From Roseococcus sp. (GTDB taxonomy: Bacteria > Pseudomonadota > Alphaproteobacteria > Acetobacterales > Acetobacteraceae), in contig NZ_JAIEQY010000071.1 of NCBI RefSeq assembly GCF_019747315.1, forward strand, positions 1-48,813: DNA of 48,813 bases, written 5' to 3'. This document shows, piece after piece, positions 1-48,813 of this stretch. Position 1 is the first letter of the stretch. Every line of letters starts with the position of its first letter. The translations under genes were made by a program, and so were the position numbers. A model generated the notes under the pieces. That model ran no database searches, was not told the DNA's origin, and worked only from the letters and a program-made list of their open reading frames with translations.

Positions 1-1
1 C

Positions 2-61
2 CTCGTCAGCCCAGCCGAATGTGCGAACTACCTCGTCAACTCAGGCTACGCTTCCGTGTAA
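2..61 (+). CDS. IS630-family transposase, C-terminal fragment (cut by window edge)
   Basis: Frame 2 reads in from the window edge and ends at TAA (59-61). Its last residues include AECANYLVNSGYASV. IS630-family transposases commonly end in a motif of the type ECANYF-x-x-AGY, so this is most likely the tail of such a transposase whose body lies outside the window. Only 19 residues are visible, so the family call rests on one short motif, and whether the element is intact cannot be judged. Confidence 0.5.
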   Translation, partial: LVSPAECANYLVNSGYASV

Positions 62-405
62 ACGCAGCACGCTCTAGACTTGGAAAATTGCCAACCTCGG
101 TCCCGCGTCATGCTGGCAGTGCAGGCGGTCGCTCCCTTTCGTCCGAGGGCGAACGCGGCAGCGTCCGTCCCATCATCACCCGCGTCCTTGGTCTGATCCT
201 TGGCAATGTCGGCCAAAAGGTTAGGCATGGCGATAGGATCGCAGAGCCTAAGGATGAGCCTATTTGCTCCGGGCGCGCCATGCGAGCCTCTGCGAAGCGC
301 CGCGTGCCCAACGCAGTCCGATAAGCTCAGGTCGGCCGGAATTACCCCGCTACCCAGCGTCTTGCACGACCGCCAAGCCCGGCCGGGTACCTCAGAAATC
401 GGGGT
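62..405. mobile_element. Gene-poor stretch beside the IS end, possible decayed transposase remnant
   Basis: About 340 bp with no convincing gene. On the minus strand, 228 down to about 100, a short open frame contains NLLADIAKDQ and then GRKGATACTAS. This weakly recalls the 'LLADKAYD...RGATAVIPS' segment of IS5-type transposases, but no start, catalytic motif or continuation is present. The stretch is best read as mobile-element debris or unselected spacer between the IS630 end and the asd terminator. Confidence 0.25.
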
Positions 406-447
406 CCGGGGCCTTTCGGCCCCGGCGGGTCCAGGGCAGCGCCCTGG
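406..447 (-). terminator. Double hairpin downstream of asd
   Basis: Two perfect hairpins sit just past the asd stop on the minus strand. At 431-447 the arms are CCAGGGC/GCCCTGG with a 3-base loop. At 406-425 the arms are CCGGGGCC/GGCCCCGG, and the loop reads GAAA on the minus strand (a GNRA-type tetraloop). There is no long T tract, which is common for terminators in GC-rich genomes. The role as asd terminator is inferred from position and structure. Confidence 0.6.
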
Positions 448-454
448 CCTTCAC

Positions 455-1450
455 TTACCGGCGCATACGCTCCGCGATCTGCACCGCATTCAGCGCGGCG
501 CCCTTCAGCAGCTGATCCCCGCAGAGGAAGAGGTCCAACCCCCGCTCCCCGAACACCGGGTTCGCCCGGATGCGGCCGGCTTCTACGTCGTCCTGGCCTG
601 TGGCCGTAATCGGCATCGGGTAGCGCTGCGCCGCGGGCTCATCCACCACGCGCACGCCGGCGGCGCGGGACAGCACCTCACGGGCGGCTTCGGCGGTGAT
701 GGGCCGTTCGGTCTCGATGGTCACGGCTTCGGCATGCACGCGATAGGTCGGGATGCGGACGGCGGTGCAGGAGATCAGAAGATCGGGCATGCCCATGATC
801 TTCCGGCTTTCCCAGGCCACCTTCATTTCCTCGCGCGTGTAGCCATTCGGCTGGAAGCTATCGATCTGCGGGATGACGTTGAAGGCCAGCGGGTGGGCGA
901 AGACGTCGTGCTGGGCGGGTTGGCCGTCCACCAGCACGCGGCGGGTTTCGCGCTCCAGCTCGGCCATGCCTTCGGCGCCCGCGCCCGAGGCCGCCTGGTA
1001 GGTCGAGACGATGACGCGCTTGAGGCCGAAGGCCTGGCGCAGCGGCTCCAGGGCCACCACCAGGATGGCGGTCGTGCAGTTCGGGTTGGCGATCAGGCGG
1101 TGGTGGCCGATGGCGCTTTCATTCACCTCGGGCACCACCAGCGGCACATCGGCTTCGAGCCGCAGCGCGGAGGAATTATCCACCACGGCGACGCCCTCGG
1201 CGGCCAGCGCGCGCGCATGCGCCTTGGCGAAATCGCCGGAGACGGCGAGCAGCGCGAGATCGAGGTTGCGGGCGCCGTCCGGGCTATAGGCCTCGATGGT
1301 GACGTCGCCCCAGGGTGTGGTCTGTTTCGTGCCGGCCGAGCGCGTGGAGGCGAAGAGACGCAGTTCCGTCACGGGGAAGCGGCGCTTGGCCAGCACCTCC
1401 ACCAATTCCTTGCCGACCGCGCCCGTGGCACCGATCACGCCCACACGCAT
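455..1450 (-). CDS. asd: Aspartate-semialdehyde dehydrogenase
   Basis: 331 residues, normal for the family. The enzyme reduces aspartyl phosphate to aspartate semialdehyde with NADPH, the branch point to lysine, threonine, methionine and diaminopimelate. The N terminus MRVGVIGATGAVG is the dinucleotide-binding loop. NPNCTTA holds the catalytic cysteine (C125), and H239 lies in the R-x-x-x-x-YRVHAE segment as expected. A start 8 codons further upstream is open, but the chosen ATG (1448-1450) has an AGGAG-type site just upstream and begins directly with the Rossmann strand. It stands alone on the minus strand, with a double hairpin after its stop. Confidence 0.95.
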   Translation of the reverse strand: MRVGVIGATGAVGKELVEVLAKRRFPVTELRLFASTRSAGTKQTTPWGDVTIEAYSPDGARNLDLALLAVSGDFAKAHARALAAEGVAVVDNSSALRLEADVPLVVPEVNESAIGHHRLIANPNCTTAILVVALEPLRQAFGLKRVIVSTYQAASGAGAEGMAELERETRRVLVDGQPAQHDVFAHPLAFNVIPQIDSFQPNGYTREEMKVAWESRKIMGMPDLLISCTAVRIPTYRVHAEAVTIETERPITAEAAREVLSRAAGVRVVDEPAAQRYPMPITATGQDDVEAGRIRANPVFGERGLDLFLCGDQLLKGAALNAVQIAERMRR

Positions 1451-1539
1451 CACACATTTCTCCTGCCTGAACACGGCGCTGTGTAGCGCGGCGCAAACTC
1501 CAGGAAAACCGCGCAGGCTGCAGATCAGCCCGGCGCGGC

Positions 1540-2871
1540 TTAGGCCATGGCGTTCATCACCCGCGTAACGTCCGGGGCCTCGTTCAGCGCCCAGATCGCG
1601 CCGATGGCGGCCTCGGCCCGGTCGGTGAAGCCGGCGATGCCTGCATTGTCGCGAAATTTCGCCTCCAGCTCCGCGTCGCTCATCGGATGCTCGAGGCTTC
1701 CGCGTGGCGCGATCACTCGGCGCTGGAGAAGCTGGCCATCATGAAGGCGCACCGTCACGCGGGCGGCGCCGCGCGGCAGGCTCTCATCCAGCGCGGCGGA
1801 AACCTTCGCGCGGAAGGCGGCAAGTGCTGGGTCCAGCACCGCCGGCATTTCGAAATCGGCCACGCCCGCCTTGCCACGGACGAAGCCCAGGGCGGCGCTG
1901 TGATGGATGCTCACCCGCGCATCGCGCTCATTCGCCACCAAGCGGTCCCCACGGGCCAGCAGGAGCGCATCGCCGGCCACGTTCACCTGGGCGATGCGCT
2001 CCGGCGGGCCGATCTCTTCGCGCAGGGCCAGGCAGGCTTCGATCACGGCGTGGAAGACGATCCCGGCCGGGTAGGGTTTGAAGGTGTTGCGCGCGATTTC
2101 CCAATGGGCGCCCAGCCCATCGCTGATTGCTGGCAGCTTCGGCGCATCGCCGGTGGCGCGGGCGAAGCCGAGCGGGCCCTCAATGGCCGCGGGCGCCGCC
2201 TTGTAACCCTTCTGGGCCAGCAGCGCGGCGAGGATGCCGTGCCGCGCCGCATTGCCCACGCCCACATTCTTCGCTGCAGTGGGCAGGTTTTCGACCAGGC
2301 CTGCCGCCTGGCTCGCCGCGATGCCCAGCGCGTGCCAGCTCTGTTCCGCGCTCAGCCCCAGCAGCTTTGCGCAGCCCGCCGCCGCGCCGAAATGCCCGCA
2401 GGTCGAAGTGATGTGCCAGCCCCGCGCATAATGCCCCGGCGAGATGGCATTGCCGATCCGGCATTCGACCTCACCACCCAGCAGGAAGGCATGCAACACC
2501 CCCGCGCCCGAGAAGCCGCGCTGCTCAGCGAGCGCGAAGAGGGCAGGGGCCACGGGTGCCGCGGGATGGATGACGGTGGCCAGATGCGTGTCGTCATAGT
2601 CGAGCAGGTTGGAAGCGATGGCGTTGACGAAACTGGCCGCCATCGGATCGAGCTTCACGCCCTGGCCGATCACCGTCGCGACGGCAGGGCCCGAGAACTC
2701 CCGCATCACGTCCAGGGCCGTGGTCACGGCCGGATCATGCGCCACGCCGAGCGCGCAGCCGAGATGGTTGAGGATGGCGCGTTTTGCGTCATGCCGAAGG
2801 CTGGGCTTGATGTGTTCCCAGCGAGAGGCCGCGATGAATTCGCCGAGGATCTGGCCCGCGAAACGGCTCAT
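1540..2871 (-). CDS. MmgE/PrpD family protein
   Basis: 443 residues from the chosen ATG. The family includes 2-methylcitrate dehydratase and cis-aconitate decarboxylase and acts on tricarboxylates or related acids. Family-typical stretches are visible: ANAIASNLLDYDDTH near residue 90, a GHYARGWHITSTCGHFGAAAG block, and a C-terminal domain with GSLEHPMSDAELEAKF. A GTG start 19 codons upstream (2926-2928) is possible, but those codons give an atypical Pro/Ala-rich leader. It is transcribed away from the SDR gene and shares its control region, so a role in the same catabolic pathway is likely. The substrate is unknown. Confidence 0.85.
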   Translation of the reverse strand: MSRFAGQILGEFIAASRWEHIKPSLRHDAKRAILNHLGCALGVAHDPAVTTALDVMREFSGPAVATVIGQGVKLDPMAASFVNAIASNLLDYDDTHLATVIHPAAPVAPALFALAEQRGFSGAGVLHAFLLGGEVECRIGNAISPGHYARGWHITSTCGHFGAAAGCAKLLGLSAEQSWHALGIAASQAAGLVENLPTAAKNVGVGNAARHGILAALLAQKGYKAAPAAIEGPLGFARATGDAPKLPAISDGLGAHWEIARNTFKPYPAGIVFHAVIEACLALREEIGPPERIAQVNVAGDALLLARGDRLVANERDARVSIHHSAALGFVRGKAGVADFEMPAVLDPALAAFRAKVSAALDESLPRGAARVTVRLHDGQLLQRRVIAPRGSLEHPMSDAELEAKFRDNAGIAGFTDRAEAAIGAIWALNEAPDVTRVMNAMA

Positions 2872-2949
2872 GGCGCGTGCCGCAGGGCTCTGGGGGGAAC
2901 AATGGACATGCGGAGTTCTCGCTGACACCGGGCGCTAACCGCCCCTTGG

Positions 2950-2963
2950 TGATAGCGATACCG
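2950..2963. promoter_or_regulatory. Candidate LacI-type operator, site 1
   Basis: The 14-mer TGATAGCGATACCG has the central CG and flanking half-sites typical of LacI/GntR-family operators. It matches the reverse complement of site 2 (5877-5890) at 11 of 14 positions. It lies between the divergent MmgE/PrpD gene and the SDR-Bug-LacI operon. The reader is presumed to be the LacI-type regulator at 4828-5856. Confidence 0.45.
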
Positions 2964-3035
2964 ACTGGCCATGGCCTCGTAAACCCTGCGTGTGCAGCGT
3001 TGCATGGCTTGGAGAGGAGCGGCTAACCTCCTTAG

Positions 3036-3857
3036 ATGTTATCAGTCACACACGATCCCCACGCGGCCGGCCGAGAGGCGCAGCGTCCCCTGCAAGGCCG
3101 GGTGGCGTTGGTGACCGGCGCCACCGGCGGGATTGGCCTGTCGGTCGGCGCCGCGCTGGCCGCCCAGGGGTGTGACCTCGTCCTGCATGGGCTGGCCGAC
3201 CCGCAGGAGGCGGCGCCCGTCCTTGGGGAGCTCGCCGACAGCCACCAAGTCGATGTCAGCTACCACGCGGCCGACCTGGCGGACCCCCGGGCCATCGCGG
3301 CGATGATGGCGCGGCTGGGGCGGCTGGACATCCTGGTGAACAACGCGGCGATCCGCCATTTCGCCCCCATCGAGCACATGGCCCCCGAGGATTGGGACCT
3401 GGATCTCGCCGTGAACCTCTCAGCGGCCTTTCACCTCATCCGGTTGGCCTTGCCTGGGATGCGGCAGTGCGGCTGGGGCCGCATCATCAACATGTCCTCC
3501 ATCTACGGTCTGGTGGGCGGCGCCGAGCGCGTGGGGTACGTCACCACCAAGACCGCGCTGCTCGGCCTGACGCGCGCCGTGGCGCTGGAGACGGCGCAAA
3601 GCGGCATTACCTGCAACGCCATCTGCGCCGGCACCACGCTGACGCCGAATATCGAAACCCGCATCCAGGCGCTGATGGCGGCGGAGGGGCTGGACCGGCC
3701 GGCTGCCACGGCGCGCTTCCTGGACGGGAAGAACCCCTCTGGTCGCATGGTGGAGGCCAGCGCGATCGGCGCCATGGCCGCCTTCCTGTGCGGGGAGGCG
3801 GGACGCGACATCACCGGAATTGCCTGGCCAGTGGATGGCGGCTGGTCCGCCGCGTGA
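3036..3857 (+). CDS. Short-chain dehydrogenase/reductase, 3-hydroxybutyrate-dehydrogenase-like
   Basis: 273 residues with about 20 leader residues before the Rossmann fold. TGATGGIG (residues 27-34) binds NAD(P), NNAA (102-105) stabilises the core, and the catalytic set is S154/S155, Y168 and K172 in the YxxxK arrangement. The end GIAWPVDGGWSAA is typical of classical SDRs. It likely oxidises or reduces a hydroxy acid; the substrate is not readable from sequence. It is the first gene of an operon with the Bug receptor (14 bp gap) and the LacI regulator (ATGA overlap), downstream of operator site 1. Confidence 0.88.
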   Translation: MLSVTHDPHAAGREAQRPLQGRVALVTGATGGIGLSVGAALAAQGCDLVLHGLADPQEAAPVLGELADSHQVDVSYHAADLADPRAIAAMMARLGRLDILVNNAAIRHFAPIEHMAPEDWDLDLAVNLSAAFHLIRLALPGMRQCGWGRIINMSSIYGLVGGAERVGYVTTKTALLGLTRAVALETAQSGITCNAICAGTTLTPNIETRIQALMAAEGLDRPAATARFLDGKNPSGRMVEASAIGAMAAFLCGEAGRDITGIAWPVDGGWSAA

Positions 3858-3871
3858 ACGGGAGGAACATC

Positions 3872-4831
3872 ATGAACAGACGTTATGCCTTGGCCATTGG
3901 CCTATCGGTTCCTGCGCTGCGCCAGGCGCGTGGGCAGGGTTTCCCCACGCGCCCCCTGCGCCTCATCGTCACCTGGCCGCCGGGCGGCACGACCGACATT
4001 CTGGCGCGGCAGTTGCAACCCCAGCTCACCGCGGCTCTGGGCCAGCCGGTCATCGTGGAAAATCGCGGCGGCGCCTCGGGCGCGATCGGCGCGGCGGAGC
4101 TGGCCCGCGCGCCCGCCGATGGGCATGTCTTCGGCATGGTGACCAGCACGGTCATCTCGGCCACGCTGCTCTCCCGCCAGCCCTATGATCCCCTCCGCGA
4201 CCTGACGCCGATCATGCTGCTGGCCCGCGTGGCCAATATCCTTGTGGTGCATCCCTCGCTGCCCGTCCACAGCGTGGGCGATCTCATTGCGCTGGCCAAG
4301 GCGCGGCCAGGAGCGCTGACCTTCGGCTCGCCGGGCATCGGCTCCGCGGTACATATCTCGGGCGAGATGTTCAAGCTGGCCGCCGGGGTGGACATGGTTC
4401 ATGCGCCCTATCGCGGCGGCGGGCCGGCGCTGGCGGATCTGATGAGCGGCCATATCCAGCTCATGTTCGGCAATGCCAGCTCCACCCTGCCCTATGTGCG
4501 GGACGGCCAGCTGCGCGCCATTGCCGTGACCTCGGCCGAGCGCGCCTCCTACCTGCCGCGCGTGCCCACCATCGCGGAATCCGGCCTGCCCGGTTTCGCG
4601 ATTGATGAATGGTATGGCTGCCTCGGCCCGGCAGGCATGGCGCCGGTTGCGGTGGAGCGGATCAACGCCGTTCTCAACGCCATCATCACCCAACCCGCCG
4701 AGCGTTCGAGGCTGCTGGAGATGGGGGCTGAGGTGGTGGGTGGCAGCGCCGCCGAATTCGGGCGCTTCATGGCCGGGGATGTCGCGAAGATCGGCCAGGT
4801 GGTGCGGGACGCACGCATCCGCGTGGAATGA
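3872..4831 (+). CDS. Bug/TctC-family periplasmic solute receptor
   Basis: 319 residues. Bug receptors bind carboxylates, aromatic acids or amides in the periplasm. Diagnostic parts are FPTRPLRLIVTWPPGGTTDILAR at the N terminus, VIVENRGGASGAIGA around residue 70, and a central GSPGIGSAVHISGE segment. The start ATG has a perfect GGAGG 6 bp upstream. The N-terminal export signal is short and weak (LAIGLSVPALRQARGQ). No TctA/TctB membrane genes lie nearby, which is usual for this expanded receptor family. It lies between the SDR and the regulator and overlaps the latter by ATGA. Confidence 0.88.
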   Translation: MNRRYALAIGLSVPALRQARGQGFPTRPLRLIVTWPPGGTTDILARQLQPQLTAALGQPVIVENRGGASGAIGAAELARAPADGHVFGMVTSTVISATLLSRQPYDPLRDLTPIMLLARVANILVVHPSLPVHSVGDLIALAKARPGALTFGSPGIGSAVHISGEMFKLAAGVDMVHAPYRGGGPALADLMSGHIQLMFGNASSTLPYVRDGQLRAIAVTSAERASYLPRVPTIAESGLPGFAIDEWYGCLGPAGMAPVAVERINAVLNAIITQPAERSRLLEMGAEVVGGSAAEFGRFMAGDVAKIGQVVRDARIRVE

Positions 4832-5856
4832 CGGGGGAGGGGGCGGAAAAGGAGAGGCCGCGCGGCGCGCGAATGCGGGACGTGGCGAAGGCGGCGCAGG
4901 TCTCCACCATGACCGTCTCCCGCGCGTTGACCGAGCCGGCGAAGGTCTCGGCCGAAATGCGCGCCCGCGTCGCGGAGGCGATCCGAGCGGTCGGCTATGT
5001 GCCGAACAAGCTGGCGGGCAGCCTTTCCTCCAATCGCAGCAAGGTGATCGGGCTGGTGGTCCCCAGCATCGAGAACTCGCTTTTTGCCGCGACCATCCAG
5101 GGCATCTCCGACGTGCTGCGCCGGCACGACCATCAGCTGATGATTGCTGATAGTGGCTACAGCCAGGAGGCGGAGGAGGCAGCAATCCAGGCCTTTCTGG
5201 AGCAGCGTGTCGCGGGCTTGATCCTGCATGACACGACCCATACGCCGGCCGCGGTTCGCATGATCCGTGCCTCCGGGGTGCCGGTGGTCGAGAATGGCAC
5301 CCTCACGCCCACGCCACTGGATATGGTGGTCAGCTACTCCAATGCCGATGCGGCGGAGGCCATGACGCTGCATTTGGCGCGGCTCGGCTATCGGCGCATC
5401 GGCTTTGTCAGCCTGCATGCGGCCGCCAATGCCCGCAGCCGCGATCGGCGCCGGGGCTATGGCGTGGCGCTGCATCAGGCAGGGCTGCCCTTGGATGCGG
5501 CGCTGGTGCTGGAGATGCCGCCGGGCCTCGCTTCCGGCGCGGAGGCGCTGGTGCGGCTGGTCGAGCGGGACGCGCCGGCGGATGCCATCTTCTTTGCCGG
5601 CGATGTGCTGGCCATGGGGGCCTCGCTGGAATGCGCGCGGCGGGGTTGGGCCGTGCCGCGCAAGGTGGCGCTCGCCGCCTTCGACAATTTCGACCTCTTG
5701 GGCCATCTGGTGCCCCCGGTGACCACGCTGCGCCTGCCGCGGCAGGAAATCGGGCGTCGCAGCGCGCAGGTGCTCCTGGATCGCATCCAGGGTCGTGCGA
5801 CGGGCCAGGTCTCCGTGGATCTTCGCTTTGAGATCATCCACCGCGCCAGCACCTGA
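4828..5856 (+). CDS. LacI-family transcriptional regulator
   Basis: 342 residues. The N-terminal helix-turn-helix is MRDVAKAAQVSTMTVSRAL (residues 16-34), followed by the hinge region PNKLAGSLSSNRSKVIGLVVPS and a periplasmic-binding-like effector domain to the C terminus. The FFAGDVLAMGA and VALAAFDNFD segments fit the GntR (gluconate repressor) branch of the family. It overlaps the Bug receptor gene by ATGA. Three similar operator-like 14-mers (2950, 5877, 8030) lie upstream of this operon and of the two neighbouring plus-strand units, which suggests autoregulated local control of the whole cluster. Confidence 0.92.
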   Translation: MTGEGAEKERPRGARMRDVAKAAQVSTMTVSRALTEPAKVSAEMRARVAEAIRAVGYVPNKLAGSLSSNRSKVIGLVVPSIENSLFAATIQGISDVLRRHDHQLMIADSGYSQEAEEAAIQAFLEQRVAGLILHDTTHTPAAVRMIRASGVPVVENGTLTPTPLDMVVSYSNADAAEAMTLHLARLGYRRIGFVSLHAAANARSRDRRRGYGVALHQAGLPLDAALVLEMPPGLASGAEALVRLVERDAPADAIFFAGDVLAMGASLECARRGWAVPRKVALAAFDNFDLLGHLVPPVTTLRLPRQEIGRRSAQVLLDRIQGRATGQVSVDLRFEIIHRAST

Positions 5857-5876
5857 CGCGCCCTTGGCGTGTCGGC

Positions 5877-5890
5877 TGATATCGCTAACA
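5877..5890. promoter_or_regulatory. Candidate LacI-type operator, site 2
   Basis: TGATATCGCTAACA reads TGTTAGCGATATCA on the other strand, close to a generic LacI-family operator with central CG. Half-site symmetry is 5 of 7. It lies in the 61-bp gap between the regulator stop and the dehydrogenase start. It follows a weak TTGGCG (5864-5869) that could be a -35 box, so a bound repressor would cover the promoter. Confidence 0.5.
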
Positions 5891-5917
5891 TTCGAAGCCA
5901 TCAGGGGAGGACGAAAA

Positions 5918-6817
5918 ATGACGGATCAGGTGATCGGCTTTGTGGGGCTGGGCCAGATGGGTCGGCCCATGGCCACGCGCTTGCTGGCGGCGGGGCACCG
6001 GCTGGTGGTGCATGACCGGGTGGAGGAGGCAGTGGCGGCGCTTGTCGCGCTGGGCGCTGAATCCGCCGGCAGCGCGCGGGAGGTCGCGGATCGGGCCGAT
6101 GTGGTGCTGGTCAGCCTTCCCACGCCGGCCATCGTGCGCGAGGTGGCGATCGGTCCTGGTGGCGTGATCGAGGGGCAGCGCGCGCGGCTGCTGGTCGATT
6201 TTTCGACCACCGGCCCAAGGGTCGCGGCCGAAATGGCGGCCGCCTTCGCCGAGGCGGGACGCGCCGTGCTGGATGCCCCGGTGAGCGGCGGCCGATCAGG
6301 CGCTGTCGCGGGCACCCTGGCCGTCATGATTTCGGGCCCGCGCGCCGGCTATGAAGGACTGGAGCCGCTGCTGAAAGTTCTGGGCAAGCCGTTCTTTTGC
6401 GGCGAGACGCCCGGTGCCGCGCAGGTCATGAAGCTCTGCAACAATCTGCTGGCCGCTGCCGCCCTGGTCGTCTCCTCCGAGGCCATGGCCATGGGGGTGA
6501 AGGCCGGGCTGGATCCTTCCCTGATGTGCGAGGTGATCAACGCATCCTCCGGCCGCAACAGCGCCACGCAGGACAAGTTCCCGCGCGCGATCATTCCGCG
6601 CAGCTTCGATTTCGGCTTCGCGACCGGGCTTTCGCACAAGGATGTCCGGCTTTGCGTGGATGAGGCCGAAGCCATGGGCGTGCCCATGGTGGTGGGCAGT
6701 GCGGTGCGGCAGATGCTGGCTGTCACCAGCGCGCAATTCGGCGCCGAGAGCGACTTCACCTCGGTCGCCAAGGTGCTTGAAGGCTGGGCTGGCGTGCAGA
6801 TCGGCGGTGCGCGATGA
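5918..6817 (+). CDS. NAD(P)-dependent beta-hydroxyacid dehydrogenase (3-hydroxyisobutyrate dehydrogenase family)
   Basis: 299 residues. GFVGLGQMGRPMA at the N terminus is the NAD(P)-binding loop. DAPVSGGRSGAVAGTLAVMISG is the substrate-binding block, and K172 in QVMKLCNNLL is the expected catalytic lysine. The ATG has GGGGAGG 7 bp upstream; upstream in-frame codons belong to the regulator's shadow. It is translationally coupled (ATGA) to the metallo-beta-lactamase gene. It resembles the gene at 45441-46283 in family but not in close sequence. The substrate is likely a 2- or 3-hydroxy acid such as tartronate semialdehyde or hydroxyisobutyrate. Confidence 0.9.
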   Translation: MTDQVIGFVGLGQMGRPMATRLLAAGHRLVVHDRVEEAVAALVALGAESAGSAREVADRADVVLVSLPTPAIVREVAIGPGGVIEGQRARLLVDFSTTGPRVAAEMAAAFAEAGRAVLDAPVSGGRSGAVAGTLAVMISGPRAGYEGLEPLLKVLGKPFFCGETPGAAQVMKLCNNLLAAAALVVSSEAMAMGVKAGLDPSLMCEVINASSGRNSATQDKFPRAIIPRSFDFGFATGLSHKDVRLCVDEAEAMGVPMVVGSAVRQMLAVTSAQFGAESDFTSVAKVLEGWAGVQIGGAR

Positions 6818-7602
6818 CCTGGGAGGTTCATGCGCTGCGCTATGCGCGGCGCGATGCCACAGCGGCCGCGCATTTCATCGGCGGCGATCCGCATGACGGC
6901 CCGATGCCCATGGATTACTTCGTCTGGGTCTGCATCCGAGAGGGCCGCGCCGTCGTCGTTGACACCGGCTTCACGGAGGAGGTCGCTGCCAAGCGCAAGC
7001 GCGAATGGCTGCGCTGCCCGGTCGAATCGCTGCGCCTGCTCGGCGTCGCAAGGGAGGCGGTGGAAGATGTCGTGCTGACGCATCTGCACTACGACCATGT
7101 GGGCAGTTTCCATCTCTTCCCGAAGGCTCGCTTCCACCTGCGCGAGACCGAGATGCACTACGCGACCGGCCGTTACATGCGCCACGCGCATCTGGCGCAT
7201 TCCTTCGAGGTCGAGGATGTCGTCGGCATCGTCCGAATGAACTTCGCCGGGAGGGTGCGCTTCCATGATGGCTTGGTGGAGCCCTGGCCTGGCCTTCGCC
7301 TGCACCCCACCGGCGGGCATTCCGCGGGGCTGCAATTCGTCTCGGTGGAGACGGCGCGCGGCCGCGTGGTCCTCGCCTCTGACGTCACGCATTTCTACGC
7401 GAATATGGAACAGGGGCGCCCCTTCAGCACGGCCTTCCATGTCGGGGAGATGCTGGAGGGGTTCGACCGGCTGCGCGATGTGGCGACGAGCGAGGCGCAT
7501 ATCGTCCCGGGCCATGATCCGCTGGTCATGGCCCGCTATCCGGCCTCGGGCCCAGGGCTGGACGGCATCGCCGTCCGGCTGGACGTCGCCCCGACCGTTT
7601 GA
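6814..7602 (+). CDS. Metallo-beta-lactamase-fold hydrolase, N-acyl-homoserine-lactonase-like
   Basis: 262 residues. The zinc motif THLHYDHVG gives H90, H92, D94 and H95; further ligands are H169 (GGHSAG), D190 (LASDVTH) and H234 (VPGHDP), so the full dinuclear site is present. This is the arrangement of AHL lactonases and related lactonases. Given its coupling to a hydroxyacid dehydrogenase, it may open a lactone intermediate in catabolism rather than act on quorum signals; this is inference. The ATG overlaps the upstream stop (ATGA). Confidence 0.85.
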   Translation: MTWEVHALRYARRDATAAAHFIGGDPHDGPMPMDYFVWVCIREGRAVVVDTGFTEEVAAKRKREWLRCPVESLRLLGVAREAVEDVVLTHLHYDHVGSFHLFPKARFHLRETEMHYATGRYMRHAHLAHSFEVEDVVGIVRMNFAGRVRFHDGLVEPWPGLRLHPTGGHSAGLQFVSVETARGRVVLASDVTHFYANMEQGRPFSTAFHVGEMLEGFDRLRDVATSEAHIVPGHDPLVMARYPASGPGLDGIAVRLDVAPTV

Positions 7603-7613
7603 CCTGCGCCGGC

Positions 7614-7940
7614 CTACTTCACCGAGGAAAAGGCGGTGGGAGTCAGGATCATGTTGGTGATCGTGCCGACGATCGGACCGTCCTTCTCCGTCTCGGCGCG
7701 CTTGGCCAGCCATTCCGGATCGCTCGCAAAGGCGGCCCATTTCTGGTCGCGCTCGGCCAGGGATTCCCATTCCAGCAGATAGTAGAGGTCCTGGTTGGAA
7801 TCGCCGATCGCGACGGTCCAGAAGCCCGCCTGGCGGATGCCGTGCCGCGCCCAGATGTCCAGGGTGATGGTCTCGAAGCGCTTGAGCAGGTTGGGCAGGC
7901 GCCCAGGAATGCAGTGATAGATGCGAAGCTCGTGGATCAT
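7614..7940 (-). CDS. NIPSNAP-family small protein
   Basis: 108 residues. The start MIHELRIYHCIPGRLPNLLKRFE and the block FWTVAIGDSNQDLYYLLEWES are typical of NIPSNAP ferredoxin-like domains, which often accompany catabolic enzymes and may act as accessory or isomerase-like proteins. A GAGGAAA-type ribosome site precedes the ATG. It converges on the lactonase gene and diverges from the second Bug receptor, sharing the control region that holds operator site 3. No specific reaction can be assigned. Confidence 0.8.
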   Translation of the reverse strand: MIHELRIYHCIPGRLPNLLKRFETITLDIWARHGIRQAGFWTVAIGDSNQDLYYLLEWESLAERDQKWAAFASDPEWLAKRAETEKDGPIVGTITNMILTPTAFSSVK

Positions 7941-8009
7941 CGATGTTTCCTCTCTTCAGGCCCGCGTAGGGGCGGGACCTCGCGCGATGATGGGCCGGAC
8001 AGCCCGGCG

Positions 8010-8043
8010 TTGACAGATGGGCCGGGGTTTGGGATCGATAACA
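8010..8043 (+). promoter_or_regulatory. Promoter with overlapping LacI-type operator, site 3
   Basis: A perfect TTGACA (-35) lies at 8010-8015, with a -10 candidate near 8034-8040 (ATCGATA). The 14-mer at 8030-8043 reads TGTTATCGATCCCA on the minus strand and matches site 2 at 11 of 14 positions. It covers the -10 region, the classic position for repression of the Bug receptor gene downstream. Confidence 0.5.
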
Positions 8044-8094
8044 TAAGCAGGGCGAGCCATAACCGTCCGCATCGTCCACAGGGAAGGAACCACC

Positions 8095-9066
8095 ATGATC
8101 AGCCCCATCACCCGCCGTGCGCTGCTGGGCGCGGGCGCCGCGCTCCCGCTGGCCACACCGGCGCTGGCGGCCTTTCCGGAACAGCCCATCCGGGTGATCG
8201 TGCCCTGGAATGCCGGGGGCCTGGCCGATGTCGTGATGCGGGCGCTGGCCCCCGCCATGGCCGGGCCGCTCGGCCAGCCGGTGGTCATCGAGAATCGGCC
8301 GGGGGCGAATGGCGCAGTCGGCACGCAGGCCGTGGCCCGTGCCGCGCCAGATGGTCACACGCTGATCCTCGCCAATGCCGAGACGCATGCGATCAATCCG
8401 CTGGTCTATCCGCGCCTGCCCTATGACGCGGTCGCGGATTTCACGCCCGTGACGGTCTTCGCCCAGGGGCCCTTCGTGCTGATCACGCGGCCCAATCTGG
8501 GGGTGGAGACGCTGGATGCCTTTCTCGCCCTGGCCCGCGCGCGCGCCGGCGGCCTGACCTACGCCTCCTGGGGCATCGGCAGCACCTCGCATCTCGCGAT
8601 GGAGCGCCTGATGCGCCAGACGCGGATCGAGATGCTGCATGTGCCCTTCACCGGCGCCGCACCCGCCAGCACGGCCATCCTGGGCGGCCAGGTGGATGTG
8701 ATGTTCCTCAATGCCGGGCCGGCCGAGGCGGTGGCGCGAGATGGTCGCGCCAAGATCCTGGGCCTGGGCGCCCGCGAGCGTATCGCACTGCTGCCGCAAG
8801 TGCCGACGTTGGCCGAACTCGGCTCGCCGGTGGATGCGGCGAACTGGTTCGGGCTGCTCGGCCCGGCCCGCATGCCGCCGGAGATCGCGGCACGCCTGGC
8901 CCAGGTGGCCTCGGCGGGGTTGGCATCGCCCGCCCTGCAGGAGGTGTTCCGCATCCAGGCAGCGGTGCCGGTGACGGGCACGCCGGAAGAGATGCGCGCC
9001 TTCATCGCCGCCGACCGCGAGCGCTGGGCCTTGCTGGTCCGGGAACTCAACATCCGCCTGGATTAG
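8095..9066 (+). CDS. Bug/TctC-family periplasmic solute receptor
   Basis: 323 residues. An N-terminal Tat/Sec-like signal (TRRALLGAGAALPLATPALA) is followed by FPEQPIRVIVPWNAGGLADVV and VVIENRPGANGAVGTQAVA, both typical of the family. A GGAAGGA ribosome site precedes the ATG. It is the second receptor in the cluster and differs clearly from the one at 3872, so the pathway may take up two related acids. It has its own promoter with an overlapping operator-like site and no membrane-transporter partner here. Confidence 0.88.
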   Translation: MISPITRRALLGAGAALPLATPALAAFPEQPIRVIVPWNAGGLADVVMRALAPAMAGPLGQPVVIENRPGANGAVGTQAVARAAPDGHTLILANAETHAINPLVYPRLPYDAVADFTPVTVFAQGPFVLITRPNLGVETLDAFLALARARAGGLTYASWGIGSTSHLAMERLMRQTRIEMLHVPFTGAAPASTAILGGQVDVMFLNAGPAEAVARDGRAKILGLGARERIALLPQVPTLAELGSPVDAANWFGLLGPARMPPEIAARLAQVASAGLASPALQEVFRIQAAVPVTGTPEEMRAFIAADRERWALLVRELNIRLD

Positions 9067-9085
9067 CGGGGCCTTTCGCCCGGAG

Positions 9086-9102
9086 CCTCGCAGGCAGCGA
9101 GG
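9086..9102. promoter_or_regulatory. Activator palindrome upstream of the epimerase gene
   Basis: CCTCGC-AGGCA-GCGAGG is an inverted repeat with 6-bp perfect arms. Its core, TCGCAGGCAGCGA (9088-9100), is the one-mismatch form of the TCGCA-N3-TGCGA palindrome found at every strong -24/-12 promoter of this locus. It ends 8 bp before the -24 box. Confidence 0.55.
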
Positions 9103-9108
9103 CACCCC

Positions 9109-9124
9109 AGGCACGGCGCTTGAT
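9109..9124 (+). promoter_or_regulatory. Sigma-54-type -24/-12 promoter for the epimerase gene
   Basis: AGGCACGGCGCTTGAT keeps GG at -24 and the TTG of the -12 box, with the required 10-base spacing, but has GA in place of the -12 GC. It is the weakest-matching plus-strand member of the set. The expected transcription start is near 9134. Confidence 0.45.
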
Positions 9125-9125
9125 G

Positions 9126-9156
9126 AAGATCCTCCGCAACATCTGCGGAGAATCTT
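9126..9156 (+). promoter_or_regulatory. Hairpin spanning the ribosome-binding site of the epimerase gene
   Basis: Arms CTCCGCA (9132-9138) and TGCGGAG (9144-9150) pair perfectly. After one mismatch, pairing extends through AAGAT/ATCTT, giving a 13-position stem. The GGAG ribosome site (9147-9150) lies in the 3' arm. The predicted sigma-54 start falls inside the 5' arm, so the RNA hairpin may be partial and the palindrome might instead be a DNA site. Confidence 0.4.
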
Positions 9157-9159
9157 CTC

Positions 9160-10098
9160 ATGGCGCTCTATCTCATCACCGGCGGCGCCGGCTTCATCGG
9201 CTCGCATCTGGCGGATGCGCTGATCGCGCGTGGCGACCAGGTCCGCATCCTGGATGATCTCTCCACCGGAAAGCTGGAAAATCTGCCGCGCGGCGCGGAG
9301 TTCATTGAGGGCGATGTGGCCGATGCGGCCATGGTGGGGCGTGCCATGCGGGGTGTCGCCGGCTGCTTCCACCTGGCCGCCATCGCCTCGGTCGCGCGCT
9401 CCAACGAGGACTGGCTGGGCACGCACCGCACCAATCTCACCGGCACGGTCACGGTCCTGGACGCGGCGCGCGCGGAGGGGCGCAAGCCCGTCGTCTATGC
9501 CTCCTCCGCCGCCATCTATGGCAACCCCGCCAGCATGCCGATCGCCGAGAGCACCCAGGCGCGGCCGCTCACCGCCTATGGCGCGGATAAGCTCGGTTCC
9601 GAACTGCACGCCGAGATCGCCTGGCAGGTGCATGGCGTGCCGACCTTCGGTTGCCGCTTCTTCAACGTCTACGGACCGCGGCAAGATCCGCTTTCGCCCT
9701 ATAGCGGCGTGATCTCCATCTTCGCCCGCCGCGTTGCATCGGGCGAGGAGCTCACCATCAACGGCACGGGCGAGCAGGTGCGGGATTTCGTCTATGTGGC
9801 TGATGTCGTGCGGCATCTCCTGGGCGGCATGGCGCTGCTGCGCCGGGCGCCGCAGGCCACGGTGATCAATGTCTGCACTGGGCGCGCGACCTCCCTGCTG
9901 GAATTGCTGGCGGCGCTCGAGCGCGTCTGCGGCCGCGCCGCACGCCGCCGCTTCGGGCCGGAACGGCAGGGCGATATCCGCCTCTCGCTGGGCGACCCCG
10001 CCCGCGCCACCGCCCTGCTCGGGACCAGTGCCACGACGCGGCTTGATCAGGGGCTTGCGGCCACGCTCGGGCTGGTGGATGTCGCGGTCGCGGCCTGA
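9160..10098 (+). CDS. NAD-dependent sugar-nucleotide epimerase (UDP-glucose 4-epimerase type)
   Basis: 312 residues, extended SDR. The NAD loop is ITGGAGFIGSHLADAL, and the catalytic triad is in YASSAAIYG and YGADK (YxxxK). CRFFNVYGPRQDP and GEQVRDFVYVADVV are typical of UDP-glucose/UDP-GlcNAc 4-epimerases. It likely supplies a galactose- or GalNAc-type nucleotide sugar to the exopolysaccharide. It is the first gene of the locus, behind a candidate sigma-54 promoter, and its 3' end overlaps the convergent polymerase gene by 52 bp. Confidence 0.88.
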   Translation: MALYLITGGAGFIGSHLADALIARGDQVRILDDLSTGKLENLPRGAEFIEGDVADAAMVGRAMRGVAGCFHLAAIASVARSNEDWLGTHRTNLTGTVTVLDAARAEGRKPVVYASSAAIYGNPASMPIAESTQARPLTAYGADKLGSELHAEIAWQVHGVPTFGCRFFNVYGPRQDPLSPYSGVISIFARRVASGEELTINGTGEQVRDFVYVADVVRHLLGGMALLRRAPQATVINVCTGRATSLLELLAALERVCGRAARRRFGPERQGDIRLSLGDPARATALLGTSATTRLDQGLAATLGLVDVAVAA

Positions 10099-11444
10099 GC
10101 CAGCACGTATCGGCTGGTCGCGGCGGCCAGTGCCAGCAGGATATAGACCGGCCAGGTGAAGGCCTGGGTGAGGAAGGTGCCGGAGACGATGAAGCCGGCC
10201 ATTCCCGCGAGCACGGCCTGGGCCATGGCATAGGCGGCGGGTTGGTAGTCCACTCCCGTCCGCTCCGGCGACAATTCCCGCGCCGAGGCGATGGACGAGC
10301 GAACCACGCGCACGCACATCCAGACGAAGACGAAGAAGGCCGGGAAGCCGCCTTCCGCCAGCACCGCGAACCAGGTGCTGTGCACCGCCTTGGCAAAGCC
10401 CTCCCACCAATCCGAGTAATAGAAGAAGTTCGGGATGTAGCAGTTGAGGCCGACGCCGGTGAGCGGTCGGCCCACCGCCATGCGCCAGGCAGCGATCCAG
10501 GCCTCCAGCCGGCCCATGGCGCTCTCATCAATCGCGCCGCCCTCAGCGGCACCGCCCGATTGCCGACCGCCCACGCCGGCCGCGACGAAAAGGCCAAGTA
10601 ACCCCAGGGCCCCACCACCGAAGAGCACAGCCTTGGACTGGATGCGCCGCGCGGCGAAGACGCCCAGCACGGCGACGATGCCCAGCAGGCCGCCACGGCT
10701 CTGCGTCTCCAGGATCGCCATGATGATGAGCACAGCGCCGAGCAGCCCGAAGCCGCGGCTCAACAGCCCGGTCTTCGGCGTCAGCACCAGGGCAACCGCG
10801 AAGGAGAGCGGAAACAGCAGGACGAGCGAGAGATCATTCGGATCGCCCAGCACGGAGCCCATGTCGCGCCCGATGGTGACGCGCGTGCCTTCTACCAGAC
10901 CGATCTCGTTGATCGCGTTGGAGATGGCGACGGCCGCCACCAGGATGCCCGCCAGCACGAAGGCCCGCGCGGCCAACGCGAAATCCCCCGGCGCCCGCGC
11001 CAGCGACGCGATGGCGAAGGTCATGATGGCGATCTTCACATAGGTGTCGGTCCAATAGGCAATGGCGATGTCGCGCCCGCTGGCGATGGGCAGCCCAAGC
11101 GTCATCAGCCCAAACAGAATGGCGAAGAGCTTGAGCTCCGGGCTCCAGGCGATGCGGATGCGCTGCGTCACCACCAGCGCGCCCAGCACTACCAGCGAGC
11201 CCACGGCCAGGAGCTGCGGCAGGCGCAACGGGTTCAGCACGGGAAAGGCCTCGTGCAGGCGGAAGAAGGTAAAGAGGATGAAGAGCAGGCAGAGCAGGAA
11301 GGGCGCGCGAAAGGCCAGGATGCCCGCGATCGGCACCATGGCGATGGCCACCGGCACCGCCGGATGCGGCACGAACCAGGAGACCAGCCCCACCACCGTC
11401 ACGGCGAGGAGCACGACCCCGAGCTGAATCCGCCAGCTATCCAT
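10047..11444 (-). CDS. O-antigen ligase / Wzy-type polysaccharide polymerase
   Basis: 465 residues with about 11 hydrophobic membrane spans. The large periplasmic loop carries RLEAWIAAWRMAVGRPLTGVG and AVHSTWFAVLAEGGFPAFF, the Wzy_C signature with its conserved histidine. In this setting the likely role is polymerisation of flipped repeat units in the periplasm rather than lipid A ligation. It overlaps the flippase gene upstream by 8 bp and is the last gene of a three-gene minus-strand operon. Confidence 0.85.
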   Translation of the reverse strand: MDSWRIQLGVVLLAVTVVGLVSWFVPHPAVPVAIAMVPIAGILAFRAPFLLCLLFILFTFFRLHEAFPVLNPLRLPQLLAVGSLVVLGALVVTQRIRIAWSPELKLFAILFGLMTLGLPIASGRDIAIAYWTDTYVKIAIMTFAIASLARAPGDFALAARAFVLAGILVAAVAISNAINEIGLVEGTRVTIGRDMGSVLGDPNDLSLVLLFPLSFAVALVLTPKTGLLSRGFGLLGAVLIIMAILETQSRGGLLGIVAVLGVFAARRIQSKAVLFGGGALGLLGLFVAAGVGGRQSGGAAEGGAIDESAMGRLEAWIAAWRMAVGRPLTGVGLNCYIPNFFYYSDWWEGFAKAVHSTWFAVLAEGGFPAFFVFVWMCVRVVRSSIASARELSPERTGVDYQPAAYAMAQAVLAGMAGFIVSGTFLTQAFTWPVYILLALAAATSRYVLAQAATATSTSPSVAASP

Positions 11445-12819
11445 GCGAAAACCGGGGTGCAGGCAACAGGCCGAGCGCCATTCCGAGCGGCAGGCTGGCC
11501 GCCAGCAGCATGAGACCGATCGGCAAGGGCAGCAGCACGGCGGCCAGGCCCGACCCAGCCAGCGCCGCGATGCGCCACAGCCGGTAATCCAACTGTACCG
11601 CCCGCTGCGAGAACCAGAGGAAGAGGCCGAGCCGGACGCCCTGGGCGAGCAGCGTTGCGAAGATCGCGCCCATCACGCCATGCATGGGGATCAGCAGCAG
11701 ATAGGCCAGCACCGCCACCACGGCGGCCGTTCCGTTCACCAACATCGGGACCGTCCCCGTCCGGCCCATGTAGCAGCCGACATTCACCAAGCTGCCCAGC
11801 GATTGCAGCGCCAGCGCCGTGCAGAGCCAGGGCAGGTAGTCCGCCGCCGCATGATAGGCCGGGGGTGTCGCAAGATGGATCAGCACCGGCCCGCCCAGGG
11901 CCGTGCCCGCCGCGGCAAGCACGACCAGCGCGCCGCCCATTCCCACCACGCGCGCCGTCTGGCGATGTCCATTTTCGGCCTCCAGCAGGGCAATCCGCCG
12001 GGGATACCACCATAATTCGAAGGGCTGCGTCAGCAGGGCGGAGACCAGGGCGATTTTGGCCGCCAGCGCATAATGCGCCAGCGCCTCGGGCGTCACCGCG
12101 CCGGCCAGAAACCAGCGATCCGCCGTGCCGAGCGCGAAGGAAGCGAGGCCGCCCCCCGTCAGCGGCAGGCCATAGGCCAGCAGGCGCGGCCAGATCCGCG
12201 GCGCGAAGGCGATCCCCGTCTCGCGCGATTGGCCCGCCACCAGCAGGAGCGCAGTGAAGCCCGCCGCGACCGCGCCGGCCGCCAGCACCCCGGCGACCCC
12301 GTAGCCCGACCAAAGCAGCGCCGCCGCCAGCCCCGCCTGGGCTGTGCCGCGCACCACCATCACCAGGGACCAGGCCAGCGCCCGTCCCTGCATGCGCAGC
12401 CAGGCCAGCGGCACGCCGATGGCGGCCTCCATCGCCACGGCGGCGCCCAGCAGGGTGACCTCGATGGGCGGCGCCGGCAGGGGCAGCCATGCGCCGGCCG
12501 GGGCCAGCAACACCGCCAGGATCACACCCAGCGCGGCCAGCAGGACGGCCAGGCCCAGCACGCGTGCCGCCATCGCAGCGCCCTCCCGCCCCGGCGCCGC
12601 GCCGAAGCGGTAGAGCGTGTCCACCAGCCCGGCGCCGGCCAGCAGCGCCGCGATCTCCGCGGCGCTGGAGAGCAATTCCAGCCGCGCGAATTCCGCCGGG
12701 GCCAGATGCGCCGTCACCAGCGGCAGGAGCAGCAGGGACAGCCCCTTGGTCCAGGCCAGGGCCATCGCATACAGGGCGGCAGCCCGCAGCGGCGCTGGAA
12801 TGCGTGCAAGGCGCTTCAT
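11437..12819 (-). CDS. Polysaccharide flippase (Wzx/MATE-like)
   Basis: 460 residues, hydrophobic along its whole length with roughly 12-14 membrane segments. It opens with MKRLARIPAPLRAAALYAMALAWTKGLSLLLLPLVT, and the early block LAPAEFARLELLSSAAEIAALL is typical of the polysaccharide biosynthesis (Wzx/RfbX) family. It would flip lipid-linked repeat units across the inner membrane. The chosen ATG overlaps the upstream glycosyltransferase stop (ATGA); a longer frame upstream has no membrane character. Together with the polymerase it marks the locus as Wzx/Wzy-dependent. Confidence 0.85.
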   Translation of the reverse strand: MKRLARIPAPLRAAALYAMALAWTKGLSLLLLPLVTAHLAPAEFARLELLSSAAEIAALLAGAGLVDTLYRFGAAPGREGAAMAARVLGLAVLLAALGVILAVLLAPAGAWLPLPAPPIEVTLLGAAVAMEAAIGVPLAWLRMQGRALAWSLVMVVRGTAQAGLAAALLWSGYGVAGVLAAGAVAAGFTALLLVAGQSRETGIAFAPRIWPRLLAYGLPLTGGGLASFALGTADRWFLAGAVTPEALAHYALAAKIALVSALLTQPFELWWYPRRIALLEAENGHRQTARVVGMGGALVVLAAAGTALGGPVLIHLATPPAYHAAADYLPWLCTALALQSLGSLVNVGCYMGRTGTVPMLVNGTAAVVAVLAYLLLIPMHGVMGAIFATLLAQGVRLGLFLWFSQRAVQLDYRLWRIAALAGSGLAAVLLPLPIGLMLLAASLPLGMALGLLPAPRFSHG

Positions 12820-13976
12820 GCCGCCAGCCCCTCGATGGCGCGTGTCAGGTTCGCGGCCTGGGCGCGCAGCGTAAACATCGCCTCGACCCGGGCCCGCCCT
12901 GCATGTCCCAGGGCCCAGCGCTCGTCGCAGCTCAGCGCGCCCAGCCAACCAAGCCCGGCCGAGAGTGCCTTCACATCGCCCGGCGGCACCAGACGCCCCG
13001 TCTCCGGCGCGACCATTTCCTTGATGCCCATGAGCGCGGAGGCGAGGACCGGGAGCCCCATGGCCATCGCCTCCTTCACCACCAAGGGGCCGGTATCGCG
13101 GTCGCCATTGTCGGTGATGACATAGGGCGCGACGAAGCCTCGATAGGCGGGCGCGTGCTCGCTGATCCAGCCTGAGGGCCGCGCGCCCATCAGATGGACG
13201 TGTGCACCAAGGCCGAGGGCATCGCGCAGGGAGCGGATCTCCGCCCGCAGCGGCCCATCGCCAACCACATCCACCACAGGGCGCTGTTCCGGAGGGAGGG
13301 CATGCAAGGCCCGGAGCAACGCCTGGTAACCCTTTTGCGGGGCAAGGCGGCCAATGGCGAGCAGCCGCCCGTGATCTCTCCCCGTGCCGGGCTGGAACCG
13401 CGCCGGATCCACCCCGCAGAACAGCGTCTCGACCCGTGCCGTGGGGGCCAGGACGCGGAAATCCGCCGCCATGTCATGGCAGGTGGCGAAGGCGATGTCG
13501 GAATGGGCCAGCTTGGCCGCAAGATCGACCGGCGTGCCATAGATGTCATAGCCATGGCCAATGAAGGAGCAGGTGATGCCGGCCAGCCGCGCGCCGATGA
13601 TGGCCGTCGCAGCCGCCGAATGCGCGAAATGCGCGTGGATATGCCTGGCTCCCTCCCGCCGCGCGATCCGCGCGAGCCGTGCGCCGGCCAGCCAGAGGGA
13701 GCGGCGCGGCAGGCCCTGCTGGGCCTGGAGGAAGGGAATGGCGGCGCGCACCCCGCCCAGGCTGCCAAGCAGGGAAGGGAGGCCGGCTTCCGCGCCGAGG
13801 GCCAGGGTTTCCGCCCGGAACACCTCGTCATCAGGCTGGCAGGGGCCATTGAAGGGCGCCAGAGCAACCGGCACGATCCTGTGCCCATGCGCCCGCATGG
13901 CGCGGATCTCGTTGGAGACGAAGGTTTCCGACAGCACGGGAAAGGCCGCAAGGGCGTAGAGGATGGTGTTGGGCAT
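12816..13976 (-). CDS. Glycosyltransferase family 4 (WcaL/AmsK-like)
   Basis: 386 residues. The N terminus (YALAAFPVLSETFVSNEI) and IHAHFAHSAAATAIIGARLAGI are typical of colanic-acid/amylovoran-type GT4 enzymes. The C-terminal donor domain has LLAIGRLAPQKGYQALLRAL and GPLVVKEAMAMGLPVLAS (E-x7-E type). It transfers a sugar to the growing repeat unit on the cytoplasmic face. The ATG has AAGGAG 10 bp upstream. It is the first gene of the GT-flippase-polymerase operon, driven by the minus-strand sigma-54 promoter at 14007-14022. Confidence 0.87.
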   Translation of the reverse strand: MPNTILYALAAFPVLSETFVSNEIRAMRAHGHRIVPVALAPFNGPCQPDDEVFRAETLALGAEAGLPSLLGSLGGVRAAIPFLQAQQGLPRRSLWLAGARLARIARREGARHIHAHFAHSAAATAIIGARLAGITCSFIGHGYDIYGTPVDLAAKLAHSDIAFATCHDMAADFRVLAPTARVETLFCGVDPARFQPGTGRDHGRLLAIGRLAPQKGYQALLRALHALPPEQRPVVDVVGDGPLRAEIRSLRDALGLGAHVHLMGARPSGWISEHAPAYRGFVAPYVITDNGDRDTGPLVVKEAMAMGLPVLASALMGIKEMVAPETGRLVPPGDVKALSAGLGWLGALSCDERWALGHAGRARVEAMFTLRAQAANLTRAIEGLAA

Positions 13977-14006
13977 AGCGTCGGTCTCCTTTGGCGCCGT
14001 GCCCCT

Positions 14007-14022
14007 CGCAGGCCCTGTGCCA
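14007..14022 (-). promoter_or_regulatory. Sigma-54-type promoter for the GT-flippase-polymerase operon
   Basis: On the minus strand, TGGCACAGGGCCTGCG has a perfect TGGCAC -24 box and a CTGC -12 box with correct spacing. It lies 31 bp upstream of the ATG at 13976. It is 8 bp from the shared palindrome at 14031-14043. Confidence 0.6.
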
Positions 14023-14030
14023 GTGCTGTC

Positions 14031-14043
14031 TCGCAGGTTGCGA
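14031..14043. promoter_or_regulatory. Activator palindrome shared by two divergent promoters
   Basis: TCGCAGGTTGCGA is a perfect TCGCA-N3-TGCGA inverted repeat. It lies 8 bp from the minus-strand -24 box (14022) and 7 bp from the plus-strand -24 box (14051), so one site could serve both promoters symmetrically. Confidence 0.65.
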
Positions 14044-14050
14044 AAGGCCC

Positions 14051-14066
14051 TGGCCCGCCGGTTGCA
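14051..14066 (+). promoter_or_regulatory. Sigma-54-type promoter for the GT2 gene
   Basis: TGGCCCGCCGGTTGCA matches the consensus YTGGCACG-N4-TTGCW at all core positions except one C for A at -22. It lies 28 bp upstream of the glycosyltransferase ATG, which has AAGGAG at 14081-14086. Confidence 0.65.
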
Positions 14067-14094
14067 CCCTACGCGGGGAGAAGGAGCCCCACCC

Positions 14095-15009
14095 ATGACC
14101 GAAACGCCCCGCGTCAGCATCATCATCCCCACCCGCAACGCCGCTGGCTGGCTGGCGCGGGCAATTTTCTCCATCGGCCCGATGGCCGAGGCGGAAATCC
14201 TTGTGGTGGATGACGGTTCGACTGATTCCACGCCTGGGCTGCTGGCACAATTCGCCGAGCATGATCCCCGGCTGCGCCTTCTCGTCGGCATCGGTGAGGG
14301 CGCATCGGCGGCGCGCAACCTGGCCATCGGCGCCGCCCGGGCACCGCTCATCGCTTTCCTTGACGCCGATGACCGCTGGCGGCTGGGCAAGCTGGAGGCG
14401 CAACTCGCTTTCCACGAGGCGCACCCCGAAATGGGCTTCTCCTTCACGGATTACCGGCACGTCACCGCCACGCGCGAGGATCGCGGCCCTTGCTTCGCCT
14501 ATTGGCCGCGTTTCGCCGCAAGCCTCGCAGGCCGCGAAACGCCCTTCCTCGTCGCGGCGGCCCCCGCCACACTGCTGGCGGAAAACGTCGTGGGCACCTC
14601 TACCGTCATGGTCCGCACCGATTTGCTGCGCGCGGCGGGCGGCTTCGACCGCAACATGTCACAATCCGAGGATTGGGACCTCTGGCTGCGCCTCGCCGCC
14701 CTTGCGCCCGTGGGATGCCTGCCCCAGGTGCTGACGGAATACACCATGCACCGGCCCGGCAATCTCTCGGGAGAACGAAGCGCACGGCTCGACGCGATGC
14801 GGATCATTGCGCGCCGGCATGGTCCGGCGGCACAGCGGCTGGACCCCTCGGCCCTGCGCAGCTGCGCGGCCCGCCTGCTGGTCGCGAGCGCGGAGGCGGC
14901 GGCGGCGGATGGCGCGCGGCTGAAGGCGGCGGCGCTGCATCTGGGCGCGGCGCTGCGCCAGCCCGCCCGGCGGCATTTCCGGGAAGCCGCCGCGGCGCTG
15001 CTGCGCTGA
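14095..15009 (+). CDS. Glycosyltransferase family 2
   Basis: 304 residues. VSIIIPTRNAAGWLARAI opens the GT-A fold. VVDDGSTDSTPGLL and AFLDADDRW give the DXD-type metal and nucleotide-binding residues, and SQSEDWDLWLRLA is the acceptor-side ED motif. It adds one sugar to the repeat unit in the cytoplasm. The chosen ATG has an AAGGAG site 8 bp upstream and follows a strong sigma-54 promoter; a longer frame runs back through that promoter and is rejected. It converges on the next glycosyltransferase gene. Confidence 0.88.
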   Translation: MTETPRVSIIIPTRNAAGWLARAIFSIGPMAEAEILVVDDGSTDSTPGLLAQFAEHDPRLRLLVGIGEGASAARNLAIGAARAPLIAFLDADDRWRLGKLEAQLAFHEAHPEMGFSFTDYRHVTATREDRGPCFAYWPRFAASLAGRETPFLVAAAPATLLAENVVGTSTVMVRTDLLRAAGGFDRNMSQSEDWDLWLRLAALAPVGCLPQVLTEYTMHRPGNLSGERSARLDAMRIIARRHGPAAQRLDPSALRSCAARLLVASAEAAAADGARLKAAALHLGAALRQPARRHFREAAAALLR

Positions 15010-15015
15010 GCCGGC

Positions 15016-15043
15016 GGGAGAAGGGGCCCGGGCCCGCTTCCCG
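15016..15043. terminator. Bidirectional terminator between convergent glycosyltransferase genes
   Basis: A near-palindrome centred on GGGCCCGGGCCC, flanked by GGGAGAAG and CTTCCC, forms a long GC-rich stem in both directions. It fills the 37-bp gap between two convergent stops. There is no clear T tract. Confidence 0.5.
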
Positions 15044-15046
15044 AGT

Positions 15047-16042
15047 TCAGGCTGCGCCGTCGTAGACCCTGATGATCTGCGCCACACCGGCCTCTCGGCT
15101 GTGGCGCTGCGCGATCGTGGCGCGGGCGGCGTCGCCCATGGCGCGGCGGGCCGCCCTATCCATCGCGGCCCAGCGGCCCACCGCGGCCGCCAGCGCCGGC
15201 AGGTCGCCTGGCTGGGCGAGGAAGCCGTTTTCTCCCTCGCTGATGAGTTCCGGCAGCCCGCCCAGCCCAAAGGCCGCCACTGGCACCCCATGCGCCATGG
15301 CCTCCAGCGCAGCCAGCGGCAATCCCTCGGCGCGGGAGGTGATGGCGAGCAGGCCGATCCCGCCCCAGGCCCCACCCATCCCCGGTCGGGCGCCATGCAG
15401 CACCAGGCCGGGTGAGGCGATCGCCTGGCGCATCGGGCCATCGCCGAACACTTGATAGTCGGGTCCGGGCGCCAGGCGGCTGAGCTCCGCGAAGAGATCG
15501 GGGCCCTTCTCCGGCGAAAGCCGGCCGACAAAGGCCACGGTGAGCGGCGTGCCGCCCGGCGGCTCGGGCGGCAGGGCGACGAAATTCGGAACCAACGTGC
15601 CGCCCCAGGGCAGCCGCGCCAAGATCGGGCGGCTGACGGCGATGCGCGGACCGAGGCCGGACGTCCAGCGATCCGCCGCATCATACAGCGCCAGCAGGCC
15701 CGGCGGGCGCTCGCCGGCATGGAAGCTTGCTACGCAGCGCGTGCCCGTAAGCCGCGCCGCGAGACGGCCCAGCAGATTGGCCTTGTAGCCATGCGTGTGG
15801 AGCACGGCCGGCCGGCCGGACCGCAGGCGGCGCCAAAGCGCGGCGAAACCGCCGGAGAGAACCTCCAGCGGCACCTGATCGGCGGCGAGCCTTGCCGCCA
15901 GCGGGTGCGGGCCGTGATCCTGCAGCAGCAAGACGCGCGGTGCGCGTCCCGCCTCCCGCAGCCCCGCTGCCAGCTCAGCAACATGGCTCTCGATGCCGCC
16001 AAAGCCGCTGCTGTCGAGCAGGATCCAGGTTTCGCAGCTCAT
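15047..16042 (-). CDS. Glycosyltransferase family 4
   Basis: 331 residues. ILLDSSGFGGIESHVAELAAGL and VLHTHGYKANLLGRLAARL form the acceptor domain; TVAFVGRLSPEKGPDLFAEL and SRAEGLPLAALEAMAHGVPVAA form the donor domain with the E-x7-E motif. It transfers a sugar onto the lipid-linked repeat unit. The ATG (16040-16042) has AAGGAG 6 bp upstream; 39 further upstream codons are open but run through the promoter region. A weak sigma-54-like box lies upstream at 16055-16070. Confidence 0.87.
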   Translation of the reverse strand: MSCETWILLDSSGFGGIESHVAELAAGLREAGRAPRVLLLQDHGPHPLAARLAADQVPLEVLSGGFAALWRRLRSGRPAVLHTHGYKANLLGRLAARLTGTRCVASFHAGERPPGLLALYDAADRWTSGLGPRIAVSRPILARLPWGGTLVPNFVALPPEPPGGTPLTVAFVGRLSPEKGPDLFAELSRLAPGPDYQVFGDGPMRQAIASPGLVLHGARPGMGGAWGGIGLLAITSRAEGLPLAALEAMAHGVPVAAFGLGGLPELISEGENGFLAQPGDLPALAAAVGRWAAMDRAARRAMGDAARATIAQRHSREAGVAQIIRVYDGAA

Positions 16043-16054
16043 GGCGCACTCCTT

Positions 16055-16070
16055 GTCATGTCTCGTGCCA
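16055..16070 (-). promoter_or_regulatory. Weak sigma-54-type promoter for the minus-strand glycosyltransferase
   Basis: TGGCACGAGACATGAC (minus strand) has a perfect -24 box (TGGCACG) but GA instead of GC at -12. It lies about 12 bp from the ATG at 16042, so any transcript would have almost no leader. A half-palindrome (TGCGA at 16077-16073, minus strand) lies 2 bp further upstream, and the perfect palindrome at 16097-16109 lies beyond that. Confidence 0.35.
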
Positions 16071-16096
16071 CCTCGCAGGCCGCATGCCGGCGGTCG

Positions 16097-16121
16097 TCGC
16101 AATCTGCGAGGCAGGTAGCGA
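16097..16121. promoter_or_regulatory. Tandem activator palindromes upstream of the exporter operon
   Basis: A perfect palindrome, TCGCAATCTGCGA (16097-16109), is followed after a 12-bp shift by a degenerate copy, AGGCAGGTAGCGA (16109-16121, 7 of 10 defined positions). The degenerate copy ends 9 bp before the plus-strand -24 box. The same perfect-plus-degenerate layout occurs at 31758-31782. Confidence 0.55.
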
Positions 16122-16130
16122 GCCAAGCTG

Positions 16131-16146
16131 CGGCACGGAGGTTGCT
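16131..16146 (+). promoter_or_regulatory. Sigma-54-type promoter for the exporter/regulator operon
   Basis: CGGCACGGAGGTTGCT fits GGCACG-N4-TTGCW exactly. It precedes the STAS gene by 36 bp and would drive the six-gene operon that contains the sigma-54 activator itself. Confidence 0.65.
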
Positions 16147-16182
16147 CTCCCCTCGGCATCGTCTTCCACGGAGCCCTTACTC

Positions 16183-16566
16183 ATGACCGCCTTCGCCCGC
16201 ATCGCCGCCGATACCCTGAAGATTACCCCGCAATTTTCGCTCGATGCCGAGGGCAGCCTGAAGCTGCGCCCCGTCCTGGAGTCCCTCGCCAAGGGCAGCG
16301 CCGTCCGCGCCCGCCGCGTGGTGCTCGATCTCTCCGAAGTTGATCACATGGACGGCTCGGGCATCGGCGCCATCGCGTTTCTCCGCAAGCGGCTGCTGGC
16401 CGCGGGCCTGAGCCTGGATCTTTCGGGCGCCCACGGCCAGCCGCTGGCTCTGCTGCGCAAGCTCGGCCTCGCCCGCAGCTTCGGCCTGGCGGAGGACCGC
16501 CCCTCCTTCTGGGCCAACCTGCTGCGTCCGCTTCCGGGCAATGGCTGGCGTGGGGCGCAAGCGTGA
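16183..16566 (+). CDS. STAS-domain protein (anti-sigma-antagonist-like)
   Basis: 127 residues. RRVVLDLSEVDHMDGSGIGAIAFLRKRL is the STAS core strand-loop-helix, with the serine (in DGSGIG) at the place phosphorylated in SpoIIAA-type antagonists. Such proteins switch partner proteins by binding. It is the first gene of the exporter operon, so it may link a partner-switch signal to polysaccharide export or to the Hpt/response-regulator pair downstream; no anti-sigma kinase is visible in the window. The end overlaps the next gene by GTGA. Confidence 0.75.
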   Translation: MTAFARIAADTLKITPQFSLDAEGSLKLRPVLESLAKGSAVRARRVVLDLSEVDHMDGSGIGAIAFLRKRLLAAGLSLDLSGAHGQPLALLRKLGLARSFGLAEDRPSFWANLLRPLPGNGWRGAQA

Positions 16567-16919
16567 TCCGCGGCCTCGCCCTGGGCCTGATGCTGGCGCT
16601 CTCCGCCTGCGCCACCTGGCCCGATGAAGGCCACGGCGGCCTCGCCGAACTCCGCCAGCCCTCCGCCAGAGCAGAGGCTGCGCTGGAGGCCCGCCTCACC
16701 TGTGCGCTCCGCCGCGTCTCGGCGCTGGAGGCAGCCAGCCGCGAGCAGGGCCGCGCCACCGGTCAGGCGGGGCTGCTCCGTCTCGCCGCCACTCGCGCGA
16801 CGCGAGAGACGTATGGCAGTCTCGCGCGCGATGCCGGCCGCAGTCTGGACCGGCTGGAGCAAGACGCGGCAAGCCTGCACCGGGTGGTGGGGGGGGCCGC
16901 ACTGCCGGAGTGCACTTGA
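16563..16919 (+). CDS. Small lipoprotein of the exporter operon
   Basis: 118 residues from a GTG start that overlaps the STAS stop. The N terminus MIRGLALGLMLALSAC is a lipoprotein signal with lipobox LSAC and C16 as the lipidated residue. The rest is Arg/Ala-rich and helical in character (EAALEARLTCALRRVSALEAASRE). No known domain is recognised. Its place directly before the Wza-like exporter suggests a periplasmic or outer-membrane accessory of export. It overlaps the exporter start by TGATG. Confidence 0.7.
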   Translation: MIRGLALGLMLALSACATWPDEGHGGLAELRQPSARAEAALEARLTCALRRVSALEAASREQGRATGQAGLLRLAATRATRETYGSLARDAGRSLDRLEQDAASLHRVVGGAALPECT

Positions 16920-19051
16920 TGTTCCATCGCTTGACCGTCCTGATCCTGGTTTTGCTGGTGGCGCTCGGCGCCCCGGCATGGGCGCAGACCGGCCCGGCGG
17001 GCGGCAACGCCAATGGCAGCGCGCGGCTGAATGTCGGAGACATTATCCAGGTTACAGTGCCGGGCGAGGAGGCCTTCGCCCAACCCATCCAGATCGACCG
17101 CGAAGGCCGCGTGAACCTACCGGAGGTCGGCCCCGTGGATGTTGCGGGCCTGACCGTCACCCAGGCGCGCGAGCGCGTGCGCGCTGCCCTCGCTCAATCC
17201 TTCCGGGACCTGGCCCGCTTCAACCTGACCCTGCGCGAACGCCGCCTGCTGCTGAGCGTGGGCGGCTATGTGCGCACGCCCGGGCCGGTGGAGCTGCCGG
17301 CCGGCGCCAATGTGCAGCAGGCCATCGTGGCCGCCGGCGGCCTCAGCCAGGGCGCCCAGCTGGATCGCATGCAGGTCCGCCGCGGCAATGAGGTCATCAC
17401 CTTTGATTACAAGCGCTTCCTGGACACGGGCGCGCGCAACATCCTGCCCACGCTGCGGCCGCTGGACGAGATCTTCGTCCCGGCATCGCCGCTCACCGGC
17501 AATGTGCAGATCGATTTCGACAGCCGCACCCTGGCCGCCGCCGGTGACGCCGCCGAGGACCGCACTTCGGTCCGCGTCTTCGGCGAGGTGCAGAGTGCCG
17601 GCAGCTTCGCCTGGCGCCAGGGGATGACGGTGATGGACGCCATCATCCGCGCAGGCGGCGTGACGCGCTTTGCCGGTACGGAACAGGTCCGGGTGATCGC
17701 GAATGGCGAGCCGCGCACCTTTAACCTCAAGGCCTTCCTGGACAGCGGCAACGCGGCGATGAATCCGCCCGTGCTGGCCGGCACCACCATCTTCGTTCCT
17801 GTGCAGACCGAGGAGGTCCGCCAGGGCCCCCGCGTTATCTATGTCATGGGCGAAGTGGCCCGCCCCGGCGCCTTCGAGGTCCGCCCCGGCACCGGCTTCT
17901 TCGACCTGCTGGCCAATTCCGGCGGCCCGACCCGCTTCGCCGAGGCCCGCCAAATCCGCATCATCCGCGCTGATGGCCGTCGGGTGGAGCCTTTTGACCT
18001 TGGCGCCTTCATCGAGGGCGGGGGTGGCATACCTCCTGCATTGTCCCCCGGTGATGCGATCTTTATCCCCGAAAAGACCCAACAGACGGAGCAGGCCAGC
18101 TGGCTGCGTACCCCGCCCACTCGCGCTGTGCGAGTCCTGGGCGCCGTGCGCGCCCCGGGTCGCTTCGAGTGGTCGAACGAGATGAGCCTGCTCGACCTCA
18201 TCGCCCAGGCGGGCGGCCCGACCGACCGCGCCGACACCGCAGGGGTGCAGATCCTGATGGGCGACCGCGGCCAGAGCCGCCGCTTCGACCTGCGCCGCTT
18301 CCTGGCCGAGGGCGGCCGCGCCGGCAGCCTGCCGGAGATCCGCGCGGGCTACACCATCACCATCCCCGAATTGCCGGCGAGCCCGAGCGACCAGCGCTCC
18401 ACCTGGATCGGCCAGCCGGCGGAGCGTTCCATCTACATCATGGGCAGCGTGGGCTCGCCCGGGCGCTATGCCTTCGAGCCGCAGCTCTCCTTCCTCGATA
18501 TCATGTCGGCGGCGGGTGGCCCGACGGCGGCGGCAGATCTGCTCAACATCCGCGTCGCGCATCGCGGCGAGGGGCGGGACCGCGTGAGCCGGGTGAACCT
18601 CGCTGCCTATTTCGAAAGCGGGGATGACCTGCTGCTGCCGCGCGTGCGGCCGGGTGATGTAATCTTCGTGCCCGACCGCAACCGCAACTGGCTGGAGCAA
18701 TCGCCCGGCAGCACCGTGCGCGTGCTGGGCGCCGTGAACCGCCCCGGCCGCTACCAGTTCAATGACAGCATGAACCTCCTCGACCTGCTGGCCGAGGCCG
18801 GCGGCCCGACGCGGGATGCTTGGCAGGAGCGGATCGTGGTCGTGAACCTCTCCTGCTGCTCGGACCAGGCGAGCAGCTTCGACCTGCCGGCCTTCGCGCG
18901 CAGCGGCGACTTCACCCGCCTTCCCGTCGTGCGCGCGGGGGACACGGTCTATGTGCCCTCCACCACGCAAAGCGGCTGGCGCATTCTGTTCGACGCCTTG
19001 CGGGACGTGCTTCCCATCATTTCCATCATCGCGCTCATCGGAGCCCTCTGA
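16919..19051 (+). CDS. Polysaccharide export protein, Wza-like, with six SLBB repeats
   Basis: 710 residues, about twice the length of Wza. A Sec signal (LTVLILVLLVALGAPAWAQ) is followed by the poly-export domain (LNVGDIIQVTVPGEEAF..., residues 40-110). Six SLBB repeats begin near residues 110, 216, 306, 402, 504 and 598, each with a G-V/A-x-x-PG-x-F/Y-type turn and an AGGPT-type end. A hydrophobic C terminus (LPIISIIALIGAL) may be the outer-membrane helix. It would form the outer-membrane channel and periplasmic tunnel for the polymer. It overlaps the lipoprotein gene upstream. Confidence 0.88.
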   Translation: MFHRLTVLILVLLVALGAPAWAQTGPAGGNANGSARLNVGDIIQVTVPGEEAFAQPIQIDREGRVNLPEVGPVDVAGLTVTQARERVRAALAQSFRDLARFNLTLRERRLLLSVGGYVRTPGPVELPAGANVQQAIVAAGGLSQGAQLDRMQVRRGNEVITFDYKRFLDTGARNILPTLRPLDEIFVPASPLTGNVQIDFDSRTLAAAGDAAEDRTSVRVFGEVQSAGSFAWRQGMTVMDAIIRAGGVTRFAGTEQVRVIANGEPRTFNLKAFLDSGNAAMNPPVLAGTTIFVPVQTEEVRQGPRVIYVMGEVARPGAFEVRPGTGFFDLLANSGGPTRFAEARQIRIIRADGRRVEPFDLGAFIEGGGGIPPALSPGDAIFIPEKTQQTEQASWLRTPPTRAVRVLGAVRAPGRFEWSNEMSLLDLIAQAGGPTDRADTAGVQILMGDRGQSRRFDLRRFLAEGGRAGSLPEIRAGYTITIPELPASPSDQRSTWIGQPAERSIYIMGSVGSPGRYAFEPQLSFLDIMSAAGGPTAAADLLNIRVAHRGEGRDRVSRVNLAAYFESGDDLLLPRVRPGDVIFVPDRNRNWLEQSPGSTVRVLGAVNRPGRYQFNDSMNLLDLLAEAGGPTRDAWQERIVVVNLSCCSDQASSFDLPAFARSGDFTRLPVVRAGDTVYVPSTTQSGWRILFDALRDVLPIISIIALIGAL

Positions 19052-19053
19052 CC

Positions 19054-19701
19054 ATGCAACACCCTTCCGACCATCCCGAGATCGAAGCCCTCTGGCGGGG
19101 CCTGGGCCATGCCGGTTCGGTCGCCATCGCTTCCGCCCAGCCGGGCGAGGGCACGAGCCTGATCGCCGAGGCGATCTGGCGGCGGGCCGAGCATTCGGGG
19201 CGCTCCGCGCTGCTGGTCAAGCTCAATGGCGGGGCGCCGGCTGCCGAGCCGGGCCAGGTGCAGCGCCTGGGCAATCATCCGCTGGGGGTGCTCGCCGCGC
19301 CCGATGCGGCACAGATCGCCGCCTGGCGGGAGCCGGCGCGGCTGCGCGAGGCGATCGCGACCTGGCGCAAGGATTGGGATCTGGTGGTGATTGATGCAGC
19401 CCCAGTGCTGGCCCGTGGCACGCAAGTCCTGCCCGGCCTGACGGCTGCTGCCGCTGCCGAGGCGACGCTGCTGGTGGTGCTGGCCGGGCGCACCGCCGCC
19501 TCCGCCCTGCGCGAAGCGCGGGACCGGCTGAAGGTGGCCGGGGCGGTTCTGGCCGGGGTCGCTCTGAATGACCGCGAAAACCCCTCCCTCGCCATGGAGC
19601 TGGAGCGCCAGGCCTCGCGCTTCGCCCGCTTCCTCCCCGGTTTCGCCGCGCGTATCACGCGCGCCGTGCGCGGCTCCGCCTTGCTGGGCCTGCGGGTTTG
19701 A
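19054..19701 (+). CDS. CpsD/CapB-like P-loop protein with degenerate Walker A
   Basis: 215 residues, with the fold pattern of bacterial tyrosine autokinases (BY-kinases). The P-loop reads SAQPGEGTSLIAEA, where kinases have PGEGKST, so the ATP-binding lysine is replaced by threonine. The Walker A' strand DLVVIDAAPVL is kept. The protein has no tyrosine at all, so the usual C-terminal tyrosine cluster is absent. It lies 2 bp after the Wza-like gene. It may be a structural or regulatory partner of the Wzz-like copolymerase rather than a kinase; that is inference. Confidence 0.7.
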   Translation: MQHPSDHPEIEALWRGLGHAGSVAIASAQPGEGTSLIAEAIWRRAEHSGRSALLVKLNGGAPAAEPGQVQRLGNHPLGVLAAPDAAQIAAWREPARLREAIATWRKDWDLVVIDAAPVLARGTQVLPGLTAAAAAEATLLVVLAGRTAASALREARDRLKVAGAVLAGVALNDRENPSLAMELERQASRFARFLPGFAARITRAVRGSALLGLRV

Positions 19702-20020
19702 CCGCGCCGCTGCTCGACCCCGAGGCCTGGAAGCAGTTGGCCCGCGACCTGCCGGCTGAGGATCTGCGCTATGTCTGCCAATTGCTTGTGACGGATGCGC
19801 GGGCCATGCTCTCCGCCATGACCCAGGCGGAATCGGTGGCGGATCAGGTGGCTTGGCAACGTGCGGCGCATCGTCTGGCCGGCGGTGCCAGCGGCGTGGC
19901 CGCGCTCCCGCTCGAATTCGCTGCTCGTGAGATGATGGAGGAGGCGCCCAACTCCGCTGCCCTGGCGCGGATTGGCGCATTGGTGGAAGCCACCATCGCC
20001 GCGCTGGAAGACGCCGCGGG

Positions 20021-20024
<4 letters not shown>
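19698..20024 (+). CDS. Hpt (histidine phosphotransfer) domain protein
   Basis: 108 residues from a TTG start that overlaps the upstream stop (TTGA). The helix AAHRLAGGASGVAALPLEFAAREM matches the Hpt signature, with H58 as the phosphorylated histidine. Such proteins carry phosphate from a hybrid sensor kinase to a response regulator. It overlaps the sigma-54 response regulator by ATGA, so that protein is the natural acceptor. A candidate donor is the hybrid kinase at 33656-36235, which is interrupted. Confidence 0.8.
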
Positions 20025-21535
<1,511 letters not shown>

Positions 21536-21580
21536 GGCGTGGCTGATGGCCGCGCGGGCCGCGGCGGCGTAAGCAGGGGC

Positions 21581-22702
21581 ATGGCCCCTCGTTCCGACGC
21601 GCTCTTTGAAATTTTCCTGATGGCCCCGCCCGGCCTTGAGGACACCCTGCTCGACGAGGTGAAGGGCAAGGGCTTCAAGCGCCCGCGGGCCGTGCCCGGT
21701 GGCGTGGTGCTGCTAGGCGGCTGGCCAGAGGTCTGGCGCGCCAATCTCTGGATACGTGGCGTCGGTCGCGTGCTGGCACGGATCGATTCCTTCCGCGTGC
21801 AGCACCTTGCCGCACTGGATGCCTGCGCCCGGCACGTCCCCTGGGCCAGCGTGCTGCGCCCGGATATTCCCTTCCGGGTCGAGGCCACCTGCGCCAAATC
21901 CCACATCTACCACAGCGGCGCCGCAGCCGAGCGCATCGAGACCGCCATCAAGAAGAGCCTGGGCGCGCCCCTTTCGCCGGAAGCCGAAGTTACGGTCCGC
22001 GTGCGGATCGAGAATGACCAATGCACCATCAGCGTCGATACCTCGGGCGAGCTGCTGCACAAGCGTGGGCACAAGCTCGCCGTGAACGCGGCCCCGATGC
22101 GCGAAACCATGGCCTCCCTCTTCCTGCGGCAATGCGGGTTTGACGGAAATGAGCCGGTGCTCGACCCCATGTGCGGCTCTGGCACCCTGATCATCGAGGC
22201 GGCGGAGATCGCGGCACGGCTCAACCCCGGGCGCTCCCGTTCCTTCGCCTTCGAGCAACTGGTGACCTTCGACGCCGAGGCCTGGGAGCGCATGCGTGCC
22301 GTCAGCCCCGCGCGCAGCCCGTCCGCACTCTTCCACGGCAGCGACCGCGATGCCGGCGCGATCGCGATGAGCGAGGCCAATGCGGAGCGTGCGGGTGTGG
22401 CGGGCTTCACGCGGTTCCGGCAGGCGGTGATCAGCGAGGTGGAGCCGCCGCCCGGCCCGCCGGGCCTTGTCCTGGTGAACCCGCCCTACGGCAATCGCCT
22501 GGGGGACCGGCGGGAGCTTCTGCCGCTTTACCAGAGCCTGGGCCAGGTGCTGCTGCGCCGCTTCGCCGGCTGGCGCGTCGGCCTCATCGCGGCCGATGCC
22601 CGGCTGGCCGAGGCGACGCGCCTGCCCTTCCTGCCGCCAGGCCCGGCCGTGCCGCATGGCGGGCTGAGGGTCACGCTGTTTCGCACCGCGCCCCTCGGCT
22701 GA
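21581..22702 (+). CDS. THUMP-domain class I RNA methyltransferase (RlmL/TrmN-like)
   Basis: 373 residues. An N-terminal ferredoxin-like/THUMP part (FEIFLMAPPGLEDTLLDEVK ... RVEATCAKSHIYHSGAAAERI) precedes a methyltransferase domain with VLDPMCGSGTLIIEAAEIA (SAM binding) and LVLVNPPYGNRLGDR (NPPY, N2-guanine methylation). It probably makes m2G in rRNA or tRNA. It starts 45 bp after the response regulator at an ATG with AGGGG upstream. It is a housekeeping-type gene embedded in the exopolysaccharide locus; a functional link to the polymer is not evident. Confidence 0.88.
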   Translation: MAPRSDALFEIFLMAPPGLEDTLLDEVKGKGFKRPRAVPGGVVLLGGWPEVWRANLWIRGVGRVLARIDSFRVQHLAALDACARHVPWASVLRPDIPFRVEATCAKSHIYHSGAAAERIETAIKKSLGAPLSPEAEVTVRVRIENDQCTISVDTSGELLHKRGHKLAVNAAPMRETMASLFLRQCGFDGNEPVLDPMCGSGTLIIEAAEIAARLNPGRSRSFAFEQLVTFDAEAWERMRAVSPARSPSALFHGSDRDAGAIAMSEANAERAGVAGFTRFRQAVISEVEPPPGPPGLVLVNPPYGNRLGDRRELLPLYQSLGQVLLRRFAGWRVGLIAADARLAEATRLPFLPPGPAVPHGGLRVTLFRTAPLG

Positions 22703-22721
22703 GCCGCCCTCGCGCGCAGCC

Positions 22722-22734
22722 TCGCAGCCTGCGA
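22722..22734. promoter_or_regulatory. Activator palindrome upstream of glmS
   Basis: TCGCAGCCTGCGA is a perfect palindrome; with its flanks it reads CTCGCA-GCC-TGCGAG. It ends 9 bp before the -24 box of the glmS promoter. Confidence 0.65.
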
Positions 22735-22743
22735 GACGCCCCC

Positions 22744-22759
22744 TGGCACGCGGCATGCC
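22744..22759 (+). promoter_or_regulatory. Sigma-54-type promoter for the glmS operon
   Basis: TGGCACGCGGCATGCC has a perfect TGGCACG -24 box and ATGC at -12 with 10 bases between GG and GC. It lies 35 bp upstream of the ATG at 22795 and would drive the seven-gene operon that ends at 31789. Confidence 0.65.
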
Positions 22760-22794
22760 TTGCCCCCGGGGAGACCTTCTCAGGAGCGAATAAC

Positions 22795-24657
22795 ATGTGC
22801 GGCATTGTGGGCATGGTGAACGGGCATCCGGTGGCGACCGATTTGGCGGCCGCCTTGGGCCGCCTCGAATATCGCGGCTATGACTCGGCGGGCGTGGCGC
22901 TCGCCGGTCCGGGTCTGCCGGTGCATCGCATCCTGGGCCGCGCCACCGATCTGGTGGCTGTGCTGGAAGCGGCCCAGCCGCAGGGCCATGCCGGTATCGG
23001 CCACACGCGCTGGGCCACTCATGGCCGCCCCGAACTCCGCAATGCCCATCCGCACAGCCATGGCGGCGTCGCTGTCGTGCACAATGGCATCATTGAGAAC
23101 CATGACGCCCTGCGCCGCCGCCTGCGCGACCAGGGCCATCACTTCAGCTCCGACACCGACTCCGAGGTCATTCCCCACCTGATGTCCCAGGCGATCGCCG
23201 AGGGCCGCAGCCCGATCGAAGCGCTGCTGGAAACCTGCCGCGCGCTGGAAGGCGCCTATGCCATCGCCGCTGTGACCGAGGCCGAGCCCGACCGTCTTCT
23301 GGTGGCGCGCATGGGCAGCCCCCTGGTCGTCGCCCGCGGTGAGGGCGTGACCGCCATCGCCTCCGACCCCGCCGCCCTGGCCGGCATGGCCAGCGAATAC
23401 GCTGCCCTCGCCGAGGGCGAAATCGCCGAGTTGACCGGCGAGAACATCCACTTCCACCCGGTCCGCATCCAGGAGCGCCGCCGCGCCGACCGCCGCCTGC
23501 AGCCGCGCGCCGTGGCGCTGGAGCGCCGCCAGGATGGCCGCCGCGCCAAGCAGCGCAGCTGGCAGCCCGTGGCCGACCCCATGGCCGCCCGCGCCGATGG
23601 CCGCGCCTTCGCCCACCACACCCGCCGCGAAATCGCCGAGCAGCCGGATGCGCTGCGCGCCACCGACGCCGCCCTTCAAGGCCTGGTGCTGCCCGAGGCG
23701 CTGCTCACCTGTGACCGCTTCACCGTGATCGCCTGCGGCAGCTCCCTCTTCGCCGGCGCCGTGGCGCGCGACGCCATCGAGCGCGCGGCCGGGGTGACAG
23801 TGCACCTCGAAATCGCCTCCGAATTCCGCGACCGCGTGGCCCCGCCCAAGGGGGTCGCGATCCTGATCTCGCAATCGGGAGAGACGGCCGACACCATCGC
23901 TGCCATGGCCCGCTTCCGCTCAGCCGGCCTGCCCGCCATCGGGATGGTGAATGTGCGGGAATCCGCCATCGGACGCACGGCGGAGATGCTCTGGCCGGTC
24001 AGCGCGGGGCAGGAGATCGGCGTCGCCGCCACCAAATCCTTTACCTCGCAACTCCTGGCGCTGATGCGTTTCGGCATCGCCCTCGGCGATGCACGCGGCA
24101 CGGGCGATGTGGCCTATCGGGCTGCCTTGGCCCAGGCGCTGGACGCCGCCCCACAGGTCTGCGCGGAGGCCGAGGCAATGGAGCCCATCGCCCGCATCCT
24201 GGCCGAGCGCATCGCCGGCGAAAATGAGGCGCTCTTCATCGGGCGTGGCTGGGGTGCGGCGCTCGCCCAGGAGGGTGCCCTGAAGCTGAAGGAACTCTCC
24301 TACATCCGAGCCGAGGGCTATCCTTCGGGCGAGCTCAAGCACGGCCCCATCGCGGTGATCCGCGAGGGTTCGCCCGTCATCGTTTGCACGCCGGGTGATG
24401 CGGGCCAGGCCAAGGTGCTGGCTAATGCCAGCGCGGTTGCCGCCCGCGGCGCCCATGTGGTGGCGCTGACGGATGCCGCCGGCGCCGAGGCGGCGGGTGC
24501 GACTGCCAGCCAGACCATCACCCTGCCGGGCGATGCGCTGACCGCGCCCTTCGCCCAGTCGGTCTTCATGCAATTGCTGGCTTATCACACGGCGCTGCTG
24601 CTGGGGCATGATGTGGACCGACCGCGCAACCTCGCGAAATCGGTCACAGTGGAATGA
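22795..24657 (+). CDS. glmS: Glutamine-fructose-6-phosphate aminotransferase
   Basis: 620 residues, slightly longer than usual. The N-terminal MCGIVGMV exposes Cys2, the glutaminase nucleophile, and RWATHG and NGIIEN are the glutamine-site motifs. Two SIS domains follow (ACGSSLFAG, SQSGETADTI, then EGYPSGELKHGPIA and the C-terminal PRNLAKSVTVE). It makes glucosamine-6-phosphate, the entry to UDP-GlcNAc. Residues 224-254, between the two halves, are unusually arginine-rich. Its place behind a sigma-54 promoter suggests a dedicated copy for amino-sugar supply to the polymer. It overlaps the next gene by ATGA. Confidence 0.93.
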   Translation: MCGIVGMVNGHPVATDLAAALGRLEYRGYDSAGVALAGPGLPVHRILGRATDLVAVLEAAQPQGHAGIGHTRWATHGRPELRNAHPHSHGGVAVVHNGIIENHDALRRRLRDQGHHFSSDTDSEVIPHLMSQAIAEGRSPIEALLETCRALEGAYAIAAVTEAEPDRLLVARMGSPLVVARGEGVTAIASDPAALAGMASEYAALAEGEIAELTGENIHFHPVRIQERRRADRRLQPRAVALERRQDGRRAKQRSWQPVADPMAARADGRAFAHHTRREIAEQPDALRATDAALQGLVLPEALLTCDRFTVIACGSSLFAGAVARDAIERAAGVTVHLEIASEFRDRVAPPKGVAILISQSGETADTIAAMARFRSAGLPAIGMVNVRESAIGRTAEMLWPVSAGQEIGVAATKSFTSQLLALMRFGIALGDARGTGDVAYRAALAQALDAAPQVCAEAEAMEPIARILAERIAGENEALFIGRGWGAALAQEGALKLKELSYIRAEGYPSGELKHGPIAVIREGSPVIVCTPGDAGQAKVLANASAVAARGAHVVALTDAAGAEAAGATASQTITLPGDALTAPFAQSVFMQLLAYHTALLLGHDVDRPRNLAKSVTVE

Positions 24658-25358
24658 GCGCGACCGTGACCCTGCGCGCCTGGGTGAAGCGGCGCGAGCA
24701 TCCTGCCGCTCGCCTGGCCTTCAACGCCGCCAAGGCCCTGCGCGGCGCGCGGGTTCCGGTGATCCGCCCGCTGCACCGCGCCATCTACGCGCTGCACAAG
24801 GGCGTGACCGGCGCGCTTTCGAATGCCACGCGCATCCTCTGGTGGACGCCCATGTTCCTCTCGCGCGTCGAGAATGACGCGCCCGGCCTCTACCTCGAAG
24901 GCGGCATGCCGCTGGTGATGGGCCCGCTGACGATGCGCGTGGGCCGCGATGTGCGCCTCTCCGGCGCCACCACGCTGACCGGCCGCACCGCCAGCGCGGC
25001 GCCGCTGCTCGATGTTGGCAGCAATGTGGATATCGGCTGGCAGACTACCATTGCTGTCGGCACCCAGGTCGTGTTGGGCGACAATGTGCGCCTGGCCGGT
25101 CGCTGCTTCCTCGCGGGCTATCCCGGCCATCCGCTGGAGGCCGAGCGCCGTGCGATGGGCCTGCCCTGCGATGCGAACCAGATTGGCGACATCATCCTGG
25201 AAGACGATGTCTGGCTGGCCACGGGCGTGACCGTCCTGGCGGGCGTCCGGATTGGCCGTGGTACGGTGGTGGGTGCGGGCAGCGTCGTGACGCGCGACCT
25301 TCCGCCCGGCGTAATCGCCGCTGGCTGCCCCGCCCGCGTAATCAGGGAGATCCTCTGA
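24654..25358 (+). CDS. Left-handed beta-helix (hexapeptide) acyltransferase
   Basis: 234 residues. The C-terminal half shows hexapeptide repeats and the typical end ITLEDDVWLATG-like segment (here IILEDDVWLATGVTVLAGVRIGRG, then VVGAGSVVTRDLPPGVIAAGCPARVI), as in WcaF/WcaB and NodL-type O-acetyltransferases. The N-terminal 80 residues are basic and unlike the classic enzymes. It likely acetylates a sugar of the repeat unit. It overlaps glmS (ATGA) and the next glycosyltransferase (TGATG), so the three genes are tightly coupled. Confidence 0.83.
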   Translation: MSATVTLRAWVKRREHPAARLAFNAAKALRGARVPVIRPLHRAIYALHKGVTGALSNATRILWWTPMFLSRVENDAPGLYLEGGMPLVMGPLTMRVGRDVRLSGATTLTGRTASAAPLLDVGSNVDIGWQTTIAVGTQVVLGDNVRLAGRCFLAGYPGHPLEAERRAMGLPCDANQIGDIILEDDVWLATGVTVLAGVRIGRGTVVGAGSVVTRDLPPGVIAAGCPARVIREIL

Positions 25359-26467
25359 TGCCTCATGACATGATCGTCTTCGGCGAGGATTGGGGGGCGC
25401 ATCCCTCCTCCAGCCAGCATCTGGTCTCGCATCTGGCGAAGGACCGGGGCGTGGTCTGGGTGAATTCCATCGGGCTTCGCAAGCCGAGCCTCTCCGTCAG
25501 CGACATGTCCCGCGCCGCGCGCAAGCTCGGCGCCGCCGTCCGCCGCAAGGCGCCCGCGGCGAGCGTTCCCGCCCCTGGCCCGGTGGTGCAGCCGCTCGCT
25601 TTGCTGATGGCCGAAAGCCGGCTGGGCCGCGCGGTGAACCGCGCGCTGATCGGCGGCAAGGTCCGCCAGGCCGCGCAGGGGCTGAAGCGCCCGGTGGTCT
25701 GGGCTGCGCTCCCCTCGGCCGTCGCCGCCCTCGGCGCGCTTGGCGAGCACGCGGTTGTTTACTACTGCGGCGATGATTTCGCGGCGCTGGCCGGCGTGGA
25801 TCACGCGGCGTCCCAGCGGATGGAGGCTGAACTGGTCGCCCGCGCCGACCTCATTCTCGCCGCCAGCCCGGCGCTGGCCGCGCGCTTCCCCACCCACAAG
25901 ACGCGGCTGCTGCCGCATGGCGTGGACCTCGACCTCTTCAGCACGTCCGTCCCACGCCCCGCGGACATTCCGGCAGGCGGCCCGGTTGCCGGCTTCTATG
26001 GCAGCTTGGCCCCCTGGATTGACCTCAACCTCATCGCCGCTACCGCGAAGATGTTGCCGGAATGGCGCTTCCTGATGATCGGCGCGGCACAAGCCGATCT
26101 TTCTGCCATCGAGGACATCGGCAATATCCAGCGCCTTGGTGCCCGCCCGCATGCGGGCCTGCCTGGCTATGCCCAGCACTGGGATGCCGGGATCATCCCC
26201 TTCCGCGACACGCCGCAAATCCGCGCCTGCAACCCGCTGAAGCTGCGCGAATACCTGGCCGCCGGCCGCCCGGTGGTGAGCACGGATTTCCCGGCGCTGG
26301 ACGAATACCGCCACCTCATCAGCGTCGCGAACACGCCGGAAGCCTTCGCCGCTGCCCTGCGCGCGAGCCTGACCGACGACAACGCCGCCGCCCGCCGCGC
26401 CGCCGTCGCCGCGCAATCCTGGGCCGCCCGCGCCGCCGAGGCCGCCGCCTGGATCGATGCGCTGTGA
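25358..26467 (+). CDS. Glycosyltransferase (GT4/GT1 fold)
   Basis: 369 residues. The N-terminal part (MIVFGEDWGAHPSSSQHLVSHLA) and VVYYCGDDFAAL are typical of exopolysaccharide glycosyltransferases that read 'glycosyltransferase family 1'. The donor domain has LLPHGVDLDLF, GFYGSLAPWIDLNLI and NPLKLREYLAAGRPVVST (conserved K-x-x-EY-x-A-G-P). It adds a sugar in the cytoplasm. The start is the TGATG overlap with the acyltransferase; the stop overlaps the GTG of the next gene (GTGA). Confidence 0.83.
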   Translation: MPHDMIVFGEDWGAHPSSSQHLVSHLAKDRGVVWVNSIGLRKPSLSVSDMSRAARKLGAAVRRKAPAASVPAPGPVVQPLALLMAESRLGRAVNRALIGGKVRQAAQGLKRPVVWAALPSAVAALGALGEHAVVYYCGDDFAALAGVDHAASQRMEAELVARADLILAASPALAARFPTHKTRLLPHGVDLDLFSTSVPRPADIPAGGPVAGFYGSLAPWIDLNLIAATAKMLPEWRFLMIGAAQADLSAIEDIGNIQRLGARPHAGLPGYAQHWDAGIIPFRDTPQIRACNPLKLREYLAAGRPVVSTDFPALDEYRHLISVANTPEAFAAALRASLTDDNAAARRAAVAAQSWAARAAEAAAWIDAL

Positions 26468-28740
26468 GGGCGCTGCTTCTCCTCCTCCTCGCCCTTTCCT
26501 CCGCCTCGGCCGAGACGCTGCGGATTGGGCCGCCCGAGCGCCTGCCGCCGCTGCCCGAACTGGTCCTGCGCGGCGAGAATCGCGGCACGGCCCCCGCCCT
26601 CCTGGTGCTGCGCGTGGATGACCGCCCGGGGGCGCCCTATCACGACCGCGCTAATGTGGAACGGCTGGTCCCGCCCGGCCCCTTCACCCTGCGCCTGCGC
26701 CTGCCCCTGCTGACCACCCCGCGCGGCCGCGCGATCGAGCCCGCCGCGCTGCGTCTGGCCATCGCCGATGCGCGGGACTCCGGCATGCGGCTCTCTGCGC
26801 TGACCATCGAAGGCGCGCCTGAATTGCCCCAGGGCGTGCAGGGTTGGTCCTTCGCACCCGAGGGATCGGCCCCGCTAAGCGGCATGGCGAGTGTGGCGAC
26901 CAACGCCCCGGGCCTGTCCGGCATCAACCCGCGCCATGTGCGCCGCCCGGGCGAGGACCCGATCCTCGCGCGCGGCATGGTGGGCGTCACTCGCTTCGCC
27001 ACGGCGCTGCCGGCGGGCGAGTGGAACATCACCCTATGGACCGAGGATGCCGGCGAATGGGAGACGCTGCCCGCCGTGCTGGAGCAGCGCATCCGCATCA
27101 ATGGCCGCGATGTCGTGCTGTTTCGCCGCAGTCAGGAAGAGTGGGCCATGCAGCGCTATTTCGCCGGGCGCGAGATCGAGGCGACGGAGAGCCCCTGGCC
27201 TGCCTTGGGCGACCGGCGCGGCGGAAGGGTGGAGGCCCGCATCCGCCTTGCCCCCGGGGAGGACCTCGTGGTCGAGCTCGCCGGCCACCCCCAGGCCGCG
27301 ACGCATCTGGCCGCCCTCCTGGCCGAGCCCGGTACCGAAGGGCGCGCCGCTATGGAGGCTCTGCGCGAAGCCCGCTTCGCCGAATCCTGGCCTGTGCTGC
27401 GCCGCCCCTCGGCGCAGACCAGCGCGCGGCTGACCCTCGCTGGCCCTGGCGAGACCCTGGCCGCCCCCGGCAGCGTGGTCGCGCTGCGCTTCACCGCCAC
27501 CGGACCGGCGCAGACTCTCACCCCCGAATGGAGCTGGCGGGGCGAGGCGCTGCCGCTGCGCGCCCTCTGGGGCCAATGGCGCTGGCGGCGCCCGGCGCCG
27601 GAGACGCCCGGGCTGGTCCTTTCGGCCGCGCATCTGCGCGCCGATGCTGAGCGAGTCCCGGTCCCGGCCAACCTGCCGCGCGAGATCACCGCCCTCGTCA
27701 CCATCCCGCCGGGCACGCCGCCGGGTGAGCGGCGGCTGCACCTCAAGGCTGGCGGCGCCATGGCCGAGGCGCGGCTCACCATCCTGCCCGTCACCCGGCC
27801 GGCGCCCGGGCAAAGAGTGGGCGTCTTCCTCGATATCGCGCCGCATCTGGCGCGGGCGCACGCCGCCCACCAAGCCGCCTGCGACCTGGAAACCCTGCGC
27901 GGACTGGGGCTCGACCTCATCGCCCCGCCATTGGCAACCCCGCCCGACCTGGAGGCGCTGCTGGCGGATCTCCACGCGGCGGCGTCCCGGTTCGCGGCAC
28001 CGATCATCGCCTATGCGCCGCTGCGCCGCCTGGAGATGCATCTCGGCCCGCGCGATGCGGCCGCAGCTCTGGTCGCCGCCGAGCGTGCCATCGCCGCCGC
28101 CGGTCTGCCCCAGCCCGTCTGGGTGGTGGCCGATGAGCCTTCCGGTGCCGGGATGGTGGATCGCGTCCGCGCCCTGGTTCTCGCATTACGCGAGGCAGGC
28201 AGCGAAGCCCGCCTCGCCGGCCATCTGAACGACCCCAGCGACGCCGCTCTGCTGCCACTGCTGCACCTCGCGACCGTCAACCAGAGGTACGGCGCCGATG
28301 CCACCGACATCGTCCGGATGCGGGCGGGGGGTGTGCGGCCCTTTCTCTACAATATGCCCCGCTTGCGGCTGGCCGCCGGCTTCTACCTCTGGCGCAGCGG
28401 GGCCGAGGGCCTGGTGCAATGGCATGGCCGTATGCCCACCGCCGATGCCTTCGACCCCACGGACGGGCGGGAGGGCGATGTGCAGTTCCTCTGGCCCACC
28501 CCCGGGCTATGCAGCCCCCCCGATCTCGACGCGGATCTCCTCGAAATCCTGGCTGGCCAGGAAGATCTGCGCTGGCTGGCCTGGCTGGAGACGGCGCCAG
28601 GCGAGGAGGCCGCCGCCCTGCGCCGGCGCCTGCGGCGAGAGGTACCGGCGACTTGGCGCGGTGTGATGGCGCTTCCCCCCGAAGCCGCCGCTTCGTGGCA
28701 GAATGCGATCACGGCCCTGGCACGCCAATTGATGAGGTGA
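26464..28740 (+). CDS. Secreted glycoside-hydrolase-like protein of unknown specificity
   Basis: 758 residues from a GTG that overlaps the upstream stop. A Sec signal (MRALLLLLLALSSASA) is followed by about 350 residues of beta-rich, carbohydrate-binding-like sequence, then an Ig-like stretch and a C-terminal half that resembles a TIM barrel. The segment FLYNMPRLRLAAGFYLWRSGAEGLVQWHGRM, followed by a DP...G.V.FLWPTPG block, recalls the end of DUF4091-type putative glycoside hydrolases. A conserved-looking VVADEPSG could hold catalytic acids. In this operon it may trim or release the polymer in the periplasm. Family and activity are inferences; no close family was recognised with certainty. 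Confidence 0.6.
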   Translation: MRALLLLLLALSSASAETLRIGPPERLPPLPELVLRGENRGTAPALLVLRVDDRPGAPYHDRANVERLVPPGPFTLRLRLPLLTTPRGRAIEPAALRLAIADARDSGMRLSALTIEGAPELPQGVQGWSFAPEGSAPLSGMASVATNAPGLSGINPRHVRRPGEDPILARGMVGVTRFATALPAGEWNITLWTEDAGEWETLPAVLEQRIRINGRDVVLFRRSQEEWAMQRYFAGREIEATESPWPALGDRRGGRVEARIRLAPGEDLVVELAGHPQAATHLAALLAEPGTEGRAAMEALREARFAESWPVLRRPSAQTSARLTLAGPGETLAAPGSVVALRFTATGPAQTLTPEWSWRGEALPLRALWGQWRWRRPAPETPGLVLSAAHLRADAERVPVPANLPREITALVTIPPGTPPGERRLHLKAGGAMAEARLTILPVTRPAPGQRVGVFLDIAPHLARAHAAHQAACDLETLRGLGLDLIAPPLATPPDLEALLADLHAAASRFAAPIIAYAPLRRLEMHLGPRDAAAALVAAERAIAAAGLPQPVWVVADEPSGAGMVDRVRALVLALREAGSEARLAGHLNDPSDAALLPLLHLATVNQRYGADATDIVRMRAGGVRPFLYNMPRLRLAAGFYLWRSGAEGLVQWHGRMPTADAFDPTDGREGDVQFLWPTPGLCSPPDLDADLLEILAGQEDLRWLAWLETAPGEEAAALRRRLRREVPATWRGVMALPPEAAASWQNAITALARQLMR

Positions 28741-28770
28741 GGGGCGCGCCCTGCGCGGGAGACGTGTTTC

Positions 28771-29226
28771 GTGAAGCCGACCCTCTTTGGACTGACCCTG
28801 CTGAGCCTTGCCGCCTGCGGCACGCCCGACCCTCTGCGGGCGATCCCGAGCCATGAGCGCAACATGTTGGAGGCCGAGGCCCGGCTCTCCACCAGCCGGG
28901 ATCGCCGCTCGACGGTGAATGCCATGCTGGCCCGCGCCCGCGCCAATGACCCCAGCCCCCTGGTGCTGCGCTACACCGGCACCACGACCATGCCCGATGC
29001 CGCCCAGCGCGAGGCCATCTCCCGCTTTGCCACGGCCGCGCGCGGCGCCCCGCGCTTGGTGGTGCAAGCCCGCCCTGGCGGCGGCGCAGAAATGCTCGCC
29101 CCGCGCCGCGCCATCGCCGTGGCCCGGCTCCTGGAGGCGGATTTCCAGACCGTGGACATCCAGTTCGAGGCGCAGACGCCCCCCGACACCGTCCGCATAC
29201 TGCTGCCGACGGGAGCCCCCCGATGA
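28771..29226 (+). CDS. Small lipoprotein with OmpA-like fold character
   Basis: 151 residues from a GTG with GGGAG upstream. The signal ends in the lipobox LAAC (LTLLSLAACGTPDP). The C-terminal half (LVVQARPGGG ... LAPRRAIAVARLLEADFQTVDIQF) has the beta-alpha-beta rhythm of OmpA-C-like domains but lacks their peptidoglycan-binding signature. It is placed between the hydrolase-like gene and the Wzz-like gene and overlaps the latter by ATGA. A periplasmic accessory role in assembly is likely. Confidence 0.65.
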   Translation: MKPTLFGLTLLSLAACGTPDPLRAIPSHERNMLEAEARLSTSRDRRSTVNAMLARARANDPSPLVLRYTGTTTMPDAAQREAISRFATAARGAPRLVVQARPGGGAEMLAPRRAIAVARLLEADFQTVDIQFEAQTPPDTVRILLPTGAPR

Positions 29227-30677
29227 ACGCCGCCCACGCGAGCCCGCCGCTCTCCGAGATCTTTCACGCGCTGCTGGCCGCAGGCTGGCGCCGCCGCTAC
29301 GTCATTTTGCTGCCGTTGCTGCTGCTTCCCATCCTGGGCGGACTGATCGGCAGCTTCGTGCCGCATTCCTATGAAACCCGCATGTCCGTGCTTGTGCAGG
29401 AGCCCGGCCGTTTCAATCCCTTCCTGGAGGACCTCTCGGTCCGCTCCAACCTGCGCGACCGGATGGACGGGCTGCGGGCGCTGCTCACCTCGCGCCATGT
29501 GCTGCTGGGTGTCGCGGAGGATCTGGGGATGATCCAGCCCGGCGCCTCAGAATCCGAGCAATCCCGGGCCGTTTCCTCCCTCTCCTCCTCGGTCTCGGTG
29601 CAGCTGATCGGGCAGGAAATGGTGGAACTGCGCTACCGCGCCCGCCGCCCCGAGGGCATTGACCGCGTGCTGGCGCGCATCGGCCAGCGCTTTATCGAGC
29701 GTGTGCGCGGCCCGGAGGACGCCTCCCTGCGGGATAGCGTGAGCTTCCTCGGCGGCCAGATCCAGGATGCGCAGAACGCGCTGAACCAGGCCGAGCAGGC
29801 GCTCTCCAGCTTCAAATCCACCCATGCGGCCCAACTGCCCGACATGCGTGCGGCCAATCTTCAGCGCCTGGCGCAGCTGCGCGAGCAGCTCGCTGAGCGC
29901 GAGGTGCGCCTGGCCGGTGCCGAGGCCGAGATCGCATCCATCTCCACCCGCCTCCTGCAGACCGACCCTGTCCTGGGCCGGCTGGAGCAGGACATCGTCG
30001 CCACCCGCGGCGAATTGGCCCTTCTGCGCAGCCGCTATACCGACGCGCATTCGCGCGTGCAGGCCGTGCTGAACCGGGCCGAAAGCCTGGAGCAGGAGCG
30101 CGACAGACTGCTGACCCGCAGCGGCATCGCGATGGATGATGCCCGGCTGCGCAACATTGCCGCCGTCAGCGTTGCGAGGGGCGACGGCGCACAGCCGCTG
30201 CTGGTCAGCCAGATCGCCATCCTCGACCAGGCCCGGGCGCGCCTCGGCCAACTGCGCGGCGAGACGGAGAATTTGCGCGCAGCGGTTGCCGACCTCTCCC
30301 GCCGCATCGCCGACTCGGGCGAGGTGGAGCGCGAGTTGCGGGGGCTGGAACGCGACGTTGCCGTGCAGGCCGACCTCACGCAGCAGCTGCGCCGCCGCTT
30401 CGAGACGGCGCGCGTGACGGCCGACCTCGCCCGCCAGCAGGCGCCGGAGCGCATCAAGGTGATCGACCGCCCCTTCGAGCCAACGGCGCCGACCAAGCCG
30501 ATGACGATCATCTTCGCCCTGGCCGGGATCGCCGCAGGCCTTGCACTCGGCATGGGCCTCGCCGCGCTGTTCGAGCTGATGGATGGGTCGGTGCGCGGCA
30601 TTCGGGGAACGGAGAAACTGCTCGGCGTGCCGGTCCTGGCCAGGTTGCCCCGCATTGAAGGGAGGCTGGTGGCATGA
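29223..30677 (+). CDS. Wzz/GumC-like polysaccharide copolymerase
   Basis: 484 residues. A first membrane span (about 25-46, VILLPLLLLPILGGLIGSFV) and a last one (about 425-448, IIFALAGIAAGLALGMGL) enclose a long periplasmic part with extended coiled coils (QRLAQLREQLAEREVRLAGAEAEI and others). A proline-rich PFEPTAPTKPMT segment precedes the second span. This is the layout of chain-length regulators. No cytoplasmic kinase domain is fused; the CpsD-like protein at 19054 is the natural separate partner but lacks the key lysine. It overlaps both neighbours by ATGA. Confidence 0.88.
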   Translation: MNAAHASPPLSEIFHALLAAGWRRRYVILLPLLLLPILGGLIGSFVPHSYETRMSVLVQEPGRFNPFLEDLSVRSNLRDRMDGLRALLTSRHVLLGVAEDLGMIQPGASESEQSRAVSSLSSSVSVQLIGQEMVELRYRARRPEGIDRVLARIGQRFIERVRGPEDASLRDSVSFLGGQIQDAQNALNQAEQALSSFKSTHAAQLPDMRAANLQRLAQLREQLAEREVRLAGAEAEIASISTRLLQTDPVLGRLEQDIVATRGELALLRSRYTDAHSRVQAVLNRAESLEQERDRLLTRSGIAMDDARLRNIAAVSVARGDGAQPLLVSQIAILDQARARLGQLRGETENLRAAVADLSRRIADSGEVERELRGLERDVAVQADLTQQLRRRFETARVTADLARQQAPERIKVIDRPFEPTAPTKPMTIIFALAGIAAGLALGMGLAALFELMDGSVRGIRGTEKLLGVPVLARLPRIEGRLVA

Positions 30678-31789
30678 GCGGCGCGGTGATCCATGTGGTG
30701 CAGCATCTCAGCCCGGGTGGGCTGGAAGTGATGGCCCTCGAACTCGCCCGCGCGCAGCAGGCGCTTGGGCAGGAGAGTTTCGTGCTGAGCCTGGAGGGCG
30801 GGCTGGAGGAGGCCCTGGCGCATTGGCCGCGCCTGGCCAGCCAGCGCGGGCAGCTGCTCTTCGCCGGCAAGCGCCCGGGGCTCGACCTGACGCTGGTACC
30901 ACGGCTGGTGGCGCAGTTCCGCCGCCTGCGCCCGGCCTGCGTGCATACGCATCATGTCGGCCCCATGCTCTATGCCGGCAGCGCCGCGCGGCTCGCCGGC
31001 GTGCCTGCGCGGCTGCACACCGAGCATGACGCCTGGCACCTGGCCGAGCCCAGGCGCCGCCGGCTGGTGCGTACGGCGCGCGCCCTGATGGCGCCAGTGA
31101 TGATCGCCGATGCCCCGCATGTGGCCGAGGCCGTGGCCGAAGCGCTGGGGGGCAAGCCGCCCATCGTGGTCATGAACGGCGTGGACACTGCGCGGCTCAA
31201 GCCGGGTGACCGCGCGATAGCACGCCGCGCGCTGGGCCTCCCGGAGGATGTTCGATTGCTGGGCATCGCGGCGCGGCTCGAACATGTGAAGGGCGTGGAT
31301 GTGGCGCTCGATGCGCTGCGCCACCTGCCACGCGACGTCCATTTGGCCATCGCCGGTGGGGGCGGTGAAGCGGCGACGCTGCGCTCATTGACCATTGCGC
31401 ATGGCGTGGTGGATCGGGTCCATTGGCTGGGCGTCATGAATGACATGGCGCGTTTCTATCCGGCGCTCGATCTGCTGCTTGTGCCATCGCGGCATGAAGG
31501 CCTGCCCTTGGCGCCGCTGGAGGCCCAGGCTTGCGGCATTCGCGTGGTGGCGACGCGCGTGGGCGGCACCGCAGCCGGTATCTGCCCGGAGACCGGCTTT
31601 CTCGTGCCGCCCGAGAACCCGGAGGCCATGGCCGTCGCCATTCGCGCCGCCTTGGTCGTGGATGGCGACCCGCGCCCCTTCGTGCTGCGCGCCGCGAGCC
31701 TCGGCGCGGCTGCACGCGCATATCTGGGCCTCGCCGTATCAGTTTTCGCGCGTCCCATCGCAAGCTGCGAGGCAGCGCGCGAAAGCTGA
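30674..31789 (+). CDS. Glycosyltransferase family 4
   Basis: 371 residues. IHVVQHLSPGGLEVMALELARA is the GT4 entry motif; VVMNGVDTARLKPG, LGIAARLEHVKGVDVAL and PSRHEGLPLAPLEAQACGIRVVA form the donor site (E-x7-E). It is the last gene of the glmS operon and overlaps the Wzz-like gene by ATGA. Its last dozen codons (...ARPIASCEAARES) coincide with a large palindrome that looks like the activator site for the next promoter, so coding and regulatory functions overlap here. Confidence 0.87.
   Translation: MSGAVIHVVQHLSPGGLEVMALELARAQQALGQESFVLSLEGGLEEALAHWPRLASQRGQLLFAGKRPGLDLTLVPRLVAQFRRLRPACVHTHHVGPMLYAGSAARLAGVPARLHTEHDAWHLAEPRRRRLVRTARALMAPVMIADAPHVAEAVAEALGGKPPIVVMNGVDTARLKPGDRAIARRALGLPEDVRLLGIAARLEHVKGVDVALDALRHLPRDVHLAIAGGGGEAATLRSLTIAHGVVDRVHWLGVMNDMARFYPALDLLLVPSRHEGLPLAPLEAQACGIRVVATRVGGTAAGICPETGFLVPPENPEAMAVAIRAALVVDGDPRPFVLRAASLGAAARAYLGLAVSVFARPIASCEAARES
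31744..31784. promoter_or_regulatory. Nested activator palindrome inside the 3' end of the GT4 gene
   Basis: A perfect TCGCAAGCTGCGA (31758-31770) sits exactly at the centre of a larger inverted repeat with arms TTTCGCGCG (31744-31752) and CGCGCGAAA (31776-31784). A degenerate copy, AGGCAGCGCGCGA (31770-31782), ends 8 bp before the -24 box, as at 16109-16121. The outer arms could also form a transcript hairpin. Confidence 0.55.
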
Positions 31790-31790
31790 A

Positions 31791-31806
31791 CGGAACCCGC
31801 CTTGCA
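31791..31806 (+). promoter_or_regulatory. Sigma-54-type promoter for the GT2/priming transferase operon
   Basis: CGGAACCCGCCTTGCA has GG at -24 and a perfect TTGCA at -12 with correct spacing; the -24 box departs from the consensus at two positions. It begins 2 bp after the upstream stop and lies 35 bp before the ATG at 31842. Confidence 0.5.
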
Positions 31807-31811
31807 CAGCC

Positions 31812-31832
31812 GCCTCCGAACCCTTCGGAGGC
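31812..31832 (+). promoter_or_regulatory. Hairpin covering the ribosome-binding site of the GT2 gene
   Basis: Arms GCCTCCGAA and TTCGGAGGC form a perfect 9-bp stem with a CCC loop. The GGAGG ribosome site (31827-31831), 10 bp before the ATG, lies in the 3' arm. It resembles the hairpin before the epimerase gene (9126-9156) in sequence and in distance from its promoter. The predicted transcription start (about 31816) falls inside the 5' arm. Confidence 0.45.
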
Positions 31833-31841
31833 TTGGCTGCC

Positions 31842-32990
31842 ATGGAAATCCTGCTCGCCCTGATCACGCTCGGCGCCATCGCGCTGATCCTTCACCATCA
31901 TCTCGCCTGGCCGCTGATCCTGCGCCGCGCCGCCCGGCACGAGGGACCCTCGCCGACGCCCATCGCGCGCCATCTCCTGCCCTACATCACGCTGGTGATG
32001 CCCGCGCATAACGAAGCACTCTTCATTGCCCGCAAGATCGCGAACCTCGCGGCACTCGATTACCCGCGGGAGCAGTTGCACATCATCGTCGCGGCCGATG
32101 GCTGCACGGATGACACGGTGGCCCGCGCCCAGGCAGCGCTCCGGGAAGCGGGGCTCTCGGCCGAGGTCCGCGAATTCAGGCGCAACCGCGGCAAGGTCGC
32201 GGTACTGAACGAAGTGGTAGGGAGCCTGCGCGGCGGCATTGTCGCGCTTACGGATGTCTCGGCCCTGCTGCCCGCCGACGCGCTCCAGCGCATTGCGGCG
32301 CATTTCGCCGACCCCGAGTTGGGCGCGGTGGGCGGCACCTACCTGCTGGAGAAGGCTGGGTCAGCCGGAGAGGCAAAGTATTGGCGCTGGCAGGTGGCGG
32401 CGAAGCGTGGCGAAGCCGCGCTCGGCGCGCCGCTCGGCCTGCATGGCGCCTTCTGGGCCTTCCGCCGTGAGGCCTTCGAGCCGCTCGCGGCGGATACCAT
32501 CAACGATGATTTCATCCTGCCCATGGGGATGGTGCTGCGTGGCTGGCGCGTGGCCTATGACGCGAGCATCCTGGTCCGCGAGGCCGAGCGCAGCAGCCCA
32601 GCCCAGGATCTGCGGCGGCGGCGACGTATTGCAGCCGGCAACATGCAGCAATTGCTGCGGCTGCTGCCGCTGCTGCACCCGCGCCATGCCGGCGTGGCGC
32701 TGGCCTTCCTCTCCGGCAAGGCGCTGCGGGTGATGATGCCACTTCTGATCGTCATCGCAGCACTCGGCACCGCGCTGCTGGCGCCGGGTTCCACCTTCTT
32801 CACTCTGCTCGCCATCACGGAGATCGCTGGCTTCGCGGCGGCCTTGGCAGGCCTGGCGCTGGGTGCCCGCGCCCCGCGCCTGCTCGCCTTCGCCGCCTAT
32901 GCCCTGGCCGGACATGCCGCGAGCGGATTCGGCGCGGCACGCTACATGCTGAGCCGTCCCTCACAACCCTGGCGCCGCGCGGCGCAGTGA
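31842..32990 (+). CDS. Membrane glycosyltransferase family 2
   Basis: 382 residues. An N-terminal membrane span (residues 3-22) is followed by a GT2 domain: YITLVMPAHNEALFIARKI, VAADGCTDDTVARA, an acidic ALTDVSALL strand, DDFILPMGMVLRGW and the basic RRRRRIAAGNMQQL segment. Three or so C-terminal membrane spans close it. This is the layout of processive or membrane-anchored GT2 enzymes. The chosen ATG has GGAGG upstream inside a hairpin. It is the first gene of a two-gene operon with the priming transferase. Confidence 0.87.
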   Translation: MEILLALITLGAIALILHHHLAWPLILRRAARHEGPSPTPIARHLLPYITLVMPAHNEALFIARKIANLAALDYPREQLHIIVAADGCTDDTVARAQAALREAGLSAEVREFRRNRGKVAVLNEVVGSLRGGIVALTDVSALLPADALQRIAAHFADPELGAVGGTYLLEKAGSAGEAKYWRWQVAAKRGEAALGAPLGLHGAFWAFRREAFEPLAADTINDDFILPMGMVLRGWRVAYDASILVREAERSSPAQDLRRRRRIAAGNMQQLLRLLPLLHPRHAGVALAFLSGKALRVMMPLLIVIAALGTALLAPGSTFFTLLAITEIAGFAAALAGLALGARAPRLLAFAAYALAGHAASGFGAARYMLSRPSQPWRRAAQ

Positions 32991-33013
32991 CCTTCAAACC
33001 GGAGACGACCCCG

Positions 33014-33652
33014 ATGCTCAATTGCGACCCGCCCCGTTCCATCCGCTTCGCGAAGCGCGCGATGGACATCACCGTGGCGCTGCTGGCACTGCTCATCACG
33101 CTGCCGCTCTGGCCAATCATCGCGTTGGCCATCAAGCTCGACAGCCCGGGACCCGTGCTGTTCCGCCAGCTGCGCATCGGCCGCGCCGAGGCGGACCGCG
33201 TGGTGCTCTTCGCCATGCTGAAGTTCCGCTCCATGCGCGCCGATGCCGAGAAGCAGACCGGCGCTGTCTGGGCGCAGCAGCGCGATCCGCGCATCACCCG
33301 CGTCGGCGCCTTCCTGCGGAAGTCTCGGCTCGATGAGATCCCGCAGCTGATCAATGTCCTGCTGGGCGACATGGCGTTGATCGGCCCGCGGCCGGAGCGG
33401 CCCGGCTTCTACCAGAAGCTCGACCGCGCCATCCCCTTCTTCGCCGAGCGCACCGGCGGCATTCGCCCCGGTATCACCGGCCTTGCCCAGGTGAACCAGG
33501 GCTACGACACCAGCCTCGACGACGTGCGCAACAAGGTGGCCTGGGATCATGCCTATGCCATGCGGCTGACAAGCTTGCGGGCTTGGCTGGGCACCGATCT
33601 CGGCATTGCGCTCCGCACGGTGGCCGTCATGGCAGGCGGGCGAGGACAATAG
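33014..33652 (+). CDS. Priming sugar-1-phosphate transferase (ExoY/WcaJ C-terminal type)
   Basis: 212 residues. A single membrane segment (DITVALLALLITLPLWPIIALAI) precedes the bacterial sugar transferase domain with SPGPVLFRQLRIGR, MLKFRSMR and DEIPQLINVLLGDMALIGPRPERPGF. It moves a hexose-1-phosphate to undecaprenyl phosphate and so starts each repeat unit. It lacks the N-terminal four-helix part of full WcaJ. The ATG at 33014 has GGAG 9 bp upstream; a GTG at 32987 overlaps the upstream stop but has no ribosome site. Confidence 0.9.
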   Translation: MLNCDPPRSIRFAKRAMDITVALLALLITLPLWPIIALAIKLDSPGPVLFRQLRIGRAEADRVVLFAMLKFRSMRADAEKQTGAVWAQQRDPRITRVGAFLRKSRLDEIPQLINVLLGDMALIGPRPERPGFYQKLDRAIPFFAERTGGIRPGITGLAQVNQGYDTSLDDVRNKVAWDHAYAMRLTSLRAWLGTDLGIALRTVAVMAGGRGQ

Positions 33653-33655
33653 GAT

Positions 33656-36235
33656 TCAGGCCTCGGGTGCGCCGCCTTCGGTCAGGCCGAGCGCGTTCAG
33701 CAAGGCCGCACGAGCGACGGGCTTGGAGAGATAGTCGTCCATGCCCGCCTCCATGCATTGCCGCTCATAGACGGGCCCGACTGCAGCGGTCAGGCCTATG
33801 ATCCGCGTCCCGCGGTTCGGGCTGTGCCCGGCGCGGATGTTGCGGGTGGCCTCCAGCCCGTCCATCACCGGCATCTGCATGTCCATCAGGATGACGTCAA
33901 AACGGCGCTCACTCAGTTGGGCCAGCGCGAGCGCGCCGTTCTCGGCCAGCGTCACGCCCACGCCCGCCTGCTCCAGCATCCGTGTCAGCACGAACTGATT
34001 GACCGGATTGTCCTCGACCACGAGGGCCTGCAGGCGGGTGCTGATCTCGCTCTCCGCCACGGGCTCGGGCTCGGGCCCTGGCGTGCGGGGCCGAAAGGCG
34101 TGCCGCAGTGCCTCGCGCAGCCGGGCCGGCATCGCGGGCTTCAGAAGCATGGCGTCGAATAGTCCAAAGGGCGGCGGGCCCTCCGCGCCTTCGCCCGCAC
34201 TGAGCAGGATCAGCCGGGGCTCGGCGCCACATTCGCCTCGAATCCTTTGGGCCAGCGGAAAGCCGCTTTCCGAGCGCAGGCGGCTGTCGATGATCACCGC
34301 GTCGAAGGGGCGGCCTTCGTCCCTGGCCTCGGCGATGCGGGCCAGGGCCAGCTCGGGGGTCTCAGCCTGGCTCGCTTCCATGCCGATGCCGCGCAACTGT
34401 CGCAGCATGATGCCGCGATTGATGGGCTGCGGCTCTACGACCAGGATGCGCCGGCCTCTCTCCGCCGGATCCGGCGCAGAGGCCAGCGGCGGCGCGGCGC
34501 GCGCGGCTACCGTGAAGCGGAAGACGCTGCCGCCGCCCGGGCGTGGCTCCGCCTCGATCCCGCCGCCCAGGATTTCCGCCAGCTTGCGCGAGATGGCCAA
34601 GCCGAGGCCAGTCCCCCCGAAGCGGCGACTGGTGGAGGCATCCGCCTGGGTGAAGCGCTCGAACAGCCTGGGAATCGTCGCTGGGTCGATGCCGATGCCG
34701 GTGTCGCTGACGGCGCAGGTCAGGCGCCAGCCGCCATCGGAGCCGTGCGGGGTGGCGGAAAGTGAAACGCGAATCCAGCCGTCATCGGTGAACTTTACGG
34801 CATTGCCGATCAGATTAAGCAGGATTTGCCGAAACCGCCCCGGGGCGCCGATGACGCGAGCCGGCACGCTCGGCTCGATCAGCCCGACCAGCTCGATATC
34901 CTTGACCGCGGCCCTGGGCGCGAAGAGCTCGATGATGTTGGTCACCTGCTCCTCGGGCGAGAAAATCTCGGACTCCAGCTCGATTTCGCCGGCCTCGAGC
35001 TTCGAGAAATCCAGCACGTCATTGAGCACAGTCATCAGGTGGTCGGCGGAGCTCTGGATCGTCTCCGCATAGCGGCGTTGCGTCTGGCTAAGGCGTGTTT
35101 CCATCAACAGGCCGCTCAAGCCGATCACCCCGTTCATCGGTGTGCGGATCTCATGGCTCATGGAGGCGAGGAACTCCTCCTTGGCCTTCGAGGCGCTGCG
35201 GGCCATTGCCTCGCTATTGGCCATGCGCTGGCCCTGCCGCAACAGGACCAGGAGCGCCGCTGCCGCGATGGCGGCCACGGCGATGCAGGCAAAAAGGAAG
35301 ATCTGGAATTGCTCGCGCACCGGCTCCAGCACGTCGCGACGGCTCTCGGCGACTTCGATCACGATCGGCACCTGCCGGCTGACCGCGAAGCTGGCAGTCA
35401 CCTGGCGACGATAAGCATCAAGCCCGGTGAAGGACCCTGCCTCGCGCCGGGGCAAAAAATCGCGGAAGAGCCAATTATCCGGAAGGGCCTGCCCGATGTC
35501 TTCGCCCATCCCATCACCCCGGGCCAGCATCACCCCGCCGAAGCCGTAGAGGCGGATGTCCATCCCGAAGGCCGTAGCCGGCAGGGCTGCGATCGCCGTC
35601 AAATATTCCGGGTTGATCAAGGCCACCGCGAACTCACCCCGGCTGTCTTCCGCCTCGGGCATGGGAAGGGCGAGTGGGACGGTCCAGCGGCTCCAGGGCC
35701 GCTGCATGCCGGGCGCGTCGAGAAGGCGGCCAGGCTGGGGCGGCAGCATGCGAAGGAGCGATACGGCGCCCTCGGCCCGAAGGCGCCGTAATTCGGCGAA
35801 CCAGGGGCTGTCCCCAAAGTTCTGGCCGCTCAGACGCTGCGGCACGGATTGCACCACCTGCCCGCGTCCGTTCAGGACCAGCACGGCGCGGAGTTGGGGC
35901 ATGTCCTAGATGAGGCTGACCAATTCGGGTGAAATGGCAAAGACTTCACCGCGCTGGGTGCGGGCGTAGACATCGGTCAGCACGAGGCTCACCGAGTCCA
36001 GTGTGCGGGAAACCTGGTCAGCCAGCCCGGTTGCGAGCGCCTGCGTCAGGCGCTCCGTATCCGTCACGGCGCGGGCCTCGCGACGTGAGGATTGCACGGT
36101 ATAGGCGATGGAAAGGACGAGAATGACCAGCAGCAAAGCGGCCATCACGACAATGCGGTAGCCGAAGAGACCACCCCAGCGAGGCATCAGCAATGGGGCA
36201 TCGGGCTTGGGCATGGGTGCCAGCTTCATCCGCAA
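33656..36235 (-). pseudogene. Hybrid sensor histidine kinase split by an in-frame amber codon
   Basis: One reading frame of 860 codons interrupted by TAG at 35906-35908. The first part (109 residues) carries a membrane span (VVMAALLLVILVLSIAYTV) and the start of a periplasmic sensor domain. The second (748 residues if it starts at the ATG 3 bp later) carries the rest of the sensor, a second span (FLFACIAVAAIAAAALLVLL), HisKA with H250 (SMSHEIRTPMNG), HATPase (NLIGNAVKFTD, DTGIGI), a degenerate receiver (ILVVEPQP, VIIDSRL) and a good receiver (VVEDNPVN, LMDMQMPVMDG). A single C-to-T change in a CAG codon would explain it. Restart at the ATG could give a kinase without its first membrane anchor. 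Confidence 0.8.
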
Positions 36236-36347
36236 ATATGCAAGTGAGGCCGCACGATGCGCGATCCTTCCGCCTCAGGCCAGACAGAAGGTGGGAAGCG
36301 CAGAACAGGGAAGGCCAGCGCCCAGCGTCCGCCAGGCGCTGAGGCCA

Positions 36348-37037
36348 TCAGTAATACCGGATGATGCCCGTCAGCACCCCCTGCACGGCGACCCGATCCG
36401 GGCCGAAAATCCGTGTTTCGTAGAGCTTGTTGGCAGGTTCCAGCGCGATGGAATTGCCGCGCCGCCGCAGTTTTTTCAGTGTCACTTCGATATTGTCGAT
36501 GAGGGCCACGATGATATCGCCACTATCCGCCGAATTTGTTCGCCGGATGAGCGCCTTGTCACCATCCAGGATACCGGCCTCGACCATGGAGTCACCGGCA
36601 ATCTCAAGCGCATAATACTCGCCAGCACCGAGCATGCTGGCCGGAACGTCGATCGCCTGGCCTTGATCGCGCAAGCCTTCGATCGGCGTACCGGCTGCGA
36701 TGCGGCCCAGCAGGGACAGTGTCACCACGCCGGGCTGCTCGCGCCGTGGCGGCTGGCCGAACTGGCCCTGGATGACGCTGGCGCCGGCATCCTTGCTCTC
36801 GGCGATGGGCGCGGAAACCGGGGTGCCGGGCAGCTTGACGATTTCCAGCGCGCGCGCCCGATGCGCGCGGCGTCGCAGGAAGCCCCGTTCCTCTAGGGCG
36901 CTGATCAGCCGATGGATGCCGGATTTCGACTTGAGGGCAAGGCCGACCTTCATCTCGTCAAAAGATGGAGAAAAGCCGGTCGCCTGAAGATGTTCATGGA
37001 TGAACATCAATAACTCATGTTGCTTGCGGGTCAGCAT
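36348..37037 (-). CDS. lexA: LexA repressor
   Basis: 229 residues. It represses SOS genes and cleaves itself when RecA filaments form. The N-terminal winged helix is [29 protein letters not shown] ... [16 protein letters not shown]. The cleavage site is A115-G116 (GRIAAGTP), and the catalytic pair is S150 (AGDSMVEAG) and K188 ([10 protein letters not shown]). A start 20 codons upstream is open, but the protein family begins at MLTRKQ. Two SOS boxes lie upstream, so it is autoregulated. A 7-bp-arm hairpin at 36316-36341 after the stop could terminate it. Confidence 0.95.
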
Positions 37038-37091
37038 GCGAAACCAGCTTTCACGAAGGCGGACTGGCGGGAGGGCCGTCCGGAATGAGAC

Positions 37092-37130
37092 GAACAAATC
37101 AGAAACTCTTGATCTGTTCTAGAAAGGTTC
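37092..37130 (-). promoter_or_regulatory. Two LexA (SOS) boxes of the alphaproteobacterial type
   Basis: GTTC-TAGAAAG-GTTC at 37116-37130 is an exact GTTC-N7-GTTC box. At 37092-37106 the minus strand reads GTTT-N7-GTTC, one base short of the same motif. Both lie 55-93 bp upstream of the lexA ATG, fitting autorepression. Confidence 0.75.
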
Positions 37131-37423
37131 ACGTCGCGTCGTCAATCACTTTTCGTTCCATCATGTGCGCCGTCAACGGCACGCTGCCTCGGCCTGTTCT
37201 TCGTGTCGGGGAGGGCGCAAGTGCTTTGCCATCACCCCAGGATGGGGGAGGATGGGTGAGGATGGTCGAGGCCGCCGTGGCCAGCTTCTTGGCAGGCGGG
37301 ACTGAGGCTTCTTTGGCCTCGGCTTGGGTGGAGGTTTTGCGGTGTGAGCGTGATGGGTGGAGTCCTGCGGCATATCTCCGCATTGCCAGGCGGCTGTGCG
37401 CGCTCCGCGACTCGTCCTGCCGG
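37131..37423 (+). other. 293-bp gap before the folate cyclo-ligase gene; possible ncRNA locus
   Basis: No gene is supported here, although the cyclo-ligase frame stays open upstream. The stretch is rich in G runs and short inverted repeats (for example CACCC...GGGTG near 37233-37258 and TGCGG...CCGCA near 37368-37384). In many bacteria the 6S RNA gene lies directly upstream of this gene, and the segment CCTGCGGCATATCTC near 37366 recalls the 3' end of E. coli 6S RNA. A convincing closing stem was not found. Confidence 0.25.
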
Positions 37424-37972
37424 ATGAATGCGCTTGATCTCGAGAAGACTGCGCTTCGGCGGCACTGCCTCGCCTCCCGCCGTGCCGTGGCTGGCGCCGG
37501 GGAAGCCCTGCGGGAGGTCCTCCTGCGGGAGGTTCCGCCACCGCCGGCTTCGGTGATCGGGGGGTTCTGGCCGATGGGCAGCGAGATCGACACGCGCCCC
37601 TTGCTGGAAGCCCTCCTGGCCCGCGGGCATGTGATCGCCTTGCCGGTCACGCCTCCGCGCGGCAATCCCCTGACCTTCCGCCCCTGGTCGCCAGGCATGA
37701 TCATGGCGCGCGGGCCCATGGGGACGCAGCATCCGGCTGCCGGCCCCCCGATCACGCCCGATTGGCTCATTATTCCGCTGCTGGCCTTCGACCGTTCGGG
37801 CGCGCGGCTGGGTTACGGCGGGGGGTATTACGACCGAACCCTCGCCCTGCTACGCGAGGCCGTGGCCATCGGTGTGGCCTATGCCGCGCAGGAGATCCCC
37901 GAAGTGCCAACCGGCCCGCATGATGTCCGCCTCCATGCCATCGCGACGGAGCAGGGGTTGATCCGGGCGTGA
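37424..37972 (+). CDS. 5-formyltetrahydrofolate cyclo-ligase
   Basis: 182 residues, normal for the family. It turns 5-formyl-THF into 5,10-methenyl-THF with ATP. The N terminus MNALDLEKTALRRHCLASRRAV carries the ATP-site arginines. FWPMGSEIDTRPLLEALLARGHVIALPV and LLAFDRSGARLGYGGGYYDRTLA are the family signatures. The start is chosen because the family begins with this K-x-x-LR segment; the frame is open for another 113 codons with no family match. It overlaps the following phosphoesterase gene by GTGA. Confidence 0.9.
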   Translation: MNALDLEKTALRRHCLASRRAVAGAGEALREVLLREVPPPPASVIGGFWPMGSEIDTRPLLEALLARGHVIALPVTPPRGNPLTFRPWSPGMIMARGPMGTQHPAAGPPITPDWLIIPLLAFDRSGARLGYGGGYYDRTLALLREAVAIGVAYAAQEIPEVPTGPHDVRLHAIATEQGLIRA

Positions 37973-38787
37973 GGATCCTCTTCCTCGGCGATATCGTGGG
38001 CCGTTCCGGGCGCGATGCCCTGTGCCAGCGCTTGCCGGGACTGCGCGAACAACTCGACCTGGACCTTGTCGTGGTCAATGGCGAGAACGCTTCGCATGGC
38101 TTCGGCCTGGCCCCTGACATGGCGAGGGCCTTTTTCGCCGCCGGCACGGATGTCATCTCCCTGGGCAACCATGCCTGGGATCGTCGGGAAATCATCCCCT
38201 ATCTGGGGGAGGAAAGGCGGATCATCCGTCCGGCGAATTTCCCGCCGGGCACGCCTGGTTCCGGTGCCGTGGTCGTGGACGTCAGGGGGGGGCGGAAGGC
38301 GCTGGTGATGAACGTCATGGGCCGGCTCTTCATGGACCCGCTGGATGATCCCTTTCGCGCTGTCCAGTTTGAGTTGCAGCGCCATACGCTAGGCCGTTCC
38401 ATCCAGGCCGCCATCATCGATGTGCATGCCGAGGCGAGCAGCGAGAAGCAGTCCTTCGGCCACAGCTTCGACGGGATGGCGAGCCTGATCATCGGTACTC
38501 ACACCCATGTGCCCACGGCCGATCACCAGATCCTGCCTGGCGGCACGGCCTATCAGACCGATGCCGGCATGTGCGGCGACTACGACAGTGTCATCGGGAT
38601 GCAGAAGGGCGGTGCCGCCATGCGCTTCTGGAAGAAGATGCCGGGCGAAAAGCTGGCGCCAGCCGATGGCGACGCCACCCTCTGCGGCCTCTACGTCGAG
38701 ACGGATGATGCGACGGGGCTTGCCCTGCGCGTGTCCCCCCTACGCCTCGGTGGCCGGCTCAGCCAGGTCATGCCGGAGGTGGTTTAG
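37969..38787 (+). CDS. YmdB/TIGR00282-family metallophosphoesterase
   Basis: 272 residues from a GTG that overlaps the upstream stop. MRILFLGDIVGRSGRDAL, VVVNGENASHGFGL, SLGNHAWDRREI and GTHTHVPTADHQIL supply the D, N and H ligands of the dinuclear metal site. The family hydrolyses cyclic nucleotides or related phosphodiesters (B. subtilis YmdB affects biofilm and motility decisions). Its pairing with the folate cyclo-ligase gene recurs in alphaproteobacteria. The precise substrate is not readable. Confidence 0.88.
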   Translation: MRILFLGDIVGRSGRDALCQRLPGLREQLDLDLVVVNGENASHGFGLAPDMARAFFAAGTDVISLGNHAWDRREIIPYLGEERRIIRPANFPPGTPGSGAVVVDVRGGRKALVMNVMGRLFMDPLDDPFRAVQFELQRHTLGRSIQAAIIDVHAEASSEKQSFGHSFDGMASLIIGTHTHVPTADHQILPGGTAYQTDAGMCGDYDSVIGMQKGGAAMRFWKKMPGEKLAPADGDATLCGLYVETDDATGLALRVSPLRLGGRLSQVMPEVV

Positions 38788-38944
38788 CGACCGGCGGCCT
38801 GTGGGACACCTCTCGGCGCCGGCTGCCTTGGGGCATGGAGGATGACCTTGCCGCCGCGCCCGATGCCGGGCGCGTCGCCTGCCTGGATTTCATGCCTGAC
38901 TGACGCGCCGCTTTGCTGCGTCGGCGTGCATCAGGGCCGATCCG
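38788..38944. other. 157-bp gap with no recognisable gene
   Basis: No ribosome site, start or convincing hairpin pair was seen between the phosphoesterase stop and the DUF4345-like remnant. It may be leader or spacer for the latter. Confidence 0.4.
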
Positions 38945-39510
38945 ATGGTGACTCTGCATCCGCCTGGCCCCTCCGCGCGTCATGCTGGCATGCTGAGCCT
39001 CGCCATCCGTCTTGCCTGCCTGGTTCCCACCCTCGCCGGGGCGCCGGGGCGTTGCTGGGTGTGTCCGCGTTGGGCGAGGCAGGCGGCCCGGCCACAGGCA
39101 GCCACCTGCGCTACCTCTCGGGCCTGCTGATGGGCATGGGGGTTTGCGCCTCCTGGTGTGCCGGGGATTTGCGGCGGCGCGGCGGGGCCTTCACGGCGCT
39201 GTGCGCGATCTTTGTTCTGGGCGGCGCGGCGAGGGCATGGGGCTTGGTGATGGAGGGCGTTCCGCCTTGGCCGCATCGGGCGGCTCTCGGGATGGAGTTG
39301 GGCGTGGTGCCGACGCTGTGGCTGGTCGTGCGGAGGGCGCATGGAAAGCGCGCCTGGGTTTGGTGTTGGTGGCTTGGCTGCTGGCAGCGGCAGGACCCGG
39401 CCGCGGCGTGGGAAAGCGCGGCGGGCAGCTGGGCCTGCTCGAGGTGCAGCGCTGACGGCGTGCCTGCTTCCCAAACGCGTCGTGCCGCGCGACACATGCG
39501 GCATGGATGA
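38945..39510 (+). pseudogene. DUF4345-like membrane protein, frameshifted
   Basis: The first part lies in the frame of 38945 (MLSLAIRLACLVPTLAGAPG, from 38990). The rest, LLGVSALGEAGGPATGSHLRYLSGLLMGMG ... [37 protein letters not shown], is in the frame that ends at 39510. Joined, they match the DUF4345 pattern of four membrane helices. The shift falls in the G run near 39047-39053, where one extra G would restore the frame. After VVRRAHGKR the frame runs on as an unlikely Trp-rich tail into thiE, so the 3' end may be disturbed too. A base-call error in the G run is the alternative. Confidence 0.6.
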
Positions 39511-40138
39511 CCCTTGCCGCCTCTACCTCATCACGCCGCCGGTCCTTCCGCCGGGATTCGGGGATCAGCTCGCTGCCGCCCTCGATGCGGGCGACGTCGC
39601 CTCCCTGCAGCTCCGGCTGAAGGACGCGCCGCGCGATGAGGTGAAGCGTGCCATCGCGCGGCTCATGCCGATCGCGCAGGCGCGGGACGTGGCCTTCCTG
39701 CTGAATGACGACGCGCCGCTGGCCGCCGAGATGGGCTGCGATGGCGTGCATCTGGGCCAGTCCGATGGCGATCATGCGGGCGCGCGGATGCTGCTCTCCG
39801 GGAAAATCCTCGGTATCACCTGCCATGCATCCCGCCACCTGGCGATGACCGCGGGCGAGATGGGTGCCGATTATGTGGCCTTCGGCGCCTTTTTCCCGAC
39901 GAGGACGAAGGAGACGCAGCATGTGGCTGGCGTTGATCTTCTCGAATGGTGGAGCGAATTGATGGAGGTGCCTTCGGTCGCCATCGGCGGCATCACGGCG
40001 GAGAATTGCGCACCACTGGTCCGTGCGGGCGCGGATTTTCTGGCGGTGGTGGGCGCCGTGTGGAACCATCCGGAAGGTCCTGGCGCCGGCGTGCGGCAAA
40101 TGAACCAGGCCATCCGGGAGGCGCCCCATGGAGCTTGA
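39503..40138 (+). CDS. thiE: Thiamine-phosphate synthase
   Basis: 211 residues, standard length. It joins HMP-pyrophosphate and thiazole phosphate to thiamine phosphate. CRLYLITPP opens the TIM barrel; [32 protein letters not shown] and GITCHAS bind the pyrophosphate and magnesium; [16 protein letters not shown] and [25 protein letters not shown] close the site. The first helix is slightly atypical (RLKD in place of the common R-x-K). No other thiamine gene or TPP riboswitch is visible nearby. It ends 5 bp before the PhzF-like gene, next to a short tandem repeat. Confidence 0.87.
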
Positions 40139-40154
40139 ATGTGATGGAGCTTGA
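40128..40154 (+). repeat. 16-bp-period tandem duplication at the thiE/PhzF junction
   Basis: ATGGAGCTTGA occurs at 40128-40138 and again at 40144-40154. The first copy encodes the last residues and stop of thiE, the second the start of the PhzF-like protein, in different frames. This looks like a small local duplication that shaped both gene ends. Confidence 0.7.
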
Positions 40155-41031
40155 GTTCGAAACCTGCGACGTTTTCACCGCCACCCGCTTCGGCGGCAAC
40201 CCTCTGGCCCTGGTCTATGGCGCCGATGGTCTGGAGACCGGGGCCCTTCAGGCCCTTGCGCGCGAGTTCAACCTCTCGGAAACCGTCTTCATCCTTCCGC
40301 CGGAGCGTGAGCCCGCCGACGTGGCGCTCCGCATCTTCACGCCAGGGCTGGAGTTGCCCTTCGCCGGCCATCCCAATGTCGGGGCGGCGGTCATGATCGC
40401 GCGTCGCATCGGGCATGTGGGTGACCAGTTGGTGCTGGAGCAGCCGGCCGGCCATGTCACGGCCTGGCTGACGCGCGGGGCGGGCGGCCTGCCCATGGCA
40501 GCCGAAGTCGAAGCCCCGCGTGTGCTGACCATCGGCGCGACGCTCGACCGCGCTGCCATTGCTGCCTGCGCCGCCCTGCCCGAGAGCGCGATCCATGTGA
40601 ACGCCCATCCGCCGCTGATCGCCGGCTGTGGCGTGCCCTTCGCGATTGCCGAGGTGGAGGATGTCGATCAACTCGCTGCTGCTACGCCTGATATCCTGGC
40701 CATGCGCAAATGCTTCGGCCCTTTGGCGAGCCCGCCGGTCGGGCTGCTGCTGCATACACCGCTTGGCGTAGGGCGCCGGCGTGCGCGCATGTTCGCGCCG
40801 CTGAACGGCGTGGTAGAGGACCCGGCGACGGGCGGCGCCAATGTGGCGCTGGCCGGGCTGCTGCTGCACCTGGCCGGCGGCTCGACCCTCGCGCTCGAGG
40901 TAGAGCAGGGCGGTGAAATGGGGCGGCCAAGCCTGCTTGTCCTCGCCGCGCGCCGCGAGCCGGACGGCGCGATCCGCGTGCGGGTGGGTGGGGGTGTGGT
41001 GCCGGTGTCACGCGGTGTGATCAGTCTTTGA
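40144..41031 (+). CDS. PhzF-family isomerase/epimerase
   Basis: 295 residues. CDVFTATRFGGNPLALV, FNLSETVFILPP (catalytic glutamate), LRIFTPGLELPFAGHPNVGAAVM and VVEDPATGGANVALAGLLL are the family motifs, in the usual two-lobed arrangement. Family members isomerise or epimerise small metabolites, as PhzF does in phenazine synthesis; there are no phenazine genes here. The ATG at 40144 is preferred over a GTG one codon upstream. It overlaps the FkbM gene by TGATG. Confidence 0.87.
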   Translation: MELEFETCDVFTATRFGGNPLALVYGADGLETGALQALAREFNLSETVFILPPEREPADVALRIFTPGLELPFAGHPNVGAAVMIARRIGHVGDQLVLEQPAGHVTAWLTRGAGGLPMAAEVEAPRVLTIGATLDRAAIAACAALPESAIHVNAHPPLIAGCGVPFAIAEVEDVDQLAAATPDILAMRKCFGPLASPPVGLLLHTPLGVGRRRARMFAPLNGVVEDPATGGANVALAGLLLHLAGGSTLALEVEQGGEMGRPSLLVLAARREPDGAIRVRVGGGVVPVSRGVISL

Positions 41032-41762
41032 TGGAGGAGTTGGACTTCTTTCGCGCGCTGCACAGGCCGGGTGAGTTGCTGGACATCGGCGCGCATGACG
41101 GTCTGCTGACCCTTCCACTGGCTCGGCTGCCAGGCGCCCAGGTGCACGGTTTCGAGCCCTTGCCCAGCGCCATGGCGCGGCTGCGCGCAGCGCTTGTGGC
41201 GCAGTATGGTGAAATCCCCGCGCATGTGACCCTGCATGCCGCGGCGCTGGGCGCCACGGCTGGAGAAGCGCTGCTGACCATGCCCGTGCTGGATGGCGTG
41301 GCGCAGGAGCAATGGGCCAGTATCTCCAAGGATTACGCCGAGCATCACAGCGTGACGACTGAGGCTTATCGGGTGCCGATGGTCGCGCTCGATAGCCTGG
41401 ATCTACGGCAGGTGACGGCGATCAAGCTCGACGCCGAGGGGGCCGAGCAGGAAGTGCTGGAAGGGGCGCGGCAGACGCTCACGCGCTGCCGCCCGGTGCT
41501 GTCGGTGGAAATTGAAGAGCGCCATCGTCTCGGCAGCACGCGGGATGTTCCGGCACTGCTGGCGGGGCTCGGCTATGCCGGATTCTACTGGCACGCGGGC
41601 GCGCTGCATCCGCTTGCCAGTTTCAACGCCGCCACCATGCAGGTGGCGAGCCCTGACCCCGCGGTTTTTGCGGCGTCGGAGCCATACATCTTCACGTTCT
41701 TTTTCCTGCCGGTCGAATCGGCCGACCGTGACTCACGGCGCATCGCTTCAGCTCGGTCTTGA
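41031..41762 (+). CDS. FkbM-family methyltransferase
   Basis: 243 residues. GELLDIGAHDGLLTLPLARLPGAQVHGFEPLP is the SAM-binding motif I region, and VTAIKLDAEGAEQEVLEGARQTL is the FkbM signature. Such enzymes O-methylate sugars or polyketides; it could decorate a glycan, but it lies 7 kb away from the polysaccharide locus. It overlaps the PhzF-like gene (TGATG). A perfect 10-bp hairpin covers its stop codon. Confidence 0.85.
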   Translation: MEELDFFRALHRPGELLDIGAHDGLLTLPLARLPGAQVHGFEPLPSAMARLRAALVAQYGEIPAHVTLHAAALGATAGEALLTMPVLDGVAQEQWASISKDYAEHHSVTTEAYRVPMVALDSLDLRQVTAIKLDAEGAEQEVLEGARQTLTRCRPVLSVEIEERHRLGSTRDVPALLAGLGYAGFYWHAGALHPLASFNAATMQVASPDPAVFAASEPYIFTFFFLPVESADRDSRRIASARS

Positions 41763-41770
41763 GCTGAAGC
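41745..41770. terminator. Perfect hairpin over the FkbM stop codon
   Basis: Arms GCTTCAGCTC (41745-41754) and GAGCTGAAGC (41761-41770) with a 6-base loop form a 10-bp stem. It lies between two convergent genes and could stop transcription from both sides; a T tract is absent. Confidence 0.6.
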
Positions 41771-41796
41771 GTGGATCGCCGCTTGGGTGGTTACCG

Positions 41797-42243
41797 TCAG
41801 CGCGCCCGGTAGGGGCGGTGGCAATCGCCGCAGGCTGCGCCTGTGGCCTGCACGGCCGCCTGGAAATTCGCGACATTGCCGGAGGCAGCGGCCTCACGCA
41901 GCGCCGTCAGGCGCGGACCCATCGCGGTCAGCGCGGCGTCAAAGCCGGCGCGGTCGGTCCAGATCGCAGGCAGGGCGCGCGTATCGAGGCCCGCGGCGCC
42001 TTGCTGCGTGCCGGCCGGGAAGCGGGGGCCGACGGTCGCGAACCAGGCCTGGATGGCTGCAATGCGCTGCACCGTTTCACGCGGGTCGCCGCCCGCGCGG
42101 GCCACGCCGGCAACGGCGGTCATGTTTTCGCCCGCAGCCTTGAAGCCCTCTCGGCGTTCCGTCACCACGGCGCCGAGGTTGGTCTGCGCGATCGCGCCAC
42201 CCATCATCGCCACCAGTCCAAGCCCAGCCAACCAAAGCTTCAT
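41797..42243 (-). CDS. Cytochrome c' (class II c-type cytochrome)
   Basis: 148 residues. A Sec signal ends in AIAQ. The mature part is a four-helix-type sequence (TERREGFKAAGENMTAVAGV ... NFQAAVQATGAACGDCH) with one haem site, CGDCH at residues 138-142, close to the C terminus, as in cytochrome c'. The family binds NO and may protect against nitrosative stress. The ATG has AGGAG upstream. It is a single-gene unit, convergent with FkbM. Confidence 0.87.
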   Translation of the reverse strand: MKLWLAGLGLVAMMGGAIAQTNLGAVVTERREGFKAAGENMTAVAGVARAGGDPRETVQRIAAIQAWFATVGPRFPAGTQQGAAGLDTRALPAIWTDRAGFDAALTAMGPRLTALREAAASGNVANFQAAVQATGAACGDCHRPYRAR

Positions 42244-42308
42244 GCGATCTCTCCTCGCGGGTGCCGGGGGGATGTCCTTCCGGCCTTGTCATTCTTCCAT
42301 GGTCTGTC

Positions 42309-42337
42309 TTGCCGAGGAAGCGTCATGCGGCTAATAC
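42309..42337 (+). promoter_or_regulatory. Sigma-70-type promoter for tRNA-Pro
   Basis: TTGCCG (42309-42314) and TAATAC (42332-42337) are separated by exactly 17 bp. The predicted start, near 42344, is about 9 bp before the mature tRNA. Confidence 0.6.
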
Positions 42338-42352
42338 CCCCTCCACAGGCGT

Positions 42353-42429
42353 CGGAGTGTAGCTCAGCCTGGTAGAGCACCGTGTTCGGGACGCGGGGGC
42401 CGGAGGTTCGAATCCTCTCACTCCGACCA
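42353..42429 (+). tRNA. tRNA-Pro, anticodon CGG
   Basis: 77 bases with encoded CCA. The acceptor arms CGGAGTG/CACTCCG pair fully. The D arm is TAGCTCAGCCTGGTAGAGCA, the anticodon stem CCGTG/CGCGG encloses TTCGGGA (anticodon CGG), and the T arm GAGGTTCGAATCCTC is canonical. It reads CCG proline codons, which should be frequent in this GC-rich genome. Confidence 0.95.
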
Positions 42430-42463
42430 ATTCTGCCAGCCTCTTGCGCCGCGGTGAAGCACT

Positions 42464-43948
42464 TCATACCGTCCGGGCAGGCACTTCGAACCAGAAAATG
42501 CTGCCTTGGCCTGGCGTACTGTCGAAGCCGATCACACCGCCCATCAATTCCGTCACGTGTCGGCAGATGGCGAGGCCTAGGCCAGTCCCGCCATAGCGAC
42601 GCGTGCTCGAGCTCTCGGCTTGGCTGAAGCGCAAGAAAAGCCGTGGGCGCAGTTCCACGGGAATACCGATACCCGTATCGCGCAGCTCCACCCGGACCAT
42701 GCCACTCGCCGCATCCTTGGGCTTCCAGCCGACCGTCACTTCGATACCGCCGGCATCCGTGAACTTCACCGCGTTGTCGCTGAGATGGCCGAGCAACTGC
42801 GCCACGCGGGCAGGGTCGATGCGCAGGCTGGCTGGTAATTCGGGGGCGATGTCGAGGTTCCAGCCGAGCCCCTTGCGGCGGGCGGCGGCGGCGGCCGGGG
42901 CCAGCGGCGGAGCGAAGAGGCCGCGCGCCGGGACCAGCAACGGGCGCAATTGCGTGCCGCCCGTCTCGAACAGCGACAGTTCCAATACATCATTGATCAG
43001 GCGAAGCAGCTGCTGGCCCGAATCGAGAATGGCCGCGATGGCTTCGCGATCCTCGGCCGAGCGTTCGGGTGTGTCGAGCACCTGCGCCATGCCGAGGATG
43101 CCGTTCAGCGGCGTGCGAAGCTCGTGGCTCATATTGGCCAGGAACTCGCTCTTGGCACGGGTGGCGATTTCGGCCTTGTCCCGTGCTTCGCGCAGCTCGA
43201 TTTCGCGCAGCCGGGCGTTCTCGAGCAGCACGGCCTGCGCCGCCTCGCTGGCCATCAGGGCGCGCAGGCGCTCCCGCATGGCCTCGGCCATTTGGCTGAA
43301 GGTAACGGTGAGGCGGGCCACCTCGTCCTGGCCGCGCGCCTCCAGCTTGATGTCGTAATCACCGTCGCGGATCCGCCCTGCCGCTGCCTCCAGACGGCCC
43401 AGGGGCCGGAACAACATCCGATTGCCCAGTTCCACCAGCGGCACAAGCAAGGCCAGCGCGGCCAGGCCGACCAGCAACGCCCCTTGCAGCAAAGCCTCAT
43501 GCGCTGCCTGGAGCGGCATGCGGGAGAGGCCGAAATGCAGGGTGCCCAGCCGCTGGCCGGCCAGCGAGATCGGGACGGTGTAGAGCTGCCGCTGTTCGCC
43601 GTTGGCCATGGTGAAGCGCCCGGGCCGGGGCATGCCGTCACCAAAGGACCAGCCCTCGCTGGAGATGAGTTGCCCGCGTGCGTCGAGCAGCACCATGTGG
43701 GCGAAGCTGCCGGAGGCGACACCCTCCCGCAGCACCGCCTGCACAGTGGCGTAGTCCCGCTCGGCCATTGGGGCGGCCAGGGCGGCTTCCAGAATGGGGC
43801 ACACCGCGATGGCGCGGGCCTGTAGCTCCGCCTCCAGGGTGCGCAGGACCAGCCTGTCCTGCATAAAGGTTAGGACGCCCGCCAGAGCCAGGAGAGCAAG
43901 GGCGGCGAGACCGAAAAGCTTCAGCCGAAGCGGGAGCCGCGCGAGCAT
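42464..43948 (-). CDS. Sensor histidine kinase
   Basis: 494 residues. Membrane spans at about 9-28 and 152-175 enclose a periplasmic sensor domain of about 120 residues. A HAMP segment ([22 protein letters not shown]), a short coiled coil, HisKA with H275 ([15 protein letters not shown]) and HATPase ([28 protein letters not shown]) follow. No receiver is fused and no response regulator is adjacent. It starts 23 bp after the PhnD-like gene, so the binding protein is probably its sensory partner, as in periplasmic-receptor/kinase pairs such as TorT/TorS. Confidence 0.9.
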
Positions 43949-43971
43949 CGGGGGTCTGGCGGCCCCCTGGC

Positions 43972-44829
43972 TCAGCCGGCGCGGAGGAAAGCGCGGGTTT
44001 CTGCGACGACGTCGTCCAGCTCGGCCAGATCGGCCGGCGTGACGGGGCGAATCGCATTGAAGCCCGTCGCGGCAAAGAATTGGCTGGCCGCGGGGGTGCC
44101 TGGGAAGCGTGCGATGGCCGCGCTGATACGCTGCGCGTCGCGATCCGTCACCTGCGGCCCGAGCAGGACAAGAAACCCAGGGACGCGGATGAACTCCTGC
44201 CAGACGACCAGGTTTTCCCGGATGTCGGCGCGGATGGCGTTGAACTCCCCGCGGCTCATCACCGCCGCGCGGGTCTCGGCGGTGTTCAGCAGCTGGGCCA
44301 GGCTGTCCTCGTTGCGGGCATGGGTGGCCGCGGCGTCGCGCCCGATCTCAAACCCCTGCGCGCGCAGCCAGTGGATGAACTTCAAGGCGACCAGGGATTG
44401 CGGATTGGTCATGGCGATGGTCAGCCCGCGCAGTTCGGTGGCCTGGGTCAGGGGCCGCCCGCGCAAGGTCACGATCAGGCCCGGGATACGCGGTTCGTAG
44501 ATCGCGATGGGCCGGAGCCCGGCGTCGAGCTGTGCCACGCGGCCGAGGTTGGCTGCCGTGACGACCACGCCGTAGGCACCGGCGATGCTGCGCTCGTGGA
44601 AGGCCTGCAGGCCAGGGGCCGTGACCACTTCGACGGGGCGGCCGAGCTCCTGCTCCAGGAAGCCCCGGAAGGGCTGGTATTGCCCCACCAGGACGCGTGC
44701 GCTGACATTGGGCATGATGCCGAATTGCAGGGGCACCGGTTGCGCCCATGCACGCTGCGGGCCTATCTGGGTCGTGCTCGCCAGGAGGGCGAGGATCCCG
44801 ACGCCGCGGCGGGTGGTCGGATTCGTCAA
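43972..44829 (-). CDS. PhnD-like periplasmic phosphate/phosphonate-type binding protein
   Basis: 285 residues with an N-terminal export signal (GILALLASTTQIGPQRAWAQ). LQFGIMPNVSARVLVGQYQPFRGFLEQELGRPVEVV is the typical opening of the family, and LRGLTIAMTNPQSLVALKFI fits the ligand-binding core. No ABC permease or ATPase lies nearby. It is encoded first in a two-gene unit with a sensor kinase, which points to sensing rather than transport. The ligand could be phosphate, phosphite, phosphonate or an unrelated small anion. Confidence 0.85.
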   Translation of the reverse strand: MTNPTTRRGVGILALLASTTQIGPQRAWAQPVPLQFGIMPNVSARVLVGQYQPFRGFLEQELGRPVEVVTAPGLQAFHERSIAGAYGVVVTAANLGRVAQLDAGLRPIAIYEPRIPGLIVTLRGRPLTQATELRGLTIAMTNPQSLVALKFIHWLRAQGFEIGRDAAATHARNEDSLAQLLNTAETRAAVMSRGEFNAIRADIRENLVVWQEFIRVPGFLVLLGPQVTDRDAQRISAAIARFPGTPAASQFFAATGFNAIRPVTPADLAELDDVVAETRAFLRAG

Positions 44830-44959
44830 GGCCGTCCTCTCGTCTCCGCCCTGGATCAGAGTTCCAGAGCGCGGAGCAGAGCAATACCCGGAGACGCTGG
44901 CGAAGCCAAATGCAATCCGACTGACGACCGACCGGGCGAGGCGCGTCCGACCCTATTGG

Positions 44960-45388
44960 TCACCTTGAAGCAGCCCGGAAGACAAACCGGCGCGACAACC
45001 CGAAGTTGATGAACATTCCCGCGAGCGAGCCGGCCGCCACCCCAAGGACCGGATGTTGTGCAACGGCCTGCACGGTGGCGATGAGCGCCGCATAGGTGCC
45101 GTAGTTGGCAGCGAAGCCCACCAGGTTCAGCAGGAGGAACCGCCCCCATTGCGCAACCATGGGCGCATCGCGCGGCGCAGCACGGAAAGTCCAGGCGCGG
45201 TTCAGCGCGAAGGTCGTGCTGGCCGCCGCCAGATAGGAGAGCACACGCCCGCCATACGGGCCGAGGCCCAGCGCCATCAGGGCGAGCAGCACGGCGGAAT
45301 CCACCAGAAAACCCACCGTGCCGACCACGCCGAAGCGGAGAAACTGCTGGATCATGTTGCGCATCATTCGCTTTTCGGCGTCCGGCAT
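44960..45388 (-). CDS. GtrA-family membrane protein
   Basis: 142 residues with four membrane spans. FLRFGVVGTVGFLVDSAVLLAL, STTFALNRAWTFRA and INFGLSRRFVFR are the family motifs. GtrA-type proteins flip or help flip polyprenyl-linked sugars for glycan modification. The first ATG (45388) has no ribosome site; MMRNMIQQ (45367) may be the true start. A sigma-54-like box and a near-palindrome lie just upstream, so a link to the exopolysaccharide regulon is possible. Confidence 0.83.
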   Translation of the reverse strand: MPDAEKRMMRNMIQQFLRFGVVGTVGFLVDSAVLLALMALGLGPYGGRVLSYLAAASTTFALNRAWTFRAAPRDAPMVAQWGRFLLLNLVGFAANYGTYAALIATVQAVAQHPVLGVAAGSLAGMFINFGLSRRFVFRAASR

Positions 45389-45390
45389 GG

Positions 45391-45433
45391 CGCAATTGCG
45401 GCGCCGGATTATGCTTGGCCTCGCAAGGTGTGA
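45391..45433 (-). promoter_or_regulatory. Weak candidate sigma-54 promoter and activator site before the GtrA gene
   Basis: On the minus strand, CGGCGCCGCAATTGCG (45406 to 45391) has GG and TTGC with the right spacing. Upstream, TCGCA-AGG-TGTGA (45421-45433) matches the locus palindrome at 9 of 10 positions, with a 14-bp gap rather than 7-9. The expected start (about 45380) requires the internal ATG at 45367 as gene start. Confidence 0.25.
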
Positions 45434-45440
45434 GGTGGCG

Positions 45441-46283
45441 ATGATCGGTCTGGTGGGCCTGGGGCAGATGGGCGGCGCGATGCTGCGGCGGCTCCGCGCG
45501 GAAGGGCAGGGAGTGCTGGGCTATGACCTCGATCCCGCCCTGCGCGAGGCGGCTCGCGCGGCGGGTGCCGTCGCTTGCGCCTCGGCGGCAGGGGTGGCCG
45601 CCCCGCTGGTGCTGCTCTCGCTGCCCCATGCGCGGGCAGTGGAGGCCGTGCTGGCCGCGCTTCTGCCGAACATGCCGCCCGGTACCGTGATCGCGGATAC
45701 CTCCACCATCGAGGCGGCCGAGGCACGGCGCTTTGCCGACCGCGCCAATGCGGCCGGCATCGCCTATCTGGACACGCCGGTTTCGGGCGGGCCGGGGGGC
45801 GCCGCGTCGGGGCAGCTTGCGATGATGGTGGGCGGGTCCCTCGCGGCGCTGGATCGTGCGCGCCCATCGCTGATTTTGCTGGCGGCGCGCATCGTCCACG
45901 TCGGCGCCAGCGGCGCGGGTCAGGTGGCCAAGCTCGCCAACAACCTGTTGGTTGCAACGCATCTCGCCGCCGCGGCCGAGGCGCTGCGCATGGCGGCAAG
46001 CGCCGGCGTCCCGCCCGAAGCCCTCCTGCCGGTGATCAACGCCGCCTCCGGCCGCTCGGCTGCGACGGAGGTGAACTGGCCGCGCTGGATTGCGAGCGGC
46101 ACCTTTGATTCCGGTTTCACGGCGGGGTTGATGCGCAAGGATGTGCGGCTCGCGCTGGCACTGGCGGGCGAGGTAGGGGCGGAGTTGGCCGTCTGTGGCG
46201 CGGCGGCGCGGGCCTGGGAAGGCTCGGCGGTCGCGGATGGGGAGGAGTTCAATCGCGTGGCCGCGGCCATTTTTCATGCGTGA
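45441..46283 (+). CDS. NAD(P)-dependent beta-hydroxyacid dehydrogenase
   Basis: 280 residues. MIGLVGLGQMGGAMLRRL is the NAD(P) loop, DTPVSGGPGGAASGQLAMMVGG the substrate block, and K164 in GQVAKLANNLL the catalytic lysine. It is the second member of this family in the window, with the same motifs as the gene at 5918 but only family-level similarity. GAGG lies upstream of the ATG. The aldehyde dehydrogenase follows after 120 bp, so together they could take a hydroxy acid to an aldehyde acid and on to an acid. Confidence 0.88.
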   Translation: MIGLVGLGQMGGAMLRRLRAEGQGVLGYDLDPALREAARAAGAVACASAAGVAAPLVLLSLPHARAVEAVLAALLPNMPPGTVIADTSTIEAAEARRFADRANAAGIAYLDTPVSGGPGGAASGQLAMMVGGSLAALDRARPSLILLAARIVHVGASGAGQVAKLANNLLVATHLAAAAEALRMAASAGVPPEALLPVINAASGRSAATEVNWPRWIASGTFDSGFTAGLMRKDVRLALALAGEVGAELAVCGAAARAWEGSAVADGEEFNRVAAAIFHA

Positions 46284-46380
46284 CTCAAGGCAAGGCCATG
46301 CGTTGGCCCGCGTGTCAGGCGCGCATGACCCCATGTCTTCGTGGGGTGGCTTGAGGCAAAGCCCGGATTTCGGCCGGGCT
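46284..46380 (+). promoter_or_regulatory. Structured leader between dehydrogenase genes
   Basis: Outer arms CTCAAG (46284-46289) and CTTGAG (46350-46355) enclose a GGCCA/TGGCC hairpin (46294-46308) and an 8-bp ACCCCATG/CGTGGGGT hairpin (46328-46347). A separate 7-bp AGCCCGG/CCGGGCT hairpin (46360-46380) lies 10 bp before the GGAGG of the aldehyde dehydrogenase gene. It may be a terminator pair, an attenuator or an unrecognised cis-acting RNA. Confidence 0.4.
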
Positions 46381-46403
46381 GAGCTGTAACGGAGGATGCC
46401 CTG

Positions 46404-47960
46404 GTGCAACCCGCGGATATCTTCCCTTGGGGCGATGATGTCGGATCTCTCTCGCCTCGCCCTGGCATGAGCCCCGCCCAGTGCGTGCTGCAGGCCCAGC
46501 TCGATTCCTGGTTCGGTGGTACGATTCCTGGCGCAATCATCGCGGGGGTGGGGCAGCCCGGCGCGGGGGCGGCAATGGCGCTCGTAGATCCGGCCACGGG
46601 CGCCCTGCTCACGGAATATCGCGTGGCCGGCGCGGGCCTCGCCGCATCGGCCGCGCGGCCCGCGCCAGAATGGGCCACGCTGACCGGGGCAGAGCGCGGG
46701 CGCCGACTTTGGTCGCTCGGCGCGGCCATTCGCGCCGAAGCCGAGGCCCTGGCGCTGGCGGAATGCGTGAACACCGGCAAGCCGATCCGCGACGCGCGGG
46801 CCGAAATCGCTCGCGTAGCGGAGATGGCGGAGTACTATGCCGGCTGGGCCGACAAGATCGAAGGCCGGACCATTCCTGTGCCCAGCGGCCACCTGGTCTA
46901 TCTGCGGCCCGAGCCCTTCGGCATCGTGCTCGCCATCACGCCCTGGAACGCGCCACTCTTCACCGCAGGCTGGAACGCGTTTCCAGCCTTGGCGGCAGGG
47001 AACGCGGTGGTCCTGAAGCCCTCCGAATACACGCCCGTGACATCGCTGCGCCTGGCGCAACTCGCGCACGCCAACCGGCTGCCGCTGCAAGTGGTGGCGG
47101 GCGGCGCCGAGGAGGCGGAGGCATTGATCGCCGCTGATGCGGTGCAGAAGCTCTGCTTCGTGGGCGGGCCCGCCACGGGGGCGCGTGTCGCGGCTCTTTG
47201 CGCCGCGCGCACCTTACCGCATGTGCTGGAACTTGGCGGCAAGAGCGCCAACATTGTTTTCGCCGATGCGGATTTCGCGGCCGCGGTGCGGGGCGCGCAG
47301 CAGGCGATCTTCGCCGGCGCCGGGCAATCCTGCGTGGCGGGCTCGCGTCTCCTGGTCGAGGACAGCATCGCCGATCGCTTCGTGGCCGCACTGGTGGAGG
47401 CAATGGGCCGTATCCGCATGGGGGACCCCCTGGACGAAGCCACGGAGCTCGGTCCCATCGCCCATGCGCGGCAATGCGGGCATGTCCGCGCCATGGTTCT
47501 GGAGGCGGCGGCCGAAGGCGCGCGGGTGATGGCCAGGGCGGTGCCGGAGGCGGGCTGCTTCGTGGCACCCACTATCCTCGATGGGCTGGCCGAGGGCGCC
47601 ACGGCGGTGCGCGAGGAGATTTTTGGCCCCGTCGTCGTGGTGCAGCGCTTCACCAGTGAGGCCGAGGCGATCCGGCTTGCCAATGCCACGCGCTTCGGCC
47701 TGGCGGGCGCGGTCTGGACGCGGGATGGCGCGCGCGGGCATCGGGTTGCGGCGGCGCTGCGGGCGGGTACGGTCTGGGTGAATGGCTATCGTACCATCCA
47801 TGTCTCGGTGCCGTTTGGCGGCTTCGGTGCCTCGGGGCATGGGCGGTCCTCCGGGCTGGAAGCGCTCACTGAATATGTGCAGATGAAGGCAGTGTGGGTC
47901 GAAACCCGGCCGGAACCCGTGCTAGGATTTGGACACAAACCATCGGGAGAGATTTCATGA
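46404..47960 (+). CDS. NAD(P)-dependent aldehyde dehydrogenase
   Basis: 518 residues from a GTG with GGAGG 8 bp upstream. The core motifs are present: FGIVLAITPWNAPLF (cofactor pocket, catalytic asparagine), VLKPSEYTP, HVLELGGKSANIVF (catalytic glutamate), AGAGQSCVAGSRLLV (catalytic cysteine), EEIFGPVVVV and PFGGFGASGHGR. The first 50 residues are an unusual leader before the standard fold, and MSPAQC at codon 22 is another possible start. It overlaps the ABC binding-protein gene by ATGA, which suggests that the substrate enters through that transporter. Confidence 0.92.
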   Translation: MQPADIFPWGDDVGSLSPRPGMSPAQCVLQAQLDSWFGGTIPGAIIAGVGQPGAGAAMALVDPATGALLTEYRVAGAGLAASAARPAPEWATLTGAERGRRLWSLGAAIRAEAEALALAECVNTGKPIRDARAEIARVAEMAEYYAGWADKIEGRTIPVPSGHLVYLRPEPFGIVLAITPWNAPLFTAGWNAFPALAAGNAVVLKPSEYTPVTSLRLAQLAHANRLPLQVVAGGAEEAEALIAADAVQKLCFVGGPATGARVAALCAARTLPHVLELGGKSANIVFADADFAAAVRGAQQAIFAGAGQSCVAGSRLLVEDSIADRFVAALVEAMGRIRMGDPLDEATELGPIAHARQCGHVRAMVLEAAAEGARVMARAVPEAGCFVAPTILDGLAEGATAVREEIFGPVVVVQRFTSEAEAIRLANATRFGLAGAVWTRDGARGHRVAAALRAGTVWVNGYRTIHVSVPFGGFGASGHGRSSGLEALTEYVQMKAVWVETRPEPVLGFGHKPSGEIS

Positions 47961-48813
47961 TCCAACGCCGCCAGATCTTGGCCGGCGCGGCCGCCCTGCC
48001 CGCCGCTAGCCTTGCCGCCCCCGCCATGGCGCAGCCGGCGCAGAACCGCGTGCTGCGCTACGTGCCGCATGCGAACCTGCCCAACATCGACCCCTTCACC
48101 AACACCGCCTTCGTGGCGCGCGACCACGCCTTCCTGGTCTATGACCAGCTCTACGGCATGGACGAGCAGTTCCGCCCGCAGCCGCAGATGGCCGAGGGCC
48201 ATGTGGTGGAGAATGACGGCCTGCTCTGGCGCTTCACCCTGCGCGAGAACCTGCGCTTCCATGACGGCTCGCCGGTGCGCGGGCGGGACTGCATCGCCTC
48301 CATCCGCCGCTGGGGCCGGCGCGACGCCTTCGGCCAGGTGCTGATGAGCCGTGTGGCGGACATGACCGAGGTGAGCGACCGCGTCTTCACCATCCGGCTG
48401 AACACGCCCTTCCCGAAGATGCTGGAATGCTTCGCGAAGGTGACGACGAGCTGCCTCTTCATCATGCCCGAGCGGCTGGGCAATGTGGACCCCTTCACCA
48501 ACATCACCGAGGCGGTGGGCAGCGGCCCCTATCGCTTCATCCAGAATGAGTGGGTGCCGGGCTCGCGCCTCGCCTATGCCCGCCACGCCGACTACGTGCC
48601 GCGCCAGGGCGCGGCCTCGATGACGGCGGGCGGCAAGGTTACGCATTTCGACCGCGTGGAATGGCTGATCATGCCGGATGCCGCGACGGCCTCCGCGGCG
48701 CTCCAGTCGGGCGAGATCGACTGGTGGGAGCAGCCGACGGCCGACCTTTTCCCGCTGTTCCAGCGTGGCGCGGCCGCGCGGAATGTGCGGGTGGACATCA
48801 TCAACGGCACGGG
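47957..48813 (+). CDS. ABC transporter substrate-binding protein, family 5 (peptide/nickel type), partial
   Basis: 285 codons visible; the gene runs off the window. A Tat/Sec-like signal (RRQILAGAAALPAASLAAPAMA) is followed by RVLRYVPHANLPNIDPFTNTAFVARDHAFLVYDQL, WRFTLRENLRFHDGSPVRGRDCIASIRRW and VGSGPYRFIQNEWVPGS, all typical of DppA/OppA-like proteins. The start overlaps the aldehyde dehydrogenase stop (ATGA), and a GGGAGAG site lies upstream. Family members bind peptides, opines or other solutes; the permease and ATPase genes probably follow outside the window. Confidence 0.9.
   Translation, partial: MIQRRQILAGAAALPAASLAAPAMAQPAQNRVLRYVPHANLPNIDPFTNTAFVARDHAFLVYDQLYGMDEQFRPQPQMAEGHVVENDGLLWRFTLRENLRFHDGSPVRGRDCIASIRRWGRRDAFGQVLMSRVADMTEVSDRVFTIRLNTPFPKMLECFAKVTTSCLFIMPERLGNVDPFTNITEAVGSGPYRFIQNEWVPGSRLAYARHADYVPRQGAASMTAGGKVTHFDRVEWLIMPDAATASAALQSGEIDWWEQPTADLFPLFQRGAAARNVRVDIINGT

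What the first reader, a model, noticed from the sequence alone, without database searches (positions are those of the whole stretch)
9086..31806. A sigma-54 regulon code across the exopolysaccharide locus, with the activator encoded inside it
Four intergenic regions and one gene-end region in the locus (9086, 14031, 16097, 22722, 31758) each hold a palindrome TCGCA-N3-TGCGA (perfect at four, one mismatch at 9088) beside GG-N10-GC or GG-N10-GA promoters facing the polysaccharide genes. The activator at 20021-21535 has an intact GAFTGA loop and Fis-type DNA-binding helix, and its own operon carries one of these sites. The nearest palindrome or its degenerate copy ends 7-9 bp before the -24 box at all five plus-strand promoters and 8 bp before the minus-strand one at 14022. 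That is far closer than usual sigma-54 enhancers, which normally sit about 80-150 bp upstream.
Basis: partly seen in the sequence, partly recalled or inferred. Interest (0 to 1): 0.82.

Follow-up and report, generated by a model that had tools for sequence, protein, structure and literature searches.

The report
Promoter-hugging switch for slime genes
A sugar-coat gene cluster carries its own master switch protein and a repeated DNA landing site that probably belongs to it, and these sites sit unusually close to the gene start signals at spacings that match turns of the DNA helix, which suggests the switch acts by touching its neighbour directly rather than by looping DNA.

Summary
Perfect TCGCA-N3-TGCGA occurs at 6 places in the 5.19 Mb genome; 4 lie in this window, each beside a sigma-54-like -24/-12 element. 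Two congeners keep the layout at the same genes where the region was fetched. A second genus keeps homologous genes (35-67% identity) and most sites, one as TTGCAATTTGCAA, the published Vibrio LuxO box. The encoded activator is LuxO-like: Hpt gene next door, GAFTGA loop, 5 of 6 helix-3 residues reported critical in LuxO. Of 38 pattern matches in 397 family genomes, 10 lie within 1 kb of the homologous regulator gene. The new result is spacing: in regulator-seeded loci the palindrome ends mostly 7, 18-21 or 28-29 bp before the -24 box, in helical phase (best period 10.4-10.7 bp; p=0.005 collapsed by genus). That puts it near -40, -53 or -62, not at the -89 to -120 given for LuxO. Best explanation: a phosphorelay-controlled SypG/LuxO-like activator working from promoter-adjacent operators. 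Binding and transcription are untested. A new variant of a known kind.

The parts
9088..9124 (+). P1: palindrome 9088-9100 (1 mismatch), 8-bp gap, -24/-12 AGGCACGGCGCTTGAT 9109-9124; faces epimerase-like gene 9160-10098
   Evidence: counterpart in congener G015 with gap 8 (1 mismatch) and in G056 with gap 10
14031..14066 (+). P2: palindrome 14031-14043, gap 7, TGGCCCGCCGGTTGCA 14051-14066; faces family-2 glycosyltransferase 14095-15009
   Evidence: gap 7 in G015; homologous divergent region in G056 (gap 39) and G199 (gap 20)
14007..14043 (-). P3: same palindrome read on the minus strand, gap 8, TGGCACAGGGCCTGCG 14022-14007; faces family-4 glycosyltransferase starting at 13976
   Evidence: gap 8 in G015, gap 10 in G056
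16097..16146 (+). P4: palindrome 16097-16109, abutting degenerate copy 16110-16121, CGGCACGGAGGTTGCT 16131-16146 (gap 21 from palindrome, 9 from copy); faces the STAS..activator operon
   Evidence: gap 21 in G014 (1 mismatch) and G015; gap 28 in G056 and G199
16074..16109 (-).
   Evidence: gap 8 in G014 and 7 in G015
22710..22759 (+). P6: degenerate copy 22710-22721, palindrome 22722-22734, gap 9, TGGCACGCGGCATGCC 22744-22759; faces glmS gene 22795-24657
   Evidence: gap 9 in G014, 18 in G015 (looks like a 9-bp tandem duplication), 29 in G056 and G199
28696..28733 (+). P7 (doubtful): TGGCAGAATGCGA, gap 9, TGGCACGCCAATTGAT; ahead of a small unknown gene and the chain-length gene
   Evidence: lies in the coding end of the upstream ORF, so conservation may be coding; two mismatches in G015
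31758..31806 (+). P8: palindrome 31758-31770, degenerate copy 31771-31782, CGGAACCCGCCTTGCA 31791-31806 (gap 20 from palindrome, 8 from copy); faces glycosyltransferase 31842-32990
   Evidence: gap 20 in G014 (1 mismatch) and G015; no palindrome seen in the G056 stretch printed
16183..16566 (+). single STAS-domain protein (SypA-like, first gene of activator operon)
   Evidence: PF01740 47.8 bits
16910..19051 (+). SLBB polysaccharide export protein
   Evidence: TIGR03027 194 bits, over cut-off 180
19698..20024 (+). Hpt phosphotransfer protein, overlaps activator start by 4 bp
   Evidence: PF01627 25.3 bits, cut-off 24.6
20021..21535 (+). LuxO-like response regulator: receiver, sigma-54 AAA+ with GAFTGA, Fis-type HTH (INPSTIYRRL)
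   Evidence: NF041946 LuxO 548 bits (cut-off 800)
33656..35902 (-). hybrid histidine kinase with HisKA, HATPase and receiver domains, no Hpt in the Pfam list; candidate input of the relay
22795..24657 (+). GlmS, glutamine--fructose-6-phosphate transaminase
   Evidence: TIGR01135 602.8 bits over cut-off 418

Best explanation
The exopolysaccharide locus is a sigma-54 regulon run by its own LuxO/SypG-like response regulator (20021-21535). A hybrid kinase (33656-35902) probably passes phosphate through the Hpt protein (19698-20024) to the regulator (inferred). The phosphorylated regulator binds TCGCA-N3-TGCGA (shown only as a conserved, regulator-linked motif). Its DNA-binding dimers dock next to the -24 box on one face of the helix, centred near -40 or -53 of the predicted start here and also near -62 in other genera, and the AAA+ hexamer remodels the adjacent sigma-54 polymerase without needing a long DNA loop (inferred). 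The sites serve both directions of two divergent intergenic regions and the regulator's own operon, giving positive feedback (inferred).
For: Strict motif concentrated in the window, 4 of 6 genome copies, and paired with sigma-54 elements far above simulation. Same layout at the same genes in two congeners where fetched and, with altered gaps, in genus g37. G199 has TTGCAATTTGCAA, which fits the Vibrio LuxO box TTGCAW3TGCAA. Recognition helix STIYRRL matches 5 of the 6 critical helix-3 residues named for LuxO, the sixth being K to R (aligned by residue spacing). Family scans of 397 genomes: 21 and 17 matches, reversed-pattern control 1 and 0; 10 of the 38 lie within 1 kb of the regulator gene. 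12 of 14 genomes matched and tested have a homolog over 500 bits, against 4 of 17 congeners unmatched (Fisher p 0.001; one of the 4, G257, matched the TTGCA form). Phasing in regulator-seeded loci: best period 10.4-10.7 bp; p 5e-6 raw (n=18, the floor of the test), 0.005 collapsed (n=10), 3.5e-5 with eight window-genus gaps added. A Plesiomonas plasmid has 13 homologous EPS genes, no regulator homolog by tblastn or annotation in the 32 kb fetched, and no palindrome within 1 mismatch in the 160 bp upstream of its sigma-54-like sites.
Against: No binding, footprint, start-site or expression data. The genome holds a paralog (C298) with nearly the same recognition helix, which could be the binder; 14 stretches from 12 genomes around that paralog group show no site within 1 mismatch, so helix similarity alone does not predict sites. 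In 13 of the 27 other-genus regulator loci scanned no site within 1 mismatch was found locally. Gaps of 36-66 and 67-97 bp gave 3 matches each in 25 genomes, control 0. A V. cholerae ChIP-seq table lists the nearest mapped starts 28, 32, 39, 78 and 504 bp from its five LuxO sites, so proximal LuxO sites may not be unique to this family. In several other genera the 28-29 bp gap is the commoner form, so the abutting 7-9 bp form is not universal.
Confidence: 0.75

Rival explanations
1. The LuxO-like regulator binds the palindrome, but there it mainly competes with or limits sigma-54 polymerase (autorepression, as FlbD can do at some promoters; recalled), and activation comes from distal or solution contacts.
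For: The palindrome lies so close to -24 that overlap with the polymerase edge is possible; in G199 one minus-strand -24 box abuts the palindrome directly (read by eye).
Against: Helical phasing at about 7-11, 18-21 and 28-29 bp is not needed for steric blocking; the two 118-140 bp divergent regions hold no other copy within 1 mismatch in the window.
Confidence: 0.1
2. The palindrome is the operator of the C298 paralog or another regulator; the local LuxO-like protein uses other sites.
For: C298 paralog shares the recognition helix (STIYRKL) and scores higher against the LuxO model, 571 against 546 bits.
Against: Sites lie within 1 kb of the strong homolog in ten other genomes; 14 stretches of the paralog group have no site within 1 mismatch; G003, G007 and G010, whose only strong homolog is of the paralog type, gave no match.
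Confidence: 0.12
3. The motif-promoter pairing is a composition artefact of a window with 69% G+C.
For: With 2 mismatches the motif count equals chance; three of 12 collection hits look coding or accidental.
Against: None of 150 simulations reaches the observed pairing; cross-genus conservation of site position with changed sequence; reversed-pattern controls 1 and 0 against 21 and 17.
Confidence: 0.03

Closest known systems
SypG and the syp locus of Vibrio fischeri
   Same: LuxO-like response regulator of an 18-gene polysaccharide locus, sigma-54 operons, relay through an Hpt domain, single-STAS protein SypA (passages of PMC10162802 and PMC4517449)
   Different: SypG UAS is TTCTCANNNTGMDWN and its qrr1 sites lie between -60 and -175; here TCGCA-N3-TGCGA near -40 or -53 (and -62 in relatives), in alphaproteobacteria. 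Distances at the syp promoters themselves were not seen
LuxU/LuxO and qrr promoters of vibrios
   Same: Hpt and LuxO-like genes adjacent (vibrio pairing recalled), palindrome TTGCA-W3-TGCAA with the same 5-N3-5 geometry, recognition-helix residues
   Different: LuxO sites described about 100 bp upstream or at -89 to -120, with an IHF site between (passages); targets are small RNAs
PrsK/PrsR with sigma-54 PEP-CTERM promoters
   Same: Response regulator near EPS genes with a conserved site upstream of sigma-54 promoters (PMC1569441 section 7); one site of the present kind lies ahead of a PEP-CTERM-like gene in G087
   Different: PrsR motif ends in TTTACA, spacer mean 62.8 bp, s.d. 10.6, minimum 32; the regulator scores 370 bits against the PrsR model, below its 502.6 cut-off
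FleQ at flhA, fliE and fliL
   Same: sigma-54 activator reported to bind near the promoter without looping (PMC6120874 passage)
   Different: no consensus site was agreed there; the title of the cited footprint paper speaks of sites upstream or atypically downstream; FleQ activation is not by phosphorylation
NmpR of Myxococcus xanthus
   Same: GCGCA-N5-TGCGC palindromes and paired sites 14 bp apart (PMC11841059 passages)
   Different: spacer of 5, different targets; no promoter-abutting series in the passages seen

Membership tests
sigma-54 enhancer-binding response regulators (NtrC family) | receiver, Sigma54_activat with GAFTGA, HTH_8 | tested here: met
   PF00072, PF00158, PF02954 over cut-off; GAFTGA read
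LuxO (Vibrio quorum-sensing equivalog NF041946) | model score over 800 bits | tested here: not met
   548 bits; top family hit but below cut-off, so LuxO-like, not LuxO
LuxO-type DNA recognition | six helix-3 residues Ser, Ile, Tyr, Arg, Lys, Leu (of eleven critical residues in the paper) | tested here: inconclusive
   STIYRRL: 5 of 6 identical, Lys to Arg; the other five critical residues were not compared
LuxO-type operator | TTGCA-W3-TGCAA | tested here: inconclusive
   window uses TCGCA-N3-TGCGA; LuxO box at the homologous place in G199; binding not tested
SypG/syp locus | SypG-like regulator encoded within an EPS locus with several sigma-54 operons | tested here: met
   seven sigma-54-like elements beside palindromes across the locus; orthology to SypG itself not tested
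SypG/syp locus | UAS TTCTCANNNTGMDWN | tested here: not met
   window palindromes have TCGCA, not TTCTCA, in that half (against motif)
PrsR (TIGR02915) | score over 502.6 bits | tested here: not met
   370 bits
classical sigma-54 enhancer | site about 80-150 bp or more upstream, DNA looping | tested here: not met
   window sites centre about -40 to -54 of the predicted starts; looping itself not testable

The most novel reading that the evidence does not exclude
A sigma-54 activator family that has given up the remote enhancer: its operators occupy a discrete helical ladder next to the promoter (centres about -40, -53, -62, the same neighbourhood as class II and class I CRP sites on sigma-70 promoters, the CRP comparison being from memory), so that one DNA-bound assembly touches the polymerase directly and can serve two divergent promoters from a single 13-bp site.
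Probability: 0.45. Interest if true: 0.75.

Novelty: new variant of a known kind. Interest (0 to 1): 0.62.

Why it matters
Sigma-54 activators are usually described as acting from remote enhancers through DNA loops. A family with operators locked next to -24 in helical register, kept across genera while the gap moves in steps of about one or two turns, would make the geometry of activator-polymerase contact directly testable. It also gives a concrete regulon (EPS genes, GlmS, STAS, a PEP-CTERM-like gene) to a LuxO-like phosphorelay outside vibrios, and short, self-contained sigma-54 promoters for study.

Tried and rejected
Membership in PrsR and in LuxO proper was rejected on model cut-offs. 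Loose motif searching (2 mismatches) was rejected as chance level. The 28696 site was kept only as doubtful because it is coding. In the collection scan (12 matches) two transketolase-like matches and one Dehalococcoidia match were set aside as coding or accidental by my reading. The other 9 lie ahead of GlmS-like (3), glycosyltransferase-like (3), STAS-like (1), a 77-aa protein (1) and an HNOB-like protein (1), also my reading of the translations. Seven of the 12 are letter for letter matches already seen (L119, L120, L121, L122, L124, L126, L128), so this scan is not an independent test. A recognition-helix K/R versus TTGCA/TCGCA rule was considered and dropped: K-type regulators also use TCGCA. 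A regulator tree (37 rows, four loci not parsed by the script) places the window regulators as one of several lineages; the backbone is partly unresolved and it does not decide between window regulator and C298 paralog. Matches G093 (gap 14, no homolog at 1e-110), G074 (homolog placed elsewhere in the tree, on long branches) and G185 (no strong homolog) are probably chance; G093 and G074 were not dropped from the counts (G185 is in neither). In one search one of 38 matches (G107, gap 32) was dropped because the same promoter has a nearer palindrome at 7. For G368, G195, G237, G057, G129 and G121 the regulator was not tested. The comparison of gap ranges 5-35 / 36-66 / 67-97 (20, 3, 3 matches for the TCGCA form) is biased: most of the 25 genomes were chosen because they had a 5-35 match, and G014 was not. 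The gap clusters were seen before the formal phase test, so its p-values are not independent of choice; for pattern hits the best period over 4-20 bp is 20.0, the top of the range, reflecting two clusters. The scripts translated GlmS one base out of frame (22794 for 22795, stops written as X), so GlmS rows there are not used. rpoN was not searched for in this genome. The 9088- and 31758-equivalent regions of G199 were not fetched. Literature searches for such a system listed nothing that I recognised as describing a promoter-adjacent phased LuxO-like system; only titles and abstract starts were seen for most listed papers. The SypG enhancer paper is not held; the FleQ footprint paper was not looked up.


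Full report
Setting. The window is contig 399 of an unnamed 5.19 Mb genome in 407 contigs. Seven of the named-collection matches are letter for letter the matches of family genomes, and their titles read Acetobacteraceae, Rhodopila, Rhodospirillales or Alphaproteobacteria, so the family is very probably Acetobacteraceae (inference). The locus holds an epimerase-like gene, Wzy- and Wzx-like proteins, glycosyltransferases, an SLBB exporter, GlmS, a chain-length-like protein and a sugar transferase.

Observation. The strict motif is at 6 places in the genome, 4 of them here; the reversed pattern is at 3. All four are next to sigma-54-like elements, and two of the four have such elements on both sides, so with 9088 the window has seven promoter candidates (P1-P6 and P8) plus one doubtful (P7). 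First-order Markov simulations never reached the observed pairing (0 of 150). The gaps are 8 (9088), 7 and 8 (14031, + and -), 21 and 7 (16097, + and -), 9 (22722) and 20 (31758). At 16097 + and 31758 a degenerate copy abuts the palindrome and ends 9 and 8 bp from -24; at 22722 and 9088 a degenerate copy abuts on the far side (read by eye).

Conservation within the genus. Congeners G014 and G015 encode the regulator at 89 and 87% identity. G015 has counterparts of all seven promoters, and G014 of the four whose regions lie in its fetched contig (16097 both strands, 22722, 31758), with the gap the same to within 1 bp, except 22722 in G015, where the gap is 18 instead of 9 and the sequence looks like a 9-bp tandem duplication. 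Three of these palindromes carry one mismatch (G014 at 16097 and 31758, G015 at 9088). No homologs of the genes between 9160 and 15009 were found at those places in the G014 contig.

Conservation outside the genus. In genus g37, G199 keeps the locus order over the stretch fetched; in G056 it is split between two places of one contig. Protein identities run from 35 to 67%. At the 14031 region G056 has TCGCAAATTGCGA (gap 10 on one strand, 39 on the other) and G199 has TTGCAATTTGCAA (gap 20 on one strand; on the other the -24 box abuts). At the 16097 region both have a palindrome with gap 28, at the 22722 region gap 29 (one mismatch in G199), and G056 has gap 10 at the 9088 region. So the site keeps its place while its sequence drifts between TCGCA and TTGCA and its gap moves by about one, two or three helical turns. 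At the 31758 region of G056 no palindrome was seen in the stretch printed; for G199 that region was not fetched.

The regulator. Top model is LuxO (548 bits, below the 800 cut-off), above NtrC (382) and PrsR (370); best solved structure by sequence is LuxO 5ep0. It follows an Hpt gene with a 4-bp overlap, reminiscent of luxU and luxO in vibrios (pairing recalled). Its recognition helix reads INPSTIYRRL; of the six helix-3 residues among the eleven reported critical in V. cholerae LuxO (passage of PMC11407668) five are identical and one is Lys to Arg, aligned by spacing. The genome has one close paralog on contig 298.

Linking site and regulator. An exact pattern with gap 6-10 gave 9 matches in 6 of 200 family genomes, control 1. 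Scans of 397 family genomes gave 21 matches in 20 genomes for TCGCANNNTGCRA-N5..35-TGGCN7TTGC (control 1) and 17 in 14 genomes for the TTGCA form (control 0). The control is the pattern read backwards, which does not match k-mer frequencies exactly. By coordinates, 10 of the 38 matches lie within 1 kb of the regulator homolog (G056, G063, G087, G102, G104, G149, G241, G273, G288, G369). Of 14 genomes matched and tested, 12 have a homolog over 500 bits; of 17 congeners unmatched and chosen by me, 4 do, one of which (G257) matched (Fisher p 0.001; relatedness not corrected). One site away from the regulator precedes a PEP-CTERM-like protein gene (G087). A Plesiomonas shigelloides plasmid has 13 homologous EPS genes at 31-67% identity (two weak glycosyltransferase rows not counted; one of the 13 matches over 32 aa only), with a SpoIIE phosphatase but no regulator homolog in the 32 kb fetched, and no palindrome within 1 mismatch in the 160 bp upstream of its sigma-54-like sites. 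That fits sites following the regulator rather than the genes, from one locus only.

Spacing. In 27 loci fetched by regulator homology in other genera, sigma-54-like elements were found first and the best palindrome within 60 bp was then measured; 14 of 27 loci had a case with at most 1 mismatch. The 18 cases have gaps 7 (5 times), 11, 18, 19, 21, 28 (3 times) and 29 (6 times). Rayleigh test at 10.5 bp: p 5e-6 raw (the floor of the simulation), 0.005 after collapsing by genus and gap (n=10), 3.5e-5 with eight window-genus gaps added; best period 10.4-10.7. Pattern hits agree (37 promoters, p 5e-6, the floor; collapsed n=23, p 4e-4), though many are the same sites. The 12 collection hits fall at 7-9 or 27-31 although 5-35 was allowed, but 7 of them repeat and three look accidental. 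With the start taken 12 bp after the -12 GC (standard assumption), centres are near -40 (gap 7), -53 (gap 20) and -62 (gap 29).

Comparison. Vibrio LuxO sites: -89 to -120 in V. fluvialis, about 100 bp upstream of the sigma-54 site, IHF between. SypG at V. fischeri qrr1: regions -60 to -106 and -106 to -175. PrsR: spacer mean 62.8, minimum 32. Clostridiales: mostly 100-250 bp. Desulfovibrio: biggest class within 100 nt, so short distances are not unheard of. FleQ has been reported to act near promoters without looping. Against uniqueness, a V. cholerae ChIP-seq table lists nearest mapped starts 28, 39, 78 and 504 bp from the qrr1, qrr4, qrr3 and qrr2 sites and 32 bp from a fifth; whether these are the qrr starts I could not check. 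All papers were seen as passages found by term, plus section 7 of PMC1569441 and section 13 of PMC4641369.

Verdict. What is shown: conserved, regulator-linked, helically phased palindromes beside sigma-54-like elements. What is inferred: binding, activation, phosphorelay order, absence of looping. It looks and probably works like SypG/LuxO; it is not LuxO or PrsR by their cut-offs.

Noticed in passing
G000:C298:3578-4972 (L043, L129): Close paralog of the activator (62-67% identical by two measures) with nearly identical recognition helix; several congeners have only this type, with no palindrome-promoter pair within 1 mismatch in 14 stretches from 12 genomes.
   Followed up: partly
L149 (Plesiomonas shigelloides plasmid NZ_CP027853.1, locus 1-19242): A gammaproteobacterial plasmid carries 13 homologs of this EPS locus including STAS and SLBB, with a SpoIIE phosphatase; suggests old horizontal spread and a swap of regulators.
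   Followed up: partly
L125 5768-5826 (-), Polymorphobacter arshaanensis: Two tandem palindrome-like copies ahead of a sigma-54 element (gap 31) in front of a gene that looks to me like an HNOB heme/NO sensor.
   Followed up: no
L071 10336-10373 (-), G087 contig 100: The same kind of site ahead of a gene whose product ends in a PEP-CTERM-like tail, on a contig other than the regulator's.
   Followed up: partly
window 21539-22702: RlmL-like rRNA methyltransferase gene directly after the activator, probably in the same operon; no homolog row in the G056 or G199 loci.
   Followed up: no
window 26464-28740: Large conserved ORF of the EPS locus with no Pfam match at E 0.5, also present in Plesiomonas.
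   Followed up: no
window 36348-37097 (-): LexA-type repressor gene (LexA_DNA_bind plus Peptidase_S24) just outside the EPS locus.
   Followed up: no
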